From: Mycobacterium branderi
GTDB lineage: Bacteria > Actinomycetota > Actinomycetes > Mycobacteriales > Mycobacteriaceae
Length of the DNA: 64,000 nucleotides
Assembly (NCBI RefSeq): GCF_010728725.1
Contig: NZ_AP022607.1
Span: 558,001-622,000 of the forward strand
Direction of reading: 5' to 3'
The notes beneath the pieces were generated by a model. It worked only from the letters and a program-made list of their open reading frames with translations, did no database searches and was not told the origin of the DNA. Numbering within the stretch: position 1 is the stretch's first letter; each line of letters starts with the position of its first letter. The position numbers and the translations under genes were made by a program. Positions 1 to 64,000 of this stretch are shown one piece after another.

Positions 1-749
1 GCATGCCCGAAGCTGACCAGCAAGCCGTCCGGGATCGCTGGGACGACAACCTGCGCACGGAGGCCGGCCAACCCATGGACGTCGCCGCAGAGGGCATTGA
101 CGCCGGCGAAGTCTTCGCCAGGTACATCGACTGGCGAGCCGACCACCCGTCGGATGACATCATGACCGAGCTGCTCAACGTCGAGTTCGAGGATGAAACC
201 GGCACCATACGCCGATTGACGCGCAATGAACTGCTCGCCTATGCGGGCCTGGTCGCCGGCGCAGGCAACGAGACGACCGGTCGGCTGATCGGCTGGATGG
301 GCAAGGTGCTGGCCGAGCATCCAGAGCAGCGTCGCCAACTCGCCGAAGACAAGTCGTTGATCCCGCAAGCCATTGAAGAACTTTTACGCTACGAGCCACC
401 GGCGCCGCACCTGGCCCGGTACGTCACTCGCGACGTCGACCTCCACGGCCAGACAGTGCCCGCGGGCAGCATCATGATGTTGCTGGTCGGTGCGGCCAAC
501 CGTGACCATCGCCAATTCCCTCCGGGCGGAGATGTTTTCGACATCCACCGGGAAACCCGCCAGCACCTGACGTTCAGTGTCGGCATTCACTTCTGCCTGG
601 GTGCGGCGTTGGCCCGGCTGGAGGGACGGATCGCGCTCGAGGAAGTCTTGAAACGGTTCCCGGAGTGGGACGTGGACCTGACCAACGCCAAGCTCTCACC
701 GACGTCAACGGTGCGAGGCTGGGAATCGATGCCGGCTGTTCTCCGCTGA
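1..749 (+). CDS. Cytochrome P450, 3' part (gene begins before the window)
   Basis: Haem-thiolate monooxygenase, presumed to hydroxylate a hydrophobic substrate with electrons from a ferredoxin. Only the C-terminal part is present: the frame is open at the window edge and the ATG at base 3 is internal, so helices A to F are missing. Counting from that Met, the I-helix oxygen-activation motif AGAGNETTGR is at residues 85-94, the K-helix ExxR is EELLR at 125-129, and the haem loop FSVGIHFCLG at 191-200 puts the thiolate ligand at Cys198. An SDR alcohol dehydrogenase starts 43 bases downstream on the same strand, which suggests hydroxylation followed by oxidation of the alcohol. I do not assign a CYP family. 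Confidence 0.93.
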   Translation, partial: MPEADQQAVRDRWDDNLRTEAGQPMDVAAEGIDAGEVFARYIDWRADHPSDDIMTELLNVEFEDETGTIRRLTRNELLAYAGLVAGAGNETTGRLIGWMGKVLAEHPEQRRQLAEDKSLIPQAIEELLRYEPPAPHLARYVTRDVDLHGQTVPAGSIMMLLVGAANRDHRQFPPGGDVFDIHRETRQHLTFSVGIHFCLGAALARLEGRIALEEVLKRFPEWDVDLTNAKLSPTSTVRGWESMPAVLR

Positions 750-792
750 GCGGCAGCGGTCCGAAGTTCAACGTTGCACAAGTGAGGTATTG

Positions 793-1629
793 ATGGCGGG
801 ACGGGTCGACGGAAAGGTCGCGTTCATCACCGGCGCGGCGCGTGGTCAGGGCCGTAGTCACGCGGTGCGGCTGGCGCAGGAGGGCGCCGACATCATCGCG
901 ATCGATATCTGCAAGCCGATCGATAGCGTGTCGACTCCGCCATCGACGCCGGAGGATCTTGCCGAGACCGCGGATCTGGTCAAGGGCCATAACCGCCGTA
1001 TTTTCACCGCCGAGGTGGATGTGCGTGACTTCGACGCGCTCAAAGCCGCAGTGGACACCGGCGTCGAGCAGCTCGGCAGACTGGACATCATTGTTGCCAA
1101 TGCGGGCATCGGCAGCGGCGGAGATACCCTCGACCAGACCAGCGAGCGGGACTGGCGGGACATGATCGACGTGAATTTGTCCGGGGTGTGGAAGACGGTG
1201 AAAGTCGGTGTGCCGCATCTATTGTCGGCCGGGCGCGGCGGCTCGATCATCCTGACCAGCTCGATCGGCGGGCTGAAGGCCTACGCGAACTTCGGCCACT
1301 ACGTGGCCGCCAAACATGGCGTAGTAGGCCTGATGCGATCCTTCGCCGTCGAGCTTGGCCAGCACATGATCCGTGTGAACTCAGTGCATCCTACGCATGT
1401 GAACACGCCGATGGTGATGAACGAGAGTAATTACCGGTTGTTTCGGCCGGACCTGGACAACCCGGGCCCCGACGACATCGCGCCGATCTGCCAGGCATTC
1501 CATACCCTGCCGATCCCGTGGGTCGAACCCGAGGACATCAGCAACGCGGTGCTGTTCCTCGCCTCCGACGAGTCCCGCTACGTCACCGGCATCACGCTTT
1601 CCGTCGACGCGGGCAGCGGCCTGAAGTAA
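793..1629 (+). CDS. Mycofactocin-associated type short-chain dehydrogenase (SDR)
   Basis: NAD-dependent alcohol dehydrogenase of 278 residues with a single Rossmann domain. The TGAARGQG nucleotide loop is at residues 13-20, NAGIG at 103-107, and the catalytic YVAAK puts Tyr170 and Lys174. The MAGRVDGKVA start and GQGRSHAVRLA stretch are typical of the SDR subfamily that co-occurs with mycofactocin, in which NAD is thought to stay bound and to be re-oxidised through that redox peptide. The ATG at 793 is preferred to a TTG one codon earlier because the paralogues at 51356 and 52340 start at the same MAGRV and because GTGAGG lies just upstream. It follows the P450 gene and probably shares its transcript. 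The mycofactocin link is by family resemblance only; no mft gene is in the window. Confidence 0.9.
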   Translation: MAGRVDGKVAFITGAARGQGRSHAVRLAQEGADIIAIDICKPIDSVSTPPSTPEDLAETADLVKGHNRRIFTAEVDVRDFDALKAAVDTGVEQLGRLDIIVANAGIGSGGDTLDQTSERDWRDMIDVNLSGVWKTVKVGVPHLLSAGRGGSIILTSSIGGLKAYANFGHYVAAKHGVVGLMRSFAVELGQHMIRVNSVHPTHVNTPMVMNESNYRLFRPDLDNPGPDDIAPICQAFHTLPIPWVEPEDISNAVLFLASDESRYVTGITLSVDAGSGLK

Positions 1630-1708
1630 CAGGAAATAAAACGGGCCTAAGACCTAGAGGGTGACCTTGTCCGGCTACGGCGGACAGCACAGCTCAACCG
1701 TAAAATTC

Positions 1709-2833
1709 TCAAACCGCCGCACTGGCAAACGGACTCGAGGTGAGAACTTGCGGCCCCTCGGCGGCGATCAGCACCGCCTCCCGGCCGAACACCGCGCCGA
1801 CGCCCCGCTCCCAGACATAGCCCGTTACCGCGAGCACCATGCCCGGTTCCAGCCGTTCCCCGGCCGCCGTGGCAGGTAGCTGCGCTGACACGACCGGCGG
1901 GTCGAAGCCCATGCCTAACCCGCACGCCACCGGCATCGGCGGCAGTGGCTCCCCCGCCGCGTCGTACGCGGACAATAGATCCGCAGCGGCCGCACCAGGC
2001 TGGCACGCGTCATACAACCTGCGCCACAGCAGATCCCAACGCCGGAACAGGTCGGCGGCACCGACCGGTTCGCCGAGCGGCCAAGTCCGGCCCACTTCGC
2101 CGATGTAGCCGCCGGCGAGCACACCTGCGGACAGCGCCACCAAGTCTCCGGGCCCAATGCGCCCCTCGAGGCTGCCCCGTCGCCACGGATGCTCCCGCGA
2201 CGTCACCCATGCGACGTCCTGAGTTGCCGGGGTGCTCACCCCGCCGGCCGTCATGGCTTCCAACAAGACACCGGCCAACATCTTCTCGCTGATGCCTGGA
2301 CGCAGCTCGGCCACCGCTACCGTCAGCGCCGCCTCGGCCACCCCGATAGCATCACGCAGCGCGCGCACCTCTTCGGCGGTCTTGACGCGGCGCGCGGCCC
2401 GCATGGCCAATTCGCCATCGACAAGCTCCGCCTTCGGAAAGGCTATCGGCAGTAACTGTGCGAAAAGCGGTGAAAGTGCGTCGGTGCCAACACGCTTCGC
2501 GGTGGCCGCGCCCTCGATGCCCTGTAGCACTGAGATCACAGTCATCGGGTTCCATGCCAGACCGTACAGATTTTCATGCGGGATGTCGTCGGGCACGCCC
2601 TCGTCCCAAGTGCTCATCAGGTGGATGGCGCCAGTCGCACGGATCAGCACGCAGGTCGGACCGAATGGCCGCGTGCCGGCAATCCACAGTTGCGGCGCGC
2701 CCGCAACGTAACGCACGTTGGCCTGTCGCCCGAGCACCAACACATCGAGGTCGTGGGCTTCCATCTGGGCCAGCACGCGCTCCCGCCGCCCGCAGCGCAG
2801 AACGCGGTCGTCGGGCAGGACCTCAGTTGCCAT
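1709..2833 (-). CDS. M24 (creatinase/prolidase fold) protein with lost metal ligands, probable pseudoenzyme
   Basis: A 374-residue protein with the two-domain creatinase/prolidase layout: an N-terminal domain to about residue 150, then a pita-bread domain ending near residue 360. Aligned by eye with the neighbouring M24 protein, the five metal-ligand positions Asp, Asp, His, Glu, Glu read Ser235, Glu246, Cys304, Thr337 and Arg351, although the frame (GEVGRTW, LEPGMVLAV, GYVWERG) is well kept. It therefore cannot be a normal dinuclear-metal aminopeptidase. It may be a metal-free hydrolase like creatinase, or a partner subunit of the upstream M24 protein. The ATG at 2833 overlaps the end of the upstream gene by 11 bases; an ATG at 2842 is also possible. 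Last gene of the ferredoxin-P450 operon. Confidence 0.85.
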   Translation of the reverse strand: MATEVLPDDRVLRCGRRERVLAQMEAHDLDVLVLGRQANVRYVAGAPQLWIAGTRPFGPTCVLIRATGAIHLMSTWDEGVPDDIPHENLYGLAWNPMTVISVLQGIEGAATAKRVGTDALSPLFAQLLPIAFPKAELVDGELAMRAARRVKTAEEVRALRDAIGVAEAALTVAVAELRPGISEKMLAGVLLEAMTAGGVSTPATQDVAWVTSREHPWRRGSLEGRIGPGDLVALSAGVLAGGYIGEVGRTWPLGEPVGAADLFRRWDLLWRRLYDACQPGAAAADLLSAYDAAGEPLPPMPVACGLGMGFDPPVVSAQLPATAAGERLEPGMVLAVTGYVWERGVGAVFGREAVLIAAEGPQVLTSSPFASAAV

Positions 2834-4058
2834 AGGGGTCATACGGGTAGTCGGTCAAGCGCATCCAGCCCTCCTCGGTGATGACGATGATTTCCTCGCT
2901 GCGGTAGCCGCCGGTTCCGTCCTCCCACACGACCGGCTCCAAGACCAGCACCATTCCCGGTTCGAAAACAAAGTTTTCATCAAATTCGTCGCCGAGATCC
3001 GTTCCGATCATGGGTGTTTCAGCGGCGTACACACCGATACCGTGGCCCAGATAAAAATGTGGCAGCCATGGGCGGTCACCGCCGTTGGCCTTGGTCGCGG
3101 CTCTGCCCAGCTCCGCAGCGGTGACACCGGGCCGCATCACATCCAAAACGGCGGTCATGATCTCTTGCCACTTGCGGAATTGGTCCTGCTGGCGTGGCGT
3201 CGGATCGCGGCCGACGACCCAGGTACGGCCGAAGTCCGAACAGTACCCGCGGTAGGTGATGCTGACATCGGTCCAGAGCACATCACCGACCGCCAGTTCC
3301 CGTTCGGTGGTTAGCAACGGCAGCGCCAGATCTCCATGCGTGGTCCAAACACCGTCTGCCTTGCGCTGCGGCATCACCTGCCAGATCGGTTCGAGCATGC
3401 TGGCCGTGGCGCCCAACTCGAATGCCCGGCGCACGAATCCGGCCGACAAATCGATCTGGCGAACTCCGGGCGCCAAGGCTGCCTGCACATCGGACATGGC
3501 GTCGTCAGTAATCCGACAGGCGGTGCGGATACAGGCCAACTCGTCGCGGGTCTTGATGACCTGAGCCGCACCGATCACCTGAGCGGCATCGATCGTCCGG
3601 CCCGGACCGAACAACCGCTGATCGGCGCGGCGCATCGCTCCGGTGAACTCGTCGACACCGACGCTCGCACCGGAGGGGATCAGATCGGCGATCACCCGCG
3701 CGAAGTTTTCGACACCCTCGTCAAACTCGGGATAGACCGGGCCGTGCAGATGGTCGGCAGGCAATCCCGATTCGTATGCGGCGCCCTCACGAAACGGCAG
3801 GAACAGATGCGGCCACTCGTCGTCGGCGAGCACCACCGCCACCGGCCGCTCGATGTGTGACAGGCCCGCATCGCCCAGCGGCCAACTCGTCCCGGTCGCG
3901 TAGGTCACAGCGCTGTTGGCGAGCAGGATCAATGCGTCGACTTGGTGGTCGGCCATCGCCGCGCGCAGCCGCGCACCAGTCTCGCGGCGCATCCGGCCCA
4001 TATCCGGCGCGTCCGGGATGTCGATCGTCGATCCCTGCGCCTGCATAAACGCCGTCAT
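2823..4058 (-). CDS. M24 family metallopeptidase-like hydrolase (Xaa-Pro peptidase fold)
   Basis: A 411-residue protein with an N-terminal creatinase-type domain (about residues 25-165) and a C-terminal pita-bread domain (about 175-395). All five ligands of the dinuclear metal site are visible: Asp264 and Asp275 in the WTDVS and CSDFGRTW stretches, His339 in YLGHGIG, Glu374 in VLVLEPVVW, and Glu388 in GYRSEE. Family members cleave Xaa-Pro bonds or related C-N bonds; in a P450-amidohydrolase operon the substrate need not be a peptide. The ATG at 4058 is chosen over a TTG one codon earlier because GAGG lies 7 bases upstream. It begins 9 bases after the amidohydrolase stop codon and overlaps the degenerate M24 gene, so the two M24 products may be made together. 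Confidence 0.9.
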   Translation of the reverse strand: MTAFMQAQGSTIDIPDAPDMGRMRRETGARLRAAMADHQVDALILLANSAVTYATGTSWPLGDAGLSHIERPVAVVLADDEWPHLFLPFREGAAYESGLPADHLHGPVYPEFDEGVENFARVIADLIPSGASVGVDEFTGAMRRADQRLFGPGRTIDAAQVIGAAQVIKTRDELACIRTACRITDDAMSDVQAALAPGVRQIDLSAGFVRRAFELGATASMLEPIWQVMPQRKADGVWTTHGDLALPLLTTERELAVGDVLWTDVSITYRGYCSDFGRTWVVGRDPTPRQQDQFRKWQEIMTAVLDVMRPGVTAAELGRAATKANGGDRPWLPHFYLGHGIGVYAAETPMIGTDLGDEFDENFVFEPGMVLVLEPVVWEDGTGGYRSEEIIVITEEGWMRLTDYPYDPYGN

Positions 4059-4067
4059 CAAATCGCC

Positions 4068-5243
4068 TCAGAGACCTAAGAATTCGGTGATGTTGTCACT
4101 GACGATTCGCGCGGCCGCCTCGGGCCCGACCGCATCGACGACCGCAGCCAGCGACTTCTCGGAGTAGCCGTAGGTGCTTTCGTTGTGCGGATAATCGCTC
4201 GACCACATGACCTTGTCGACCCCAATCTTGTCGATGAGCTGCAATCCCAGTGGGTCGACCATGAACGACGCGCTCATGTGATTGTCCCAGTAGTAGCGGA
4301 CATCGTGCTCGATCGGTCGATCCAGCATGTGCCGATACGATGCCATCTGGTGCTCGCCGTCCTGCAACGCCGGGGGCACCCAGGCGATTCCGCCCTCGAA
4401 CCAGCCGACCCGCAGCCGCGGATGCTTATCAAGAATGCCACCAAAGACGTACTTGGCGAACATTTCCCGGAATGAGTCGACATTGACCATCATGCTGATG
4501 ACTACGCTATTGACCTCGCAGGGAGTCTTGGGCGGAGTCTCACCGATATGATGCGTCACCGGCAGACCGGCCTCCTCGATCTCGTCCCACACCGCGTTCA
4601 TGGCCGTGCTCGAGTAATCGATGACGTTGTCCTGCTTATCCTTGCCCGGACTCAACGGCAGCAGGAAAGTCTTGAGCCCCAGCGACTTTAGCTCCGCAAG
4701 TGTTCGGCGGGTCCCTTGCGGATCCCACCAGTTGATGAGCCCAACACCATAGAAGTGACCAGCCGAGCGCTCCTGCAGGTCGGCGATGTACTCGTTGTAG
4801 ATGCGAAACGCCAGTTCGCGCAGTTCGTGGTCCGGGAATCCGAAAAGCGCCAAAACCGCGTTCGGAAAGGCCAGTTCCTTGTCGACGCCGTCCTCACGCA
4901 ATTCCTGGATCCGCGCCTCGATGTTGTTGCTTTTAGCCCCGGGCAGGTCGTCGTATTGCATCAGCACTGCGCTGAAATCGGGTGGCAGGAACGACTGGCC
5001 CGCCTGCAGGCCGATTTGATATGCGCCGTCTTCGTACCAGATCCTCGGCGCCCTATCCTTGAGATCTGATGGGAACCGTTGGTAGAAGATATCTTCCGCC
5101 AGCGAAATGTGGTTATCTGCGGAGAAAACCACCGTGCCTTCCGGCAAGCCCACACTACTCAGGTCCGCATGGCCGCGGCGATTCTTGGGAGCGCCAAACC
5201 CTTCCGGTGGATAAAGCGAAACACTACTTGTTCCAGTGGACAT
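4068..5243 (-). CDS. Amidohydrolase family metal-dependent hydrolase or decarboxylase (amidohydro_2, TIM barrel)
   Basis: A 391-residue TIM-barrel hydrolase of the amidohydrolase_2 type, a family that includes ACMS and other aromatic-acid decarboxylases as well as C-C and C-N hydrolases. Visible metal-site elements are FSADNHISL with Asp43 and His45, a THHIGE stretch near residue 230, and MWSSDYPHNEST with its Asp near residue 350. The WFEGG and DNHMSASF stretches are usual for mycobacterial members of the family. The start at 5243 has GGAGATC 5 bases upstream. The gene lies 67 bases after the P450 and 9 bases before the M24 gene. A second, shorter amidohydrolase_2 protein is encoded at 34261-35148. 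The reaction is not predictable from sequence. Confidence 0.88.
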   Translation of the reverse strand: MSTGTSSVSLYPPEGFGAPKNRRGHADLSSVGLPEGTVVFSADNHISLAEDIFYQRFPSDLKDRAPRIWYEDGAYQIGLQAGQSFLPPDFSAVLMQYDDLPGAKSNNIEARIQELREDGVDKELAFPNAVLALFGFPDHELRELAFRIYNEYIADLQERSAGHFYGVGLINWWDPQGTRRTLAELKSLGLKTFLLPLSPGKDKQDNVIDYSSTAMNAVWDEIEEAGLPVTHHIGETPPKTPCEVNSVVISMMVNVDSFREMFAKYVFGGILDKHPRLRVGWFEGGIAWVPPALQDGEHQMASYRHMLDRPIEHDVRYYWDNHMSASFMVDPLGLQLIDKIGVDKVMWSSDYPHNESTYGYSEKSLAAVVDAVGPEAAARIVSDNITEFLGL

Positions 5244-5310
5244 TATTGATCTCCAATCAGGCCGGCTCGGTTTCGGGTCTTCGTCGTTTCAGCTAGGCGG
5301 GCATAGGTAC

Positions 5311-6549
5311 TCACCAGGTCACCGGCAGTTCGTAGACCCCGTAGGCGAGGCTGTCGTGTTTGAACGGGATCTCTTCGATCGGCACGGCCAGCTTCAGCGT
5401 CGGGATACGGCGAAGCAGTGTGTGGTAGACGATCTGCAACTCTGCGCGGGCAAGCTGCTGGCCCACACATTGATGCCGGCCGTAGCCGAAGGCAACATGC
5501 TGCCCGGCCCCCGACCGGTGCAGGTACAGCCGGCCGGGTTCGTCAAAGACCGTGGTATCCCAGTTCGCCGGTGCCTGGTCGATGATGATGCCCTCGCCCG
5601 CGCGGATGGTCTCACCGGCGATCTCGATGTCCTCGATCGCGATCCGGCGCTGGCCGTTATGGATGATGGACAGGTAGCGCAAAAGTTCCTCGACGGCGTT
5701 GGCGACCACTCCCAGGTCGTCGGTGTCACGAAGCACCGCGAGTTGCTGCGGGTCCTGCAGCAGCGCCAGCACGCCGAGCCCGATCATGTTGGCGGTGGTC
5801 TCGTGCCCGGCGATCAGCAGGGCGACAGCCTGCTCGGCGGCTTCGCTGACATCGAGTTCGCCCGACTTGACCCGCTCGGCGAGATCCGACACCGCATCCT
5901 CGGCCGGATTGGCCATCTTTGTTTCGACCAATTTCGTCAGGTATTCCGAGAGCACGACAGTGCCCTTGACGGCGTCCTCGCTGGTCGCGTATCGGGCCAG
6001 CCCGACGTTGGCATGCCGCTGGAAAAATTCGGCGTCTTCATACGGCACGCCGAGCAACCGGCTGATAACCAGCGACGGCACGGGCAACGCCAGTGCCGTG
6101 ACGATGTCAGCCGGTTTGGGCCCGGTCAGCATCGCGTCGATGTGCTCGTCGGTGATCTGCTGGATCACCGGCCGCAGGCCCTCTACCCGTTTGAAGGTGA
6201 AGGGCTTGGACAACATCCGCCGAAACCGGGTGTGCTCCTCGGCGTCTGAGGTGAAGACTGAGCGTGGTCGTTGGTGCGCTGTCGACGAAAAGCCCTCATT
6301 CCAATGCGGGTAACCGGGGCGCCGGTCGTCGACACTAACGCGGGCATCGGAAAACAGCGCCCGGGCTTCGGCATAGCCGGTGATCAGCCACGGGGTGCTG
6401 CCGTCCCAGATACGAACTCTGTTAAGCGGCTTTGATTCCGCCAGTGACAGCATGGCCGGCGGTGGGGCGAATGGACAGCCGGCTGCCCTGGCCATCGGAT
6501 ATTCCGGTATGTCAGCCTTGGTCGCGTTATCGGTCAGGGAGTCGGACAC
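5311..6549 (-). CDS. Cytochrome P450
   Basis: Complete bacterial class I P450 of 412 residues. The I-helix motif AGHETTA is at residues 247-253, the ExxR motif is EELLR at 287-291, and the haem loop FGYGRHQCVGQQLAR carries the thiolate ligand Cys361. The layout resembles soluble CYP105-like enzymes. The first GTG of the frame (6555) lies inside the GAGGAG ribosome-binding site, so the GTG at 6549, 5 bases after GAGGAG, is the better start. A 3Fe-4S-type ferredoxin gene ends 27 bases upstream and is its likely electron donor. The amidohydrolase and M24 genes follow on the same strand, so the operon probably hydroxylates and then hydrolyses one substrate. Confidence 0.95.
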   Translation of the reverse strand: MSDSLTDNATKADIPEYPMARAAGCPFAPPPAMLSLAESKPLNRVRIWDGSTPWLITGYAEARALFSDARVSVDDRRPGYPHWNEGFSSTAHQRPRSVFTSDAEEHTRFRRMLSKPFTFKRVEGLRPVIQQITDEHIDAMLTGPKPADIVTALALPVPSLVISRLLGVPYEDAEFFQRHANVGLARYATSEDAVKGTVVLSEYLTKLVETKMANPAEDAVSDLAERVKSGELDVSEAAEQAVALLIAGHETTANMIGLGVLALLQDPQQLAVLRDTDDLGVVANAVEELLRYLSIIHNGQRRIAIEDIEIAGETIRAGEGIIIDQAPANWDTTVFDEPGRLYLHRSGAGQHVAFGYGRHQCVGQQLARAELQIVYHTLLRRIPTLKLAVPIEEIPFKHDSLAYGVYELPVTW

Positions 6550-6576
6550 AGTCACTCCTCGAATGGGATAGCCGGA

Positions 6577-6771
6577 TCACTCCTCGATGTGAATAGCCTG
6601 TGCAGGACAGCCGCCGGCGGCGGCGCGAGCACCGTCGGCGTGCTCGGCCGGCGGGCTTTCGTTGAGCAGTACGACGCTGCCGTCCTCTTCGCGTTGATCG
6701 AAGACGTCCGGTGCCTGCATCACGCAATTTCCCGATGAGACGCATTTATCTTGTTCGACAGTCACTTTCAT
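6577..6771 (-). CDS. Small ferredoxin, probably 3Fe-4S, for the adjacent P450
   Basis: A 64-residue ferredoxin: MKVTVEQDKCVSSGNC begins with Cys10, then C-x5-C to Cys16, and a distant GGCP with Cys55. Only three cluster cysteines are present and Ser13 sits where a fourth would be in a 4Fe-4S protein, as in the 3Fe-4S ferredoxins that feed mycobacterial and actinomycete P450s. The ATG at 6771 is chosen because homologues start at MKVTV and because AAGAGG lies 8 bases upstream; the frame continues 14 codons further with no ribosome-binding site. First gene of the operon, 27 bases before the P450, and served by the promoter at 6867-6895. Confidence 0.93.
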   Translation of the reverse strand: MKVTVEQDKCVSSGNCVMQAPDVFDQREEDGSVVLLNESPPAEHADGARAAAGGCPAQAIHIEE

Positions 6772-6823
6772 CGACAGCCTCTTCCATGAACGTGTTACTT
6801 CTGCCCATGACACGCAGGCCGCG

Positions 6824-6854
6824 AGTGCTAAAATCGCACTTCTACGTGCATTAT
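6824..6854 (-). promoter_or_regulatory. 31-base GTGC/GCAC leader element, copy 1
   Basis: Just downstream of the predicted transcription start of the ferredoxin operon. On the + strand it reads AGTGC, TAAAATC, GCACT, TCTAC, GTGCATTAT. It holds three alternating GTGC/GCAC half-sites that form two overlapping inverted repeats. About 24 of 31 positions are the same in the second copy at 16454-16484, which sits at the same distance from a matching promoter. The position suggests a repressor operator, or less likely an RNA element. No regulator can be assigned. Confidence 0.5.
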
Positions 6855-6866
6855 TAATAAATACTG

Positions 6867-6895
6867 AGCATCGCCCTCGCTCGGTTGTCTGTCAA
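6867..6895 (-). promoter_or_regulatory. Predicted sigma-A-type promoter of the ferredoxin-P450-amidohydrolase-M24 operon
   Basis: On the minus strand a perfect TTGACA (6895-6890) is followed after 17 bases by GATGCT (6872-6867), with C next. The same arrangement, TTGACAG with an ATGCT box, occurs at 16494-16522 and 63576-63603. The leader to the ferredoxin ATG is about 90 bases and contains the GTGC/GCAC element. Apart from these sites I see nothing in the gap 6772-7119. Confidence 0.55.
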
Positions 6896-7119
6896 GGGCG
6901 AAAGTGCTGAAACCGCGGGACGTCTCGGTAACAGCCAACAGTTGTTTCGTGTTTGTGTTCGCATAACGCTCATGCCGAATTACGGCATTGCGGTTGAGTC
7001 TGTACCGCAGCGGCAATGGCCGGCTGGCCCGATGTTGACCTCGATGCCGCTCGGGATAATCTGCCCGGCCGGCACGCAATAACCGCGGACGGCCACACGT
7101 GCATGGCTGCGCGCTCACG

Positions 7120-7575
7120 TCAGGTGTGACCCTGCTCCGCGAGCCGCTCCAGGGCAGGCAATGCCCGGCACAGCGTTTCCCGATCCTCGCGGTTCAGCGC
7201 GGTCAGCATCGCCGCCAGCGCCGCACAACGCGCCGCCAGCGCTTCGCGCCGAACGGCGTCTCCGCGCGGCGTACGTTCGACGAGCACGACTCTTTGATCC
7301 TCAGGATCGGACAATCGGGTGACCAGGCCCAGTTTCTCCAGACGTCGGACGCACACCGTGATGGTGGGGGGTTGGACGCGTTCATGCGCGGCCAACTCAT
7401 TGAGTCGCATCGGTCCCGCTTCCGACAGGGCGCTCAGGATCGACAGTTGACTCAGCGTGAGGTCGCTTGCGGCGATGATGACGGGGTCGCGGCGGCCAAA
7501 CACCAGCAGCACCTTGGACAAGACCCGGTGCAACTCTTCGGCGAGCCCACCGGTTCGCTGCTCGGCCTGCCTCAT
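7120..7575 (-). CDS. MarR family transcriptional regulator
   Basis: A 151-residue winged-helix regulator. The recognition region runs from about residue 38 (LTLSQLSILSALSEAGPMRL) to 100, with NELAAHERVQPPTITVCVRR as the helix-turn-helix and the wing LVTRLSDPEDQRVVLVERT following. MarR proteins bind as dimers to palindromes near their own promoters and usually respond to phenolic or lipophilic ligands. It is divergent from a second MarR gene (8059) across a 483-base gap, and lies downstream, on the same strand, of nothing close. Its target could be its own promoter, the ferredoxin operon or the MmpS-MmpL operon. No strong ribosome-binding site is visible before the ATG at 7575. Confidence 0.88.
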   Translation of the reverse strand: MRQAEQRTGGLAEELHRVLSKVLLVFGRRDPVIIAASDLTLSQLSILSALSEAGPMRLNELAAHERVQPPTITVCVRRLEKLGLVTRLSDPEDQRVVLVERTPRGDAVRREALAARCAALAAMLTALNREDRETLCRALPALERLAEQGHT

Positions 7576-8058
7576 TGGCTACCGGCTCGTTGAAAAGTCG
7601 GCGAACCGGCACGACCGCACGGCACGGGTGACGGGGACCGACCGGCCCGGTTGTTCCTTCCCGCCATGGAGGCGAATCAAGGGGCGTGCATATCGGCGGA
7701 TCGAAACCGTGGATCGGCGGGCTGACCGACGCGCCTGCGCAGTACGTGGCGCCGGACTGGGCGACCACGCGTGGGCGCGGTGACGGTCGGCACCCGCACC
7801 CGTTCGGAACTCGCCCATGGCGACGAACACGCGATTAACTTTAGCAGCCTAATGTAGCGGCACTTACACGATTTACCGCTGATCGTTGCGGAATCGCCGC
7901 TAGGGACGCGGCTGCCGTGCGGCGAAATCCGGTGCCCCCCAGGCTCGGGTTCGTCGGCCTGGGTGCTGGCCGGAAGGCGCGGCAGTCACCTTGGCCGTCT
8001 AATCCGGCCGCGGGACCCCGCAACTAAATGTATATACGTCTTGTGATATAACTCCGGC
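7576..8058. other. Intergenic region between two divergent MarR genes
   Basis: A 483-base gap. I see no convincing gene: the open frames across it have the codon use and composition of shadow frames. The only sites I can point to are near its right end (8030-8052). Confidence 0.5.
8030..8052 (+). promoter_or_regulatory. Promoter region with GTATATAC palindrome before the MarR gene
   Basis: The 8-base palindrome GTATATAC (8030-8037) and an AT-rich GATATAAC (8045-8052) lie directly before the GTG start at 8059, so the transcript is probably leaderless or nearly so. The palindrome is a plausible autoregulatory MarR site. No clear -35 box is visible. Confidence 0.35.
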
Positions 8059-8604
8059 GTGGACGAATCGCCACGCGATGAGCGCAGCGCTGTGATCGGC
8101 GAGGTGCTCGATGAGGCGGCCGACCTGGTCCTGCGGTATCTGGCCGACCGTGCCGATCTGAGCGTCAGTGCCGCGGCGGTGCTCAACCGGGTGAATCGGG
8201 AAGGTCCGATGCGGCTGACGGCACTGGCCACGGCCGAAGGGATAAGCCAGCCGGCCATGACGCAGCTGGTCCAGCGCCTGGAGCGTCAGAACCTGCTCGC
8301 CAGGCTCAGCGACCCCGCTGATCGGCGGGCGGCATTGGTGATCATCACCGCGGCCGGCAAACAACTGCTGACGCAACGCACACGCACCCGTCGCGCGCGC
8401 CTTGCCGATCTGCTGGCGGTACTGCCTGGCGAAGACACGTTCGCGCTGTGGCTTTCCGCGCAAGTCGCCTTGCCGATCATGCGGCGGCTGCTTGACAACG
8501 CGACCCACCCCGAGGCGGCAATGGACCCACCAACAACACGTCCCGGGCCCGGCACTACCGCCTCGGGTTCCGGTGGTGCTGCGGCAGCCCGAGCAGTGAC
8601 CTAG
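8059..8604 (+). CDS. MarR family transcriptional regulator upstream of mmpS-mmpL
   Basis: A 181-residue MarR protein. The DNA-binding region includes LTALATAEGISQPAMTQLVQ (about residues 54-73), and the wing carries ARLSDPADRRAALVIIT. The last 30 residues are a Pro/Gly/Thr-rich tail without fold. The GTG at 8059 is the first start in the frame and sits next to the AT-rich promoter. It is 260 bases upstream of mmpS on the same strand. In M. tuberculosis a MarR-type repressor (Rv0678) controls mmpS5-mmpL5, so control of the following transporter is the natural guess, though here the regulator is co-directional and not clearly orthologous. Confidence 0.88.
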   Translation: MDESPRDERSAVIGEVLDEAADLVLRYLADRADLSVSAAAVLNRVNREGPMRLTALATAEGISQPAMTQLVQRLERQNLLARLSDPADRRAALVIITAAGKQLLTQRTRTRRARLADLLAVLPGEDTFALWLSAQVALPIMRRLLDNATHPEAAMDPPTTRPGPGTTASGSGGAAAARAVT

Positions 8605-8864
8605 CAGCTGGATGGCCCGAACGCGAACGGAGGGCAAGGATTTTGATCACGAGAGTCGGTCTACAGCGCTTGTTGTGGGGGGCGCGGCGTGGCTTTGCCT
8701 GATGGTGGTCATGCTGGCTGGCATCCCCGAAAGCACTGTGCACCAGAGGCTTTCGTGAGCCTAACAGACCACACATACACCCACACGACCACCGGCGCAC
8801 AGCCCTCACGTAACCGAACTGCCGCGGTACTGCTCCGCCGACCCAGTAACGCGAAGGAGGTCTC

Positions 8865-9308
8865 GTGAGGGTGGTCTCGCTTACCGGAGTGCTCAAACGG
8901 GCTTGGATTCCGCTGATTTTAGTGGCCGTGCTGGCAGTTTCGGGGTTTGTGGTCGGCCGGTTACATCGGATCTTTGGTTCCGAAGACCTCAATGCGGCGT
9001 CGGGTGCCGGGATTGAGATCGTGCAGTTCAATCCGAAGGTCGTGGTTTATGACGTCTTCGGCCCCGCGGGGGCAACCGCGAGCATCAACTATTGGGATGC
9101 AGAAGCCAATACCCATCAAGTAGATGCGGCGCCCCTGCCGTGGTCGTACACGATCAGCACAACCCTGCCCGCCGTCAGCGCCAACATCATGGCCCAAGGC
9201 GACGGCGACCGAATCGGTTGCCGCATCACGATCGACGGGGTCATCCGCGAAGACAAGACCGCTGACGGCGTCAATGCCCAGACTTTCTGCCTGGTGAAAT
9301 CCGCATGA
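8865..9308 (+). CDS. mmpS: MmpS family membrane protein, accessory to MmpL
   Basis: A 147-residue protein with one N-terminal membrane helix (about residues 12-31, [19 protein letters not shown]) and a periplasmic beta-sandwich domain. The family features [24 protein letters not shown] and the conserved Cys pair near residues 126 and 143 are present. MmpS proteins act with the RND transporter MmpL, for example in siderophore or drug export by MmpS4/5-MmpL4/5. The GTG at 8865 has GAAGGAGG 5 bases upstream. The stop codon overlaps the mmpL start (ATGA), so the two are translationally coupled. Confidence 0.95.
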
Positions 9309-12184
9309 CTACACCGACCAATTCTCGGCCGCACCGGCCCCTTATCCCGCACATGATCCGGTGGTTGGCGGTGCCGATCATCCTGGGTTGGGTCTTGCTG
9401 ACGGTCGTCGTCAATACCGTTGTCCCCAAATTGGAAGTCGTGGGCGAGGCGCACTCGGCACCGATGGCCCCTGTGGACGCGCCGTCGATGAAGGCGATGA
9501 TGCGGCTGGGCCACAACTTCAAGGAGTTCGACTCCAACAGCACCATCATGGTCGTGCTGGAGGGTCAACAACCGCTGGGCGATGCCGCACACCGCTACTA
9601 CAACGACATCGTCCGTCAACTGCGAGACGACCCCGAACATGTGCAGCACATTCAGGACTTCTGGAGCGATCGCCTAACGGCAGCAGGAGTCCAAAGCGCC
9701 GACGCCAAGAGCGCCTACGTGATGCTCAATCTCGCCGGCAACCAGGGCACCACCCAGGCGAACCACTCCGTCGACGCGGTCCGGGACGTCGTCAAGCGCA
9801 CACCTGCGCCGCCCGGGGTGCAGGCCTACGTCACCGGTCCTGCGGCGCTGTCCGATGACACGCACGTGATCGGCAACGCCAGCCTGGCCAAGATCACCCT
9901 GTTCACCCTCGGCGCGATCGCGATCATGCTGTTCCTGGTCTACCGTTCGATCGTCACCACAGTGGTGCAGCTTTTCATGACCGGAATAGCGCTGGCGTCC
10001 TCGCGGGGTGTCGTCGCGGTGCTGGCCTATCACGATGTCTTCGGGCTCACCACGTTCGCGGCGAACATTCTCACGATGCTGGCGATTGCCGCCGGAACCG
10101 ACTACGGGATCTTTCTCATCGGCCGCTACCAAGAGGCGCGACGAGCCGGCGAGGATCGCGAAACCGCCTACTACACAACGTTTCGCGGGGTGGCCCCGGT
10201 CGTGTTGGGGTCGGGCCTGACAATTGCCGGCGCGGTGTACTGCCTCAGCTTTGCCCGGCTGCCCTGGTTCAACACGATGGGCGCACCCGCGGGCATCGGC
10301 ATGGTGGTCGTGGTGGCCGCCGGCCTCACGCTGGGTCCGGCCGTTCTTTTCGTGGGCAGCCGCTTCGGTCTGTTCGAGCCCAAGGGTGCGGCCAGGGGGC
10401 GGCTGTGGCGGCGGATCGGCACCGCTGTGGTGCGTTGGCCCGCACCGATTTTGGCGGTGAGCGGGGCGGTGGTGCTGGTCGGCATGCTGGGTCTGCCGAG
10501 CTATGTCACCAGTTACAACGACCGCTACTACCTGCCGGCCAGTGCGCCGGCGAACCAGGGATACGCGGCCGCGGACCGGCATTTCTCCCAGGCCAGAATG
10601 AACCCGGACCTGTTGATGGTCGAAGCCGACCACGACATGCGCAATCCGGCCGACATGTTGGTGTTGGACCGGGTCGCTAAAAATGTGCTGCGGGTGCAGG
10701 GCATCGTGATGGTGCAGGACATCACCCGACCGCTCGGGATCCCGATTCAGCACAGCTCGATCCCTTTTCAGAACAGCATGCAAAGCCAAACGACGATGCA
10801 GAACATGGCGTTTTTGAAGGACCGCATGGCCGACATGCTCAAGATGGCCGACCAGATGCAGGTCACTATCAACTACCTGGAACGCATGCTCGACATCACC
10901 AAACAGCTGTCGGACACCACGCACGACATGTCCGGTGTCACCGACGACATGGTGGCCGTCACCGATCAAATGCGGGACCACATCGCGGATTTCGACGATT
11001 TCTGGCGGCCCATCCGCAGCTATTTCTACTGGGAAAAGCACTGCTTCGACATCCCGATCTGCTGGTCGATCAGATCCATCTTCGACGCCCTAGACGGCAT
11101 CGATCAGCTCGACGAACAGTTCGGCCGGGTGTCGAAAGACATCCACAGTTTGGACGCGCTGCAGCGCGAAATGGTCGCGATCTTGCCGCCGCAGATCCAG
11201 AGCATGAAGACCACCCACGCCCTGACCCTGACGATGCACAGCACCTTCCAGGCGATGATCAACCAGATGGAGTCGATGAGCGACACCGGCATCGTCATGG
11301 GGCAAAGTTTCGATGCCTCCCGCAACGACGACTTCTTCTACCTGCCGCCGGAGGCCTTCGACAACCCGGACTTCAAGATCGGCCTCAAACAGTTCCTGTC
11401 CCCGGACGGCAAATCAGCCCGCTTTTTCGTCACCCACCAGGGCGATCCGATGACCCCGGAAGGGATTTCGCGGGTTGATGCGGAACGAACGGCTGCCCAG
11501 GAGGGATTGAAGCAATCGTCGCTGTCGGAAGCCCGAATTTACCTTGGGGGTACGGCCGCGACCTTCAAGGATATGCACGACGGCGCCAAGTATGACCTGA
11601 TGATCGCGGTGGTGTCCTCGCTGACACTGATCTTCATGATCATGCTGCTGCTCACCCGCAGCGTCGTTGCCGCGCTGGTGATCGTCGGCACCGCGGCCAG
11701 CTCGATTGCGGCATCCTTCGGGCTCTCGGTGCTCATCTGGCAGGACCTGTTCGGCATCAAGATCCACTGGATCGTGATGGCTCTGGCGGTCATCATCCTG
11801 CTGGCCGTCGGATCCGACTACAACCTGCTGCTGGTCTCCCGATTCAAAGAGGAGATCCAGGCCGGACTCAAGACCGGCTATATCCGATCGATGGCCGGCA
11901 CCGGCGGGGTGGTGACGGCCGCAGGTCTGGTCTTCGCGTTCACCATGGCCGCCATGCTCGGCAGCGACCTGCGGGTGATCGGTCAGATGGGATCGACGAT
12001 CTGCATTGGTCTACTGCTCGACACCCTGGTCGTCCGCACATTGTTCATGCCGTCGATCGCCACTTTGCTCGGGCGCTGGTTCTGGTGGCCTCAGATCGTG
12101 CACCCCCGGGGCGACAACGCCCTGCCACGCGCCGATCGGCTCACCGAGGACACCGCCCCGCTGGTTGCGCAAGGCTGGCGATGA
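9305..12184 (+). CDS. mmpL: MmpL family RND transporter (MmpL4/5 type)
   Basis: A 959-residue proton-driven exporter of the mycobacterial RND family, with about 12 membrane helices in two halves. The proton-relay Asp-Tyr pairs are visible in [12 protein letters not shown] (near residue 263) and [12 protein letters not shown] (near 837). Between the halves, at about 480-680, is a long Met- and Gln-rich coiled-coil insertion with a CFDIPIC cysteine pair. That insertion marks the MmpL4/MmpL5 subgroup, whose members export siderophores and some drugs. It overlaps mmpS by 4 bases. The gene ends 6 bases from the end of the convergent SDR gene, leaving almost no room for a terminator. The substrate is unknown. 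Confidence 0.96.
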
Positions 12185-12190
12185 CCCCGA

Positions 12191-12955
12191 TTACCAGGTT
12201 TGTTCGGCGGCGCGCACCAGCATGTGGTTGATTGCTAGGCGGCGGTGGCGGGTGACCATGTAGAGCACTGCGTCGGCGATGTCCTCGGGCTGCATTTTGA
12301 CCATGTCAGCGGTCTGAAGCTCGAAAGCTGCCCTGGACTCCGGTGGCAGGTGGCTGCTGATCTCGGTGTCCACCGTGCCCGGTCCCACCACGCCGACGCG
12401 GACCCGCTTGTCCAGTACTTCCTGGCGGACGGCTTCGCTGAACGCGTTCACACCAAACTTGGTCAGCGAGTACACCGCGGTGCCGGGACGGGCAGCCCAG
12501 CCGGCGGTGGAACTGATCGTGACCAAATCGGCGACACCGCGCGGCGAGGTTGCGGCGGCATCGATCAGGTGGGGCAGCGCGGCGCGGGTGACGTATAAGA
12601 CGCCCTGCACGTTGACCGCCACCAGCTCGTCCCAATCCTCGAGCCGCGCTTCGGCGGCCGGCCCCATTCGCACCAGGCCGGCGTTGTTCACCACGATGTC
12701 GAGGCGCCCCAGCTCGGTGGCAGTGCGCTGCACCGCCGCGCCCACCTGCTCGGCGTCGGTGACGTCGGCGGACACGACCAGCGCTGTGCCGCATGCCGAT
12801 TCGATGTCGGCTTTGAGTTCGTGCAGCCGCTCGGCGCGGCGCGCGAGCAGGCCGACGGCGGCGCCGTGGGCGGCGAGGGCCTGCGCGGTGGCCGTGCCGA
12901 TACCGCTGCTGGCGCCTGTCACCAGCGCAGCGGTGCCGGTCAGTGTTTTACTCAT
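12191..12955 (-). CDS. Short-chain dehydrogenase/reductase
   Basis: Classical SDR of 254 residues: TGASSGIG nucleotide loop near residue 13, NNAGL near 90, catalytic Ser in ISSTAGW and YSLTK carrying Tyr and Lys. The frame runs far upstream over the CoA-transferase gene, but that extension is Arg/Pro-rich noise; the ATG at 12955 (MSKTLTG) is right, and overlaps the stop codon of the CoA-transferase gene as ATGA. It is the last gene of the enoyl-CoA hydratase/CoA-transferase operon and may oxidise a beta-hydroxyacyl or alcohol intermediate. It differs from the mycofactocin-type SDRs elsewhere in the window. Confidence 0.92.
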   Translation of the reverse strand: MSKTLTGTAALVTGASSGIGTATAQALAAHGAAVGLLARRAERLHELKADIESACGTALVVSADVTDAEQVGAAVQRTATELGRLDIVVNNAGLVRMGPAAEARLEDWDELVAVNVQGVLYVTRAALPHLIDAAATSPRGVADLVTISSTAGWAARPGTAVYSLTKFGVNAFSEAVRQEVLDKRVRVGVVGPGTVDTEISSHLPPESRAAFELQTADMVKMQPEDIADAVLYMVTRHRRLAINHMLVRAAEQTW

Positions 12956-14100
12956 CTGGCCCCCGAAGCCGAACGGGCGCTCAGCACTGCGTTCAGCACG
13001 TAGTCGTTGTCCTCGCCGAGGTCGGGAGCCCCGCGGGCGATCCGGGTCACGGCGCGCGACATCCGCCACGGCGGTCCGAGCACCGGTCGTTGTCCTTCGC
13101 GATGGTCGCTGACGAATCGGTAGAACTCGCGCTCCCACAGTCGCGGGTCGCCGATCACGTCGAGGGCCGTTGCGCTCTTGCTGGCCGGGACGCCGGCGGC
13201 CCGCAGCCGCTGCGCCAACTGCTCGGCGTCCTGACGGCTGGTCAGCGGGGCCAAGTCGTGCTCGTCGACATGGTGTCGTTGCTGGGCGAGATCCGCTCCG
13301 AGGACATCGCACAACCGGTGCCATTCTGCGTCGTTGGAGACCGCGATGCTGATCCAGTCGCCGCCGGAACAGGGATAGCAGTCGTGCGGCGCCATGTCGG
13401 GATGACGGTTGCCGTCGGGGCCGAGTTCCCGTCCGGTGAGGGCATATTCGAGCAGGCGATCACCGATCATGGCCGAGAGGGTTTCGACGGCCGACACGTC
13501 GACGAATTGGCCTACTCCGGTCAGATCGCGGTGGAGCAACGCCACGACGGCGGCGAACGCGGCGGCTGCCCCGACCGTCGAATCTCCGTAGCGCATGCTG
13601 GCCCCGAGCGGAGGCCCGCCGGGATATCCCACCAGCGACGCCATTCCCGCGAGGGCGGCGAAGCAAGGCGCGTAACCCGTCTGATAGCCCAGAGGCCCGT
13701 CGTTACCCCACATCTTGATCGACACCGAGATGATGTCGGGTTTGACGGCCTGCAGCTGCTCGTAACCCACCCCCAGCCGCTCCATCGCCCCGGGGCGCAG
13801 ATTGTTGACGACGATGTCGCTACGGGCGATCAGCTCCCGCAGCCGACCGATTCCCAATGGTGACTTGAGATCCACGTCGACACTGAGGATCTCGGGATTG
13901 ATGCTCAGAAAATACGGCGCATGGTTGATATCGGTGCCGCCGTAGGCGCGCATCTCCTCGGGGCTGGACGCCGTTTCGACCTTGATCACTTCCGCGCCCA
14001 GGAACGCCAACAGCTTGCCGGCGTATGGGCCCGCCCACACCTTGGTGAGCTCGACGACGCGCACCCCTTCCAGCGGGCCGCCGCGTGGGTTCTTCGGCAC
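12952..14100 (-). CDS. CaiB/BaiF (class III) CoA-transferase, second module
   Basis: A full-length class III CoA-transferase module of about 382 residues. It starts with LEGVRVVELTKVWAGPYAGK, the usual opening of the family, then GAEVIKVE, and a YGDSTVG stretch whose Asp matches the catalytic Asp that forms the acyl anhydride. The start is uncertain: a GTG at 14100 is the nearest plausible codon, without a clear ribosome-binding site. The previous module's frame continues 115 bases into this one in another register. In many actinobacteria two such modules are fused in one protein of about 800 residues, so this may be the C-terminal half of a fusion split by a frameshift. See the linked entry for the first module. 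Confidence 0.82.
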   Translation of the reverse strand: MPKNPRGGPLEGVRVVELTKVWAGPYAGKLLAFLGAEVIKVETASSPEEMRAYGGTDINHAPYFLSINPEILSVDVDLKSPLGIGRLRELIARSDIVVNNLRPGAMERLGVGYEQLQAVKPDIISVSIKMWGNDGPLGYQTGYAPCFAALAGMASLVGYPGGPPLGASMRYGDSTVGAAAAFAAVVALLHRDLTGVGQFVDVSAVETLSAMIGDRLLEYALTGRELGPDGNRHPDMAPHDCYPCSGGDWISIAVSNDAEWHRLCDVLGADLAQQRHHVDEHDLAPLTSRQDAEQLAQRLRAAGVPASKSATALDVIGDPRLWEREFYRFVSDHREGQRPVLGPPWRMSRAVTRIARGAPDLGEDNDYVLNAVLSARSASGAR

Positions 14101-15308
14101 TTCAGCTGCGGTGCCTGCGCGGACGGCCGGATACGCGGCGCATCCAGGCTGTCGAGAATTTCGACCGTGTGCTTCCCCAGACCGGGTGCGGGGCCGGTGA
14201 TTCGGGTGGGCGACGCACTTAACAGGTAGGGGACGGTGGGATATGCCGCTGCGCCGAGGACGGGATGGGTCACCTCCTGAAAGAAGCCGCGGTGACGGTA
14301 CTGGGGCGAGTTGTGCAGATCCGCCGCATCGTTGACGGGCACCAGCGGCACCCCCACCCGCTGTGCCGCCTCGGCCACGACGTGCTTTTCTTGGCCGCGG
14401 ATCCACGCGGCGAACTGGCGCTGAAATGTTGCCACCTTGTCGGCGGTGACGGAGAACTCGAGCCAGTCGTCGTCGAACGCGTCGAGCCAGTCCGGGTGGC
14501 CCAAAAGCTTCTTGAGGCCCGTCCAGTGGTTGCGGCTGGTCATGTAGAGGTAGACGAACCCGTCCGCACACGCGAAGAAGGAAGCCGGGCCCTGCTGGTC
14601 GTAGTCGTCGCGATCGTTGCGAGCAGCCACCTCGCCGGTGATGAACCTGCCCAGAATGCAGTCCGCGCGCGACACCAGCACCGCATGCTGCGAAACGTCG
14701 ATGTATTCGCCTTGGCCGGTATGCAGTTGGCGAAACAGCGACGACGCGACGCACAGCGCCGCGTCAAGTCCCGCCTCGTAGTCGGCCAGGAAGCGGCCGG
14801 GTCCCTTCAGCGGCGGCTTGGCCGGGTCGGCATGACTGGGCGTGTGGTAGCCCCAACCGCTGCTATGGAACACGTTGATGCTCTTGGCATTCTGAAATTC
14901 CGGCGGTGCTGTCTGACCGAACGGGGTGATCGAACAGAACACCACAGCTGGGTGTCGACGCTGTACTTCGGCGGCCGACAGGCCCACCGCCTGCGTCCAG
15001 GACGGTGGATGATCGTCGACGACGGCGTCGGCGGTGGCGACGAGTCGGTGCAGCGTCTCGATGCCGTCGGCCGCGTCGACCTCGAGCTCGACGGAGCGCT
15101 TGTTGGTGTTCAAATAGCCGAACAGCGCACCGTTTTCGCGGCCGCCGGCATCGCCGATGATCGGCGCCATCGTCCGGGTGGGGCTGCCCCGCTCGCACCG
15201 TTCGACCTTGATCACGTCGGCGCCGAAGTCGGCGAGCAGCTTGCCGCAGTATTCGCCGGCCACCGACTCGGCCAGCTCGACGATCCGGGTACCCGCCAGT
15301 GCCGACAT
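13986..15308 (-). CDS. CaiB/BaiF (class III) CoA-transferase, first module
   Basis: A class III CoA-transferase module transferring CoA between acids. MSALAGTRIVELAESVAGEY opens it, GADVIKVE follows, and FLADYEAGLDAAL carries the likely catalytic Asp near residue 180. Good family sequence runs to about residue 400 (position about 14110). The last 40 residues (CRRTHAAARWKGCASSSS and onward) are the second module's codons read out of frame. Either a one-base slip separates two halves of a fused protein, or there are two genes with a long overlap. The ATG at 15308 lies 3 bases after the enoyl-CoA hydratase stop codon. Confidence 0.8.
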   Translation of the reverse strand: MSALAGTRIVELAESVAGEYCGKLLADFGADVIKVERCERGSPTRTMAPIIGDAGGRENGALFGYLNTNKRSVELEVDAADGIETLHRLVATADAVVDDHPPSWTQAVGLSAAEVQRRHPAVVFCSITPFGQTAPPEFQNAKSINVFHSSGWGYHTPSHADPAKPPLKGPGRFLADYEAGLDAALCVASSLFRQLHTGQGEYIDVSQHAVLVSRADCILGRFITGEVAARNDRDDYDQQGPASFFACADGFVYLYMTSRNHWTGLKKLLGHPDWLDAFDDDWLEFSVTADKVATFQRQFAAWIRGQEKHVVAEAAQRVGVPLVPVNDAADLHNSPQYRHRGFFQEVTHPVLGAAAYPTVPYLLSASPTRITGPAPGLGKHTVEILDSLDAPRIRPSAQAPQLKCRRTHAAARWKGCASSSSPRCGRAHTPASCWRSWARK

Positions 15309-15311
15309 CGG

Positions 15312-16283
15312 TCAGGGCTTGCTGCGTCCCGAGCGGCTCAGCCGCCACTCGGGTGGGAAGTTCATGTCGTTGTCTTTCACGACGTTGTTCAGGCCCTTGC
15401 CGAAGGTGCCTTCGGTGAGGTCGACCTCGTTGTCCTGGTCGTTCTGGATCAGCGGCAGCATGCCTTCGACCATCCCCGTCAGCAAGCTGCCGAAGTACTC
15501 GCCCTTGTGCTGCTTGTAGAGCTCGAGGAAGGTCTTCTGCACGGCGACGGTGTCGGTGGGCCGCGAGCGCGAGCAGGCCATCGCGTATTTCAGCGTCTCC
15601 TCCTCGAGCTTCTCGCGCGGCACCACGCTGTTGACAAACCCGCACTCGTACATTTCTTTGGCGCTGAAAGGCCGTCCGGTGAACAGCATTTCGGAGAACT
15701 TGCGCAGGCCCATGGTTTCGGCCCACCACCATAGCCGCGGGCCCCACCCGACATAGCGAAATGCCGGGTGGCCGAACAGCGCGTCGTCGGAGGAGATGAC
15801 CAGGTCGGCATCGCCGGCCTGGTAGAAGTGCCAGCCGTAGCAGTAACCCTTGGCCTCGACGATGCTGATCTTGCGCAGCTCCTGCAGCGGCCGGTTGCCC
15901 GCAGGCGTTTTCGCGTAGAAATCGGTGACGGTGGACAGGTAACGATACGAGCCACCCGGCGGGTATTTGACGTTGTCGTCGTTGATCGCAAGCTCATGCA
16001 GCAGTGGCATACCGGGGTTTTCCAGCATTCCGCGCTGCTCGGGAAGGTCGCCGCCGCTGCCGAAATCCTCTCCCTCGCCGCGGATCACGATGACCTTGAC
16101 GTCGTCGTCGACGTTGCATTTGTGGATCAGGTCGGCGTAGTTCTGCCTCATGCCGAGCGTGGTGGAGTTCTGCGCTTCCGGACGAGCGAAGGTGATGTAG
16201 GCGATCCGGTTCTTGACGTCTTTCTCGAACTTGATGAACGGCTCGGCGTCCTTCTTCATTTCTTGGTAGTCGTATTCAGGCAT
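15312..16283 (-). CDS. Enoyl-CoA hydratase/isomerase family protein (long form)
   Basis: A crotonase-fold protein of 323 residues, longer than the usual 250-270, with an extended C-terminus. The two oxyanion-hole regions are visible as GEGEDFGSGGDLPEQ (about residues 69-83) and EAKGYCYGWHFYQAGDADL (about 143-161), and ALFGHPAFRYVGWGP follows. The catalytic Glu pair of typical hydratases is not obvious, so isomerase, hydrolase or ring-cleaving chemistry is also possible. First gene of an operon with two CoA-transferase modules and an SDR, so it should act on the CoA ester they make. It is served by the promoter at 16494-16522 with a leader of about 200 bases. Confidence 0.9.
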   Translation of the reverse strand: MPEYDYQEMKKDAEPFIKFEKDVKNRIAYITFARPEAQNSTTLGMRQNYADLIHKCNVDDDVKVIVIRGEGEDFGSGGDLPEQRGMLENPGMPLLHELAINDDNVKYPPGGSYRYLSTVTDFYAKTPAGNRPLQELRKISIVEAKGYCYGWHFYQAGDADLVISSDDALFGHPAFRYVGWGPRLWWWAETMGLRKFSEMLFTGRPFSAKEMYECGFVNSVVPREKLEEETLKYAMACSRSRPTDTVAVQKTFLELYKQHKGEYFGSLLTGMVEGMLPLIQNDQDNEVDLTEGTFGKGLNNVVKDNDMNFPPEWRLSRSGRSKP

Positions 16284-16453
16284 CGCGTCTCCCGTCTGTG
16301 TTATGCCGACTTAAGCGTGTCGACCCGAACCACTTGCGTGGCACCGGCATTGAGAGCGATCGCGCCGATCTAGCCGGGGTTTGGCTTGATCGACGGCACC
16401 CTTCATCGACCGCATCTTTGGCAAATCCGTCTACCACTCTGTAATGACATCCG

Positions 16454-16484
16454 TGCGGAAATCGCACGTTCATGTGCATTATGT
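16454..16484 (-). promoter_or_regulatory. 31-base GTGC/GCAC leader element, copy 2
   Basis: Second copy of the element at 6824-6854. On the + strand: CGTGCG, GAAAT, CGCACG, TTCAT, GTGCATTAT. It contains a 5-bp inverted repeat GTGCG/CGCAC and an overlapping GCAC/GTGC pair. It lies just after the predicted start of transcription of the enoyl-CoA hydratase operon, at the same place as copy 1 relative to its promoter. Confidence 0.5.
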
Positions 16485-16493
16485 ATAGGCGAG

Positions 16494-16522
16494 CATTGCT
16501 GGCCGCTGCTTCCCTGTCAAGG
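16494..16522 (-). promoter_or_regulatory. Predicted sigma-A-type promoter of the enoyl-CoA hydratase/CoA-transferase operon
   Basis: On the minus strand TTGACA (16522-16517), then 17 bases, then AATGCT (16499-16494) and C. Spacing and -10 box match the ferredoxin promoter at 6867-6895. It sits between the stop codon of the upstream exported-protein gene (16566) and the hydratase start, so the operon can be transcribed on its own. Confidence 0.55.
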
Positions 16523-16565
16523 AAGGACTGAGGCACGAGGCACCCGGCCGAACCCCGGGTGAGAG

Positions 16566-16964
16566 TCAGGATTTGAAAGGCGTGCTGCCGTAGCATGCGG
16601 CGTTACCCACATCCAAGGTGTTTTCGCAGATCACCTTTTCTTGGTAGTAGATCCGCACGGTGACCCACTTCGACGGCCGCCACACGGGAAGAGCGGCGAT
16701 GCTGCTTCGCCAGTCTGCGCGAACTTCCGCGCCGGCTGTTGACGCGCTGCGCGCTTTGACCACCATCACACTGGTCCGCCAGGGCAGCGGCGCACTGTCG
16801 AGTACTTTTCGCTGGGAGCGGTCGAAGTACTCGATATTTGCGGTGGCGATATCGCTTGAAACGACCTCGTACGTCACCTTGTCCTCGGCGTGCGCGGCGG
16901 GGGCGAGCACGACCGCAGAGATACCGGTAATCAGCGACAGCAGCATGAGCCGGATACGAATCAT
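16566..16964 (-). CDS. Secreted protein with an MmpS-like domain
   Basis: A 132-residue protein with a cleavable signal peptide (MIRIRLMLLSLITGISAVVL, then APAAHA before the mature start EDKVTY). The mature part resembles the periplasmic domain of MmpS: TYEVVSSDIATANIEYFD, SAPLPWRTSVMV and two Cys near the end match [24 protein letters not shown] of the MmpS at 8865. Unlike MmpS it has no retained membrane anchor, and no MmpL gene is next to it. The ATG at 16964 has GGAGGATCC directly upstream; the longer open frame above it is noise. Role unknown; possibly a soluble periplasmic partner of a transporter. Confidence 0.75.
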   Translation of the reverse strand: MIRIRLMLLSLITGISAVVLAPAAHAEDKVTYEVVSSDIATANIEYFDRSQRKVLDSAPLPWRTSVMVVKARSASTAGAEVRADWRSSIAALPVWRPSKWVTVRIYYQEKVICENTLDVGNAACYGSTPFKS

Positions 16965-17071
16965 GGATCCTCCCGGGAAGTATCGAAGGCGAAACGCACG
17001 GCCGTGATGTGGCCGGCGGCCGCCAGAGTGCGGAACGCCTGCCGCCGCAACATCTATCGCGGTCATGATGC

Positions 17072-17587
17072 CTAGGGCCCGGCTAACACCAACGACGTCA
17101 GGGTGTATCCCGTCGTTTCGTTTCGTCGCATGCTTACCCCGAAGTCGGTATAGGAGCAATCAGGGATCGCAGCGTGGCCTTCCAGCAACGCGCCCTTTAT
17201 CGCGTCAGCTGCATTTTTGTGGGCACCCTGAAGCAGTACGGCCCTATTGCCGCCATAGCCGAGATCCTTCAGCCCGGGTAGTGGCTCGGCAATTGGAACG
17301 TGGGTTGCGGTGTGGTTGATGTAGTCCTCGGTCGACCGATTGATGATGTCCGCGGCCTGTTCGACCACTGTGTTGTAGCGCAACGCTTCGCATGACGTCC
17401 CCGCGCGCAGAGATGCCACCGCCTGCCTGAAGTTGGTTACCGAATCGGCACGCGCCGTCGGCGCAAGCATCATCGCCGAACAGAAAACCGCTCCGATTAC
17501 CGCTGCGACCGCGGCGGGCTGCCTGCGCGGGTGAAGTATCGGTGCCGAGTTGCGGTCACCGGCCGAAGCACAGGGTCGTCTTGGCAC
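17072..17587 (-). CDS. Exported protein of unknown function, possibly CAP/SCP-like
   Basis: About 171 residues from the GTG at 17587, which has GGAGGAG 6 bases upstream. A basic start and hydrophobic stretch (AAVAAVIGAVFCSAMMLAP) end in TARADS, a probable signal-peptidase I site. The mature part has SLRAGTSCEALRYNTVVEQA, a Cys pair, repeated Asn/Thr/His positions and a C-terminal GYTLTSLVLAGP, which recall the small CAP-like proteins of mycobacteria, but I cannot confirm the fold. It lies in a row of three exported-protein genes between the OYE-type reductase and the hydratase operon. Function unknown. Confidence 0.65.
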   Translation of the reverse strand: MPRRPCASAGDRNSAPILHPRRQPAAVAAVIGAVFCSAMMLAPTARADSVTNFRQAVASLRAGTSCEALRYNTVVEQAADIINRSTEDYINHTATHVPIAEPLPGLKDLGYGGNRAVLLQGAHKNAADAIKGALLEGHAAIPDCSYTDFGVSMRRNETTGYTLTSLVLAGP

Positions 17588-17776
17588 GTAACTCCTCCTT
17601 GTCTGGCCGACTGGACGACGGCGCACAATGTTTTGCGAATGCCGTCTGTAGTTGCCGTTTGTCCGTTGGCACGACGAGTACGGTCCGGACGTCGGATAGC
17701 GGCCGGGTGATGAACCCACCGGCAGCGTGTCGCATCCGTGGAACTGCAGCCTGAGCGTCATTGCCAAAACCGCGAT

Positions 17777-18343
17777 TCACCAAGGCGGACAGGAGCCGTA
17801 AGCGTTGCAAACATAGGACCGCCTGTCGTCCCAACCTTTGAGCCAAGTCCCGGCCGGCGTGATCAAGAACTTGAATTCCCCGTGTCCGCAATAGGTGTTG
17901 CTGTCTGGCGTGATTGCGCAGGTAGTTGAGTTGTAGGTGACGTAGCTGCGGGGTGGCATCGGCTGAGTCGCCTGCCCGGCGGGGAATTGCATGGCCGCGG
18001 TCCAGCCGTGGTGCACGGCGCGATTTCCGTTGAACCACGCGATGTGGTCGTCGCCGGCGGGAGCTCCCGGGATGGCGCCGGCGCAGCCGAAGCCTCCCCT
18101 ATCCCAGATGCCGCAGTTGAGTCCGGAGGGCGTCAAGAACCAGACGCCGGGATGGTCGGCGACGAAGAACCCGTCGGGCTCTAATTGGTTGTACCAGGCC
18201 ACTATGTGCTCAACGTCGGGGAATGGATTGGCCGGAGCATCGGCCGGGGGGTCAGCGTGGCCCGGCGTTATGGCGCCGACCATCAGCCCGATCGCGGAGG
18301 CAGTCGTCGCCAACCATCGGCGACCACCGATACGGTGATGCAT
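17777..18343 (-). CDS. Exported protein of unknown function
   Basis: A 188-residue protein with a signal peptide (WLATTASAIGLMVGAITPGHA, cleaved before DPP). The mature part starts Pro- and Ala-rich (DPPADAPANPFPDVEHIVAW) and then forms a compact Trp/Gly/Cys-rich domain with Cys at LNCGIWD, GFGCAG, TTCAI, TYCGHG, YVCNAYGSCPPW, probably three disulphides. Proteins of this type are common in mycobacteria with no assigned role. It lies 23 bases after the NTF2-like gene and is probably cotranscribed with it. Confidence 0.75.
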   Translation of the reverse strand: MHHRIGGRRWLATTASAIGLMVGAITPGHADPPADAPANPFPDVEHIVAWYNQLEPDGFFVADHPGVWFLTPSGLNCGIWDRGGFGCAGAIPGAPAGDDHIAWFNGNRAVHHGWTAAMQFPAGQATQPMPPRSYVTYNSTTCAITPDSNTYCGHGEFKFLITPAGTWLKGWDDRRSYVCNAYGSCPPW

Positions 18344-18366
18344 CCTGCGCTCCTTTACTTCTCGAA

Positions 18367-18861
18367 CTATGAAGGCGTCCGGATGACCGTCGGCTCGTCC
18401 GGGGCGGGCATCCCGGGCGGCGGCCCGTATTCAGGGCTGTCGAGAAACGGTCCGGAGAAATCGGGCGGGCCATAGTAGTGCAGGGTCCAGTGCCGCCAAC
18501 TGAACCGCCACTGGTTGTCCTGTTCGACGAAGCGCTCGTAATAGATACCGATCGTTCGGATTACCTGACCGTTTGTGTTCTTAACGCACTCGGTGGCCAG
18601 GGTTCTGCCGCTCGCCAGGCCCTGGCCGATCTCCAGCACGGGCGTGCCCAAGAACATCAGGATCCGTTCGGATGATGCCGTGAGTTTTTCGAATCCGCCC
18701 TTGATCTCGGCGCGTCCGCGAAGGTGCATCCCGGCAAGCTTCCACTCGCCGTCTTCGGTGAAGCAGTGCGCGAAAGACTGCGCGTCTTTCCGCCACACGG
18801 CATCGACACAGCGCGCTTGTAGCTGACGGATTGCGCATTCGGCAAGCGAGAAATCGGTCAT
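18367..18861 (-). CDS. SnoaL/NTF2-like protein
   Basis: A 164-residue single-domain protein with the cone-shaped alpha+beta fold of the NTF2-like/SnoaL family: CVDAVWRKDAQSFAHCFTED is the helix-loop that begins it, GEWKLAG and RWRFSWR-type strands follow (QWRFSWRHWTLHYYG). Members include isomerases, dehydratases and oxygenase small subunits. The ATG at 18861 has GGAGGAG about 10 bases upstream. It is 42 bases downstream of the OYE-type reductase gene, so it may act on the same substrate, for instance as an isomerase or dehydratase. No catalytic residues can be named with confidence. Confidence 0.82.
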   Translation of the reverse strand: MTDFSLAECAIRQLQARCVDAVWRKDAQSFAHCFTEDGEWKLAGMHLRGRAEIKGGFEKLTASSERILMFLGTPVLEIGQGLASGRTLATECVKNTNGQVIRTIGIYYERFVEQDNQWRFSWRHWTLHYYGPPDFSGPFLDSPEYGPPPGMPAPDEPTVIRTPS

Positions 18862-18903
18862 CGTCTGTATCTCCTCCCGAGGCGGGGCCATCGAGTTTTA
18901 CGG

Positions 18904-21021
18904 TCACGTAGCTCGCGATACTCTTGGGATATCGCTGGCAACAGGCTGGAACATCGGATCATCGGGCCGAAAATAGGCTTCTGACACGGTGTCCGGCGCA
19001 TCGGGCTCGCCGATGTATCGCGCGAATTTATGCCCCTCGAAGCTGGCCGCCGCCCACATCCTTGCTGCGAGTGCATCACCGATGGTGAACAGCTGTGCCA
19101 CCTTTCCTTCCAACTGTGTCTCGAGCTCGTTGATTGAGACGCGACCGGTCGACAGGACCACGGCATCGACGTCGTCGATCACGCGGCCGTCGTCGGAATA
19201 CACATCTGACACGGTCACCTGATGATCGCCGATGCACTCGATATAGGAGCTCGGCGAGATTTTGACTCCGGCCGCGCGCAGCCGCTCCATGATGGGGCGA
19301 GTTTCCTGGGCGCCATGGACACGGGGAGAAAGCGGCCCGAAACTTGGTGTGAGCATTTCGACTTCGGCCCCCCTTCGGGCGAGCAGCTCGGCGACGCCGA
19401 CGCCGGTGTGTAGCCCTTCGTTGTCGAGCAGCACGACCTTGCCTGCCGGCGAGGCCGCGCCGAGGAGGATCTCCTCGGGCACGTGGACGAAGTCCCGGTC
19501 GAATCCCGGAATGTCGAAATCCCGGTAGCTGCCGCGGCCGCTCGGGCTGTAACGCGCGCCCGTCGCCACGATCACGGCATCGGGCCGCTCCTGCAAGACG
19601 CTGCCGGCCGTAGCATGCGTGGCAAGGCGAATCGTCACGTGCAACCGTTCGAGTTCTCGTGCCCACCAGTCGATCGCATGGCGGTAGAACTCGCGTCCCG
19701 GTAAGCGCGCCCAGAGCGCGAACGCCCCGCCGAGGTCTTCCCGCGCCTCGACGAGGGTCACGCCGTGGCCTCTGAGGGCGGCTACCCGCGCCGCTTCGAG
19801 ACCGGCCGGTCCCGCCCCGACGATGACTACCGTCGAGCGGCGTGGCGCCGATTCCAAAGATTCGGTGCCCCAGACACGTTCGCGATAGCTCGTGGGGTTG
19901 ATGGCGCAGCCTGCTGCGCTTTCATAGACAGCCGCCAGGCACCAATTGCATGCGATGCAGACACGGCTCCGTGACTCGTGTCCCTCGAATGCGTTCTTGA
20001 CCAGTTCTGGCTCGGCGATCAGGGCGCGCGCGGCACCGACCATGTCGCAAACGCCCGACTCGAGTGCTGCTTCGGCGTCGGCGATGGAGGTCATTCGGCC
20101 CAAGACGCTTAGAACCGGGACCTTCCCGGCCGCGCTGCGCACGGCTTCCACATAAGGCCGGTACACGTGCGGCGTGACGAAGACCGAAGGCATCCCGAGG
20201 TACAGCTGATTGGGCTCGACCGCGACGTCAAGGTCCGCATAGTCGATAAGCCCGGACGCAGACACCGTTTTCAAGACCCGGTGGGCATCTTTCGAGTCGT
20301 AGCCACCGGCCAGCAGCTCATCGCAATTGAGCCGCATCCCCACAGCCATCTTGCCGCCGGCCTCTTCCCGAGCAGCTTGCAGGGACTGCATCAAAAATCG
20401 CATCCGGTTCTCGAGGGGACCGCCGTATTCGTCTGTGCGGCGGTTGAAATACGGGGACAAAAACTGCTCCGCCAGCGCCCCGTGAGAGGCGTGGACCATC
20501 ACCCCATCGAATCCCGCCTCGCGCAGATGAGCCGTGGACTGGCGGAATGCATCGAGCATCGCCCGGATCTCGCGCTTGGACATTTCGCGTGTGGCAACGC
20601 CTCTCTCGTAGGCGCTGAATTGCGCGACGGACGGTGCGAGCGCCGGGGCCGGAGGGCTCAGCGGCTGCCATTGCCCGACGGCTCCCCAGAAGTACCATGG
20701 CTCGCCGAAAATCTTGCCGCCCGCTTCATGCACGGCGTCGGCCAACGCGCGAAACGCGGCAAGGTTCTGCTTCGGGTAGGGAGAGGGCTGAAATGACCTG
20801 CCGCGCACATGCATCGTCATGGTCAGCATGATCAGGGAACAGCCGCCTTTCACACGCGCCACGTTGTAATGAATGTAGTCGTCAGTGGGTTTGCCGGCGC
20901 CAATCGTCATCGGCACGGCATGCGGAGAGGAATAGAACCGGTTGGGCAATTCGACCGGGCCCAGCCTGATCGGGCTGAAAACCCTGGGATATCGCGGATG
21001 CACAGATTGGCCTGCCGGCAC
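18904..21021 (-). CDS. OYE-type FMN / 4Fe-4S / FAD oxidoreductase (2,4-dienoyl-CoA reductase-like), copy 1
   Basis: About 705 residues in the 2,4-dienoyl-CoA reductase layout. An N-terminal old-yellow-enzyme TIM barrel (YPRVFSPIRLGPVELPNRFY to about residue 340) contains HASHGALAEQFLSPYFN and RTDEYGG. It is followed by a 4Fe-4S loop C-x2-C-x2-C-x10-C (CIACNWC, then GCAINP), then an FAD/NAD(P) module starting VVIVGAGPAGLEAARVAA. It should reduce C=C bonds of enoyl-CoAs or enones. The start is uncertain: GTG 21021 (VPAGQS) or GTG 21003 (VHPRYP) fits the paralogue at 56589; the frame further up is not protein-like. Cotranscribed with the NTF2-like gene. Confidence 0.9.
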   Translation of the reverse strand: MPAGQSVHPRYPRVFSPIRLGPVELPNRFYSSPHAVPMTIGAGKPTDDYIHYNVARVKGGCSLIMLTMTMHVRGRSFQPSPYPKQNLAAFRALADAVHEAGGKIFGEPWYFWGAVGQWQPLSPPAPALAPSVAQFSAYERGVATREMSKREIRAMLDAFRQSTAHLREAGFDGVMVHASHGALAEQFLSPYFNRRTDEYGGPLENRMRFLMQSLQAAREEAGGKMAVGMRLNCDELLAGGYDSKDAHRVLKTVSASGLIDYADLDVAVEPNQLYLGMPSVFVTPHVYRPYVEAVRSAAGKVPVLSVLGRMTSIADAEAALESGVCDMVGAARALIAEPELVKNAFEGHESRSRVCIACNWCLAAVYESAAGCAINPTSYRERVWGTESLESAPRRSTVVIVGAGPAGLEAARVAALRGHGVTLVEAREDLGGAFALWARLPGREFYRHAIDWWARELERLHVTIRLATHATAGSVLQERPDAVIVATGARYSPSGRGSYRDFDIPGFDRDFVHVPEEILLGAASPAGKVVLLDNEGLHTGVGVAELLARRGAEVEMLTPSFGPLSPRVHGAQETRPIMERLRAAGVKISPSSYIECIGDHQVTVSDVYSDDGRVIDDVDAVVLSTGRVSINELETQLEGKVAQLFTIGDALAARMWAAASFEGHKFARYIGEPDAPDTVSEAYFRPDDPMFQPVASDIPRVSRAT

Positions 21022-21173
21022 TGTGTGGTCCGTGCCATCAGCGAAGTCGCCTGGGCAGCTTGATCGCTCGTCGCATGGCCCGGTGGATGTGGGTGTCCTC
21101 TTTGGCCCATGGTCAAAGCGGGATTGCCCGGCGGGTATCTCGATGTCGGGTACTTTCCTGCCGCGTGCTGCGT

Positions 21174-21950
21174 TCAGGTCGGACACAACGGCCCGACCGG
21201 TTTGGTTGTGGTGGCGTGCACGAGAAGCTCGGCCAGCTCCGATGGGCGGCTCAAAAATGGCGAGTGCGATGTGTCGATCGTCAGCGGTTCTACGCCGAGA
21301 CGATGAGCCACGGTGGCTGCCATTGACTGGGGCATGGCACGGTCCTGCAGACACCGGATGAAGCTCCGGGGCAGGTCGGCTGCCCAAAAGTTCGGCAAGT
21401 GAACCGTTTCGAGGAGAAACTCCGTCGGTGCCGGGGTTAGCTGCTCGAAGGCCCACCGGGCGGTCGCATCGTCGACGTCGTGGTAGAAGAAGGCGCGGGT
21501 TCCCGGATAGTCGACGCACTCCATGCGGCCGCTCCCGTTGGGCCGCACGAAGGCGGACATCCCGGTCTCATCGGTCATCAATTCCTTGACCTCTGAGCCG
21601 GACGAGTCGTCGGATGCCGGCATGCCGCCGCTCGCCTCCAGGGGGAGGCTGCCTTCGATCGGCAAAGCGGCTGCCACATAGATCATGAAGCTCGGCAAGC
21701 CGGGCGCGGCATCTGCGGCGAAAGTGATGTCATAACCGCCGCCGGAATGGCCGACGAGCACGTCGCCTGGCCGCAACACCGCCAGGATCGCGTCACGCCG
21801 GTCAGCGATAGTCGAGCGCTCATCGCGGCGCGCGCCGTGGGCCGGCAGGTCGATGGCGATCGCCTCGTGACCCAGCCGCTCAAGTTCGGGGATCGTTCTG
21901 CTCCAGCACCAGGCACCGTGAAAGCCGCCGTGTATCAACACAAATCGCAC
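21174..21950 (-). CDS. Alpha/beta hydrolase
   Basis: A 258-residue serine hydrolase of the EstC/MenH-like group. It opens with FVLIHGGFHGAWCW (oxyanion HGG), the nucleophile elbow is GHSGGG near residue 77, and the catalytic His is probably in DTSHSPFLSRPSE near the C-terminus. No signal peptide, so cytoplasmic. It begins 30 bases after the exported protein that follows the mce genes, which suggests the mce transcript reaches this far. Substrate unknown; esters or thioesters are likely. A second member of the family is at 49708-50454. Confidence 0.9.
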   Translation of the reverse strand: MRFVLIHGGFHGAWCWSRTIPELERLGHEAIAIDLPAHGARRDERSTIADRRDAILAVLRPGDVLVGHSGGGYDITFAADAAPGLPSFMIYVAAALPIEGSLPLEASGGMPASDDSSGSEVKELMTDETGMSAFVRPNGSGRMECVDYPGTRAFFYHDVDDATARWAFEQLTPAPTEFLLETVHLPNFWAADLPRSFIRCLQDRAMPQSMAATVAHRLGVEPLTIDTSHSPFLSRPSELAELLVHATTTKPVGPLCPT

Positions 21951-21980
21951 GCTTGCAGTCCTATCCTTAACCGAGTCTTT

Positions 21981-22658
21981 CTACTGGCAAACATGAGACC
22001 GATGGATCCTGCTGCCCCAGCGCAACATTCGTTGCACCGATGGGCCGGTGAACCAATCGGGCTGATGGCTTTTGATCCCGGCGCTGACGTTGGACATGTG
22101 CTGCCACAGCAGGTAGAAGCTCTCGCCCTGGTAGAGCGGGAAGTAGACGTCGCCGGCCTGGTCTTGGGTCTGCGTGAGTGCCTGGGCACGCGGGGCCAGG
22201 AAGTCGACCGACTGGTCGATGTTCGCGGTGACGATGTCGGCCTGCTGCTGAAGGTCGCCGACGCTGTAGTCCCAGTCGGAGCCCGCCCCCGAAATGACAC
22301 CCGGCCCATTTGGCGTGATCCGGTGGAACTGGAGCCTGTTGATCTGGCGTTTCAACTCTTCGTACTGGGCGTTGAACCACTGGCACATCTCCCGTTCCGC
22401 GGTGATATCGGCCTCAGTGACTTTCCCTTTCGTTTCGTCGTACGGAAACGGAAACTTCGGCGTCCAGTTCGACGGTGTTGGCGTGATCACCGGCAGTGGT
22501 TGGGCCGGCCGGTCGTAGTCGTCGTATTCAGCGGGGTCGGCACGAGAAGGGGATCCGATCACCACGGTCGCCGCCGCCAGCACGATCAGCACGCATGTCA
22601 ACGCAACGGTGTACCGTCGCATAGTGCTGCGCGTGGTCGCATCTTTTAGGGCGGACAT
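21981..22658 (-). CDS. Exported or membrane-anchored protein at the end of the mce operon
   Basis: A 225-residue protein with an N-terminal hydrophobic segment (RRYTVALTCVLIVLAAATVV, about residues 14-33) followed by SPSRADP, compatible with a signal peptide or a single anchor. The mature part is Pro/Asp/Tyr-rich at first and then mostly helical, with CQWFNAQYEELKRQINRLQF and a long Gln-rich segment. GAGGAG lies 6 bases before the ATG at 22658. Location, 74 bases after the Mce-associated membrane protein, suggests a role with the Mce transporter; I do not recognise a family. Confidence 0.7.
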   Translation of the reverse strand: MSALKDATTRSTMRRYTVALTCVLIVLAAATVVIGSPSRADPAEYDDYDRPAQPLPVITPTPSNWTPKFPFPYDETKGKVTEADITAEREMCQWFNAQYEELKRQINRLQFHRITPNGPGVISGAGSDWDYSVGDLQQQADIVTANIDQSVDFLAPRAQALTQTQDQAGDVYFPLYQGESFYLLWQHMSNVSAGIKSHQPDWFTGPSVQRMLRWGSRIHRSHVCQ

Positions 22659-22732
22659 CTCTCACTCCTCGAGTAGAACGCTTAGAACGCCGTTAACCTG
22701 GCCGGCCACCCGTGTAACTCGTTGCGCAACAA

Positions 22733-23374
22733 CTACTTGTGGTCCAATGCGTCGCCGACCCCGCCGACATCGGTGATCTGCCAGTCCTTGGTGCTGTCGA
22801 CCATGACGCTGTAAGTCGCGGTGGACTGCAGTGGCTCAGGGGCTTGCATGGTCTTGGTCTGGACACTGACGAAAGAATCGACGACATACGTTCCGCCGTT
22901 GACTGCGCGGACCTTGGCGGCCAGCGGGCGCGCTGTTGAACTCCATTGGAGCGGAACCAGGATTTGTTCCATTGAGGTCGCGGCCTTGGTCAGCTTCTCT
23001 TTAAGTTCCGGACTGGTTCCCGCGACAAGTTTCGTTTTCCACCCGCCCAGGTCCTGATAGTTCATTGCGGCCGCCTCCACCGCGTAGTCGAGGGCAACCT
23101 TTTCGGCGTGCGTCTTGTTGTCGGCCTGACGCGCCTGCTCGTCGAGCTTGCGTTGTGCGCCCAGATACAGCCAAGCCAAGACGCAGGCCGCCGCGACAAG
23201 CGCAGCGACCACCGCTACTAGCAGCAGGCTACGAAGAGAAATCGTGAGCTGCCGTCGAGTGGATTTTTTGTCCGGAGCCGTATCGGCGATCTGCGACTCG
23301 CTATGTGTTTCCGGCTCGACTGAGTCGTTCTGGGCCGCATCCGCTTCGCGGACATCGGATTCCGTATCGATCAT
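22733..23374 (-). CDS. Mce-associated membrane protein (Mam)
   Basis: A 213-residue protein in the usual Mam layout: an acidic cytoplasmic N-terminus of about 45 residues, one membrane helix (SLLLVAVVAALVAAACVLAW, about 49-68), a helical linker with a heptad pattern, and an NTF2-like periplasmic domain (WKTKLVAGTSPELKEKLTKA through YSVMVDSTKDWQITDVGG). Mam proteins stabilise Mce transporters. GAGGAAGG precedes the ATG at 23374. It starts 46 bases after mceF and belongs to the same operon. Confidence 0.9.
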   Translation of the reverse strand: MIDTESDVREADAAQNDSVEPETHSESQIADTAPDKKSTRRQLTISLRSLLLVAVVAALVAAACVLAWLYLGAQRKLDEQARQADNKTHAEKVALDYAVEAAAMNYQDLGGWKTKLVAGTSPELKEKLTKAATSMEQILVPLQWSSTARPLAAKVRAVNGGTYVVDSFVSVQTKTMQAPEPLQSTATYSVMVDSTKDWQITDVGGVGDALDHK

Positions 23375-23420
23375 GATGCACCTTCCTCAATTCGCGGTCT
23401 TGTGACGCCTGCCCGCTTAC

Positions 23421-24380
23421 CTAGTTCTGCGGGATGGTGACGTGCAGGGTGATCGCGCCGTCGTCGGGCAGCGCGGCCAAGATGTTGGCCATGATCTGAC
23501 TGGGGTCGAAGTTCAACAACGCACCGGCAATGCCTTTGACTTTCGGCAGGAACGCTTCGCCCAGTACCCTCAAATCCCCGCCGTTGTCATCCAGAAGCTT
23601 CTGGATCCGGCCGACCAAGTGGTCGAGCTTGTAGAGATTGTCCGGCCCATGCCCATCGTCGTAGATCAAAGCTCCAACACCGTCGACGTCTGCCTGGACT
23701 CCTTTGCTCAGAGCTTCGACGCCGGGTGTGGTGCCGGCCAGTGTGGGGCCGAGCCACCCGGCGTTGCGCAGTAGCGTCTGGAAGTTGCTCAACAGCACCC
23801 GGCCATGGCCGTGCATATCTGCTGCGGTGTTCCTCAGCAACTGGCCGGTGTGCGCGAGATTAGGCAGTACCACACGGGTGTCCGGCAGCGCCGTGTCGGT
23901 CTCACCGATGATGCGTTCAACCGCGCCGGGGTCAAGCTGATTGAGGACGCGTACGACACTTACCGCCAGCTCGGTGATCGACGGTGGTTGTTTCACCGAT
24001 TCCGTCGCGATGTGCTGGCCGTTGCGCAGCATCGGCCCGTCCTGACGCCGCGGTACCAGCCCGATATACGATTCGCCGAGCGCGGACAGGTTATCCAGTC
24101 GCACATCGCAGTCGGCCGGGATGTGGAATTGGCCGTCGACGTAGAAGTCGACGGTGGCCCCTGCGATAGAGGTGGTGATGTCGCTGACTTTGCCGACCGG
24201 CACGCCGCGCAGCAGCACATTGGAACCCACGACAAGACCGTTGATGTCCGTCACCGTCATGGACAGATTGGTGCGGTCAGGAGGTGGCTTGACACGCACG
24301 CCCAGCGCGGTGATGTAAGTAACCGAAAACGCAATCATCACCGCAAACGCGATGAACGACAACAGGTCTCGTACCCTCAT
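23421..24380 (-). CDS. mceF: Mce family protein F
   Basis: A 319-residue substrate-binding subunit of a Mce lipid importer. It has an N-terminal anchor (LLSFIAFAVMIAFSVTYITA, about residues 6-25), an MlaD/Mce domain at about 38-120 (VGSNVLLRGVPVGKVSDI is its core) and a long helical domain that in Mce complexes forms the needle-like tunnel across the periplasm. Last of the six mce genes. Its ATG overlaps the stop of mceE by 4 bases (ATGA). Confidence 0.95.
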   Translation of the reverse strand: MRVRDLLSFIAFAVMIAFSVTYITALGVRVKPPPDRTNLSMTVTDINGLVVGSNVLLRGVPVGKVSDITTSIAGATVDFYVDGQFHIPADCDVRLDNLSALGESYIGLVPRRQDGPMLRNGQHIATESVKQPPSITELAVSVVRVLNQLDPGAVERIIGETDTALPDTRVVLPNLAHTGQLLRNTAADMHGHGRVLLSNFQTLLRNAGWLGPTLAGTTPGVEALSKGVQADVDGVGALIYDDGHGPDNLYKLDHLVGRIQKLLDDNGGDLRVLGEAFLPKVKGIAGALLNFDPSQIMANILAALPDDGAITLHVTIPQN

Positions 24381-25372
24381 GGTGCCGCACCCAAGATCCG
24401 TAGTACGTCCTGAACGTTGCCCGACAGTTCCCGCCCGTCAGGTCCGATTATCGAAGTGATATTGATCGCCGGGTATTTATCTTCCGGGAGGAAGAAACCG
24501 GTGAAGAGACGTCGCCACGCCGGCCACTCTGCTTCGAAGGCCCACTTGGAATGCTGGAAGGCTCCCATCGCATCGCCGAGTGAATAAAATAACGGGACCA
24601 GCCAATATCCGTTGCTGTAGACACTGCCGAAAGATGGCAGCAGGTTACCGATGTAGCCCATCACGGTGAGAAGGTGGTCAAAGGCCCGCATGCCATCGGC
24701 TGAGAAGATCCGCTGGTATGCCGGAATCCGGCTGTGCATGACTTCAGCGGTTTCGGACACACCCTTGAGCCATTGATCGACCAGATCCATGTTGTTGGAC
24801 AGGTCTTTCAGATCGGCGGACACCTGGGATGCGATTTTGTGCACCGTGCCTTCTGAAGGCGTGACTCGATTGATACCGATGATCGTGTTCTGTATGCGCT
24901 GTATGGAGCCGCTGGACACGAAATTCGCCAGATGCGCGATGGTGTCTTCCAGGATCGGTGGAGGCGTGGTGTGCGCGAGCGGGATCCGGCCGCCCGGGCC
25001 CAACGGGGGCGCCGATGGTTCGTCGCTGTGTGACCGGTCCAGCGAGACGTAGATGTCGCCCAGCACGGTGGCCTGTTGCAGTGACGCGTGGATGTTTGAC
25101 GGCACCACCACACTCGGGTCGATACGGGAGACGACATCGACGTCAAGGCTGGTGACCGCCACCTTGGTGACGACTCCGACGCTCGTACCGTCCATCACCA
25201 CCTTCGCCCGATCGGGCAAATTGAGTACGTGGTCGAACTCGATGACGATGTCGTAGCCACCGCGGTAGGAATTACCCGGTTGCGGCAATGCGCTCACGTT
25301 GATGGCGGCGCAAGACGAAAGTGAGACCACCCCGGCGAGAACCGCAGCGACGGGCCATATCCGGCGCTTCAT
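24377..25372 (-). CDS. mceE: Mce family lipoprotein E
   Basis: A 331-residue Mce subunit with a lipoprotein signal: MKRRIWPVAAVLAGVVSLSSC, where LSSC is a good lipobox and Cys21 the lipidation site. The Mce domain follows (about residues 40-120, DRAKVVMDGTSVGVVTKVAV). As in other mce operons, the lipoprotein is in fifth position. It has a compact form with a helical C-terminal part and no long Pro-rich tail. ATGA overlaps on both sides show tight coupling with mceD and mceF. Confidence 0.95.
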   Translation of the reverse strand: MKRRIWPVAAVLAGVVSLSSCAAINVSALPQPGNSYRGGYDIVIEFDHVLNLPDRAKVVMDGTSVGVVTKVAVTSLDVDVVSRIDPSVVVPSNIHASLQQATVLGDIYVSLDRSHSDEPSAPPLGPGGRIPLAHTTPPPILEDTIAHLANFVSSGSIQRIQNTIIGINRVTPSEGTVHKIASQVSADLKDLSNNMDLVDQWLKGVSETAEVMHSRIPAYQRIFSADGMRAFDHLLTVMGYIGNLLPSFGSVYSNGYWLVPLFYSLGDAMGAFQHSKWAFEAEWPAWRRLFTGFFLPEDKYPAINITSIIGPDGRELSGNVQDVLRILGAAP

Positions 25373-26460
25373 CGGTTCGCCTCGGTCAGAACGTACTGCA
25401 GCAGCGCGACATCAACCGCGTACGGTTGCCCGGCCACGTCGGCACAGCTGCCAGGCATCGAAGCGTTCATGATGCCGCACAGGGCAAGTCCGTTCGGGGT
25501 GCGGATGCGGTACAACGGCGGTCGATAGGTGATATGGAACTCGCGGTTGTTGTAATGGTTGGCCAACGTGTTGATCCACCAGGGCACCGGGTTCAACAGA
25601 TTTGCCAGCCGCGGCGCATGTGCACTGAGCTTGCGCATCGCCATCGAGGTGCTGTCGAGCGTGAACTGAACTTCCTCACCCAGATTGCCTTCGATGTCAC
25701 CGGCGGCGTCGATTAACGGGATCATCCCGCCCAGCACCCGGCTGCCGCCTTCCACTGCCGCGGCAACGTCGGACGTATTCTGTTGCGCGTTAAGCAAAAT
25801 CTCCTTCAGCGGGCCCCTGATCTCGACGAGCAGTGACGTCAATTGGGAAAGGTTGGTGATGACGGACCCGATGTCACTGATCGCTTGGTCAGGGCTGTCA
25901 AGTACCGCCGATGACCTTGTCAGCAACTGATTGATGCCGGCGCCATTGTTGTGCAGCGCCTGGTCGAGCCCGCGTGCGACATCGCCGACATTGTTCGACC
26001 CGTTGGGATTGACCGAGTTGATGAAGTTGGTCGCCGAACCGATCACCTCCGACAAGCTTTTCGGAGTGGCCGACTGGCTCAACGGGATACATTCGCCCGG
26101 TGTGAGCTGGGGTCCCGAGTTCGGGTTGCCGACGAGTTCGAGTGCCCGGTCGGCCAGAATCGACGGCGAGCGGATGACCGCCTTGACATCGCGCGGCAAG
26201 CGGCGTTGCTCGGTGAGCGCGAAATCGACTCGCACATCGGTTGCACCGGCGGTGATGCCGGTCACCTTGCCGATCTGATAGCCCATCTGCGTGACCGGAT
26301 TGTCTGCGTAGAGGCCGATACTGTCGGGCATGATCGCGCAGTATTCGGTGTGTTGCGCCTCATTGAGGCGCCCGCAAGAGACGGTACTGGCGGCCACGAG
26401 CGCCGCGGTGAATGCCAGTGCGCCGGCCCGGCACACCCGCCATGTACTCAGCCGGGCCAT
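25369..26460 (-). CDS. mceD: Mce family protein D
   Basis: A 363-residue Mce subunit. The N-terminal hydrophobic segment (ALAFTAALVAASTVSC) ends in a cysteine, which looks like a weak lipobox (TVSC lacks the usual Leu at -3), so lipidation is uncertain. The Mce domain (NPVTQMGYQIGKVTGITAGA) is at about residues 55-135, and a long helical region follows. The C-terminal part has a Cys pair (LALCGIMN and GSCADV). Start at 26460 overlaps the mceC stop codon by one base (TAATG). Confidence 0.94.
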   Translation of the reverse strand: MARLSTWRVCRAGALAFTAALVAASTVSCGRLNEAQHTEYCAIMPDSIGLYADNPVTQMGYQIGKVTGITAGATDVRVDFALTEQRRLPRDVKAVIRSPSILADRALELVGNPNSGPQLTPGECIPLSQSATPKSLSEVIGSATNFINSVNPNGSNNVGDVARGLDQALHNNGAGINQLLTRSSAVLDSPDQAISDIGSVITNLSQLTSLLVEIRGPLKEILLNAQQNTSDVAAAVEGGSRVLGGMIPLIDAAGDIEGNLGEEVQFTLDSTSMAMRKLSAHAPRLANLLNPVPWWINTLANHYNNREFHITYRPPLYRIRTPNGLALCGIMNASMPGSCADVAGQPYAVDVALLQYVLTEANR

Positions 26461-27419
26461 TAGCAGGGATTTCCCGGTATCGGCATGCATAGATCAGTGG
26501 CTAACAATTCCGGTGGCGCTTGCTGCGCGTTGAGGACCCGTTCAATTTTTCTCCGCCCCAGGCGCAGGGCCCGTATTATCACTCCGTTGCGATCGGACCA
26601 CATTCGTGCTTTGGCCAGCCAGTCGCGTACTTTGGCGAGAAACTCGCCGCGATGATCTTTGTAGAAGCGGCCGACCGGTGCGAGATCATCTATCACGTCC
26701 CCCATACCCTGAAGGGCGCTTGCGAATCCCTCGCTGTATAGGGTGAGAGTCTGTTCGATAATCGAGATCTTGCGGACCATGTCCTTGAGCTCGTCGCCGA
26801 AATCACGCAGGGAATGGATATATTCGTCCGAGAGATTCAGGATGGCGGTCACTTGGCCCCGCTGCTTTTCGATCGTGGCCATGAGGCTGTTGCCCGCATC
26901 GATTACCGCGGCCAATGACTCCACGTTGGTGCCGGTTAGCCCCTTTTGCACCTCGTTGAGTGATTCATTGATGGGCTTGGGGTTAACCGTCTCGATGATT
27001 CTCTTCGAATCGGCAAGTGTCCGCATCAAATTGTAGGGCATCATCACCCGCTCGATCGGAATAGGTTTAGAGCCCAGCGGCCTGTCACCCAGTGACACGA
27101 GGTTGACGTAATAGCCACCGACCACGGTGAGCATGCGGACCTGTATCTGTGATTGGTCTCCGACAAATGCAGTGTCGTCGACATGTGCGCGTACCCGGAC
27201 CCGGTCGGATTCCAATGCGAGGTCCTTGACTTTGCCGACGCTGATTCCGGCTATTCTCACCTGGTCACCGGGGCGGACCGTCGCCGCATCGTCGGTGTAG
27301 AAGGTGACGATTTTCTGCCCCGGCGGATTGAAATACAGCATGGCTGTCACCAAAGACACGACCGTAGCCAGCACCAGCGCCCCGGCGCCCCACATAGTCG
27401 AGTTGCGCAGCAATTTCAT
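26460..27419 (-). CDS. mceC: Mce family protein C
   Basis: A 319-residue Mce subunit with an N-terminal anchor (WGAGALVLATVVSLVTAMLY) and a Mce domain (about residues 32-115, RPGDQVRIAGISVGKVKDLA). A helical region follows, and the protein ends in a short PELLATDLCMPIPGNPC tail with two Cys. The ATG at 27419 overlaps the mceB stop codon as ATGA; the ATG at 27428 (three codons earlier) is also possible. The longer open frame upstream overlaps mceB and is not coding. Confidence 0.94.
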   Translation of the reverse strand: MKLLRNSTMWGAGALVLATVVSLVTAMLYFNPPGQKIVTFYTDDAATVRPGDQVRIAGISVGKVKDLALESDRVRVRAHVDDTAFVGDQSQIQVRMLTVVGGYYVNLVSLGDRPLGSKPIPIERVMMPYNLMRTLADSKRIIETVNPKPINESLNEVQKGLTGTNVESLAAVIDAGNSLMATIEKQRGQVTAILNLSDEYIHSLRDFGDELKDMVRKISIIEQTLTLYSEGFASALQGMGDVIDDLAPVGRFYKDHRGEFLAKVRDWLAKARMWSDRNGVIIRALRLGRRKIERVLNAQQAPPELLATDLCMPIPGNPC

Positions 27420-28465
27420 CGGTTGCATAAGATCACCCGTCGCCCATTCAGAAGGACGTCCATTTGCTCGGGTAGCTGGGCGCGCCCCTTGGAGCACGGC
27501 AGGGGCGCGCCGGGCGCCGGCGGTGGTGGGATGTTCTCCCACATGACCGGAACCAGCTTGAACGCGTCGGTGAAGTCGTCGAGGACGGTGAACGCACGGT
27601 CCAGGCCCTCGTCGATGTTGGTGGCATTCTGGTCGGGGGTACCGTAGACGAACTGGGCACCGCTGTTTGCGTGCCGGGGGAAGCCCATATTGGTCAAGAT
27701 CCGCAGCACCGCGTCGGAAAATTCGCCGCCGTAGACCTGCGATTTGCGAAACTCATCCAGCGCGTCCAGCGCGCCGTTCACCGGCCGGTTAACCCAGTCC
27801 ACCAGCTGGATCAGGTCCTTCGAATGTCCGCCCATGACATCGCTGATCTCCGACAGATTGTGCATCAAGGTGGCGATGACTCGTTCGCGGTCCGACACGA
27901 ATCTGGTGAGCTTACGGATGCTTTCGAGCATCGAAGCCAGGCCGCTTCCGTCACCGGACAGATAGGACGCCGCATTGGCGGTAAAGGTGTTCAGTTCGTC
28001 GGGGTTCAGTGTGGCCAGCACCGGTTGCAGGCCATTGAACAACGCGGTGATGTCGAAAGACGGTTGGGTCATTGCAGTGGTCACATGAGTCACCAGGTCG
28101 GCCGTCGAATAACTTTCCGTCGGATTCTCGACATCGACATACCGCAGGCCGGTAAGAGCCTGATATTTAACCGCCAGCCGGGTTCCCGACACCACGCCGT
28201 AGCGCTTGTCGAGCGTGAATCTGACCGCGGCAATGCTTTGCCCGCGCCGCCGCTTGAGCTCGACCGATTGAACCTTGCCTACGCGTACTCCGCGAACACG
28301 CACATCGGCATCCAGATGCAGCCCGGATACGTCTGTGAATTCCGCGGTGTAAGTACGCACGTCCGTTGCGGTGGGCTGCGTAATCGCATTCGCCACCAGA
28401 ATAAACAAGACAATTCCGATGAGGGCACTTATCGCAAGTCGCCACAGCGCTGCTTTGGGTTTCAT
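27416..28465 (-). CDS. mceB: Mce family protein B
   Basis: A 349-residue Mce subunit. The N-terminal anchor is LAISALIGIVLFILVANAIT (about residues 11-30) and the Mce domain at about 36-120 holds LHLDADVRVRGVRVGKVQSV. The helical domain follows, and the C-terminus carries a Pro-rich PPPPAPGAPLPCSKG segment and a second Cys (ILCNR). Start and stop overlap mceA and mceC by 4 bases each. Confidence 0.95.
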   Translation of the reverse strand: MKPKAALWRLAISALIGIVLFILVANAITQPTATDVRTYTAEFTDVSGLHLDADVRVRGVRVGKVQSVELKRRRGQSIAAVRFTLDKRYGVVSGTRLAVKYQALTGLRYVDVENPTESYSTADLVTHVTTAMTQPSFDITALFNGLQPVLATLNPDELNTFTANAASYLSGDGSGLASMLESIRKLTRFVSDRERVIATLMHNLSEISDVMGGHSKDLIQLVDWVNRPVNGALDALDEFRKSQVYGGEFSDAVLRILTNMGFPRHANSGAQFVYGTPDQNATNIDEGLDRAFTVLDDFTDAFKLVPVMWENIPPPPAPGAPLPCSKGRAQLPEQMDVLLNGRRVILCNR

Positions 28466-29517
28466 CGGCCGCCCCCCACAGCAGCGAGTGGTGCCGCGAC
28501 GCCGGGAAGGCTGTCAAGAATGATCCGCACTTGAAGCGCCCGCTGTTCGGGCGTTCCGACGTACATTTTCTCGAGCCGGGACCGTAGTTCGACGAGTGTT
28601 TCCGCGATGCCCTCCGGCCGGATCAGTGGCGGCACCACATCGGTGAGCAACTTGACTGAACCGATCAGGGGCAGCAGGTCGCCGACGTGCGTGCGTTCAA
28701 GCCTGCCGAAAGCGCCGAACAGACCTACCGAGGCCTCGTCCATGTACGGCACGAACACCCGTTTGAAGGTGTCGTCATCAACGTTCCAGGTGCCGTAATT
28801 TGCATAGTTAGTCCCGTTCACCGACGCTGCGCCGACATCTGTCAGCGCGTTGACAAAAGACGGAAACGCCACGCTCAACCCGGTCGCATTGGTCAGCAAT
28901 TGTGCGGTGCGCACCGTTTGCGTGTCGGCGACCGCATTAGCCGCAATCAACAACGTCTCAGTCAACGGATCGAGCGCATCGGTGTATCGCGTGGCTTTGT
29001 CGACCACCTCGATCAGCCGTGTCGTCAACGCCCCGGTCGACAGGCTGCCGAGCCGCGACAGCAATGCCTGAAGCGTGAAGTTGCCCTTGGGCTCAATATT
29101 TATCTGGGTGCCGTCCAGTAATGGATGGCCGCCCTGACCCGCGATCAGATTGATACCGCTCACACCGAAATAGTTGATCGGCTGAAAATCGATACCCAGC
29201 GCATCGGTCAAGCCGGCCGTGGGGCCTTTCTGCAGATCGGTGTCGACCCGGACACCACCTTGCGGCAGGCTGGAGATGGCCGTGACTTCGCCGACTTTCA
29301 CTCCGTGCAGGACTACGGCCGTGCCCTTCGCGACTCCCTGGCCGACATACGGTGTGTGGATCGCCACCGAGAGCCGGTCGCCGGCCCGGCCGCTGAAAGG
29401 ATTGGCAACGCTGAGCAGGCCCCACACGGCTACCGCACACAACGCCATCGCCGCGCCGACGGTGGTCAACGTTCGCCTTTCGGATGCCTCCGATACCTGG
29501 AACAGCACGCTGCGCAC
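28462..29517 (-). CDS. mceA: Mce family protein A
   Basis: A 351-residue Mce subunit, shorter than the 400-450 residues usual for MceA. N-terminal anchor LTTVGAAMALCAVAVWGLLS (about 17-36), Mce domain at about 45-130 (GVAKGTAVVLHGVKVGEVTA), then the helical tunnel region. It starts with a GTG directly after the TAG of yrbEB (TAG GTG, no gap), so translation is coupled. In Mce systems the six Mce proteins form a heterohexamer that carries a lipid such as cholesterol, fatty acids or mycolates to the YrbE permease. Confidence 0.95.
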   Translation of the reverse strand: MRSVLFQVSEASERRTLTTVGAAMALCAVAVWGLLSVANPFSGRAGDRLSVAIHTPYVGQGVAKGTAVVLHGVKVGEVTAISSLPQGGVRVDTDLQKGPTAGLTDALGIDFQPINYFGVSGINLIAGQGGHPLLDGTQINIEPKGNFTLQALLSRLGSLSTGALTTRLIEVVDKATRYTDALDPLTETLLIAANAVADTQTVRTAQLLTNATGLSVAFPSFVNALTDVGAASVNGTNYANYGTWNVDDDTFKRVFVPYMDEASVGLFGAFGRLERTHVGDLLPLIGSVKLLTDVVPPLIRPEGIAETLVELRSRLEKMYVGTPEQRALQVRIILDSLPGVAAPLAAVGGGR

Positions 29518-30381
29518 CTAGCCCTTGAACACGAATACCGGTTGCAGGCCCCACAGCGTCACCGTCAGGGTGAAGTCCAGGACCATGATTGTGACCAGGC
29601 TTGCCCGCACGGCGCGGCCCGATGCCCGACCCACACCAACTGGACCACCGGAGGCGAAATATCCGTAGTAGCAATGGATTAGGGTGACCGCGGTACAGTA
29701 GACGGCCACTTTAATGACCGAGTATGTAAGGTCTCGTGGAGTCAGGAACTCGACAAAGTAGTGGTTATAGGTGCCGCCGGGCTGGTGATGAAATACCCGG
29801 ATCACGGTGTCCATCACGAAGAAGTTCGTTATGAGCGTCAACAGATAGCCCGGGACCACACACAACATCGCGCCCACCAGACGAGTACCGACCACGAACG
29901 GTATCGGCCGCAACGCCATGGCTTCCACCGCGTCGATCTCTTCGGAGATGCGCATGGCACCGATCTCGGCCGTCATCCGGCACCCGGCTTGGGCGGCAAA
30001 TGCTATGCCGCCCACCAGCGGCCCGATCTCGCGGACACTTCCGATGCCGGCGACAATCCCCGACAGCGAGCCGAACCCGATGATGTTCAAGACGGCAAAT
30101 GACTCGACGGCCAGCGAGGCGCCCACGGCAATACCGAGCAGCAGCAACACGCTTACCACCCCGCCGTCCACGACGATCGAACCTCTGCCCCATGCGAGGC
30201 TGTTCATTTGCTGCAATGTTTGGCGCCGATATTTGATCAGCGTCAGGGGCAGCAGCCAGAACGTCTGAGCGATGAAGACCGCCCACTGACCCATCGTGCG
30301 GAATAGTTCGCCGACCGGCTGCACCGGCGCCATGAGCGCGCCTGAATACGTGCTGGGTAGCGCGCGGCTGCTGGAGGTCAC
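29518..30381 (-). CDS. yrbEB: YrbE/MlaE family permease B
   Basis: A 287-residue inner-membrane permease of the MlaE family, with about five membrane helices (VVDGGVVSVLLLLGIAVGAS, FAVLNIIGFGSLSGIVAGIG, LVGAMLCVVPGYLLTLITNF and others). The cytoplasmic coupling loop EEIDAVEAMALRPIPFVVGT matches the EExDA(M) loop that meets the ATPase. The GTG at 30381 shares one base with the yrbEA stop (TAGTG), and the extension of the frame upstream is noise. The Mce ATPase (MceG/Mkl) is not in the window; in mycobacteria one copy elsewhere usually serves all mce operons. Confidence 0.95.
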   Translation of the reverse strand: MTSSSRALPSTYSGALMAPVQPVGELFRTMGQWAVFIAQTFWLLPLTLIKYRRQTLQQMNSLAWGRGSIVVDGGVVSVLLLLGIAVGASLAVESFAVLNIIGFGSLSGIVAGIGSVREIGPLVGGIAFAAQAGCRMTAEIGAMRISEEIDAVEAMALRPIPFVVGTRLVGAMLCVVPGYLLTLITNFFVMDTVIRVFHHQPGGTYNHYFVEFLTPRDLTYSVIKVAVYCTAVTLIHCYYGYFASGGPVGVGRASGRAVRASLVTIMVLDFTLTVTLWGLQPVFVFKG

Positions 30382-31283
30382 TATGCGACCTCCATCGGGA
30401 CGAACATCGTCTGCAGCTGCGTTATCGCCAGATTCGCGAAAACGATGCAAACCACATTGAGTACGACCGCTGAATTCACCGCGTCGGCGACGCCGCGCGG
30501 ACCGCCCTTGGCCTCCATGCCCCGAAGCGATGAAACTATTGCCACAATCGCACCGAAGACAATGGTCTTGCCGATCGCGAACCAGACGTCCACGACTTTG
30601 GCGAAGGTGCCAAACGACATCCAGAAACTTCCGGGCGCCACGTCGGAGGCACCCACTGCCATGGCGAATGCGGCCGCGGTCCCCGCCACCACGATGAGGA
30701 TGCACAGGATCGGCGCTATCAATAGCAGCGCCAAAAAGCACGGCACTACCAGCCGGCGCACCGGGTCCACACCCAACACCCGCATCGCGTCGAGTTCTTC
30801 ACGGATGGCGCGTGCCCCGAAGTCCGAGGCGATGGCCGACGCCGCCGCGCCGCCCATCAGCAGTCCCGCCGTGATCGGCGCGCCCTGCCGCACAACGCCC
30901 ACCCCGGCCGCGGCACCGAGCAACGAGCTGGCCCCCAGTTGGTTGACCAGCCCAGACGTCACCACGGTGGCCATTGCGCCGAACGGGATGGCCATCAGCA
31001 ACCCGGGTGTTGCGGTCACCTTGAGCAACGTCCACGCCTGAACGATGGTCTCGCCGAGCGGGATCCTCAAAGAAGCAGCATCCGCGACGATCCAGCGCAA
31101 CACCGCCGCAAACAGCTGCATACCGCGGCCGGTGGTGGCTGCGCTGCGGCCCGGTATGGCGCCTACTTGCCGCGCTGCCCGAAACGCACGCCGTCGGTAT
31201 GTGTCGGGACGCGGTGTAACCAATTCGCTGGAGCGCGAACTCGACACTTGCTGCTGTCGCAGGTTGTCGATCTGGATGGTCAT
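30381..31283 (-). CDS. yrbEA: YrbE/MlaE family permease A
   Basis: A 300-residue MlaE-type permease and first gene of the mce operon. About five membrane helices; the coupling loop REELDAMRVLGVDPVRRLVV is near residue 165. It has a hydrophilic, Arg-rich N-terminus of about 55 residues that most YrbEA proteins lack, so the start at 31283 is less certain than the rest. Downstream genes follow with overlaps only, which makes yrbEA to mceF one transcript. The promoter is not close: the best candidates are 280 and 480 bases upstream. Confidence 0.93.
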   Translation of the reverse strand: MTIQIDNLRQQQVSSSRSSELVTPRPDTYRRRAFRAARQVGAIPGRSAATTGRGMQLFAAVLRWIVADAASLRIPLGETIVQAWTLLKVTATPGLLMAIPFGAMATVVTSGLVNQLGASSLLGAAAGVGVVRQGAPITAGLLMGGAAASAIASDFGARAIREELDAMRVLGVDPVRRLVVPCFLALLLIAPILCILIVVAGTAAAFAMAVGASDVAPGSFWMSFGTFAKVVDVWFAIGKTIVFGAIVAIVSSLRGMEAKGGPRGVADAVNSAVVLNVVCIVFANLAITQLQTMFVPMEVA

Positions 31284-31564
31284 GAATCACCGCCACAACG
31301 GCGCAATAGGCTGTCCCCCAACGTCATCCACGACGGCTGACTGACCACACACACAGCGGTGACGGTCATCCGGCCACCGTTGAGTGATCCGGTGGCCGCC
31401 CGGCGATGCAGCGCGCTGTGGGCGGCCGGGTCGCCGGGGCCGCTAGCGCTCCGCACAGCTCGCCGACGTGGCGCAGCGGTCGGGCGTGGGCATACGACGA
31501 CGGCATCAGCGCCCCCCATTGCGCCCGCGGCAACGGGCTACATGGCCCTGTGAACCGTAAGTGC

Positions 31565-31593
31565 ATTGTGCGAACACTATTTTGGACTGTCAG
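31565..31593 (-). promoter_or_regulatory. Candidate promoter P1 of the mce operon
   Basis: On the minus strand CTGACA (31593-31588), 17 bases, CACAAT (31570-31565). The -10 box is followed by GCACTTACGG; on the + strand this part reads GTGCATTGTGCGAAC, which shares GTGCATT with the GTGC/GCAC leader elements. Boxes are imperfect. The leader to yrbEA would be about 275 bases. Confidence 0.35.
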
Positions 31594-31737
31594 CCCACCG
31601 GACCGATGAACCGCACGCGGCGGATTCACATCTGCGCTGGAGTGCCGGTCGCGTAGCATCCCCGGCGACGAGATTACTGTAAACAACAAGACTATATCGC
31701 GCTTCACTGTAACGCACATCACCGTCGCCACCGTGGA

Positions 31738-31766
31738 AGTTTCACTCTCGGTCGGTCATCTGTCAA
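31738..31766 (-). promoter_or_regulatory. Candidate promoter P2 of the mce operon
   Basis: On the minus strand a perfect TTGACA (31766-31761), 17 bases, GAAACT (31743-31738). The stretch CTTGACAGATGACCGACCG resembles the ferredoxin promoter at 6897-6872: 20 of 26 bases are the same, including the spacer. The leader to yrbEA would be about 450 bases. Confidence 0.4.
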
Positions 31767-32253
31767 GAGGTACGTGCGCTATGTGGACATGGCCGCCAGA
31801 TGCGGCCCGCGCAGCCGCCCACCAGCACGAATCGCGATCCGGATCAGCCCGGACACCGGTGCGGTGAGTCAGGCTCGACGAGCGAAATGCCGAATACGGC
31901 AACGACTTTCTTCGCAGGGCGCTCGCCTCCCGCCAGAACTCAAGTGTTCCGTGTAACGGAACGGGTGTTCTTGCAGCACCTCACCATAACGCTCTCGAGG
32001 TGATTGTCAACAGACGATCGGCGAGCTGCCCTCACCGCTGACGAGGCAGGGTTGACTGGCAGGAGCCGGTGACGGTGCCTCGATGCAGCCAAACACCGCA
32101 CAGCACAAGGCGGCCGGCCGGCAACGGTCCGCGCCGCGCCACCCGGCTAGCGCCCGCTATGTAGGAGCGCCGCGTTGACCTACGGCAGCACTGGGCAATT
32201 CAGCGTGCTGCCGCGGACTCGTCGCGGACGTTGATGACTGTGCCGGGGGCGTG

Positions 32254-33708
32254 CTAGAGCTGCGCCCAGACCGACTTGGTCTGCATGTAGGCTTCGATGC
32301 CTTCGCGGCCCCATTCATAGCCCCAGCCCGACTGCTTATAGCCACCCAACGGCATTGCCGGATCAAAGACCGTCTGGCAGTTGAGGGTGACGGTTCCGGC
32401 CTGCAGCCGCTTGGCGAGGCGATGGGCCCGACCGAGGTTGTTGGTCCAGGCGGTGGCGGCCAGCCCGTAGGTAGTGTCATTGGCCAGCGCCAGCGCCTCG
32501 TCCTCGTCGTCGAACGGCAGCACTGTGACCACCGGCCCGAAAATCTCCTCCTGATACAGCCGCATCCCGGGCTCGACATCGGTGAGCACTGTCGGGTGCA
32601 CAAAATAGCCGCGCCGGTCAAGCCGATAGCCGCCGGTGACCACCTCCACACCATCACGCTTGCCCTCGTCGATAAAACCCATCACTCGCGTGAGCTGCTT
32701 TTGGCTTACCAGCGGGCCGATCTGCACATCATCTTCTTTGGGTCCGCCCAGCCGCAACGAATCCGCCACCGCCGCAATACCCTCCACGACCTGGTCGTAG
32801 ACACCGCGCTGCACAAACAGCCGCGATCCGCACACACACACCTGCCCGGAATGCATGAAGACACCCATCGCAGCCATCGGGATGGCGCTGCTCAGGTCGG
32901 CGTCGTCATAGATCAGCACCGGCGACTTTCCGCCGAGTTCCAGCATGACTTTCTTCAGGTTGCCCGCCGAGGCAGCCACGATCTGCTTACCCACCTCGGT
33001 GGATCCGGTGAAGGCGACCTTTTCTACCCCGGGGTGCGCGACGAGGGCCGCACCCGCGGTGTGCCCATAGCCGGTGACCAGGTTGACGACACCGTCCGGC
33101 ACCCCCGCCTCGGCAATGAGCTTGTCCAACAACACCGCCGACAGCGGTGTCTCCTCAGCAGGCTTGACCACACTGCTACAACCCGCCGCCAAAGCCGGCG
33201 CCAGCTTGGCGCACGCGTTGAAAACCGGGCCGTTCCAGGGGAAAATCAGCCCCACTACGCCATAGGGCTCCTTGAGGGTGTAGGCGTGCAGATTCGAATA
33301 GCTACCCGTCACTCCCCCGGTCATCTGGATGTCATGGGCAATACCGTTGACCTTGGTGCACCAACCGGCGTAATAGCGGAAAAACTCCGCGCTGGCGGAG
33401 ACGAGCTGACGCGCGTGGGGAAGCGTCATACCGGTATTGAGCGAATCGATCTCGACCAGGCTGTCGGCATGTTGCTCGATCAGTTCGGCGATCCGCCACA
33501 AGACCTTGGCGCGTTCACTGCCGGGCATCGCCTGCCACACACCCGACTCGAACGAAGCCCGGGCCCGGGCAACGGCTTCGTCGACGGCTTGTTCCCCACC
33601 ATCGGCGAACTCGGTGATCGGCTCTTCGGTCACCGGATCAACGACCGCAATCGCTTCGCCCGAGCCCGGGCGCTTATGTATCTCGTCCAACACCATCTGC
33701 AGCGTCAC
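32254..33708 (-). CDS. Aldehyde dehydrogenase (NAD(P)-dependent)
   Basis: A 484-residue aldehyde dehydrogenase of the classical superfamily. Visible: FPWNGP (oxyanion Asn), KPAEETPLSA (cofactor Lys), FTGSTEVGK (nucleotide loop), MLELGGKSP with the general base Glu near residue 255, and HSGQVCVCGSR with the catalytic Cys near 289. EEIFGPVVTV and the C-terminal LGGYKQSGWGYE are also typical. The GTG at 33708 is preferred because GGAAGGAG lies 7 bases before it. It oxidises an aldehyde to an acid, which the acyl-CoA ligase or CoA-transferases could then activate. No close neighbour on either side, so probably its own unit. Confidence 0.95.
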   Translation of the reverse strand: MTLQMVLDEIHKRPGSGEAIAVVDPVTEEPITEFADGGEQAVDEAVARARASFESGVWQAMPGSERAKVLWRIAELIEQHADSLVEIDSLNTGMTLPHARQLVSASAEFFRYYAGWCTKVNGIAHDIQMTGGVTGSYSNLHAYTLKEPYGVVGLIFPWNGPVFNACAKLAPALAAGCSSVVKPAEETPLSAVLLDKLIAEAGVPDGVVNLVTGYGHTAGAALVAHPGVEKVAFTGSTEVGKQIVAASAGNLKKVMLELGGKSPVLIYDDADLSSAIPMAAMGVFMHSGQVCVCGSRLFVQRGVYDQVVEGIAAVADSLRLGGPKEDDVQIGPLVSQKQLTRVMGFIDEGKRDGVEVVTGGYRLDRRGYFVHPTVLTDVEPGMRLYQEEIFGPVVTVLPFDDEDEALALANDTTYGLAATAWTNNLGRAHRLAKRLQAGTVTLNCQTVFDPAMPLGGYKQSGWGYEWGREGIEAYMQTKSVWAQL

Positions 33709-34260
33709 CCTGGGCTCCTTCCTCATTCAGCTCATCGCCGAAGGCCCTAATACGTTCCAGCGCTGAACATCTGCCTAGCACCGTGCGCGTTGAGCGGTCA
33801 AGAGCACACCCTGCGGATGAGAGCCCGTGTGCACAACCGTGTGCACCGTGGCGGCGATCCGTGTTCCCGATCGGAGTGGCCTGCTCGCAGACACTGATGA
33901 GCTTCGCCCAGACGACCACTGGTCACTCGAGAATGTCGAGCCTTCATCCGCAACCCGGCCACCACGCTGGGCGGTCCGGTCGATTTGGCTGGCCGATCAC
34001 GAAAACCCCTGCACTTCATGCGGCTCAGACTCCTACCTATCGACGACCCAACGCGCCCGCATTGTTCGCGAAGCCGTCCGGGGCCGCCGACGTGATCGGC
34101 CGCCCTGGCCTCGGACAATGTCCGCCGCCCTGTACCCGCATCAAAACCGTTGCGACCCAAATTTGTTCATCTCCTCAGAACAAGTCACGCAACGGTCTAA
34201 ACCTTCAGCGCCGAAAAGCACGGGCACATGCCGTCCTGATTGGTAGCGGTCGAGTTGGGC
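33709..34260. other. Intergenic region, no gene seen
   Basis: A 552-base gap between the aldehyde dehydrogenase start and the end of the second amidohydrolase gene. Open frames of 120-200 codons cross it on both strands, but their composition (many Arg, Pro, Cys and Ser, no domain sequence) is that of non-coding GC-rich DNA. No strong promoter was seen. Confidence 0.4.
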
Positions 34261-35148
34261 TCACTCGGGCGCCGGTGGCCACTTCAGGATCCGTCGCGCC
34301 GAACCGCCCAGGATCCACTCGCGCTCCTCCTGCGACAATTCCGGATCGTCGCGAACGCAGTGCAGGAGATCGCTCCAGGTATGGCCGGCAATGACGGACT
34401 TGTCGCTTGCCCAAAGCAACCGTTGCGCGCCGAACGCCTCGATCGCACGTCGCAAAATGGGTCGGAGGTCGTCGTACGGATATATTGCCGACCCGAAGCG
34501 ATCCTGGGCATGGCACCATTTCAAGGCGACGTTGGGCAGTTCCGCCAAACGCAGCACTTGGTCGAAATAGCCGGCATCCAGCGCGGCGCGCGCTTCGGCC
34601 TGCGGGCGGTCGGGGGGAATGCCCGGAAATCCCATTCCGCAGTGGTCAATAACGAATGTCAGTTCTGGGTACCTACGTGCATATGGTTCGAGCAGTTCGA
34701 CAAAGCCCGGGATGAACACGAAAAGTGGCAAGGCCACCTCGCGGGCGATCTCCAACAAATGCTCGTATGCGCCGGCGGCGAATGCGTCAGCGTCCTCAAG
34801 CGTCCATACCGGCTGCAACCGAAAAGCGCGGGCATTGGGCGAGCTGCCCACGAACCGCATGACGCTCTCCAAGTGGGGGTCACGGTGATCGATGCGTACC
34901 AGATAGGAGAACCGATCAGGACGCACGATGCTGGCTTCCTCGGCGGTCGGCCAAGCCGCACGCCAGGCGCCGTTGCCGAGCGCATAACCCGGTTCGATAT
35001 GGGTCGGGTGCGCCTGACCCAGCTGGCCTCCCCAGAACTCATCGATGAGAACGGAGGTAATGCCCAGCGCATCCATTGCCTCGAGCGTCGCGGTGATCAT
35101 TCCGCGCCCGAGGTGAACTTGCGCATCGACGACGTCCATGGTGTCCAT
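34261..35148 (-). CDS. Amidohydrolase_2 family hydrolase
   Basis: A 295-residue TIM-barrel protein of the amidohydrolase_2 family, about 100 residues shorter than the one at 4068. MDTMDVVDAQVHLGRG gives a DxQxH-type opening (Asp and His near residues 8-12), FVIDHCGMG near 170 carries the barrel His, and LLWASDKSVIAGHTWSDLL near 245 the Asp. Family members are hydrolases or decarboxylases with one metal. An ATG at 35139 is an alternative start; neither has a strong ribosome-binding site. A longer open frame on the opposite strand is its shadow. Isolated gene, not linked to an operon. Confidence 0.85.
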   Translation of the reverse strand: MDTMDVVDAQVHLGRGMITATLEAMDALGITSVLIDEFWGGQLGQAHPTHIEPGYALGNGAWRAAWPTAEEASIVRPDRFSYLVRIDHRDPHLESVMRFVGSSPNARAFRLQPVWTLEDADAFAAGAYEHLLEIAREVALPLFVFIPGFVELLEPYARRYPELTFVIDHCGMGFPGIPPDRPQAEARAALDAGYFDQVLRLAELPNVALKWCHAQDRFGSAIYPYDDLRPILRRAIEAFGAQRLLWASDKSVIAGHTWSDLLHCVRDDPELSQEEREWILGGSARRILKWPPAPE

Positions 35149-35693
35149 TCGTATCGCATCACGCTTGGGTTCGTCACCGGGAAAGACCAGAAACCGATCT
35201 TCACACTGGACCCGCCTACGGATGTCCGCCGCTACCCGTGGGGCAGCTCATCACTGCCGTCACCGCGCCGAGCACTGACCAGGTTGGGTCCGCGTCACTT
35301 CAGGCAACCGCGGCGACCATCAGCGCTACGCCGGCGTACGGAACGAACTGCCGCCGATTTCATGTTGCGCGGCAATGTATTTCGATCAAAATACCGCTAA
35401 CCGGATGCACGCTGGTGGCTGCCGATCTGATTTCCTGACCACCCCCCAGACCCGCCCGCCTGTCAAAGACGCCGACTTATGCTTGCATACCAATGCATTT
35501 CGCGACAGTCCCCGGCTCGGCTGATACGGCGCGGCAGTAAAGGTTCTAATGTGGTGGATGCTCTCGTCGCCGGCGATCCGCGTGGGCGCAGGCCACAAGC
35601 CTTCGCGCCCCGGGTACTCCGGGGACAAAACGCGTTACCATTGAGTCCGAACGCAACACAGCGGATTGATCATCCGCGCACCGACCCGATGGA
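35149..35693. other. Intergenic region, no gene seen
   Basis: A 545-base gap between the divergent amidohydrolase and TetR genes. No frame resembles a protein. It should hold both promoters, and probably the TetR operator, but I cannot point to a convincing palindrome or -35/-10 pair. Confidence 0.4.
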
Positions 35694-36521
35694 ATGCATG
35701 TGACGAACAAGGCGACAAAGACGGTCGTCACCAAGAAGGCCGGAAAGTCGACGGACCGACGTCGCCGGCGGCCTTCACTCAGCAACGAGGCATTCCTGGA
35801 TAAAGCCCTCGACTTGTTTCTCGCGCAAGGCTTCGAGCGCACCAGCATCGACGCGATCACTGCCGCGGCGGGCATTGCGAAGCGGACTGTCTACTCGCGT
35901 TACGGCGACAAGAAAAGCCTTTTCAAGGCCGCCCTGCAGCGAGCGATCGAAGAATGGATCGTGCCGGTCGAACGGCTCCGGCAGGCCGAACGCCCGACTC
36001 TGGAAGAGAGCCTGCTGGCCATCGCTCAGATTCTTGTCGATAACATCCTGAGCCCCAAGGGGCTCAGGCTGTTGCGACTGACCAATGCCGAATCGGGCCA
36101 CATGCCAGAGATCGGCGCCCTTACCGTGCGGCAGGGCACGGAGCCGACCATCGCTTATCTTGCGGATTTGTTCCGTCGCCACCTCGCCCGAGAGGGCGCG
36201 GGATTTCCGGAGGCTGAGGACGCTGCGCAGGCCTTCCTTGATCTGGTTGTCGGCGGCCCGGCCAACGCGGCGGCGTGGGGTGTGGTCAGCGACAAGTCAG
36301 CCCTTGACCAACGCGCCCGCTACAGCGTGCGGCTACTGCTGCACGGGCTGCTGGCATCGTCGCCGACCAGCATGGCCGCCGTCAGTGTCACCGCCCTGGC
36401 CGATGAGAACCTGCGGCTCAAGAAGCTACTGGCAGAAAGTCTGGTCCAACTCGACCAGGCACAAGAACGTCTCAAAGCGGCCGACGGCGTCGACAGCGGT
36501 GTGAATGGGGACCGCAGCTAA
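35694..36521 (+). CDS. TetR family transcriptional regulator
   Basis: A 275-residue TetR regulator. After a Lys/Arg-rich N-terminal arm (about 28 residues), the HTH domain is clear: AFLDKALDLFLAQGFERTSI, then DAITAAAGIAKRTVYSRYGD (about residues 33-74). The ligand domain follows, and the end is a heptad-like helix (LADENLRLKKLLAESLVQLD, about 237-256) that may add to dimer contacts; this tail is longer than usual. A GTG at 35700 is an alternative start. It lies between the amidohydrolase (divergent) and the flavin oxidoreductase-Rieske operon (660 bases downstream), and may control either. Confidence 0.9.
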   Translation: MHVTNKATKTVVTKKAGKSTDRRRRRPSLSNEAFLDKALDLFLAQGFERTSIDAITAAAGIAKRTVYSRYGDKKSLFKAALQRAIEEWIVPVERLRQAERPTLEESLLAIAQILVDNILSPKGLRLLRLTNAESGHMPEIGALTVRQGTEPTIAYLADLFRRHLAREGAGFPEAEDAAQAFLDLVVGGPANAAAWGVVSDKSALDQRARYSVRLLLHGLLASSPTSMAAVSVTALADENLRLKKLLAESLVQLDQAQERLKAADGVDSGVNGDRS

Positions 36522-37183
36522 GTCGCACGGCGCGGGTACAGCGCTGAAGGCTCGAAACACACTGTAAGCCAAAGGCATTGCACTTACCGGGCACCGTATA
36601 AGCATCGGATAGCGGCCGCACGACGTCGACACCACCGTCGCGGATACGACACCTGAATCGTTTCTCGGGCCTTTGTCGCGGCCCAGACCTCACACCGCCG
36701 GCTCTGCAAACGGGCTCACAGCTGGATCAGACCCCAGAGCCAACCATTGCCCCGGGCCCGCCCCAATTCGCTCTCACTACCTGCATAAATAGCGGACAGG
36801 CATGGCCCGCTGCAGCGCGCGGCGCGACGTCTTTGGGAGAAGATTTGCACTACACCTTGTGGGTAACTCGTGAAACGATTAAGGTGACATATGACACGAC
36901 GGCGTCGAAACGTTGCCCATCTGGAACAGGAGCCAGGCACGTTGATTGCAATCGACCCGAGGACCAACCCGGGGCCGCGCATGAGTCCCGACACGGTCGC
37001 GCTGCTTTCCGGCTCCTCTGCCGGGGCAACCACCAGCCGCTCAGCACGTCGGGGAACGAACGACAGCGCGGCGCCCACTGGTAGCAACAACGCCGGCTCC
37101 ACAGGGCCGGTATCTCTGTACGGCGGACTCCGGTTCCGCCACAAGCCAATTGCCGTGACCCCGTGTGAGCGAAAGGACTGAAC
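36522..37183. other. Intergenic region before the flavin oxidoreductase operon
   Basis: A 662-base gap after the TetR gene. The first 370 bases hold no gene that I can see. The last 290 bases contain a small open frame (36891-37181) that ends 2 bases before the next gene; it is listed separately with low confidence. No convincing promoter boxes. Confidence 0.4.
36891..37181 (+). CDS. Possible small upstream gene, doubtful
   Basis: A 96-codon frame with an ATG preceded at 7 bases by AAGGTG and a TGA that ends 2 bases before the ATG of the flavin oxidoreductase, a spacing usual in operons. Against it: the product (MTRRRRNVAHLEQEPGTLIA at the start) is rich in Arg, Ser, Thr and Gly, no domain is recognisable, and third codon positions are less GC-rich than in the neighbouring genes. 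It could be a leader reading frame or chance. Confidence 0.22.
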   Translation: MTRRRRNVAHLEQEPGTLIAIDPRTNPGPRMSPDTVALLSGSSAGATTSRSARRGTNDSAAPTGSNNAGSTGPVSLYGGLRFRHKPIAVTPCERKD

Positions 37184-38242
37184 ATGCGTGTCGGAATGCA
37201 CCTGGGCTATCAGAACCTCAACGGCGTTCCTGACGCCGAGAAGTTCATGCAGGAAACGAAACTGGCCATCGAAGCCGAAGCGATGGGCTTTGACTACGTC
37301 GGGCCGGTCGAACACCACTTCACCGACTACGCGGCATGCCCTGACCCCTTCCAGATGCTGGCCTACGTCGCGGCAAAGACCAAGGACATCAAGCTGATTA
37401 CCGCTGCGGTGATCTTGCCCTGGAACAATCCGCTGCGCGTCGTGGAGCAGACGCTGGAGCTCGACATCTTGAGCGAGGGCCGGCTGATCTTGGGGATGGG
37501 CCGCGGCGCGGCACGACGCGAATTCCGCTCATTCAACGTCGAACTCAAGGACTCGCGGGAGATGTTCGACGAAGCTGCGCTCATTGTCATGAACGGAGTC
37601 GAGACGGGCTTCGTCGAGGCCGACACCAAGTGGTATCAGATCCCCCGCACCGAAATCCGGCCACGACCGTTCAAGAGTTTCAAGGACCGCACCGTCATGG
37701 TGTCGATGTCGCCGGGCTCGGTCGAGGTTGCGGCCAACTACGGGCTGCAGACGCTGCGGTTCTCGCAAGGGGACTGGCGGATTGCGATTCCCGAGATCAA
37801 CCACTACCGCGAGGTGTTCCAAAAGCTCCATGGCCGCACGCCGCCGCCATTCATCATCTCGGACTTCGTGCTGTGCTTCGACGACAAGCAAAAGGTCACG
37901 GACTACTGCGACAAGTACTTCAGCCGCATGTTCGAAACGGTAGCCAACCACTACGAGTTCATGAGCCCGCACTTCAAGGAGTTACCGTCCTACTCGACCT
38001 ACGCCATCATGGGCGAGCGGGCGGAAGCTGCAGGCGGCGCTGACAAGGCCTACCGCGATTACATCAAAGGCAACCTGATCGGGACCCCGGAGGAATTGGT
38101 GGATTACCACCTTGAGCGCGCCTCGATGGTGGGTGACTACGAGATGCTGGCGAACTTCAGCTTCGGGGGTTTGCCGTACGAGCTTGTCTACGAACAGGTC
38201 AGGCTGTTCGCTGACAAGGTGCTGCCAAAGCTCAAAGGCTAG
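37184..38242 (+). CDS. LLM class flavin-dependent oxidoreductase (luciferase-like)
   Basis: A 352-residue TIM-barrel flavoprotein of the bacterial luciferase superfamily, either an FMNH2-dependent monooxygenase or an F420-dependent enzyme. The family pattern is clear: GFDYVGPVEHHF near residue 37, TAAVILPWNNPLRVVEQTLE near 75, LSEGRLILGMGRGAARREF near 96, and the C-terminal GTPEELVDYHLERASMVGDY. GCGAAAGGAC precedes the ATG by a few bases. A Rieske oxygenase gene follows after 45 bases and then the RibBA-like gene, so the three probably form an operon. Substrate unknown. Confidence 0.93.
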   Translation: MRVGMHLGYQNLNGVPDAEKFMQETKLAIEAEAMGFDYVGPVEHHFTDYAACPDPFQMLAYVAAKTKDIKLITAAVILPWNNPLRVVEQTLELDILSEGRLILGMGRGAARREFRSFNVELKDSREMFDEAALIVMNGVETGFVEADTKWYQIPRTEIRPRPFKSFKDRTVMVSMSPGSVEVAANYGLQTLRFSQGDWRIAIPEINHYREVFQKLHGRTPPPFIISDFVLCFDDKQKVTDYCDKYFSRMFETVANHYEFMSPHFKELPSYSTYAIMGERAEAAGGADKAYRDYIKGNLIGTPEELVDYHLERASMVGDYEMLANFSFGGLPYELVYEQVRLFADKVLPKLKG

Positions 38243-38287
38243 AAGCCGCGCCGCCACAGGCTCACACTGGCTACTTAGGAGTGCACC

Positions 38288-39685
38288 ATGGACAAGCTGG
38301 CTGGTATCAGAGTCGATCAACTTAGTGATGAGGATCTTGGAGAGGCCCTCACCTATCCGGTTGATGCTTTCATTTCCCGGGAGTATGCGGCGGCCGAGAA
38401 CGAGTTGCTGTGGTCCAAGGTCTGGCTGATGGCCGCCCGCCTGGAGGACATCCCCGAAGCGGGCCACTTCATTACTTTCAACGTCGGTGACGAATCCATC
38501 ATCATCATCCGCACCTCAGCCGACTCGCTGCGGGCCTACTACAACGTCTGTCCTCACCGCGGCCGCCAACTGATCAACACACCGGACGACGTCAACTGCG
38601 TCACCGGTAAGAAGAGGTCTTTCGTCTGCGGCTTCCACGGCTGGACATTCAACCGCGAGGGTAAGAACACCTACATTCTCGACAAGGAAGACTGGAAAGG
38701 GGCTCTGAGCGACGAGCGCACCTGTCTTTCCGAGGTCAAGGTGGACACTTGGGGCGGGTGGATCTACGTCAATATGGATCCTGACTGCGAACCGCTGCGG
38801 GACTTCCTGGAGCCTGCCGCGAGCATTCTCGATTATTTCGAGTTCGAGAAGATGCGCTACAAATGGCGCCAGTGGTGCATCTATCCCTGTAACTGGAAGA
38901 CCGCCATCGAGGCCTTCATGGAGCCTTACCACGTCGCAGGTACCCATCCCCAGCTGCTGAAATACGGCCAGTTCTACGCCTACAGCAAGCCCTACGGTTT
39001 GCACGGTGTCAGTGGATTCGACGAGCGCGATCCCAGCATGAAGATGAGTCAGAGCAGCTCGGTGACGCGGGCGGGTCTGGGAGACCCGCGTGTTTCGACC
39101 TATGAGCTGGCCCGGGAAAACTACGAGACGGTCAACTATGCCGGCTCGACCGAAACCCTCGTCAACGCGGCGAAGCGGTTGGTAGACGAACTTCCCGAGG
39201 GCACACCTGCCTCAGAGGTCATCCAACACTGGATGGCCACCGCCAAGGCCGACGATGCGGCCCGCAACGTCATCTGGCCGGAGATCCCGGCGGACGTGAT
39301 GGCTGAGGCGGGCCTGGCCTGGAGCATGTTCCCCAACCAGACCATTTTGCAGGGCGTCACCTTCGCGCTGTGCTATCGCGTTCGCCCGTACGGCGACGAC
39401 CCCAACAAGTGCATCTTCGAATCCTATGCGCTGGAGCGCTTCCCGGAAGGCGCAGAGCCGAAAACCGAATGGGTTTACGCCGAACCCACCGCAGAAAAAT
39501 GGGGTCTGGTGCTGGCTCAGGACTTCGGCAACATGGAGTGGGTTCAGAAGGGCATGAAGTCGCGTGGGTTCCGCGGTCCGCAACCGAATCCGCACCAGGA
39601 ACAGAAAGTCACGAACTTTCATCGCCACCTGGCGAGATTTATGGGCATCGGCGCGCCCCGCAAACTGGACCGGACGGATCAATAG
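38288..39685 (+). CDS. Rieske non-haem iron oxygenase, alpha subunit
   Basis: A 465-residue ring-hydroxylating-type oxygenase. The Rieske 2Fe-2S ligands are Cys88 and His90 (NVCPHRG) and Cys114 and His117 (CGFHGWTF). The spacer between the two pairs is a little longer than usual (23 residues). The mononuclear iron site is in AIEAFMEPYHVAGTHPQLL with His215 and His220; the third ligand, an Asp near the C-terminus, I cannot place. No beta subunit, ferredoxin or reductase gene is adjacent, so it probably works as an alpha-only oxygenase with electron partners from elsewhere. Second gene of the operon, 45 bases after the flavin oxidoreductase. Confidence 0.93.
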   Translation: MDKLAGIRVDQLSDEDLGEALTYPVDAFISREYAAAENELLWSKVWLMAARLEDIPEAGHFITFNVGDESIIIIRTSADSLRAYYNVCPHRGRQLINTPDDVNCVTGKKRSFVCGFHGWTFNREGKNTYILDKEDWKGALSDERTCLSEVKVDTWGGWIYVNMDPDCEPLRDFLEPAASILDYFEFEKMRYKWRQWCIYPCNWKTAIEAFMEPYHVAGTHPQLLKYGQFYAYSKPYGLHGVSGFDERDPSMKMSQSSSVTRAGLGDPRVSTYELARENYETVNYAGSTETLVNAAKRLVDELPEGTPASEVIQHWMATAKADDAARNVIWPEIPADVMAEAGLAWSMFPNQTILQGVTFALCYRVRPYGDDPNKCIFESYALERFPEGAEPKTEWVYAEPTAEKWGLVLAQDFGNMEWVQKGMKSRGFRGPQPNPHQEQKVTNFHRHLARFMGIGAPRKLDRTDQ

Positions 39686-39840
39686 CCGATGTCGGTCTTG
39701 ACCCGAAGTGGAAACCTTCGCACGAACCCCGAACAGCGGCACCGCCTCAATCATCAAGGCGGGCCGGGTGTTGACGCGCCGCACGGCGCCGTGACCTGGC
39801 CACTGATGTCTCAGGCCCGCCTTCATCGTCTCGAGGCACC

Positions 39841-40950
39841 GTGAAAACGCCTGTGGCCGACCAAGGCCTGCCACTCGAAGCGGAGCAGGAGCGGTCCCCG
39901 CAGCGCCAGGTCTCCGCCGCGATCGCTGCTGTCGCAGCTGGGGATCCGATCATCGTCCTCGACGACGATCACCATTGCGGCGACTTGATCTTCGCGGCCG
40001 AGAGCGCCACGACCCGGTTGATGGCGTTCACGGTGCGCTACACCTCGGGATTCATTTGCGTGGCGCTGCCGGCCGAGCAGTGCGACCGCTTGGGTCTGCC
40101 GCCGATGCATCCGTGCAACGGGGACGAACTGACGTACCGTGTCGCAGTCGATATGCGCGACAATGGAACTGGAATTTCGGCGGCTGCCCGGGCGAAGACC
40201 GCTGTCGCGTTATCGCGCGCCGACTCGTCGCCGGGCGACTTTGTCCGTCCCGGACATGTGCTCCCGGTCGAGGCCCGGCCCGGGGGTGTGCTCGAGCGGG
40301 CAGGTCACGCCGAGGCGGCGCTAGATCTCGTCCGGCTTGCGGGCCGGCGGCCCGCGGCGGTGTTGTGCACGCTCATGTCAGAGCGGATCCCGGGAGAGAC
40401 GGCCGAGCCGGCGGAGCTGCGTGACTTCGCGGCGCGCCATGGGCTGCAGGTCGTTTCAATTGCAGCGCTGACCGACTATCGGCGCCGCACCGAAGCTCAA
40501 ATGCGCTGCGTCGGCACGCAAACCGTCATGACGGCAGACGGCGAGGTGCACGTTCTCGCATTTCGGAGCCTGCACGGTGACGGCGCCCATCTCGCTTTTC
40601 TGGCCGGTGCCATCCACACCGGGGTACCCGTGTATGTGCACACCGAATGTCTGAGCGGCGACGTCGTGGGACTGCCGACATGTACGTGCGGAGGCCAGCT
40701 GCGAAAGCGCTTGGCCGCGTTCATCGGGATGGGAGACGGAATCGTGGTGTACATCCGTCACGACGGACCTCCATGGACATGTGGCCTATCCAGCCCCAGG
40801 AAAGCCGGCACCCTCAACGAAGTCGCAGCCGAGATCCTCGCGGAGCTCAGCGTGACGTCGCTGCAACTTGTCAATGATGACGACGCCCTGGCCGATGTGC
40901 TGCGCAGCTTCGGAATGTGCGTCGACGAATCAGTGACCGCCGACTCCTGA
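39841..40950 (+). CDS. RibBA-like protein with degenerate active sites (RibA1-type)
   Basis: A 369-residue protein with the two domains of bifunctional riboflavin enzymes: DHBP synthase-like (about residues 22-215) and GTP cyclohydrolase II-like (about 225-365). The first keeps RPGHV (136-140) and GHAEA (155-159), but its catalytic acidic loop, normally DDEDRENEGD, is shortened to DDDHHCGD. The second keeps the zinc cysteines 270, 281 and 283 (HTECLSGD, CTCG), but the stretch after YIRHDG has lost the GRNIGL region and about 50 residues. Neither standard reaction looks possible. It resembles M. tuberculosis RibA1 in length and context. It follows two flavin/iron oxygenase genes, so a flavin-related accessory role is conceivable. 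Confidence 0.82.
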   Translation: MKTPVADQGLPLEAEQERSPQRQVSAAIAAVAAGDPIIVLDDDHHCGDLIFAAESATTRLMAFTVRYTSGFICVALPAEQCDRLGLPPMHPCNGDELTYRVAVDMRDNGTGISAAARAKTAVALSRADSSPGDFVRPGHVLPVEARPGGVLERAGHAEAALDLVRLAGRRPAAVLCTLMSERIPGETAEPAELRDFAARHGLQVVSIAALTDYRRRTEAQMRCVGTQTVMTADGEVHVLAFRSLHGDGAHLAFLAGAIHTGVPVYVHTECLSGDVVGLPTCTCGGQLRKRLAAFIGMGDGIVVYIRHDGPPWTCGLSSPRKAGTLNEVAAEILAELSVTSLQLVNDDDALADVLRSFGMCVDESVTADS

Positions 40951-41110
40951 CGACCGAAGCTCAGCTGGTATCGCCCCGCTACTCGCCGGGCGAATTACGC
41001 AGGGACACAATGACAGCCCGTGGATGAGGATCGGGCCACGGTGCTCTACCGGGCTATGGCGGATGTCCTGATCGCGGAACGATCCATACGCGGCACCGAA
41101 GGCGCGATTC

Positions 41111-42205
41111 TCACGCCCGAAAACCGTGCCGCCCACCTACCGGCATTTCGGCGAAGCGCCGATAACCAGGTTCAGCTTCGATGACAGCACTCACACAGTT
41201 GACGCACCGAGCAGCTGTCATCGCGAATCCGTCCGTCAGCGCGGCACCTGTGCCGCCGGGCAGGCCCAGCGCGAACTCCCCTCGGAGCGGCGGGAAGCTG
41301 TCGATCTCCACCACATAACCGCCGTCTCGTCCGATTGACGGCCAGTGCGGCGCGTCCTCACGGCGCAGCCGATTGACGTGGTGGACGTTGATGAGCGGCT
41401 CGCCGTCGACAAGTCCGGTAATCGTGAAGCGCATCGCAGCGATCGTGCCTTTGGCAACCGGCATGCCGGCGTCGGTCACAAACGACTCCGTGGCGAGCTC
41501 GACATCGCCGGTCACCTCGATCCCCTCGACTTCGACGCCGAGTCCCTCTGCCATCGCATACGGGACACCGCCCCAGCAGTTGTATCGAACCGCGTTCAGG
41601 GCCTCGTTCGGCACATCCTCGGGCGCCAGGGCGAATCCCATCGCGCGCAGCGTCTCCGATACGGAGTAGCCCCCGTACTCGACCATCTCCCACGTGTCGA
41701 TCCGCCTGATGTCTGCGACGCCGCTTGTCATATTGAACGCTAAGACGTCGGTGAAGCCCGGGTCGAGCCCGGTGAAGAAGAGCGTCGACTTCCCCTCTTC
41801 GCAGGCCTGTTGAAGACGCGCGCGAAAGTCCTCTCCATGGGCCATGTGCCTGTAATGAGTGCCCGAGCAGATCGGACTGATCACGTTGTGACCGCTGCGC
41901 AGGATCTGCTCGAGCTCAGCAACCCAGACCGCCGACGCACTGCCCGGCACAGACGGATCGGCAAGGGCGTCGCGCGGCATGAATATCACACAGTCGGCCT
42001 GCAGCGAGAGCAACTGGTCGATGTCGCGGGTCGCGCTGAGCCCCATCGGGGCCAGCCCGGCGATTTCGCCTGCGTCAACACCTTCCTTGCCCGGCGTGTA
42101 GCACTTCAGTCCGGCGAGCTCGAGGTTCTTGTTCGTGATCAGGTACCGCAGCGCAATCTCGCCGGTAAACCCACTTCCCCACTGGATGACCCGGTACTTC
42201 GACAC
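41111..42205 (-). CDS. NAD(P)-binding dihydrodipicolinate reductase-like oxidoreductase
   Basis: A 364-residue protein with an N-terminal Rossmann domain (YRVIQWGSGFTGEIALRYL; GxGxxG at about residues 9-14) and a C-terminal substrate domain, in the layout of DapB-like and 2,4-diaminopentanoate dehydrogenase-like proteins common in mycobacteria. TGLDPGFTDVLAF and the SVSETLRAMGFA stretch are typical. The GTG at 42205 (VSKYRV) is chosen because GAGAGGG lies 8 bases upstream; the frame extends a further 10 codons. It is divergent from the GntR gene, and the element at 42276 lies between them with TATACAAT facing this gene. Confidence 0.85.
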   Translation of the reverse strand: MSKYRVIQWGSGFTGEIALRYLITNKNLELAGLKCYTPGKEGVDAGEIAGLAPMGLSATRDIDQLLSLQADCVIFMPRDALADPSVPGSASAVWVAELEQILRSGHNVISPICSGTHYRHMAHGEDFRARLQQACEEGKSTLFFTGLDPGFTDVLAFNMTSGVADIRRIDTWEMVEYGGYSVSETLRAMGFALAPEDVPNEALNAVRYNCWGGVPYAMAEGLGVEVEGIEVTGDVELATESFVTDAGMPVAKGTIAAMRFTITGLVDGEPLINVHHVNRLRREDAPHWPSIGRDGGYVVEIDSFPPLRGEFALGLPGGTGAALTDGFAMTAARCVNCVSAVIEAEPGYRRFAEMPVGGRHGFRA

Positions 42206-42275
42206 GCTCGATCCCTCTCCGGACGATCCGCACACCGCTACACTGCTCGCGGTTCAGCGATGCCCAACAAGCAGT

Positions 42276-42299
42276 ATTGTATACTACTTGACAGTATTT
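42276..42299 (+). promoter_or_regulatory. Conserved 24-bp promoter/operator element, copy 1
   Basis: Reads ATTGTATA, CTA, C, T, TGACAGTATTT on the + strand. The right half supplies TTGACA (42289-42294), followed after 16 bases by TATTCT, a promoter facing the GntR gene. On the minus strand the left half supplies TATACAAT, a -10 box facing the oxidoreductase gene at 42205. Three further copies are at 44041, 60621 and 63564. Confidence 0.62.
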
Positions 42300-42447
42300 G
42301 GTATTGCGATATTCTGTCACCATGGGCACCGCCAGTCCTCGGTCGCTGCATCGAACGGCAGCATCGGACGGGCGTGTCGAGCGTCCCTGCTTAGTTAACG
42401 CCGCCCGTCGCAAAAACACCGATCGTCGGTGCTGAACCAGAACCGCG

Positions 42448-43182
42448 ATGACCGACATCACCTCGACTGAGCATCTCTACATTCAGGTCGAACGCGCTCT
42501 GCGAAAAAGCATCTCAGAGGGTGAGTGCCCGGTCGGATCGCGACTGCCAACCGAACAGCAACTGGCTCAATGGTTTTCGGTAAGCCGTTACACTGTGCGC
42601 GAAGCGCTTCGACGACTCCGCGAGGAAAACCTCGTGTCGTCGCGTCCGCGCCGGGGGACACGGGTTGTTCGACGTCCCGGCTCGGATCAGCGCGACGTCA
42701 TGAGTATCGACGACCTCCGCACCTTCGCTGCCGGCACACGGCTGGCGCTCGAGTCCATCGAGATGGTCACGATCAACGCCGAATTATCGGAATTGACCGG
42801 TTTGAGCGGCGGTGAAAAATGGTTGGCAGTGCGCGGTTCGCGCCGGGCCGAAGATGCGCAGGTGCCCCTCTGCTGGATTGAGTACTTCATCAACCGTTGC
42901 TTCGCCGGGGTGGGAAGGTTCCTGCCTCGTCACAACGGTGCGATCTTCGCGTTGATCGAAGACCTGTATGGGGTGAGCATCCTGCAGGCCCGCGAGGAAA
43001 TCACTGCGATTCTGACTCCCGCGGAACTCGCTGTGGCCCTGCGAGTTCCGCCGGGAACCCCGGCCCTGAGGGTGCGGCGGACCTACCTGACGTCGGACGG
43101 CGTGGTGGCCCAGGTCACCGTGAACACCTATGCGGCGTCGCGATTCCGTCACTGCATGACGATTCGACGTGCGCGACGCTGA
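42448..43182 (+). CDS. GntR family regulator (HutC/UTRA subfamily)
   Basis: A 244-residue regulator. The winged-helix domain covers residues 8-75: YIQVERALRKSISEGECPVG, SRLPTEQQLAQWFSVSRYTV, REALRRLREENLVSSRPRRG. The C-terminal UTRA ligand domain is visible from about 90 on (GGEKWLAVRGSRR, LCWIEYFINRCF, EEITAILTPAELAVALRVPP). HutC-type proteins are released from DNA by small metabolites. It is divergent from the oxidoreductase gene, with the conserved element at 42276 between them, so this protein is a candidate to bind that element. No strong ribosome-binding site precedes the ATG. Confidence 0.92.
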   Translation: MTDITSTEHLYIQVERALRKSISEGECPVGSRLPTEQQLAQWFSVSRYTVREALRRLREENLVSSRPRRGTRVVRRPGSDQRDVMSIDDLRTFAAGTRLALESIEMVTINAELSELTGLSGGEKWLAVRGSRRAEDAQVPLCWIEYFINRCFAGVGRFLPRHNGAIFALIEDLYGVSILQAREEITAILTPAELAVALRVPPGTPALRVRRTYLTSDGVVAQVTVNTYAASRFRHCMTIRRARR

Positions 43183-43252
43183 TTGCGTTACGGAAACACG
43201 CGAAAGGCGCATTGACTGAGTAGTTCCGCTGGTGTCCACGCGATCGCCAGAG

Positions 43253-43732
43253 TCACTTGGCGGGCGTCTCTTCTCCCCCGTTGGCGTCGCCGAGGAAGGT
43301 CAGCACATTCTTGTGAATCAGGGTCAGCACCTCGTCGAGCTGCTCGCGCTGCTGACTCGTCGTGCCCCGGCGGATGTGTTTGCGCAGTTCGCGGTCGGCC
43401 GCCACGGTGCTCTCCCATAGGGCGCGACCCTCGTCGGTCAGGGTCACCAGCCACACACGGCGGTCCGTGGCGTCCGCCACTCGCCGCACCGCGCCTTTCG
43501 GCTCAAGGGAATCGACTAGGCCGCCGATGCGCGCGCGGCTGGTTCCGACGCGACGAGCAAGTTCAGACTGGGTGAGCTCGCCGTTGACAAGGTGGGCCAG
43601 CAGTGTCGCTTCCGCGAGATTGAGGCCGAAATCAGAAAACACCCGATCGTATGCGCGGCGCATGACCCGCGCCGTGGACATGATCGCCCCCTCAACCCGG
43701 GCCCACTGCGGCATGCTCCGCTGGTCATTCAT
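43253..43732 (-). CDS. MarR family transcriptional regulator (paralogue of the one at 55844)
   Basis: A 159-residue MarR protein. The DNA-binding part holds GELTQSELARRVGTSRARIG and GLVDSLEPKGAVRRVADATD with the wing RRVWLVTLTDEGRAL (about residues 50-105). By eye it is about two-thirds identical to the MarR protein at 55844-56338 over the whole length. It is divergent from the acyl-CoA ligase, and the conserved element at 44041 lies in between, so it probably represses the ligase operon and itself. The family usually responds to aromatic or acyl-CoA-type ligands. Confidence 0.9.
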   Translation of the reverse strand: MNDQRSMPQWARVEGAIMSTARVMRRAYDRVFSDFGLNLAEATLLAHLVNGELTQSELARRVGTSRARIGGLVDSLEPKGAVRRVADATDRRVWLVTLTDEGRALWESTVAADRELRKHIRRGTTSQQREQLDEVLTLIHKNVLTFLGDANGGEETPAK

Positions 43733-44040
43733 CAGGACACCTGTTCGTCGTTGTGCACGGGATGCACCCGGCTAGTATCGCAGTTGGCAATAACGTACCG
43801 GACGAACCGCGCGAAGTTGCGCGTACATGGTGCCCGCCGGTTGATCCGCGCCGGGAGATCGTCCTGGTTGGGCAAACTCCGGCGTCGCCGTTACCCGCTT
43901 TACCGACGTGTTCGACCCGGTCCGGGCGCCGGCCAGATTCCGGTTGCGCAAATGCCCTATCCCAGGCCTGGCCCTGCCGCCTCGCCCCGGGGCCGGGCCG
44001 GACGAGACGCCGCAGGCGAGCTTGCAGCATGCTGTAATGC

Positions 44041-44065
44041 TTTATACTGTCACGCGATATACAAT
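44041..44065 (-). promoter_or_regulatory. Conserved 24-bp promoter/operator element, copy 2
   Basis: On the minus strand ATTGTATA, TCG, C, G, TGACAGTATAAA. TGACAGTATAAA is followed by GCATTACAGCATGCT, so GTGACA with a CATGCT box 16 bases away faces the MarR gene, while TATACAAT on the + strand (44058-44065) faces the ligase, whose GTG is 41 bases downstream. The rest of the 373-base gap 43733-44105 shows no gene. Confidence 0.62.
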
Positions 44066-44105
44066 TAGTCTGGCTTGCAGGTTCGGATCAGGCGGTGGGC
44101 ACTCA

Positions 44106-45707
44106 GTGACTGACGAAGAGCGCATCGACTGGGGACGCGACATCGTCGTCGAGGACGTGCTCGGTGCGCCGACCCGGGTCTTCGCGCGGCGTCCGCGGCG
44201 GGCAGGCGACGTCATGCTCGAGGGGCGCCGGCGACCGCAGGCAACCTATGTCGTCGAAGACAGCCGGCGGCTGAGCTTTGCCGAGCACGAGTCGGGTGTG
44301 GCCGCCGTCCGGTCTCGATTGCACGCCGCCGGCGTCCGGTCCGGCGACCGGGTCATGATCGCCGGCGCGAACCGGATCGAATTCATCGTCAGCCTTTGGG
44401 CGGTCCTGCGTGCGGGTGCGGTCGCGGTTGTCGGCAATGCATGGTGGAGCGCCGCGGAACTGCAGGCCGCGATCGGGGTCACCGTTCCCCGCTGCATCAT
44501 CGCCGACGAGCGCCGGGCCCAGCTGCTCCCGGCGGATACCGAATGGCTGTCATTCGACGAGGTGCGCGATCTCACCGAGAGCGCACCACAGTGCCGGGAT
44601 ATCCCGTCGGCACCCGTCGCGGAAGACGACCCCGCTCTGATCGTTTTCACGTCCGGTACCACCGGCCACGCGAAGGCTGCCGAACTGTCTCATCGCGGCG
44701 TGGTGTCGACGCTGCAGAACTTCCTGACGATCACCGACAAGCTCCCCCGGCAGGACGGTGAGCCCGGTACCGGAAGCGTGAGTCTGCTGAGCCTTCCGCT
44801 GTTTCATGTCGGCGGGATCCAGCAGATCACCATAGCGATGGCCACCGGTGGCCGGCTCGTCTTCTGCACCGGCCGGTTCGAGCCCGCCCGGGTCGTGACC
44901 ATGCTCGCGCAGGAGCGGGTGCGCGCCTGGGCCGCAGTTCCGTCGATGGTGTCACGGGTCGCCGACTACGTGGAAGCCACCGCCGCGCAGCTGCCCGATC
45001 TCTACACGATCAATATGGGCGGAGGCCCGGTACCCGAACACGTTAAAGCGCGGGCGCGGGCGGCCTTTCCTCACTCGCGGCGGGGTATCGGGGTGACCTG
45101 GGGACTTACCGAAACCGGTGGTGCTGTCACCAGCGCCGCGGGCACCGCCGTCGCCGCGCGGCCGGGGACTGTCGGTCGGCCGCTGCCCACCTGCGAGGTA
45201 CGCGTGGCCGCGCCCGAAAGTGGCGGCAGCGGAGAACTGCTGGTGCGATCTCCGTCCGTCATGCTGCGCTATCTCGGCGACGCCGAGTCCCCGATCGAGG
45301 CCGATCGGTGGTTGCGAACGGGCGACGTCGGCTGGGTCGACGACGACTCCTTCGTCTACATCACCGACCGCGTCAAAGACATCATCATCCGCGGCGGTGA
45401 AAATGTCGCCGCTGCCCATGTCGAAGCGGCCATCGGTCGCAGCGCGCTGGTCGACGAGGTCGCCGTGGTCGGCCTGCCGCACGCCGATTTGGGCGAGGAA
45501 GTCGGTGCTGTCGTGTTCACCCGCAGCGGTCAACCCCTTGACGTGGAGGCAATCGAGGCAGAGTTGCGGGCAACACTGGCTCATTTTGAGGTGCCCTCGC
45601 GGTGGTGGGTTCGCTGCGAACCGTTGCCGCGCAACGCAACCGGGAAGATTGTCAAAGCCGACCTCAAATCAGAGTGGATCGCCAACCTCGAAACGACGCC
45701 GTCATGA
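44106..45707 (+). CDS. Acyl-CoA ligase (AMP-binding, FadD/class I adenylate-forming)
   Basis: A 533-residue ligase that adenylates a carboxylic acid and transfers it to CoA. The P-loop IVFTSGTTGHAKAAELSHRG is at about residues 177-196 (Ala replaces the usual Pro), TWGLTETGGAV near 337 is the A5 motif, RWLRTGDVGWVDDDSFVYIT and DRVKDIIIRGGENV near 410-435 the hinge, and RNATGKIVKADL near 510 carries the catalytic Lys. The GTG at 44106 is chosen over earlier starts because homologues begin just before the VVEDVLG stretch and because the promoter element lies at 44041-44065. An oxidoreductase gene follows after 82 bases. Confidence 0.92.
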   Translation: MTDEERIDWGRDIVVEDVLGAPTRVFARRPRRAGDVMLEGRRRPQATYVVEDSRRLSFAEHESGVAAVRSRLHAAGVRSGDRVMIAGANRIEFIVSLWAVLRAGAVAVVGNAWWSAAELQAAIGVTVPRCIIADERRAQLLPADTEWLSFDEVRDLTESAPQCRDIPSAPVAEDDPALIVFTSGTTGHAKAAELSHRGVVSTLQNFLTITDKLPRQDGEPGTGSVSLLSLPLFHVGGIQQITIAMATGGRLVFCTGRFEPARVVTMLAQERVRAWAAVPSMVSRVADYVEATAAQLPDLYTINMGGGPVPEHVKARARAAFPHSRRGIGVTWGLTETGGAVTSAAGTAVAARPGTVGRPLPTCEVRVAAPESGGSGELLVRSPSVMLRYLGDAESPIEADRWLRTGDVGWVDDDSFVYITDRVKDIIIRGGENVAAAHVEAAIGRSALVDEVAVVGLPHADLGEEVGAVVFTRSGQPLDVEAIEAELRATLAHFEVPSRWWVRCEPLPRNATGKIVKADLKSEWIANLETTPS

Positions 45708-45789
45708 AGCAGTTGTCGAGCGAACTTCGGCACCGACGACAAAACATTGCGCAACCCATCGTCAGCCAGCACCGTTGGGAGTGACCGAT

Positions 45790-46794
45790 ATGAAAGTGGC
45801 GATCCTGGGAACGGGCTTCGGTCAGTATGGCGCAGCTCCCGTTTACCGGAAGCTCGGATTCGAGGTCGAGGTCGTCACGCCGCGAGACGAGGCGGCCGTC
45901 GAGCGCGCACTGGCATCGGACGTGGATCTGGTGTCCATCCACTCGCCCCCCTTCATGCACTACGAGCATGTGATGAGGGCCATCGACCACGGCCATGCCG
46001 TGCTGTGCGACAAGCCTTTTGGCCGCAATGCCAAGGAGGCGCACGCGATGCGGGACCGGGCCTGCGAACGCGGAGTACTGAATTTCACCAACTTCGAACT
46101 TCGGTCAAAGCCCTCACGCGCCAAGATAAAGGAAATCGCGGACGCAGGTGTGATCGGAGTCCCCCGCCACTTGAGTTGGAGCTTCTTTAGCAACGGATTC
46201 CGCGGGGGAACCCACGGCTGGGTGAACGAGCGGGAATCGGGCGGAGGCTGGATCGGTGCGTACGCATCGCATCTCATTGACTTCACCCGGTGGCTATTCG
46301 GCAGTGAAGTGGCCAAATGCGGTGGGATTTCACGGATCGACGAGCCAACCCGTCCCGACCGGGACGGTGTAGAGCGCACCGCGACGGCGGAGGACGCCTA
46401 CTCTGCCTGGTTCGTCATGGCCAATGGCTGCACGGCAGTCCAGGACACCGCCTACGCGGCCGCGGCTCCCATGCCCTCCCGAATCACCTTGATGGGTACC
46501 GCCGGCGCGGTCGAACTTGTCGGTGACGTGAAGCTGGTTGTGCGGCGCGCGCCGGATCTGTCGGGCGTCTCCGCCGCAGAGCGCATCCGGCGGGGGGTGG
46601 TCGCCGGGGAGGGCGACGAAGTCTTCGACTTCCCGCCGCCGGCAGGAGAAGCCCATGAGCCGGCTTTGACTCCGTGGTTCGCCCGGGTGAAGGAAGCGCT
46701 GCGCACCGGCCGCCAGATTGCACCGTCCTTCGACGATGGGGTGGCTGTTGCGGAAGCCATGGATCAACTAAGGGCCAATCTGGACCGGGTCTAG
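45790..46794 (+). CDS. Gfo/Idh/MocA family NAD(P)-dependent oxidoreductase
   Basis: A 334-residue oxidoreductase. An N-terminal Rossmann domain opens with MKVAILGTGFGQYGA (GxGxxG at residues 7-12), followed by VSIHSPPFMHYEHV and the family signature CDKPFGRN with its Lys near residue 76. The C-terminal alpha/beta domain holds GGGWIGAYASHLIDFTRWLF (catalytic His) and ITLMGTAGAVEL. The ATG at 45790 is preferred, with GGGAGTG about 5 bases upstream; the frame continues far upstream inside the ligase gene as a shadow. Probably in one operon with the ligase, kinase-like and lipocalin-like genes. Confidence 0.92.
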   Translation: MKVAILGTGFGQYGAAPVYRKLGFEVEVVTPRDEAAVERALASDVDLVSIHSPPFMHYEHVMRAIDHGHAVLCDKPFGRNAKEAHAMRDRACERGVLNFTNFELRSKPSRAKIKEIADAGVIGVPRHLSWSFFSNGFRGGTHGWVNERESGGGWIGAYASHLIDFTRWLFGSEVAKCGGISRIDEPTRPDRDGVERTATAEDAYSAWFVMANGCTAVQDTAYAAAAPMPSRITLMGTAGAVELVGDVKLVVRRAPDLSGVSAAERIRRGVVAGEGDEVFDFPPPAGEAHEPALTPWFARVKEALRTGRQIAPSFDDGVAVAEAMDQLRANLDRV

Positions 46795-46874
46795 CGGCCC
46801 ATCGTTGCTGCGCTGCAACGAATCTGCAGCATCACTGCGGCCACCGGGCCCGCCCCAACGCGAGGAGCTTTTCC

Positions 46875-47939
46875 ATGAGTGATGTGCAATCGACGCTGCG
46901 TGCTGTGATCGGTAGCGGTAAAGGTGTGGTGCGCAAAGTTGGTGCCGCCGCGATTTGCCGATTCATCGAAAGTCGCCCAGACGTCGCCGGCGACGTCGAC
47001 GTGACCCTGGTCGGTGAGGCCAGTGAGGTCGGGGCGTCGAGCGGCATCGTGCTCTTCGACGTGAGCTATGACACCGGCCAAGCCCGGGTTGCCCGCCAGC
47101 TGGTGTTACGCCACGCACCGGCCGGCGACCGGCGGTTATTCGTCGAGTACGACATGGCGCGGCAATTCCAGGTTCAGCGGGCCATGCAAGGCGGGAATGT
47201 GCCGGTGCCCGAGCCGGTATGGCTGGATTCGGATGGCCGCTGGCTCGGCGTGCCCGGCTACACGATGGCGCGTGCACACGGAGTCGCTCCACACACCGCG
47301 AGCTTTCTGCGCGGGCCACTTGCTGAGGCTTCGCCGGACGATCGCGAGGAGATGCTCGGCCAAGTCATGAAAGCCCTTGTCGGTATTCACACCACCGACA
47401 TCAAGGCCGGCGGGCTGGAGAACTTCGTGATGAACGCGACCGGCAGCGCGCCGCTGGAGCGCTGCATCAACTGGTATTGGCGGACCTGGGACTGGGTTCG
47501 TCCGCCGAACTTCGAGCGCCTGGTGCCGGTGCGGCGCTGGTTGCTGGACAACCTTCCTGACGGTGAGCCCGAGCTGATCCACGGCGATCCGCTGCTGCAT
47601 AACTACATGTTCGACGGCACGCGTCTGGTCGCCGTTTTGGACTGGGAGGTATCGACTTTGAGCCGTGCGGAAGCTGATCTGGCATTCCAATGCGTCGGCA
47701 ACCAGCTCTTCGCGCCACCGCCCGACAGCGGGTTGTTGATGCCGCCGGGCGAAGCGGAGTGGCTGGCGATGTACCGCGCCGCCGGCGGGCGGCCGCTACG
47801 TGACTTCGAGTACTTCAAGAAGCTTGCGGCGTACATGCTTCTGGTGGCCTACGGCTCGTTGCGGCGGAACATGACGGCCGCCGAATGTGCGGGCCTGGAA
47901 CCGTTGTTGCAGCAATGTTGGCTGCTGGCCGAGCCATGA
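46875..47939 (+). CDS. Aminoglycoside phosphotransferase-like kinase (APH/choline kinase fold)
   Basis: A 354-residue protein with the eukaryotic-like kinase fold of the APH family. The nucleotide-binding Lys is replaced or moved (RQLVLRHAPAG carries Arg), the catalytic loop is ELIHGDPLLHNYMFDG near residue 237 and the metal-binding DWE follows (VAVLDWEVSTLS). Such proteins are frequent beside acyl-CoA dehydrogenases and ligases in mycobacteria and may phosphorylate a hydroxylated lipid or acyl-CoA; true substrates are not known. GAGGAG lies about 7 bases before the ATG at 46875. The next gene follows after 21 bases. Confidence 0.88.
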   Translation: MSDVQSTLRAVIGSGKGVVRKVGAAAICRFIESRPDVAGDVDVTLVGEASEVGASSGIVLFDVSYDTGQARVARQLVLRHAPAGDRRLFVEYDMARQFQVQRAMQGGNVPVPEPVWLDSDGRWLGVPGYTMARAHGVAPHTASFLRGPLAEASPDDREEMLGQVMKALVGIHTTDIKAGGLENFVMNATGSAPLERCINWYWRTWDWVRPPNFERLVPVRRWLLDNLPDGEPELIHGDPLLHNYMFDGTRLVAVLDWEVSTLSRAEADLAFQCVGNQLFAPPPDSGLLMPPGEAEWLAMYRAAGGRPLRDFEYFKKLAAYMLLVAYGSLRRNMTAAECAGLEPLLQQCWLLAEP

Positions 47940-47960
47940 CTAGCACGAAGGAGATCGACG

Positions 47961-48980
47961 ATGTCTGTTGAGGCCGGTGACAAGGCGTTCTGGGAGACGA
48001 AGAATGCATCGTTTTCGGCTGCCACGCCCGACTGTGACCTTTTGCATCCGCAGTTCACCCAGCGGAATCCTTCGTCCTCGCTGACCGAAACGCACTTCTT
48101 CGGTTTCAGTGTGCCCGAGGAGAATATCCATGCGATCACCTACCTGTGGCATCACCCCAACCTCGGTGTGGTCAGCGGCGGCGCGTCGGTATGGCAGGGC
48201 ATCAAGTCACATCCGCTGGCCTCCGAGCTGTTCAACTGGACAAGCTTCGCCGGTGAGGACATGCTCGCCAACGACCTGTGGGACTACCGTTTCGACAACG
48301 GCTATCACGTGCAGACGCTGGAGCCGCTGAAGCGGCACAGGCTGCGCTATGTCGATCATGCACGAGACAACGCATTCGATGTCGAAACGGAGGCACTGAT
48401 GGAGCCGGCGCTGTTGGCGACCGGCTTGCATTTCGAGCAGGCGATGCGCGTCCGGGGTGAACTCACTTTGCGCGGCAAGACCTATCAGGTCGACTGCACA
48501 CACGTGCGGGATCGCTCCTGGGGTCAAGGGCGCAGCGAAATGCACGCGCCGATGCCACCCATCACCTGGACGACCGGCGTGTTCGGAGACACCCTCATGT
48601 TCGGCTGCCTGGCTCACGACCACCCGGACCTGAACCCGGACTGGAAAGGGCGTCTGGAAATTCCGGGTGGCGATCCGACCAAAGGCGGCTGGGTTTACCG
48701 CAACGGCACGCTTGTTCCCATCGTCGCGACGCGTAACCGCGTCCAGCGCGACTACGCCACCCTGGCGCCGGTCACAGCCGACATCGTAATGACCGACGCG
48801 ACCGGACACGATTACGCTCTTCATGGCGAAGTCGTCGCAGCCAACCGCCTTCCTGCGTGGCTGAATGTCGACACCTGGATCTGCCTTGCGCGCTGGGAAT
48901 ATCACGGCCAAATCTGCTACGGCGAGCTGCAACAGATGCAATGGCACGACTACATCCGGCAATTCCTGGGAGGTCGGTAA
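47961..48980 (+). CDS. Lipocalin-like (AttH/carotenoid hydratase-like) protein of unknown function
   Basis: A 339-residue protein, probably of the DUF7064/7065 group that is often found next to APH-like kinases. Sequence features are beta-rich: ETHFFGFSVPEENIHAITYL, a central DCTHVRDRSWGQGRSEMHAP (the DRSWG stretch is typical), and the C-terminal WLNVDTWICLARWEYHGQ. The predicted fold is a double calycin barrel, able to hold a hydrophobic ligand. AAGGAGATCGACG precedes the ATG at 47961. Last gene of this operon; the nitroreductase gene converges on it from 12 bases away. Role inferred only from fold and context. Confidence 0.78.
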   Translation: MSVEAGDKAFWETKNASFSAATPDCDLLHPQFTQRNPSSSLTETHFFGFSVPEENIHAITYLWHHPNLGVVSGGASVWQGIKSHPLASELFNWTSFAGEDMLANDLWDYRFDNGYHVQTLEPLKRHRLRYVDHARDNAFDVETEALMEPALLATGLHFEQAMRVRGELTLRGKTYQVDCTHVRDRSWGQGRSEMHAPMPPITWTTGVFGDTLMFGCLAHDHPDLNPDWKGRLEIPGGDPTKGGWVYRNGTLVPIVATRNRVQRDYATLAPVTADIVMTDATGHDYALHGEVVAANRLPAWLNVDTWICLARWEYHGQICYGELQQMQWHDYIRQFLGGR

Positions 48981-48991
48981 CGGAGCGGCAC

Positions 48992-49630
48992 TCAGAATCG
49001 GTTGTAGCTCAGAACTTCCGACACCGGCTTTCGATACACCTTCTTGAAGTCGGTGCCGATCGTATAGGCGATCGGGAACAAGCCCACTTGTGTGTACTGA
49101 TCGTGCGGGATGCCCAGCAGCTCGGCGATCTGCTTTTCCCGGCGCGAAGCGACCGTTGTCCAGGCCGAGCCGAGGCCACGCTCGCGCAAGGCCAAAAAGA
49201 AGCTCCAGACGGCCTGAATGATCGAGCCCCACATCGCACATTGCTCGGGAAGGCTCTTGCCCTCCGGGCGACCGGGCATCAGCGGTATCAGGATCGCCGG
49301 CATCCGGTCCAGCTTCTCGGCGAGCGCGTACGCGGACGCGACGATCGCGTCCCCGCCGGGAACATCATGGGACGCGGCCGGCTTTCCCGGCTGGCTGTGC
49401 TGGTAGGCGCTCATCGCCGCCCGATATTCCGCAGCGAGTTTCGTCACCATTTCCCGATCGTCAACGACAATCCAGCGCCATTCGTTGCGGTTTTCAGCGT
49501 TGGGTGCCTGCAGGGCGAGTTCCAGACATTCTTCAAGCAGGGCGCGGGGCACCGGTGTCGTTACGTCGAGACGTCGACGAACGGCGCGCGTCGTCGTTAA
49601 GACTTCGTCGACCGTAAGATTCAGCTTCAT
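48992..49630 (-). CDS. Nitroreductase family flavoprotein
   Basis: A 212-residue FMN-dependent oxidoreductase. RAVRRRLDVTTPVPRALLEE is the typical opening with the FMN-binding Arg cluster, LALQAPNAENRNEWRWIVVD follows, and the C-terminal region has GLGSAWTTVASRREKQIAEL and the LGIPHDQYTQVGLFPIAYTI stretch. The ATG at 49630 has AGAGG about 7 bases upstream; the open frame extends further without homology. Family members reduce nitro groups, quinones or enones with NAD(P)H. Convergent with the lipocalin-like gene and probably cotranscribed with the hydrolase 77 bases upstream. Confidence 0.9.
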   Translation of the reverse strand: MKLNLTVDEVLTTTRAVRRRLDVTTPVPRALLEECLELALQAPNAENRNEWRWIVVDDREMVTKLAAEYRAAMSAYQHSQPGKPAASHDVPGGDAIVASAYALAEKLDRMPAILIPLMPGRPEGKSLPEQCAMWGSIIQAVWSFFLALRERGLGSAWTTVASRREKQIAELLGIPHDQYTQVGLFPIAYTIGTDFKKVYRKPVSEVLSYNRF

Positions 49631-49707
49631 CGATAGCCTCTTTCGCACTCCTACAACAGGTTTGGTGACACGAGCAGGTATCGCGTCCTGCAAGACCAGG
49701 CTGGCGG

Positions 49708-50454
49708 CTACCCGGCGACCAAGTCTTCAGTTGTGAGTAAATCGGTAACGAGGTCGGGATGGGTGATCATCGCGTCATGGGGTGCGTCGATTTCCAGGGT
49801 CCGGACCCGGGGGTCACCGACGGCGCGTGTTTTCGCCCGGACGTAGCACCGCTGCAGACCGTCGTAACGTGTTGCGCGACAGGACACGAACAATACGGGG
49901 ACCCCGACGTCGGTACGCTCAAGCTTCAACGGCTGAGTCATCGACGCCGCGGGCTGAGGTGTCAGCTTGGACGTCACCCACGCCACGTCGTCGGGGTCGA
50001 TCACACCGCAGCCCTGGGCGATTTGGGTTGCCACGGCGCCGGCGATGACCGGCCCGCTCGCGGAATCGGTCCGCGTCGCCATGACGGTGCGCCGACAGTC
50101 TTCCTCACCGACGATGTCGGCAACCGTTTCGCCGTCCTCGGGCCAGAACGCGTCGAGGTACACCAGTCGGGCCAGGCGTTGCGGAGCCCGATCGGCGACC
50201 GCGGTGATGACCATCCCGCCGTAGCTATGGCCCACAAGGATGACGTCACGAAGATCGTCCCGATCGAGAACACCCACAATGTCGGCGATGTGGGTTTCGA
50301 GGTTCACCGCCGGGCTGAGCAGGTGAGCGCGCTCAGCGAGCCCGGTAAGCGTCGGCGCGAAGACGTCGTGGCCGCGAGCGCGAAGCCGATCAGTCACCCG
50401 CTTCCAGCACCATCCACCGTGCATGCCTCCCGCAACGAACACAAACGTTGACAC
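49708..50454 (-). CDS. Alpha/beta hydrolase (EstC-like)
   Basis: A 248-residue serine hydrolase. FVFVAGGMHGGWCWKRV gives the oxyanion region, ILVGHSYGGMVI near residue 73 the nucleophile Ser, LVYLDAFWPEDGETV the family region after it, and IDAPHDAMITHPD near residue 226 the catalytic His. No signal peptide. Same family as the hydrolase at 21174-21950, but not a close copy. It lies 62 bases after the tandem SDR genes on the same strand, so it may hydrolyse an ester or lactone made by the oxidations encoded upstream. Confidence 0.9.
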   Translation of the reverse strand: MSTFVFVAGGMHGGWCWKRVTDRLRARGHDVFAPTLTGLAERAHLLSPAVNLETHIADIVGVLDRDDLRDVILVGHSYGGMVITAVADRAPQRLARLVYLDAFWPEDGETVADIVGEEDCRRTVMATRTDSASGPVIAGAVATQIAQGCGVIDPDDVAWVTSKLTPQPAASMTQPLKLERTDVGVPVLFVSCRATRYDGLQRCYVRAKTRAVGDPRVRTLEIDAPHDAMITHPDLVTDLLTTEDLVAG

Positions 50455-50516
50455 GGCCCCATCGCCTTCCGATCACACGCAACCGATTTGCCCGCACCGG
50501 GCAGCGAAACCGGTTG

Positions 50517-51356
50517 CTACTTAAGGCAGCAGCCCAGGTCAACGGGTAGTGGGACGCCAGTGATGTAGCGCGACTCATCGGAAGCGAAAAACAGCACCGC
50601 ATTGGTGATGTCTTCGGCCTCCACCCACGGCCGCGGCATGATGTGAAACGTCTCACAGACCGGCAGGATGTCGTCTGCACCGGGGTTGGCGAGGTCGGGC
50701 CGCAGCAATCTGTAGGTCCGTTCGTTCATCAACATCGGGGTGTTCACATGGGTCGGATGCACGCTGTTGACGCGGATCATGTGTTGGCCGAGTTCGACCG
50801 CGAAGGCTCGCATGAGCCCGACCACGCCGTGCTTGGACGCCACGTAGTGGCACATGTTGGGATATGCCTTGAGTCCGGCAACCGAACTCGTCAGAACCAC
50901 CGAGCCACCCTGCCCTGCCGAGATCATGTGGCCCACACCGGCTTTCACGGTCTTCCAGACGCCGCTCAAGTTGATGTCGATCGTGGCCTGCCAGGCGTCT
51001 TCTTCGAGGTCATAGTGGGTATCTCCTGCCGCGTCGCCGATTCCGGCGTTGGCGACGATGACATCGAGGCGGCCCAGTTGTTCGACGCCGCCGTCGACAG
51101 CGCTCTTGAGCGCGCTGAAATCGCGGACATCGACCTCGGCGGTGACGACGCGGCGATTGAGTTCCTTGATCATCCGCGCGGTCTCGGCGAGGTCGTCCTG
51201 GGTCGAAAAGCTCACCGGGATATCGGCGATCTGCTTACAGATGTCGACGGCGATGATGTCCGCGCCTTCTTGTGCCAGGCGCACCGCGTGGCTTCGGCCC
51301 TGGCCACGTCCCGCTCCGGTGATAAGCGCAACCTTGCCCTCAACTCGCCCTGCCAT
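50517..51356 (-). CDS. Mycofactocin-associated type SDR, tandem copy A
   Basis: A 279-residue SDR starting MAGRVEGKVALITGAGRGQG. TGAGRGQG is the nucleotide loop, VANAGIGD the second motif, LTSSVAGL carries the catalytic Ser and YVASK the Tyr/Lys pair. It is about 85% identical by eye to the next gene upstream (51495-52340) and clearly related to the SDR at 793; the most divergent part is the loop after NAGIG, which often shapes the substrate pocket. GAGG lies 5 bases before the ATG at 51356. The 138-base gap to the tandem copy may hold a promoter. Confidence 0.92.
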   Translation of the reverse strand: MAGRVEGKVALITGAGRGQGRSHAVRLAQEGADIIAVDICKQIADIPVSFSTQDDLAETARMIKELNRRVVTAEVDVRDFSALKSAVDGGVEQLGRLDVIVANAGIGDAAGDTHYDLEEDAWQATIDINLSGVWKTVKAGVGHMISAGQGGSVVLTSSVAGLKAYPNMCHYVASKHGVVGLMRAFAVELGQHMIRVNSVHPTHVNTPMLMNERTYRLLRPDLANPGADDILPVCETFHIMPRPWVEAEDITNAVLFFASDESRYITGVPLPVDLGCCLK

Positions 51357-51494
51357 CAGTACCTCATCTCAGATCGGACGGCGCCCGGACGTTCCGCCCG
51401 GGTATGCTTTGTGTCTTCGAACGCTCTTCGTGTCTCTCGACCTGCCGGTTGCGTTGCCGGAAGGCTGTATCGTGCAGTTACGGTGAGCATTTCG

Positions 51495-52340
51495 CTACTT
51501 GAGGCAGTGACCGAGGTCGACGGGCAGTGCCACGCCGGTGATGTAGCGCGATTCGTCCGAGGCGAAAAACAGCACCGCATTGGTGATGTCTTCGGCCTCC
51601 ACCCACGGTCGCGGCATGATGTGGAACGTCTCACAGACCGGGATGATGTCGTCTGCGCCGGGGTTGGCGAGGTCGGGCCGCAGCAATCTGAAGGTCCGTT
51701 CGTTCATCAGCATCGGCGTGCTGACGTGTGTTGGGCTCACGCTGTTGACGCGGATCATGTGTTGGCCGAGCTCGACTGCAAACGTGCGCATCAGCCCGAC
51801 CACACCGTGCTTGGCGGCCACGTAGTGACACATGTTCGGGTATGCGGTCAGCCCGGCAACCGAACTCGTCAGAACAATCGAGCCGCCCTTGCCCGCTGAA
51901 ATCATCTGGCCCACACTGGCTTTCACTGTCTTCCAGACGCCGGTCAGATTGATGTCGAGCATGGTCTGCCAGGTGTTTTCATCCAGGTCATAGCAGAACA
52001 CCCCCGCGTCGGCAATGCCGGCGTTGGCGACGATGACATCGAGGCCGCCCAGCTGGCTCACCCCGTCGTCGACGGCGCTTTTGAGTGCGCTGAAATCGCG
52101 GACGTCGACTTCGGCGGTGACGATGCGCCGATTCAACGCCTTGACCATGCGTGCCGTCTCGGCAAGGTTTTCGGCGGTGGCCGGAGCGGATGAACTCACC
52201 GGGATATCGGCAATCGGCTGACAGATGTCGATCGCGATGATGTCCGCGCCTTCTGCTGCCAGGCGCACCGCGTGACTGCGGCCCTGGCCACGTCCAGCTC
52301 CGGTGATAAGCGCGACCTTGCCCTCAACCCGCCCTGCCAT
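51495..52340 (-). CDS. Mycofactocin-associated type SDR, tandem copy B
   Basis: A 281-residue SDR with the same layout as copy A: TGAGRGQG loop, VANAGIAD, LTSSVAGL, and YVAAK. The ATG at 52340 is chosen over an upstream extension because GAGGAA lies 5 bases before it and the MAGRVEGKVA start aligns with both paralogues. It differs from copy A by a short insertion near residue 50 and in the loop after NAGIAD, which suggests a changed substrate range after duplication. The enzyme would oxidise an alcohol to a ketone or aldehyde. Confidence 0.92.
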   Translation of the reverse strand: MAGRVEGKVALITGAGRGQGRSHAVRLAAEGADIIAIDICQPIADIPVSSSAPATAENLAETARMVKALNRRIVTAEVDVRDFSALKSAVDDGVSQLGGLDVIVANAGIADAGVFCYDLDENTWQTMLDINLTGVWKTVKASVGQMISAGKGGSIVLTSSVAGLTAYPNMCHYVAAKHGVVGLMRTFAVELGQHMIRVNSVSPTHVSTPMLMNERTFRLLRPDLANPGADDIIPVCETFHIMPRPWVEAEDITNAVLFFASDESRYITGVALPVDLGHCLK

Positions 52341-52407
52341 CAGTTCCTCGTTCGCATCAGAGCACGGATCGGGCCGGCGTCTACACAACGAGATTTAGTG
52401 CTGACGC

Positions 52408-53304
52408 TCATGACGAACTCGTCGAGGTTGCTGTGCGAGTCGGCGCGCTAAGCGTCGATCCCGCTGCGATCTCCTCTTGTTCGATGACATCAAAGGCGTC
52501 GAGCACGTGCTTCTGATAGGTATCGATCCAGACTTGGCGCTGGTCGGAGTGGTCAAAGACGATGCGGCGGTCGTTGGTTATGGCGCGCACTACAATCGGC
52601 GCGATGGACTCGGGGGCCAGCATGCGCAGGTTGTCATGGACGAAGTCGTCCGGCACACGCACCGGCCCGGCCTTGGGTCCCCCGAAGCGCGCCGGCCGAT
52701 AACGTTCGTTGTTGTCCTTCATCCCGGTGGCGACGCCACCCGGGCAATACACCGTGGTGTTGATGTTGTGTTCGGCAAGCTCGGCGCCCAGGTTCAAAGT
52801 GAACCCGACGATGCCCAGCTTGGAGGCCGAATAGGGCGCGTGGTTGGGGATCCAGGCTGGAAACATGCCGGCAACCGAGGCCGTTGCCAACAGATGTCCA
52901 CCGTTTCCATGAGCGATCATGTCGGGCAGGAACGCTTGTGCGCAATAAATCGTGCCCATCAGATTGACTTGCAGGATCCAGTCGACGTCGTCGTCGGACA
53001 TATCAATAAGTCGCTCAAACGAGGTGGCCCCGGCGTTGGCGATCAGCAATGTGATGGGGCCGAGTGCCTGTTGCGCCGCACTTTTCATCGCCCTGATCGA
53101 CTCTCGTTCGCAGACATCGCATTCCAGGGCTGTCGCGGTGCCGCCGGCGGCAGTGATCTCTGCTGCCACGCGTTCGGCATTGGTGGGGATGATGTCGGCA
53201 ACACCGACCGCTGCGCCTTGCCTGGCCAGTTCGATGGCCAGCGCCCTGCCGATGCCGCTGCCGCCGCCGGTAACGACTGCGGCGCGATTTTGGATGTCGG
53301 TCAT
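52408..53304 (-). CDS. Short-chain dehydrogenase/reductase
   Basis: A 298-residue classical SDR: TGGGSGIG nucleotide loop near residue 13, ANAGA near 90, LLATASVAGMF for the catalytic Ser and YSASK near 157 for Tyr/Lys. It has a C-terminal extension of about 40 residues (LDAFDVIEQEEIAAG and onward). It is not of the mycofactocin-associated type. It lies 67 bases upstream of tandem copy B on the same strand; together with the two copies and the hydrolase it may form one operon. A reductase or dehydrogenase role cannot be distinguished. Confidence 0.92.
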   Translation of the reverse strand: MTDIQNRAAVVTGGGSGIGRALAIELARQGAAVGVADIIPTNAERVAAEITAAGGTATALECDVCERESIRAMKSAAQQALGPITLLIANAGATSFERLIDMSDDDVDWILQVNLMGTIYCAQAFLPDMIAHGNGGHLLATASVAGMFPAWIPNHAPYSASKLGIVGFTLNLGAELAEHNINTTVYCPGGVATGMKDNNERYRPARFGGPKAGPVRVPDDFVHDNLRMLAPESIAPIVVRAITNDRRIVFDHSDQRQVWIDTYQKHVLDAFDVIEQEEIAAGSTLSAPTRTATSTSSS

Positions 53305-53489
53305 GTGTTGGGATCCGTTGTCGTGGTTAGTCTTTAGGCTTTAGCCCGACATCGTCGGTAAACAGCCGGGCGCTGGTATACCGATGCACAGAGCGCTCGG
53401 CCCGGGCCGGCAGAGCCCCACCAGGTGCGTCGCTGTCGGCACGTGGATTCCTCTCAAGGCGGGGCCGTTCGGCCAGTGAAACGGTGAGC

Positions 53490-54332
53490 TCAGGCTGCCC
53501 CGGCGGTGATGGGTTCTTCACCGTTGAGGGTGAAGCGGTGCAGCACGCGACCACTCGCGGGGTCATAGGGCCGCACCCTGTGCATCGTGCCGGTGTTGTC
53601 CCAGATCAACAGGTCGCCCATCTGCCAGCGATGGTGGTAGACGTATTGCTCCTGCGTCGCGTGGGCGAACAGGCGGTCCAGCAGCGCACGGCTATCGGCC
53701 GGATGCATATCCACAACATGCGACGCCGAAGTGCTGAGCACCAGTGACTTTCGCCCCGACTTATGCTGCCAGACAAGCGGATAGGTTGGCTTGGGATAAT
53801 CCATCCAGACTTTGTAGTCTTCGAGGCGCGCATCGGGCACCGCATGGAACATCGCCGCGTGCAGCGAGTGGACCACCTGCAGTGTTTCCAGGTACTTCTG
53901 CTCGTCGTCGGGGAGATCCTCAAACGCCGCATAGGTGCTGGCGAACTCGGTATCCCCGCCTTCGGGGGAAAGCACCCGCGGGGTCAGCACCGTGGCGAAA
54001 GGTGGAATTCGCTCGTATGTGCCGTCCATGTGCCAGAAGAAGGTCCCGGGGAAGAACTCGGCGTATTGCGGGTTTTCCCGCATATCCATCGTGACTTTCA
54101 TCAGTCCCCCCTCGCCTTCCTGCTTGACTTCGCCAAGGCGCAGGTCGCCGAGGGTGCGGGTGAACGCGCGTTGCTGATCGTCGGTCAAATTCGCCCCACG
54201 CACGATCAGCACACCGCGCTTCACCAGTAAGTTGCGGATCTCTCCCGCATGACCGCCATCGAGCAGGGCCTCGGAATCGATGCGAAGTTCTGCCCCGATC
54301 TTCGGCTTCAACGGAGTCCACTCCAGGCTCAA
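53490..54332 (-). CDS. TauD/TfdA family Fe(II)/2-oxoglutarate dioxygenase
   Basis: A 280-residue dioxygenase of the double-stranded beta-helix fold. The iron ligands are His101 and Asp103 in FFWHMDGTYER and His251 in GTMHRVRPYD, and Arg262 in SGRVLHRFTL should bind 2-oxoglutarate. The opening (GAELRIDSEALLDGGHAGEI, RGVLIVRG) is typical of the family. Such enzymes hydroxylate or cleave sulphonates, aryloxyacids or fatty-acid-like substrates. It is divergent from the MaoC-like gene across a 315-base gap and is followed by SDR genes after 185 bases. Confidence 0.93.
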   Translation of the reverse strand: MSLEWTPLKPKIGAELRIDSEALLDGGHAGEIRNLLVKRGVLIVRGANLTDDQQRAFTRTLGDLRLGEVKQEGEGGLMKVTMDMRENPQYAEFFPGTFFWHMDGTYERIPPFATVLTPRVLSPEGGDTEFASTYAAFEDLPDDEQKYLETLQVVHSLHAAMFHAVPDARLEDYKVWMDYPKPTYPLVWQHKSGRKSLVLSTSASHVVDMHPADSRALLDRLFAHATQEQYVYHHRWQMGDLLIWDNTGTMHRVRPYDPASGRVLHRFTLNGEEPITAGAA

Positions 54333-54483
54333 TGCAGCACCTCCTGATCAGAACGAGCCGCGCCACCCGATGGCGGCACAGGCATCGAAATCCTCATGCC
54401 GGCCCCTTCCAACCGGAAGAACACAGGCCGGGCTCCTCACTGTGTTATGACGCCGCTGACCCAGCCTACAAGGTTGGAACCAA

Positions 54484-54512
54484 GTTGACAATATCGGACT
54501 TTACAGTAGGCT
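54484..54512 (+). promoter_or_regulatory. Predicted promoter of the MaoC-like/MarR genes
   Basis: TTGACA (54485-54490), 16 bases, TAGGCT (54507-54512). The -35 box is inside GTTGACAATATCGG, repeated with one change at 56449-56462 before the OYE-type gene. The minus strand of the spacer reads TACTGTAAAGTCC, distantly like the conserved 24-bp element. The remainder of the gap 54333-54647 shows no gene. Confidence 0.5.
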
Positions 54513-54647
54513 GCGAGCAGCAGAACTACTTCTCGTGAGGCCCCAAATCCAGCTCCGGCGGGGCGATCGCGAGCACAGCCGAACCCCGGGCGCCGCAGGG
54601 GGCACCGGTCCGCACCGCACGAGGCGGCGCGTCGAAGGCAGGAGACT

Positions 54648-55820
54648 ATGACACAAGAGATAACCGTCGATATCGACGATGATGAGGGGCCCCGATTCGC
54701 CACGATCACCGACGATGCGGTGGAACGGCTGCGCCGCGCGATTGGTGTCCCGATCGCCGACACCGTCGAGCCGTGGTGCTACGAAGCGACCCGCGACAAC
54801 ATACGCCACTACGCCCACGGGATCGGCGATGACAACCCGTTGTGGTGCGACCCGGAATACGCCAACACCGGCCCGTACGGGACATTGATTGCCCCGCCGA
54901 GTTTTGTGTTCGCCCTCAGCCGGATCCTGTCGGGCTACGTCGGGGGGTTGCCGGGCATCCACGCCATGTGGGCCGGCGCCGACCTGCATTGGCACCAACC
55001 GATTCGGCGCGGGACGGAAGTGAACACCAAGGCGTGGCTCAAAGACCTCATCGAGCACCAGACGCGATTCGCAGGACGCGCATTCCGGCAGATTTATCAC
55101 GTCGAGTTGTCCTCCAGCACAGGCGAGTTGCTCTGTGAGGGTGATTCATGGTGCTTTCGAACAGAACGCGACACTGCCCGCTTGAGCGGCACGAAATATG
55201 ACGAAGCCAAGAGTCGGCCGCCCGCGCGCTATTCGGAGGAGGATCTGCGCGAAATATTCTCGCGCTACGACGATGAAGTCGTCCGCGGTTCGCAGCCACG
55301 GTATTTCGAAGATGTGCAGGTCGGCGATCGGTTGCCGACCATGGTCAAAGGGCCCATGACCGTGACAGGCTTCATCGCCTACGCGCAGGGCTGGGGTGGT
55401 CTGTACATCAGAGCCAACAAGCTCGCCTACAAGCAGATGAGCAAACATCCCGGGCTGGGCATCCCCAACCGTTTCGGCATCCCCGACGTGCCCGAACGTG
55501 TTCACTGGGAAGACGAATTCGCCAGGGCGGTCGGCACTCCGGGTGCTTACGACTACGGGCCCGAACGCTGCTCGTGGCTCATCCACCAGCTGACGAACTG
55601 GATCGGCGACGACGGTTTCGTGGTGAAGCATTCCTCGCAGATCCGGCATCACAATGTGGTGGGCGACTGGATCCGTATCGAAGGGTCGGTGACGGCGGTG
55701 GATCATGACGGCGGGGACGGTGCAACAGTGACTGTCACCCAGCGGGCCTACAACCAGCACGATGAGTTGTCGGCATCCGGTACCGGTGTGGTGCGGCTAC
55801 CGCGTCGACGTCGCGGATAG
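54648..55820 (+). CDS. MaoC-like / FAS1-type dehydratase with two hotdog domains
   Basis: A 390-residue protein with two hotdog folds. The N-terminal FAS1-type part has ATRDNIRHYAHGIGDDNPLW and PYGTLIAPPSFVFALSR. The C-terminal MaoC-like part has FEDVQVGDRLPTMVKGPMTV and VHWEDEFARAVGTPGAYDYG with SSQIRHHNVVGDW. These proteins hydrate or dehydrate CoA esters. Usual catalytic Asp/His pairs are partly visible (GIGDDNPLW). GGCAGGAGACT precedes the ATG at 54648. It is followed by a MarR gene 23 bases downstream and then an OYE-type reductase, so it probably acts in a CoA-ester pathway with them. Confidence 0.9.
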   Translation: MTQEITVDIDDDEGPRFATITDDAVERLRRAIGVPIADTVEPWCYEATRDNIRHYAHGIGDDNPLWCDPEYANTGPYGTLIAPPSFVFALSRILSGYVGGLPGIHAMWAGADLHWHQPIRRGTEVNTKAWLKDLIEHQTRFAGRAFRQIYHVELSSSTGELLCEGDSWCFRTERDTARLSGTKYDEAKSRPPARYSEEDLREIFSRYDDEVVRGSQPRYFEDVQVGDRLPTMVKGPMTVTGFIAYAQGWGGLYIRANKLAYKQMSKHPGLGIPNRFGIPDVPERVHWEDEFARAVGTPGAYDYGPERCSWLIHQLTNWIGDDGFVVKHSSQIRHHNVVGDWIRIEGSVTAVDHDGGDGATVTVTQRAYNQHDELSASGTGVVRLPRRRRG

Positions 55821-55843
55821 CGGCCCACCACCTGGGCGGTGCC

Positions 55844-56338
55844 ATGCGGGCAGATGCGCTGATGAGTGAGCCGGACGGGGCGCAGCGGTGGGACCGTGTC
55901 GAGGGCACCATCATGTCCACCGCGCGCGACATGCGCCGCGCCTATGATCGGGTGTTCTCGGAGGTCGGTGTCAACCTCGCGGAGGCGACGGTGTTGGCTC
56001 ACCTCGTCGACGGTCCACTCACGCAGGCCGAACTTGCTCGTCGCGTCGGAACCAGCCGCACACACGCCGGTGGCCTGATCGACTCGTTGGAACCAAAAGG
56101 TGCAGTGCGGCGAGTGGCGGATGTCAACGATCGGCGGGTATGGCTGGTGACCCTGACCGAAGAGGGCCGTGCGATGTGGGAACGCTCCGCGGCGGCCGAC
56201 CGGGAACTGCGCAAAAACTTCCGTCTCGGGACGACGATGCAGCAGCGCGAGCAACTCGACGCGGTATTAGCGATGGTTCAGCAAAATGTGCTGGTACTGC
56301 TCGACGAGGCTGGTCGGGTCGGCGGGGCCAGGACCTGA
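55844..56338 (+). CDS. MarR family transcriptional regulator (paralogue of the one at 43253)
   Basis: A 164-residue MarR protein. GPLTQAELARRVGTSRTHAG and GLIDSLEPKGAVRRVADVND with the wing RRVWLVTLTEEGRAM form the DNA-binding part. The close likeness to the MarR protein at 43253-43732 across the recognition helix suggests similar operators. The ATG at 55862 (MSEPDG) fits the paralogue's start better than the one at 55844; neither has a strong ribosome-binding site. It lies 23 bases after the MaoC-like gene. Likely targets are the promoters at 54484 and 56449. Confidence 0.88.
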   Translation: MRADALMSEPDGAQRWDRVEGTIMSTARDMRRAYDRVFSEVGVNLAEATVLAHLVDGPLTQAELARRVGTSRTHAGGLIDSLEPKGAVRRVADVNDRRVWLVTLTEEGRAMWERSAAADRELRKNFRLGTTMQQREQLDAVLAMVQQNVLVLLDEAGRVGGART

Positions 56339-56448
56339 CCGTGTCCGCCCGTACTGCTCAGCTGCATGACATACCGCTGTCGGGCCGGCTCATGGGATGC
56401 CGGCAACTTCGTAAGCCTGTTGACTACATTCCGCAAGATTGTAAAACC

Positions 56449-56478
56449 GTTGTCAATATCGGGGCGCTGACATAGCCT
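56449..56478 (+). promoter_or_regulatory. Predicted promoter of the second OYE-type reductase gene
   Basis: TTGTCA (56450-56455), 17 bases, TAGCCT (56473-56478), in the frame GTTGTCAATATCGG that repeats the sequence at 54484-54497. TTGACT at 56420 and TTGTAAAAC nearby are further AT-rich stretches. About 110 bases before the gene start. Confidence 0.45.
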
Positions 56479-56588
56479 TTTGCACAGCGAAGGCGGCGGG
56501 GTCCGGATCGGAAGGGAGCTGATGTGGCGACATCGGTCGAAGTGCCCCTCTGGGGTGGCGCGGCTCGTTCGGATAAGGAGGGCCTGTT

Positions 56589-58757
56589 GTGAACGCGGCT
56601 GCTGCGCATCCCAAATATCCGAAGGTGTTCAGTCCGATCAAGCTGGGCCCCATTGAGATTGCCAACCGGTTCTACTTCGCCCCCCATGGGCTGAATCTGG
56701 CCCTCGGAACCGAGCCGAGCAATGATTTTCCGTACTACAGCGCCGAGCGCGTCCGGGGCGGGTGCGGCCTGGTCATCACCAGCCTGAATTTGCACGGGAA
56801 GGTCTTCGGCATGCCGTCGCCGTACCCGGAGAGGAACGTCCCGTCGTTTCAGGCGATGGCTGATGCGATCCACCGCGAGGGCGGCAAGATTTTCGGTCAG
56901 GTTTGGTACAACCCGTTTCAGGTCGGGCAATGGGGTGCTCTTGGTCCGCCGCGACCTGCGCTCGGGCCGTCGTCGGCCCAAACCTTCGGCAACAATGAAT
57001 GCAGCCACGCGCTGCGGGCAGACGAGGTTCGCAGCCTGATCGATGCATACCGGCGGTCCGGGGCGAACCTTCGCCGTGCCGGCTACGACGGCCTGGAGTT
57101 AAGCGTGTGCCACGGCACGCTTCTCGAGCAGTTCGCCTCACCGTATTTCAACCAGCGCACCGACGAGTACGGCGCCGCGCCGGCCAACCGGTTGCGACTG
57201 ATTTTCGAATGCCTGCAGGCCGCCCGTGACGGCGCGGGCGACCAACTGGCGATTGGGATCCGGTTCAACTGCGACGAGATGCTTCCGGGCGGTTACACCC
57301 AGTCGGACGCCACCGAGATGCTGCGTGAGATCTGCGGGTCGGGTCTGGTGGACTTCGTGGATCTCGATGTCGCAGTGGAACCCAACCAATTTCACTTGGG
57401 CATGCCGTCGGTGTTCGTGAGTCCACACGTCTATGAGCCGTACGTCATTGCGATGCGCGATGCGGCCGGCTCCGTTCCGGTGATCAGTGTCCTTGGTCGG
57501 CTGACGTCGCTGGCAGAGGCCGAGACCGCCATCGCCGACGGTGTCTGCGACATGGTGGGCGCCGCCCGGGCCTTGATCGCCGAGCCGGATCTGGTGCGCA
57601 ACGCGCGCGAGGGCAATGAGGACCGTAGCCGCACCTGCATCGCGTGCAACTGGTGCATGGCGTCGTTTCCCCGGGGCGCCGCCGGATGCACGATCAACCC
57701 GGCGAGTTTCCGCGAAAGGATCTGGGGCGGTGGCTTCATCGGGAAGGGCGCCGCCAAACCGTCGAAAGTAGTGGTCGTAGGCGGTGGACCGGGCGGGCTT
57801 GAGGCCGCGCGGGTGGCCGCGTCACGAGGGCATGAGGTGGTCCTGCTGGAGTCCGGCGACCGGCTCGGCGGTGGTCTTCGTCTCTGGGCCACGCTGCCCG
57901 GCCGGGAGTGGTTCGAAAAGGGCGTGGACTGGTGGGCCGGCGAGCTGACCCGACTCGGCGTCGACGTCCGGCTCGGCGTTAAGGCGACCGCCGAGACGGT
58001 TCTCGGCGAGTCCCCCGACGCTGTGATCGTCGCGACCGGATCACGGTATTCGCCCACCGGCCGGAGCGGTTTTCTCAACCAGCCCATCGATGGTCACGAT
58101 CAGGACTTCGTCTACAGGCCGGAGGACGTTCTTCGCGAGGGGCTGCGTCCCAAGGGAAAGGTAGTCCTGCTCGACGGGGAGGGTACCCATGCCGGTCCCG
58201 GGATCGCGGAATTGCTCGCCCATGGCGGGGCCGACGTCGAACTGGTGACATCGGGGTTCGCGCCGGTCGGCCAAGACCTGATGTACACCGGTGAGGTCGG
58301 GTTCATCGTCGGGCGGATCAAGGCCGCCGGCGTCACCATCTCGACACAGACTTATCTGCGCAGTATCGGTAACCACGAGGTGACGGTTTACGACGTCTTC
58401 ACCGGGGCGGAGCGAACCATCACCGGTGTCGAGGCGGTGGTACTTGCGACGTCGCGAGAGCCCAACGACGAGTTGACCGATGCGCTTGAAGGTAAAGTGA
58501 CGCAACTATTTACGATCGGCGACGCGCTGGCGCCCCGGCCGATGGCCGCGGCCTCGTTCGAAGGACAAAAGTTCGCGCGCTTCATCGGTGAGCCCGGCGC
58601 GCCCACCACATTCAACGAAGCATTCTGGCCGGATGAGCCGTACGAGAACATGCCCCAGCCCGCCGCTGTCCTGCTCGACCGAAGTGAGGTGTCCGCACCT
58701 CAGCTCGATCTGGTCGGTGCGGGCAGCGCGCCGGGGAGCGCCACCGACGACGCGTAG
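56589..58757 (+). CDS. OYE-type FMN / 4Fe-4S / FAD oxidoreductase (2,4-dienoyl-CoA reductase-like), copy 2
   Basis: A 722-residue flavoprotein, paralogue of the one at 18904. Old-yellow-enzyme barrel from YPKVFSPIKLGPIEIANRFY to about residue 335, with SVCHGTLLEQFASPYFNQRT. Iron-sulphur loop CIACNWC, then GCTINP (C-x2-C-x2-C-x10-C) at about 350-367. FAD/NAD(P) part opening VVVVGGGPGGLEAARVAA near residue 395. The GTG at 56589 has AAGGAGGG about 5 bases upstream. In the barrel the HxxH pair of copy 1 (HASHG) is VCHG, keeping one His. Likely a reductase of unsaturated CoA esters or enones in the pathway of the MaoC-like gene. Confidence 0.93.
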   Translation: MNAAAAHPKYPKVFSPIKLGPIEIANRFYFAPHGLNLALGTEPSNDFPYYSAERVRGGCGLVITSLNLHGKVFGMPSPYPERNVPSFQAMADAIHREGGKIFGQVWYNPFQVGQWGALGPPRPALGPSSAQTFGNNECSHALRADEVRSLIDAYRRSGANLRRAGYDGLELSVCHGTLLEQFASPYFNQRTDEYGAAPANRLRLIFECLQAARDGAGDQLAIGIRFNCDEMLPGGYTQSDATEMLREICGSGLVDFVDLDVAVEPNQFHLGMPSVFVSPHVYEPYVIAMRDAAGSVPVISVLGRLTSLAEAETAIADGVCDMVGAARALIAEPDLVRNAREGNEDRSRTCIACNWCMASFPRGAAGCTINPASFRERIWGGGFIGKGAAKPSKVVVVGGGPGGLEAARVAASRGHEVVLLESGDRLGGGLRLWATLPGREWFEKGVDWWAGELTRLGVDVRLGVKATAETVLGESPDAVIVATGSRYSPTGRSGFLNQPIDGHDQDFVYRPEDVLREGLRPKGKVVLLDGEGTHAGPGIAELLAHGGADVELVTSGFAPVGQDLMYTGEVGFIVGRIKAAGVTISTQTYLRSIGNHEVTVYDVFTGAERTITGVEAVVLATSREPNDELTDALEGKVTQLFTIGDALAPRPMAAASFEGQKFARFIGEPGAPTTFNEAFWPDEPYENMPQPAAVLLDRSEVSAPQLDLVGAGSAPGSATDDA

Positions 58758-58901
58758 GCCGCATCGAGGTCGTGCCGTTTTGCCGCTCGGCGAAGCGCGA
58801 CACAGCACCGCCGGCGACACAACGACCGCCTAGCGGGGACTGAAACTCCTTGTGCAACAACTGTGCTCAGCCGGAAATCGGTTAACGACGTCTGACGATA
58901 T

Positions 58902-60512
58902 TCAACGGCCACCGTCAGAGTTCTGGCGCCGCAGCGCGAGGACGCTGCCGTCACCGTCGGCTGAGAAGTACAAAGTGCCGTCACGCCCCGCGGCGATGCC
59001 CGCGAACGGGCCCTGTGGACCGGAGAAGGGCGCCATCCCACGCAACGGTTTGGCGATCACCCCGGGCGGCGCGCCCAGGGGAAGGTCGAACGCGATCGTG
59101 TGCCGGTCACGGGTCCGGGTGTCGAAGGCAATCACTGCCTTCGCGCCGGCGTCGACGACGAACAATTGGCCGTCGTGTACCAGGATCCCCTGGGGGGTGT
59201 GCAATCCCTCGGCGAGGGTGTGCGCGCCGGAACTCGTGATCTTCACTATCCGCCCGGTCGCTGATTCAGTCACCAGGCACGTGCCGTCGGGGCCGATCGT
59301 CACTCCCACCGGGTCCTGCAAACCCGAAGCCAACGTCCGGACCTCGCCGGAGCGAATCGCCAGCACCCCTCCGGTGCCGAGTTCGGCGACCACGGCGGTG
59401 CCGTCCGGGCCGACCGCCACACCGTAGAGCTGGTCGAAACCGTCTGCGAGTACCTCGCTTTCGCCGTCGGCAGGGCGGTATCGCGCCACCTGACCATTGG
59501 AGGTGGTCACGATGAACTTGCCGTCGCCAACCGGGGCCAGTCCTCGCAGGAAGCCGGGATAGCCGGGGGCGAACAGCATCCCGGCAGTGTGCAACTGGCC
59601 GTCGGCCGCCAGCCGATAAAAGTAGATGCCATCTGCGATATACAGATTGCCGTCGTCGGCCACGGCCAAATCCAGCGGCCAGTTCAAACCACCGGACAGC
59701 AGCGGGCTGGCCTTTCCGCCCTCGAGGATCTCGGTGATCTGGCCGTTCAGACTGGAGACGAACAATCGCTGATCGACGAACGACAAATTGTCCAGCCCCG
59801 GATCGAGCTCGGCGAGCACGGTGCGTTCACCGTTGCGAGGGTTGATCCGCAGCACTTGGCCGCTGTGGAGCTGCGTGGACACGATGTAGCCTTCAGCGTC
59901 GAACTTCACCGAGTCGGGCACGCCGAGGTCTGCCGCGACGGTTTCGGGTCGGCCGCCGTCCGGGTCGATGCGCCAGATCTCGTTGGCGCCCATCACCGGG
60001 AAATAGAGCAGCCCGTCGGGCCCGACCTCCATTGCATTGGGCATCGGCACGTTCTCGAGCAACACGCGTGGCGTCCCGCCGTTGCGGTCGAGTTCCAGCA
60101 GACGTCCGCCTTCCCGGCATTCGCCGACGAACAACCGGTCGCGAAAAACGGTGATGCCGTTGGCGAGTGGGATGTCGTCGCGCAGCACCCGGGCCTGTCC
60201 GCGTCGGTCGAGCGCGCTTACCCGCCCGTCCATGACTTCGGTCGCGAACATATTGCCGTGCTCGTCGAACGCAAGGTCGTCGGGCCCGATGATCTCGCCG
60301 CCCTTGGCGCTGACGACGTCCAACGCACCGCTTGTGGTGTCCATTGCGCTGATCTGACTGCCGGTGACTTGGGCGACGTAGAGACGACCGTCAGGACCGG
60401 TGCGCAATCCGTTGGCGCCGAATAGCCGACTGGGCGGGGTGATCCGGTCCAGCTGCCAACCCTCGGCGACGCCCGGGCTGTGCGCGGCGCGGTAGCGCCC
60501 GGGTGCGGTCAT
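58902..60512 (-). CDS. SMP-30/NHL-like beta-propeller protein, double length
   Basis: A 536-residue protein built of repeated PDG-containing blades (GPDGRLYVAQ, DEHGNMFATE, GPDGLLYFPV, DDGNLYIAD, GPDGTAVVAE, GPDGTCLVTE, GRDGTLYFSA), about 40-45 residues apart, enough for two six-bladed propellers. Single-propeller relatives are gluconolactonase/SMP-30-type lactonases or Vgb-like lyases. No signal peptide or membrane segment is visible, so cytoplasmic unless exported otherwise. The ATG at 60512 is divergent from the P450 gene, and the element at 60621 lies between them. A lactonase that opens a hydroxylated or Baeyer-Villiger product is a reasonable but unproven guess. Confidence 0.85.
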   Translation of the reverse strand: MTAPGRYRAAHSPGVAEGWQLDRITPPSRLFGANGLRTGPDGRLYVAQVTGSQISAMDTTSGALDVVSAKGGEIIGPDDLAFDEHGNMFATEVMDGRVSALDRRGQARVLRDDIPLANGITVFRDRLFVGECREGGRLLELDRNGGTPRVLLENVPMPNAMEVGPDGLLYFPVMGANEIWRIDPDGGRPETVAADLGVPDSVKFDAEGYIVSTQLHSGQVLRINPRNGERTVLAELDPGLDNLSFVDQRLFVSSLNGQITEILEGGKASPLLSGGLNWPLDLAVADDGNLYIADGIYFYRLAADGQLHTAGMLFAPGYPGFLRGLAPVGDGKFIVTTSNGQVARYRPADGESEVLADGFDQLYGVAVGPDGTAVVAELGTGGVLAIRSGEVRTLASGLQDPVGVTIGPDGTCLVTESATGRIVKITSSGAHTLAEGLHTPQGILVHDGQLFVVDAGAKAVIAFDTRTRDRHTIAFDLPLGAPPGVIAKPLRGMAPFSGPQGPFAGIAAGRDGTLYFSADGDGSVLALRRQNSDGGR

Positions 60513-60620
60513 CGACGACTCTCATCGGTCACGTCGCGCGGTGGGCCGGCGCTGATGTGGCTCAACAAGCCCTCCCTATCGAGGCTTGACGGTACGCATG
60601 CCTGCAGAATACTGCAACAC

Positions 60621-60645
60621 CTATACTGTCAAGTAGTATACAATA
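60621..60645 (-). promoter_or_regulatory. Conserved 24-bp promoter/operator element, copy 3
   Basis: On the minus strand ATTGTATA, CTA, C, T, TGACAGTATAG. TTGACA is followed after 15 bases by TATTCT, facing the beta-propeller gene, and TATACAAT on the + strand (60637-60644) faces the P450 gene at 60717. The ATACTGTCAAGTAGTATACAATA core is identical to copy 1 read in reverse. Confidence 0.65.
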
Positions 60646-60716
60646 TCGTGGCTGGGCGTATGCAGCGGCGGGCAGCAACCCGCCGACTCGACTCGGCTTT
60701 GGGAGGCGCGCATACC

Positions 60717-61985
60717 ATGGACAACTTCGACTCCGTCGACTTCTTCACCGACCCTTCTGTCGTTCCTGACCCGTATCCGTATTTCGACTACCTTCGCGAC
60801 AAGGGCCCCGTGGTCCCGCTACCCCATTACGGCGTTGTCGCCATCACCGGTTACGACGAGGCCAACGCCGTCCTGAAGAACAACGACGCCTTCTCCAACA
60901 TCGCCGCGATCGGTGGCCCATTTCCGCCGCTGCCGTTCGAACCCGAGGGCGACGACATCAGCGCCCAGATCGAGGCGCACCGCGACCAGTTCCCGATGTG
61001 TGAGCAGATGTCGACAATGGATCCGCCGCAGCACACTCGCGCGCGCTCGCTGCTGAGCCGCCTGCTGACGCCGAGCCGGCTCAAGGAAAACGAGGAGTTC
61101 ATGTGGCGTCTCGCCGACCGCCAGCTTGAAGAGTTCCTCGGCAACGGCGAATGCGAGTTCATCGCTGAATATTCCAAGCCCTTCTCCACCTTGGTGATCG
61201 CCGACTTGCTCGGTGTGCCCGAAGACGACCACAAGGAGTTCCGCATAATGCTGGGCGTCGATCGCCCGGTGATCGGCGCCCTCGACCATGAATCGGTGGG
61301 CGCCCCGCTGGAGCGGCTCGACGAGAAGTTCTGCTCCTACATCGAGGACCGGCGCCGCCGGCCTCGCGACGACGTGCTGACGGCGCTGGCCACCGCGAAG
61401 TATCCCGACGGCTCTACGCCCGAGGTCATGGATGTGGTCCGCACGGCCAGCTTCTTGTTCGCCGCCGGTCAGGAAACCACCGCCAAGCTATTGGGCGCCG
61501 CCCTGCAAACGCTCGGCGATCGGCCCGATATTCAGCAGAAGCTGCGTGCGGACCGCAGCCTCATCCCGGCCTTCATCGAGGAATCGCTGCGCATGGAGAC
61601 CCCGACCAAGAGCGATTTCCGGCTGGCCCGCAAACCTGCCACGGTGGGCGGTGTCGACATCCCCGCCGGCACCATCGTGATGATGTCACTGGGCGGGATT
61701 AACCGCGATCCGCGCCGGTTCGACCACCCGCATGAGTTTCGCCTTGACCGCAAGAATGTCCGCGAGCACATGGCATTTGCCCGCGGAGTGCACTCGTGCC
61801 CCGGTGCGCCGCTGGCCCGGGTGGAGGGCCGTGTTTCGATCGAGCGGATCCTGGACCGGATGTCGGACATCACGATCAATGAAGCCAAACATGGACCGGC
61901 CGGTCAGCGCCGCTACAGCTACGAGCCGACATACATGTTGCGCGGACTCACCGAACTGCACCTCACCTTCACGGCCGCGCGTTAA
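60717..61985 (+). CDS. Cytochrome P450
   Basis: Complete P450 of 422 residues. I-helix AAGQETTAK at 249-257, with Gln252 where most P450s have His, Asn or Asp; K-helix EESLR at 288-292; haem loop FARGVHSCPGAPLAR at 354-368 with ligand Cys361. GGGAGG lies 10 bases before the ATG at 60717; the frame reaches further up but crosses the promoter element. The partial P450 at 63696 is about 73% identical over the visible 101 residues. No ferredoxin gene is adjacent; the one at 6577 could serve. Confidence 0.95.
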   Translation: MDNFDSVDFFTDPSVVPDPYPYFDYLRDKGPVVPLPHYGVVAITGYDEANAVLKNNDAFSNIAAIGGPFPPLPFEPEGDDISAQIEAHRDQFPMCEQMSTMDPPQHTRARSLLSRLLTPSRLKENEEFMWRLADRQLEEFLGNGECEFIAEYSKPFSTLVIADLLGVPEDDHKEFRIMLGVDRPVIGALDHESVGAPLERLDEKFCSYIEDRRRRPRDDVLTALATAKYPDGSTPEVMDVVRTASFLFAAGQETTAKLLGAALQTLGDRPDIQQKLRADRSLIPAFIEESLRMETPTKSDFRLARKPATVGGVDIPAGTIVMMSLGGINRDPRRFDHPHEFRLDRKNVREHMAFARGVHSCPGAPLARVEGRVSIERILDRMSDITINEAKHGPAGQRRYSYEPTYMLRGLTELHLTFTAAR

Positions 61986-62035
61986 GCTCTGAGCCCAACG
62001 TGGTTTCACAAGTGCCTGCTAGCGGGGGCGGTGGA

Positions 62036-63310
62036 GTGCACATAGCGGGATGGTCGGGTGTACGCTCGGCCGCGGCAACGGTGCGGCAGTGGATATTCCG
62101 CGTGTTTCGATCCCCTGCATTCGGTCTTGCGGCAATCACTGCGCTGGTTTTCGGCGGGGTGGTCGGTGCTGCTGCTCCGTCCGTTCCGCCGCCGACGCAG
62201 ACGCTGCACGGTGCCGCCATCACCCCACTGGCCGCGGTCGCACCGGCATCCACCGATCCGTCGGGTCCGTTGGTGATCACGGTCAAGCACCCGCCGTCCG
62301 GCCTGCATTTCGCGGCGGCCACCGTGTCGGCGCCGCCGCCCACGGTCGTCGTGAATTCGCCTGGCGCCCTGGGGATTCCGTCGATGGCGCTGTCCGCGTA
62401 CCGCAACGCCGAGCGGATGATGGCCAACGCCTACCCGAACTGTGGGATCAGCTGGAACCTGCTGGCGGGGATCGGGCGCATCGAGTCGATGCACGCCAAC
62501 GGCGGTGCCACCGACGCCCGGGGCACCGCGGTGCGGCCGATCTACGGCCCCGCCCTGGACGGCACGCTGCCCGGAAACGAGGTCATAGTCCAAAGCAGCG
62601 CCCCCGGCCGGGTCACGTTCGCACGCGCGATGGGGCCGATGCAGTTCCTGCCCGGAACCTGGGCGCGGTATGCCTCCGACGGCGACGGCGACGGCATCGC
62701 CGACCCGCAGAACCTGTACGACTCCACGCTGGCCGCGGCGCGCTACCTGTGCAGCGGCGGCTTGGACCTGCGCGACTCGCAGCAGGTGCTGTCGGCGATC
62801 CTGCGCTACAACAACTCGATGCCCTACGCCCAGAACGTGTTGGGCTGGGCGGCCGCGTACGCCACCGGTGTGGTGCCGGTCGACCTGCCGCCGCTCACCG
62901 GTGCCCCGCCGCCGCTCGCCGACATGCATCTGGAGCATTTGGAGAACGCCGAGGGCATCGGGCCCGGGCTGCCGCTGAACATCCACGGCCTGCCCTCGAC
63001 CGACCCGCTGGCGCAGATGCCGCTGATCGACCTCAGCCAATCCGCCGCCGCCGGCCAGCAACCGATGTGGCCCTGGGCCCAGCAGCAGCAACAGCAGCAA
63101 CAACTTGGCCCGCGCTCGTCGAGCTGCACGGTCATCTGCATCACCTCGCAAGATACGCCGGTTTTGCAGCCGCCAGTGCTAGGTCCGCCCGTGCCGCCCG
63201 GGCCGGCCCAGCCATCGCCGGACGCCACGCCCGTTGCGCCGCCGACGGCTCCCCCGCCCGGTCCGCCACCAGGCCCGACGGAGGCCACGCAACCTGGCCG
63301 GCCCGGCTAA
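62036..63310 (+). CDS. Lytic transglycosylase-like cell-wall protein (MltB/SLT-like)
   Basis: A 424-residue protein with an N-terminal membrane segment or signal peptide (FGLAAITALVFGGVVGAAAP), a Pro/Ala-rich linker of about 60 residues, and a transglycosylase domain (about 110-280) with NLLAGIGRIESMHANGG, whose Glu is the likely catalytic acid, GPMQFLPGTWARYASDGDGD and the ILRYNNSMPYAQNVL end. The C-terminal 140 residues are low-complexity and Pro-rich with eight Gln in a row and two Cys (SSCTVICITS). It cleaves peptidoglycan without water to give anhydro-muropeptides. The GTG at 62036 is a likely start. It breaks the P450 pair and is probably unrelated to their function. Confidence 0.88.
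   Translation: MHIAGWSGVRSAAATVRQWIFRVFRSPAFGLAAITALVFGGVVGAAAPSVPPPTQTLHGAAITPLAAVAPASTDPSGPLVITVKHPPSGLHFAAATVSAPPPTVVVNSPGALGIPSMALSAYRNAERMMANAYPNCGISWNLLAGIGRIESMHANGGATDARGTAVRPIYGPALDGTLPGNEVIVQSSAPGRVTFARAMGPMQFLPGTWARYASDGDGDGIADPQNLYDSTLAAARYLCSGGLDLRDSQQVLSAILRYNNSMPYAQNVLGWAAAYATGVVPVDLPPLTGAPPPLADMHLEHLENAEGIGPGLPLNIHGLPSTDPLAQMPLIDLSQSAAAGQQPMWPWAQQQQQQQQLGPRSSSCTVICITSQDTPVLQPPVLGPPVPPGPAQPSPDATPVAPPTAPPPGPPPGPTEATQPGRPG
63080..63103 (+). repeat. CAG/CAA repeat coding for eight glutamines
   Basis: Eight Gln codons in a row (five CAG, three CAA) inside the transglycosylase gene, in the linker between the catalytic domain and the Pro-rich tail. Short repeats of this kind can change length by slippage; loss or gain of whole codons would leave the frame intact. 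Confidence 0.8.
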
Positions 63311-63563
63311 CTGACAGGCCGTCCATCGCCCGTCCGGGTTAAGCCCGCGACACGATTGAGACATCGACCATAAACCTGCGTGCACAACACTTTTCGGGTA
63401 TCGCGAGACTCGCGGTCTGCGGCCGGCATCAGCGCTTCGCGCGGCACTGCGGAGTCGCGCCGAGCGACGCGGGCCTAGGCGGACTACGAAAACCGACGGG
63501 CCAAACGGCGACACTTGCGGCCCGCAAAGACCTTGCCGTGCGCCGGCCGATGGCCAGGCAGGG

Positions 63564-63588
63564 ATTGTATAGGCCTTGACAGTATAAA
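63564..63588 (+). promoter_or_regulatory. Conserved 24-bp promoter/operator element, copy 4
   Basis: Reads ATTGTATA, GGC, C, T, TGACAGTATAAA on the + strand. TTGACA (63576-63581), 16 bases, TATGCT (63598-63603) faces the P450 gene at 63696. The stretch after TGACAGTATAAA (TGATTGCAGTATGCT) matches the one beside copy 2 at 12 of 15 bases. The minus-strand TATACAAT faces no gene here. The remainder of the gap 63311-63695 shows nothing. Confidence 0.65.
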
Positions 63589-63695
63589 TGATTGCAGTAT
63601 GCTCCAGGCATACGTGCCGTCTGTTCTCAGTCGAGTACCAGCAGCACGCGCTGTGCCGATCGCAAATCAGCCCCGCTTCGGGAGGCGCACATACC

Positions 63696-64000
63696 ATGAG
63701 CAACTACGATTCGGTCGACTTCTTCGCTGACCCGTCTCTGGTCCCCGATCCCTACCCGTATTTCGATTACCTGCGCAACAAGAATCCTGTGCTACGGCTG
63801 CCTCACTACGACGTCGTCGCCGTCACCGGCTACGACGAGGCCACCGCGATTTACAAAGACACCGACACGTTTTCGAGTTGCGTCTCGATCGGCGGGCCGT
63901 TCCCACCGTTGCCGTTCGAGCCCGACAGCGAGGACATCAGCGCCCAGATCGAGGCGCATCGCACTCAGTTTCCGCTGTTCGAGCACATGGCCACGATGGA
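63696..64000 (+). CDS. Cytochrome P450, N-terminal part (cut by the window end)
   Basis: An open frame from ATG 63696 to the window edge, 101 codons, with GGGAGG 10 bases upstream in the same setting as the P450 at 60717. It begins MSNYDSVDFFADPSLVPDPY, PYFDYLRNKNPVLRLPHYDV and, by hand alignment, about 73% of the visible residues match the N-terminus of that protein, including GGPFPPLPFEP and EDISAQIEAH. The haem, ExxR and I-helix regions lie outside the window. Its promoter carries the fourth copy of the conserved element, so the two P450 genes probably respond to one regulator. Confidence 0.9.
   Translation, partial: MSNYDSVDFFADPSLVPDPYPYFDYLRNKNPVLRLPHYDVVAVTGYDEATAIYKDTDTFSSCVSIGGPFPPLPFEPDSEDISAQIEAHRTQFPLFEHMATM

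Follow-up and report, generated by a model that had tools for sequence, protein, structure and literature searches.

A conserved promoter element linked to MarR-family regulators in an oxygenase-rich gene cluster of Mycobacterium branderi

Which protein recognises a short DNA element that recurs before several genes of Mycobacterium branderi, and how far does its regulon extend? The preliminary description of this locus reported a 24-bp element at four promoters and proposed that it marks a small regulon, with GntR and MarR proteins as candidate binders. The window (the whole stretch of 64,000 nucleotides analysed, C2:558001-622000) belongs to a genome of 5,979,623 bases in 2 contigs.

Sites of the element and the surrounding gene cluster

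The four reported sites were found at 42276-42299 (+), 44041-44065 (-), 60621-60645 (-) and 63564-63588 (+), and their intergenic position was upheld: two of the four fall inside long automatic ORFs, the beginnings of which, by our reading of the sequence, lie upstream of the likely starts at 44106 and 60717. The strong matching reported earlier is also real, but the count of 17–19 out of 20 fixed positions needed correction, as the pattern has 21 fixed letters and a recount gave 18, 21, 19 and 21, slightly better than before. With up to 3 mismatches, TTGTATANNNCNTGACAGTATA recovered exactly these four sites in the 64-kb window and nothing in 100 shuffles. Alignment of the M. branderi and M. 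arosiense sites revealed that conservation runs ~20 bp further downstream, so the 24-bp element is real but merely part of an element of ~44 bp. Its parts are further half-sites and the dyad AYTGT-N10-ACART, which overlaps a -35-like box. The coordinates of the sites and of the genes discussed below are collected in Table 1.

Table 1. Sites of the element and associated genes in M. branderi (window positions unless a contig is given)
Feature	Position	Strand	Context or proposed role
Fifth site	C2:548530, 9.5 kb before the window		between ThDP-enzyme and glyoxalase-family genes; absent from the preliminary description
DapB-like (DAP_DH_C) oxidoreductase	41111..42235	-	proposed target
Operator 1	42276..42319	+	between the DapB-like (-) and GntR (+) genes
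GntR/UTRA regulator	42448..43182	+	proposed target
marR1	43253..43732	-	proposed binder
Operator 2	44022..44065	-	between marR1 (-, start ~290 bp away) and the acyl-CoA ligase (+)
Acyl-CoA ligase	44106..45707	+	proposed target; among NCBIfam models closest to steroid-24-oyl-CoA synthetase, scoring under that model's cut-off
Operator 6	54473..54516	+	divergent variant before the MaoC-marR2 operon; absent from the preliminary description
MaoC/FAS1-dehydratase-like gene	54648..55820	+	immediately upstream of marR2
marR2	55844..56338	+	a further candidate binder; paralogue of MarR1 at 70% identity
SMP-30/NHL-type beta-propeller protein	58902..60512	-	proposed target
Operator 3	60602..60644	-	between the beta-propeller gene (-) and the P450 (+)
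Cytochrome P450	60717..61985	+	proposed target
Operator 4	63564..63607	+	before the second P450 (ATG 63696)
Second cytochrome P450	63696..64000	+	extends beyond the window end; named by the earlier reading and likeness to the first P450

At five of the six M. branderi sites, the right half-site contains TTGACA, and at operator 2 the -35-like hexamer is GTGACA. In operator 1, TTGACA lies at 42288 and TATTCT ends at 42315; a promoter scan covering 42150-44150 called this pair (TTGACA-16-TATTCT) together with a weaker divergent match on the other strand, and made no call at operator 2. A TATNCT-like hexamer can be read at several further sites. The variant operator 6 has TTGG in its left half and ACAATAT in its right half, and its weight-matrix score lies below the cut-off of 9.

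The sites are restricted to one gene cluster. Across the whole genome, TTGTATANNNCNTGACAGTATA at up to 3 mismatches gave five matches, all between C2:548530 and 621586 (73 kb), while the reversed-pattern control gave two at that threshold and none at up to 2 mismatches. The right-half pattern TTGACARTAT-N6-TTNCAGTANNCT (up to 3 mismatches) likewise matched five times, always in the cluster and including a new position, 54485 of the window, within operator 6; it also matched six times in M. arosiense (G329) and once in another mycobacterial genome, G142. The same search found nothing in G018 or G171, and its controls gave 0 in all five genomes. Replacing N6 by N5 yielded one known site each in M. 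branderi and M. arosiense, and one control match. A three-half-site pattern returned four matches in M. branderi (three known), three in M. arosiense and one in G142, with one control match, in M. arosiense; the extra M. branderi match, in contig C1, looks like background.

The cluster contains P450s, Rieske oxygenases, OYE-type reductases, acyl-CoA ligases, mce-type genes and a PtlE-like enzyme (below cut-off), which we take to be of the Baeyer-Villiger type. This gene content suggests a substrate that is lipophilic and resembles a terpenoid or steroid. Both MarR proteins, encoded together with the sites, score above the cut-off for the winged-helix Pfam families MarR_2 and MarR.

The mce-type run occupies 22733-31283 of the window, inside the cluster, with an MlaE permease at 30381 and an MlaD-like protein, just below the Pfam cut-off, at 28462. 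It has 68-80% matches in M. arosiense contig C452, and upstream of it we saw only a weak operator-like match. The acyl-CoA ligase gene is followed, on its own strand, by genes for an APH-family phosphotransferase and a DUF7064/DUF7065 protein (46674-48980). A megablast search with 23 kb against plasmids returned one record with a 99-base match only.

Counterparts in M. arosiense and other mycobacteria

Among 100 relatives, TTGTATANNNCNTGACAGTATA at up to 2 mismatches matched M. branderi (G000) as the sole genome. Among 396 same-genus genomes, the motif at this threshold was present in four (the reversed control in one) and relatives of MarR1 (E ≤ 1e-20) in five, both counts appearing to be drawn from the same 396 genomes. 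Motif and MarR occurred together in three of them (G000, G142 and G329), and G421 had a motif match without a MarR at the cut-off; the MarR of G171 (47%) has no element within its 20 kb. At up to 3 mismatches, there were six matches in M. arosiense, one in G142 and none in G018 or G171, the latter two giving one control match each. When the MarR search was widened to the order (E ≤ 1e-22), two genomes out of 397 were hit, and neither was new.

Most cluster genes are matched in M. arosiense at 68-95%, in a rearranged gene order. All six M. branderi sites have a counterpart there at the matching promoter, with its orientation relative to the gene unchanged. The promoters are those of GntR/DapB-like, beta-propeller, P450, ThDP enzyme, MaoC-marR and marR1/ligase, the counterpart at the last being weak with 5 mismatches. 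The pairing of the P450 site rests on identity, because a single P450 stands near the M. arosiense beta-propeller gene (79% identical to the second and 73% to the first M. branderi P450), with two sites between. Further M. arosiense sites lie at C432:86113, C432:89723 and C54:3999. The preliminary description had suggested scanning the genome and related species; in M. branderi the matches proved confined to one cluster, with counterparts at matching M. arosiense promoters.

The M. arosiense ThDP gene (C432:102677-103423) is partial, with 125 of 588 residues matched, though the operator in front of it is well preserved.

All six close marR genes, from four genomes, carry the element before the gene or before its MaoC-marR operon, albeit with uneven strength. 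The M. branderi marR1 element is strong but lies ~290 bp before the start. Those of M. branderi marR2 and of M. arosiense contig C452 are exact to the right-half pattern with a variant left half, and the remaining three (M. arosiense C427, G142 and M. pinniadriaticum, G018) are weaker, with matrix scores of 11-14.

Distant marR loci and the candidate binder

Scanning genome contigs with a MarR alignment returned 17 loci, of which three are close mycobacterial ones, 12 come from MAGs and two are distant. The 12 MAG loci belong to Acidimicrobiia or are labelled only Actinomycetota (L021 and L022), and their MarR proteins are 36-53% identical; L023 and L027 are near copies of each other, and L030 and L031 (29 and 32%) were left out of the 12-locus counts. 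With a weight matrix built solely from 12 mycobacterial sites, 7 of these 12 loci had the best match of the locus no more than 130 bp before marR. For 300 column-shuffled matrices the mean was 0.94 loci, and 7 of 12 was reached once.

The dyad itself points the same way. AYTGT-N10-ACART occurs exactly five times in the 12 loci, every time within 130 bp before marR; with one mismatch allowed it occurs 12 times, ten of them in that position, in nine loci. In one more locus, L018, the sole match precedes a MaoC gene located before marR, as in G000, G329 and G018. No exact match was found in the 12 loci with spacers of 4-9 or 11-16, and at up to one mismatch spacers 5 and 6 also occurred before marR (4 of 5 and 2 of 4). 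Including L030 and L031 raises the one-mismatch count to 13, with 11 before marR. Since the dyad, although read from the mycobacterial sites, was counted only after the distant upstream sequences had been viewed, the matrix test is the cleaner of the two.

The one-mismatch dyad in L030 (9942-9961) stands just before a very distant marR (29%) in a Geobacteraceae MAG.

In 12 aligned mycobacterial rows, counting complementary pairs favoured centres 20.5 and 46.5 over all others tried (60 and 59 of 96 pairs; next best, 43), corresponding to AYTGT-N10-ACART and TTGCAG-N4-CTGCAA, 26 bp apart. Shuffling partners among rows (5000 shuffles) reached the observed value in 0.3-0.5% of cases for the former and 4.8-5.2% for the latter. 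Dyad and 15-bp direct-repeat scores were no higher than in column-permuted controls (not significant), and the mycobacterial dyads alone are therefore suggestive only. For the third half-site, ACAR at a distance of 15 bp, the count of 11 of 12 distant loci is an upper figure because the candidate and its orientation were chosen per locus to favour ACAR.

Of the two candidates named earlier, the MarR proteins gain from these results and GntR loses. The GntR/UTRA regulator would, as binder, control itself together with the cluster, and operator 1 indeed sits in its promoter; a site is present at its closest M. arosiense relative (73%) too. Yet we found no GntR relative (E ≤ 1e-12) in the 4-20 kb stretches around the 12 distant marR genes; in G142, a relative at 54% that stands 2 kb away from the MarR gene has no element at a matrix score of 9 or more, and neither does a GntR/UTRA paralogue (L007 2923-3750, 63% identical) beside another acyl-CoA ligase. 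The sites did not follow the GntR gene across genomes, and we rejected it as the binder; its ownership of the operator is very unlikely, and it looks like a target of the regulon. Another cluster regulator could also be responsible, such as the TetR protein at 35694, which has relatives in M. arosiense and G018. This is very unlikely, given that no relative was found at E ≤ 1e-20 in 60 kb from G142 and that MarR alone of the cluster proteins is matched in all 12 distant loci.

The element might instead have no dedicated binder and be nothing more than a strong vegetative promoter, TTGACA with a -10 box, duplicated across the cluster. The promoter call at operator 1 and the TATNCT-like hexamers fit such a reading, but conservation extends to the left half, on the upstream side of the -35 box, and the fifth site faces away from the ThDP gene and has a poor -10, yet recurs in M. 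arosiense. Neither TTGTATANNNCNTGACAGTATA nor the right-half pattern matches the genome outside the cluster, and distant marR genes are preceded by the dyad too, leaving this explanation with little probability. MarR is the most likely binder because the dyad precedes distant marR genes and those stretches contain no GntR relative. On these grounds, the element is very probably the operator of the cluster-encoded MarR-family regulators, MarR1 and probably its paralogue MarR2, our confidence being lowered by the weak autoregulatory sites and by the order in which the dyad count was made. The initial proposal, a small regulon whose members share an operator, is backed by the cluster confinement, the M. 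arosiense counterparts and the link to MarR.

Proposed mechanism and comparison with known systems

MarR is probably an autoregulated repressor of the oxygenase-rich catabolic cluster. The sequence itself shows the sites, their conservation, their restriction to the cluster and their link with marR, whereas binding of the protein to the DNA, its action as a repressor and not an activator, the pair of dimers and the inducer are inferred, as follows. A MarR dimer would bind the 20-bp dyad, in the right half of which TTGACA (or GTGACA) can serve as the -35 box, and a second dimer would probably occupy the next half-site, 15 bp on, which in mycobacteria may form part of the second dyad over the -10 region. 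Bound MarR would shut out RNA polymerase at the cluster promoters and at the promoter of its own gene; repression is the natural reading, activation being the alternative. Release could be brought about by a pathway compound, perhaps a CoA thioester from the adjacent ligase.

A clean split in specificity between MarR1 and MarR2 was considered, as their recognition-helix regions differ and the left half of operator 6 is variant. We do not claim it, because the M. arosiense protein P0015, encoded behind the same variant operator, keeps MarR1-type residues. As a tentative generalisation, which we regard as possible, this MarR subfamily in two groups of Actinomycetota may use an operator of three or four half-sites (the 20-bp dyad and a tandem half-site 15 bp on) seating two dimers on different DNA faces, which in mycobacteria would have travelled with a catabolic cluster and given rise to a regulon that two paralogous regulators share.

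What was a sequence pattern without a name becomes, through these results, a regulator-operator pair that can be tested, and an operator code is proposed for a MarR subfamily, so far uncharacterised, from two actinomycetotal groups. The element also shows how far a large oxygenase-rich cluster, which few mycobacteria carry, extends, and the inducer, once found, would point to the substrate of the cluster. Among the matches listed in a search of open-licence literature, no operator of this kind was found; the motif strings led to one Bacillus genome-editing paper. The KstR and KstR2 cholesterol regulons of mycobacteria are similar in that a dedicated repressor controls genes of lipid catabolism associated with an mce importer, but these repressors belong to the TetR family and use other operator sequences.

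The closest functional parallel is CouR of Rhodococcus jostii RHA1. Its box, cATTGA-N5-TCAATg, is an inverted repeat that covers part of a TTGAcA -35 box, and a CoA thioester serves as its ligand (PMC4737184). Like the system proposed here, CouR is a MarR repressor of a small catabolic regulon of four promoters, with one site between divergent promoters and an inverted repeat overlapping a -35 sequence (-35-like at the M. branderi sites). It differs in that CouR matches MarR1 weakly (E 1.1e-5), and ATTGA-N5-TCAAT was not seen at the cluster sites, which read TTGT-N10-ACAG. More generally, MarR proteins act as dimers on inverted repeats and are often autoregulated (PMC5487221, PMC4737184). The M. 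branderi element shares with autoregulated MarR operators a palindrome in the marR promoter and divergent catabolic genes, and is set apart from MarR operators generally by its distinct sequence and by extra half-sites in a 15-bp register (PMC5487221).
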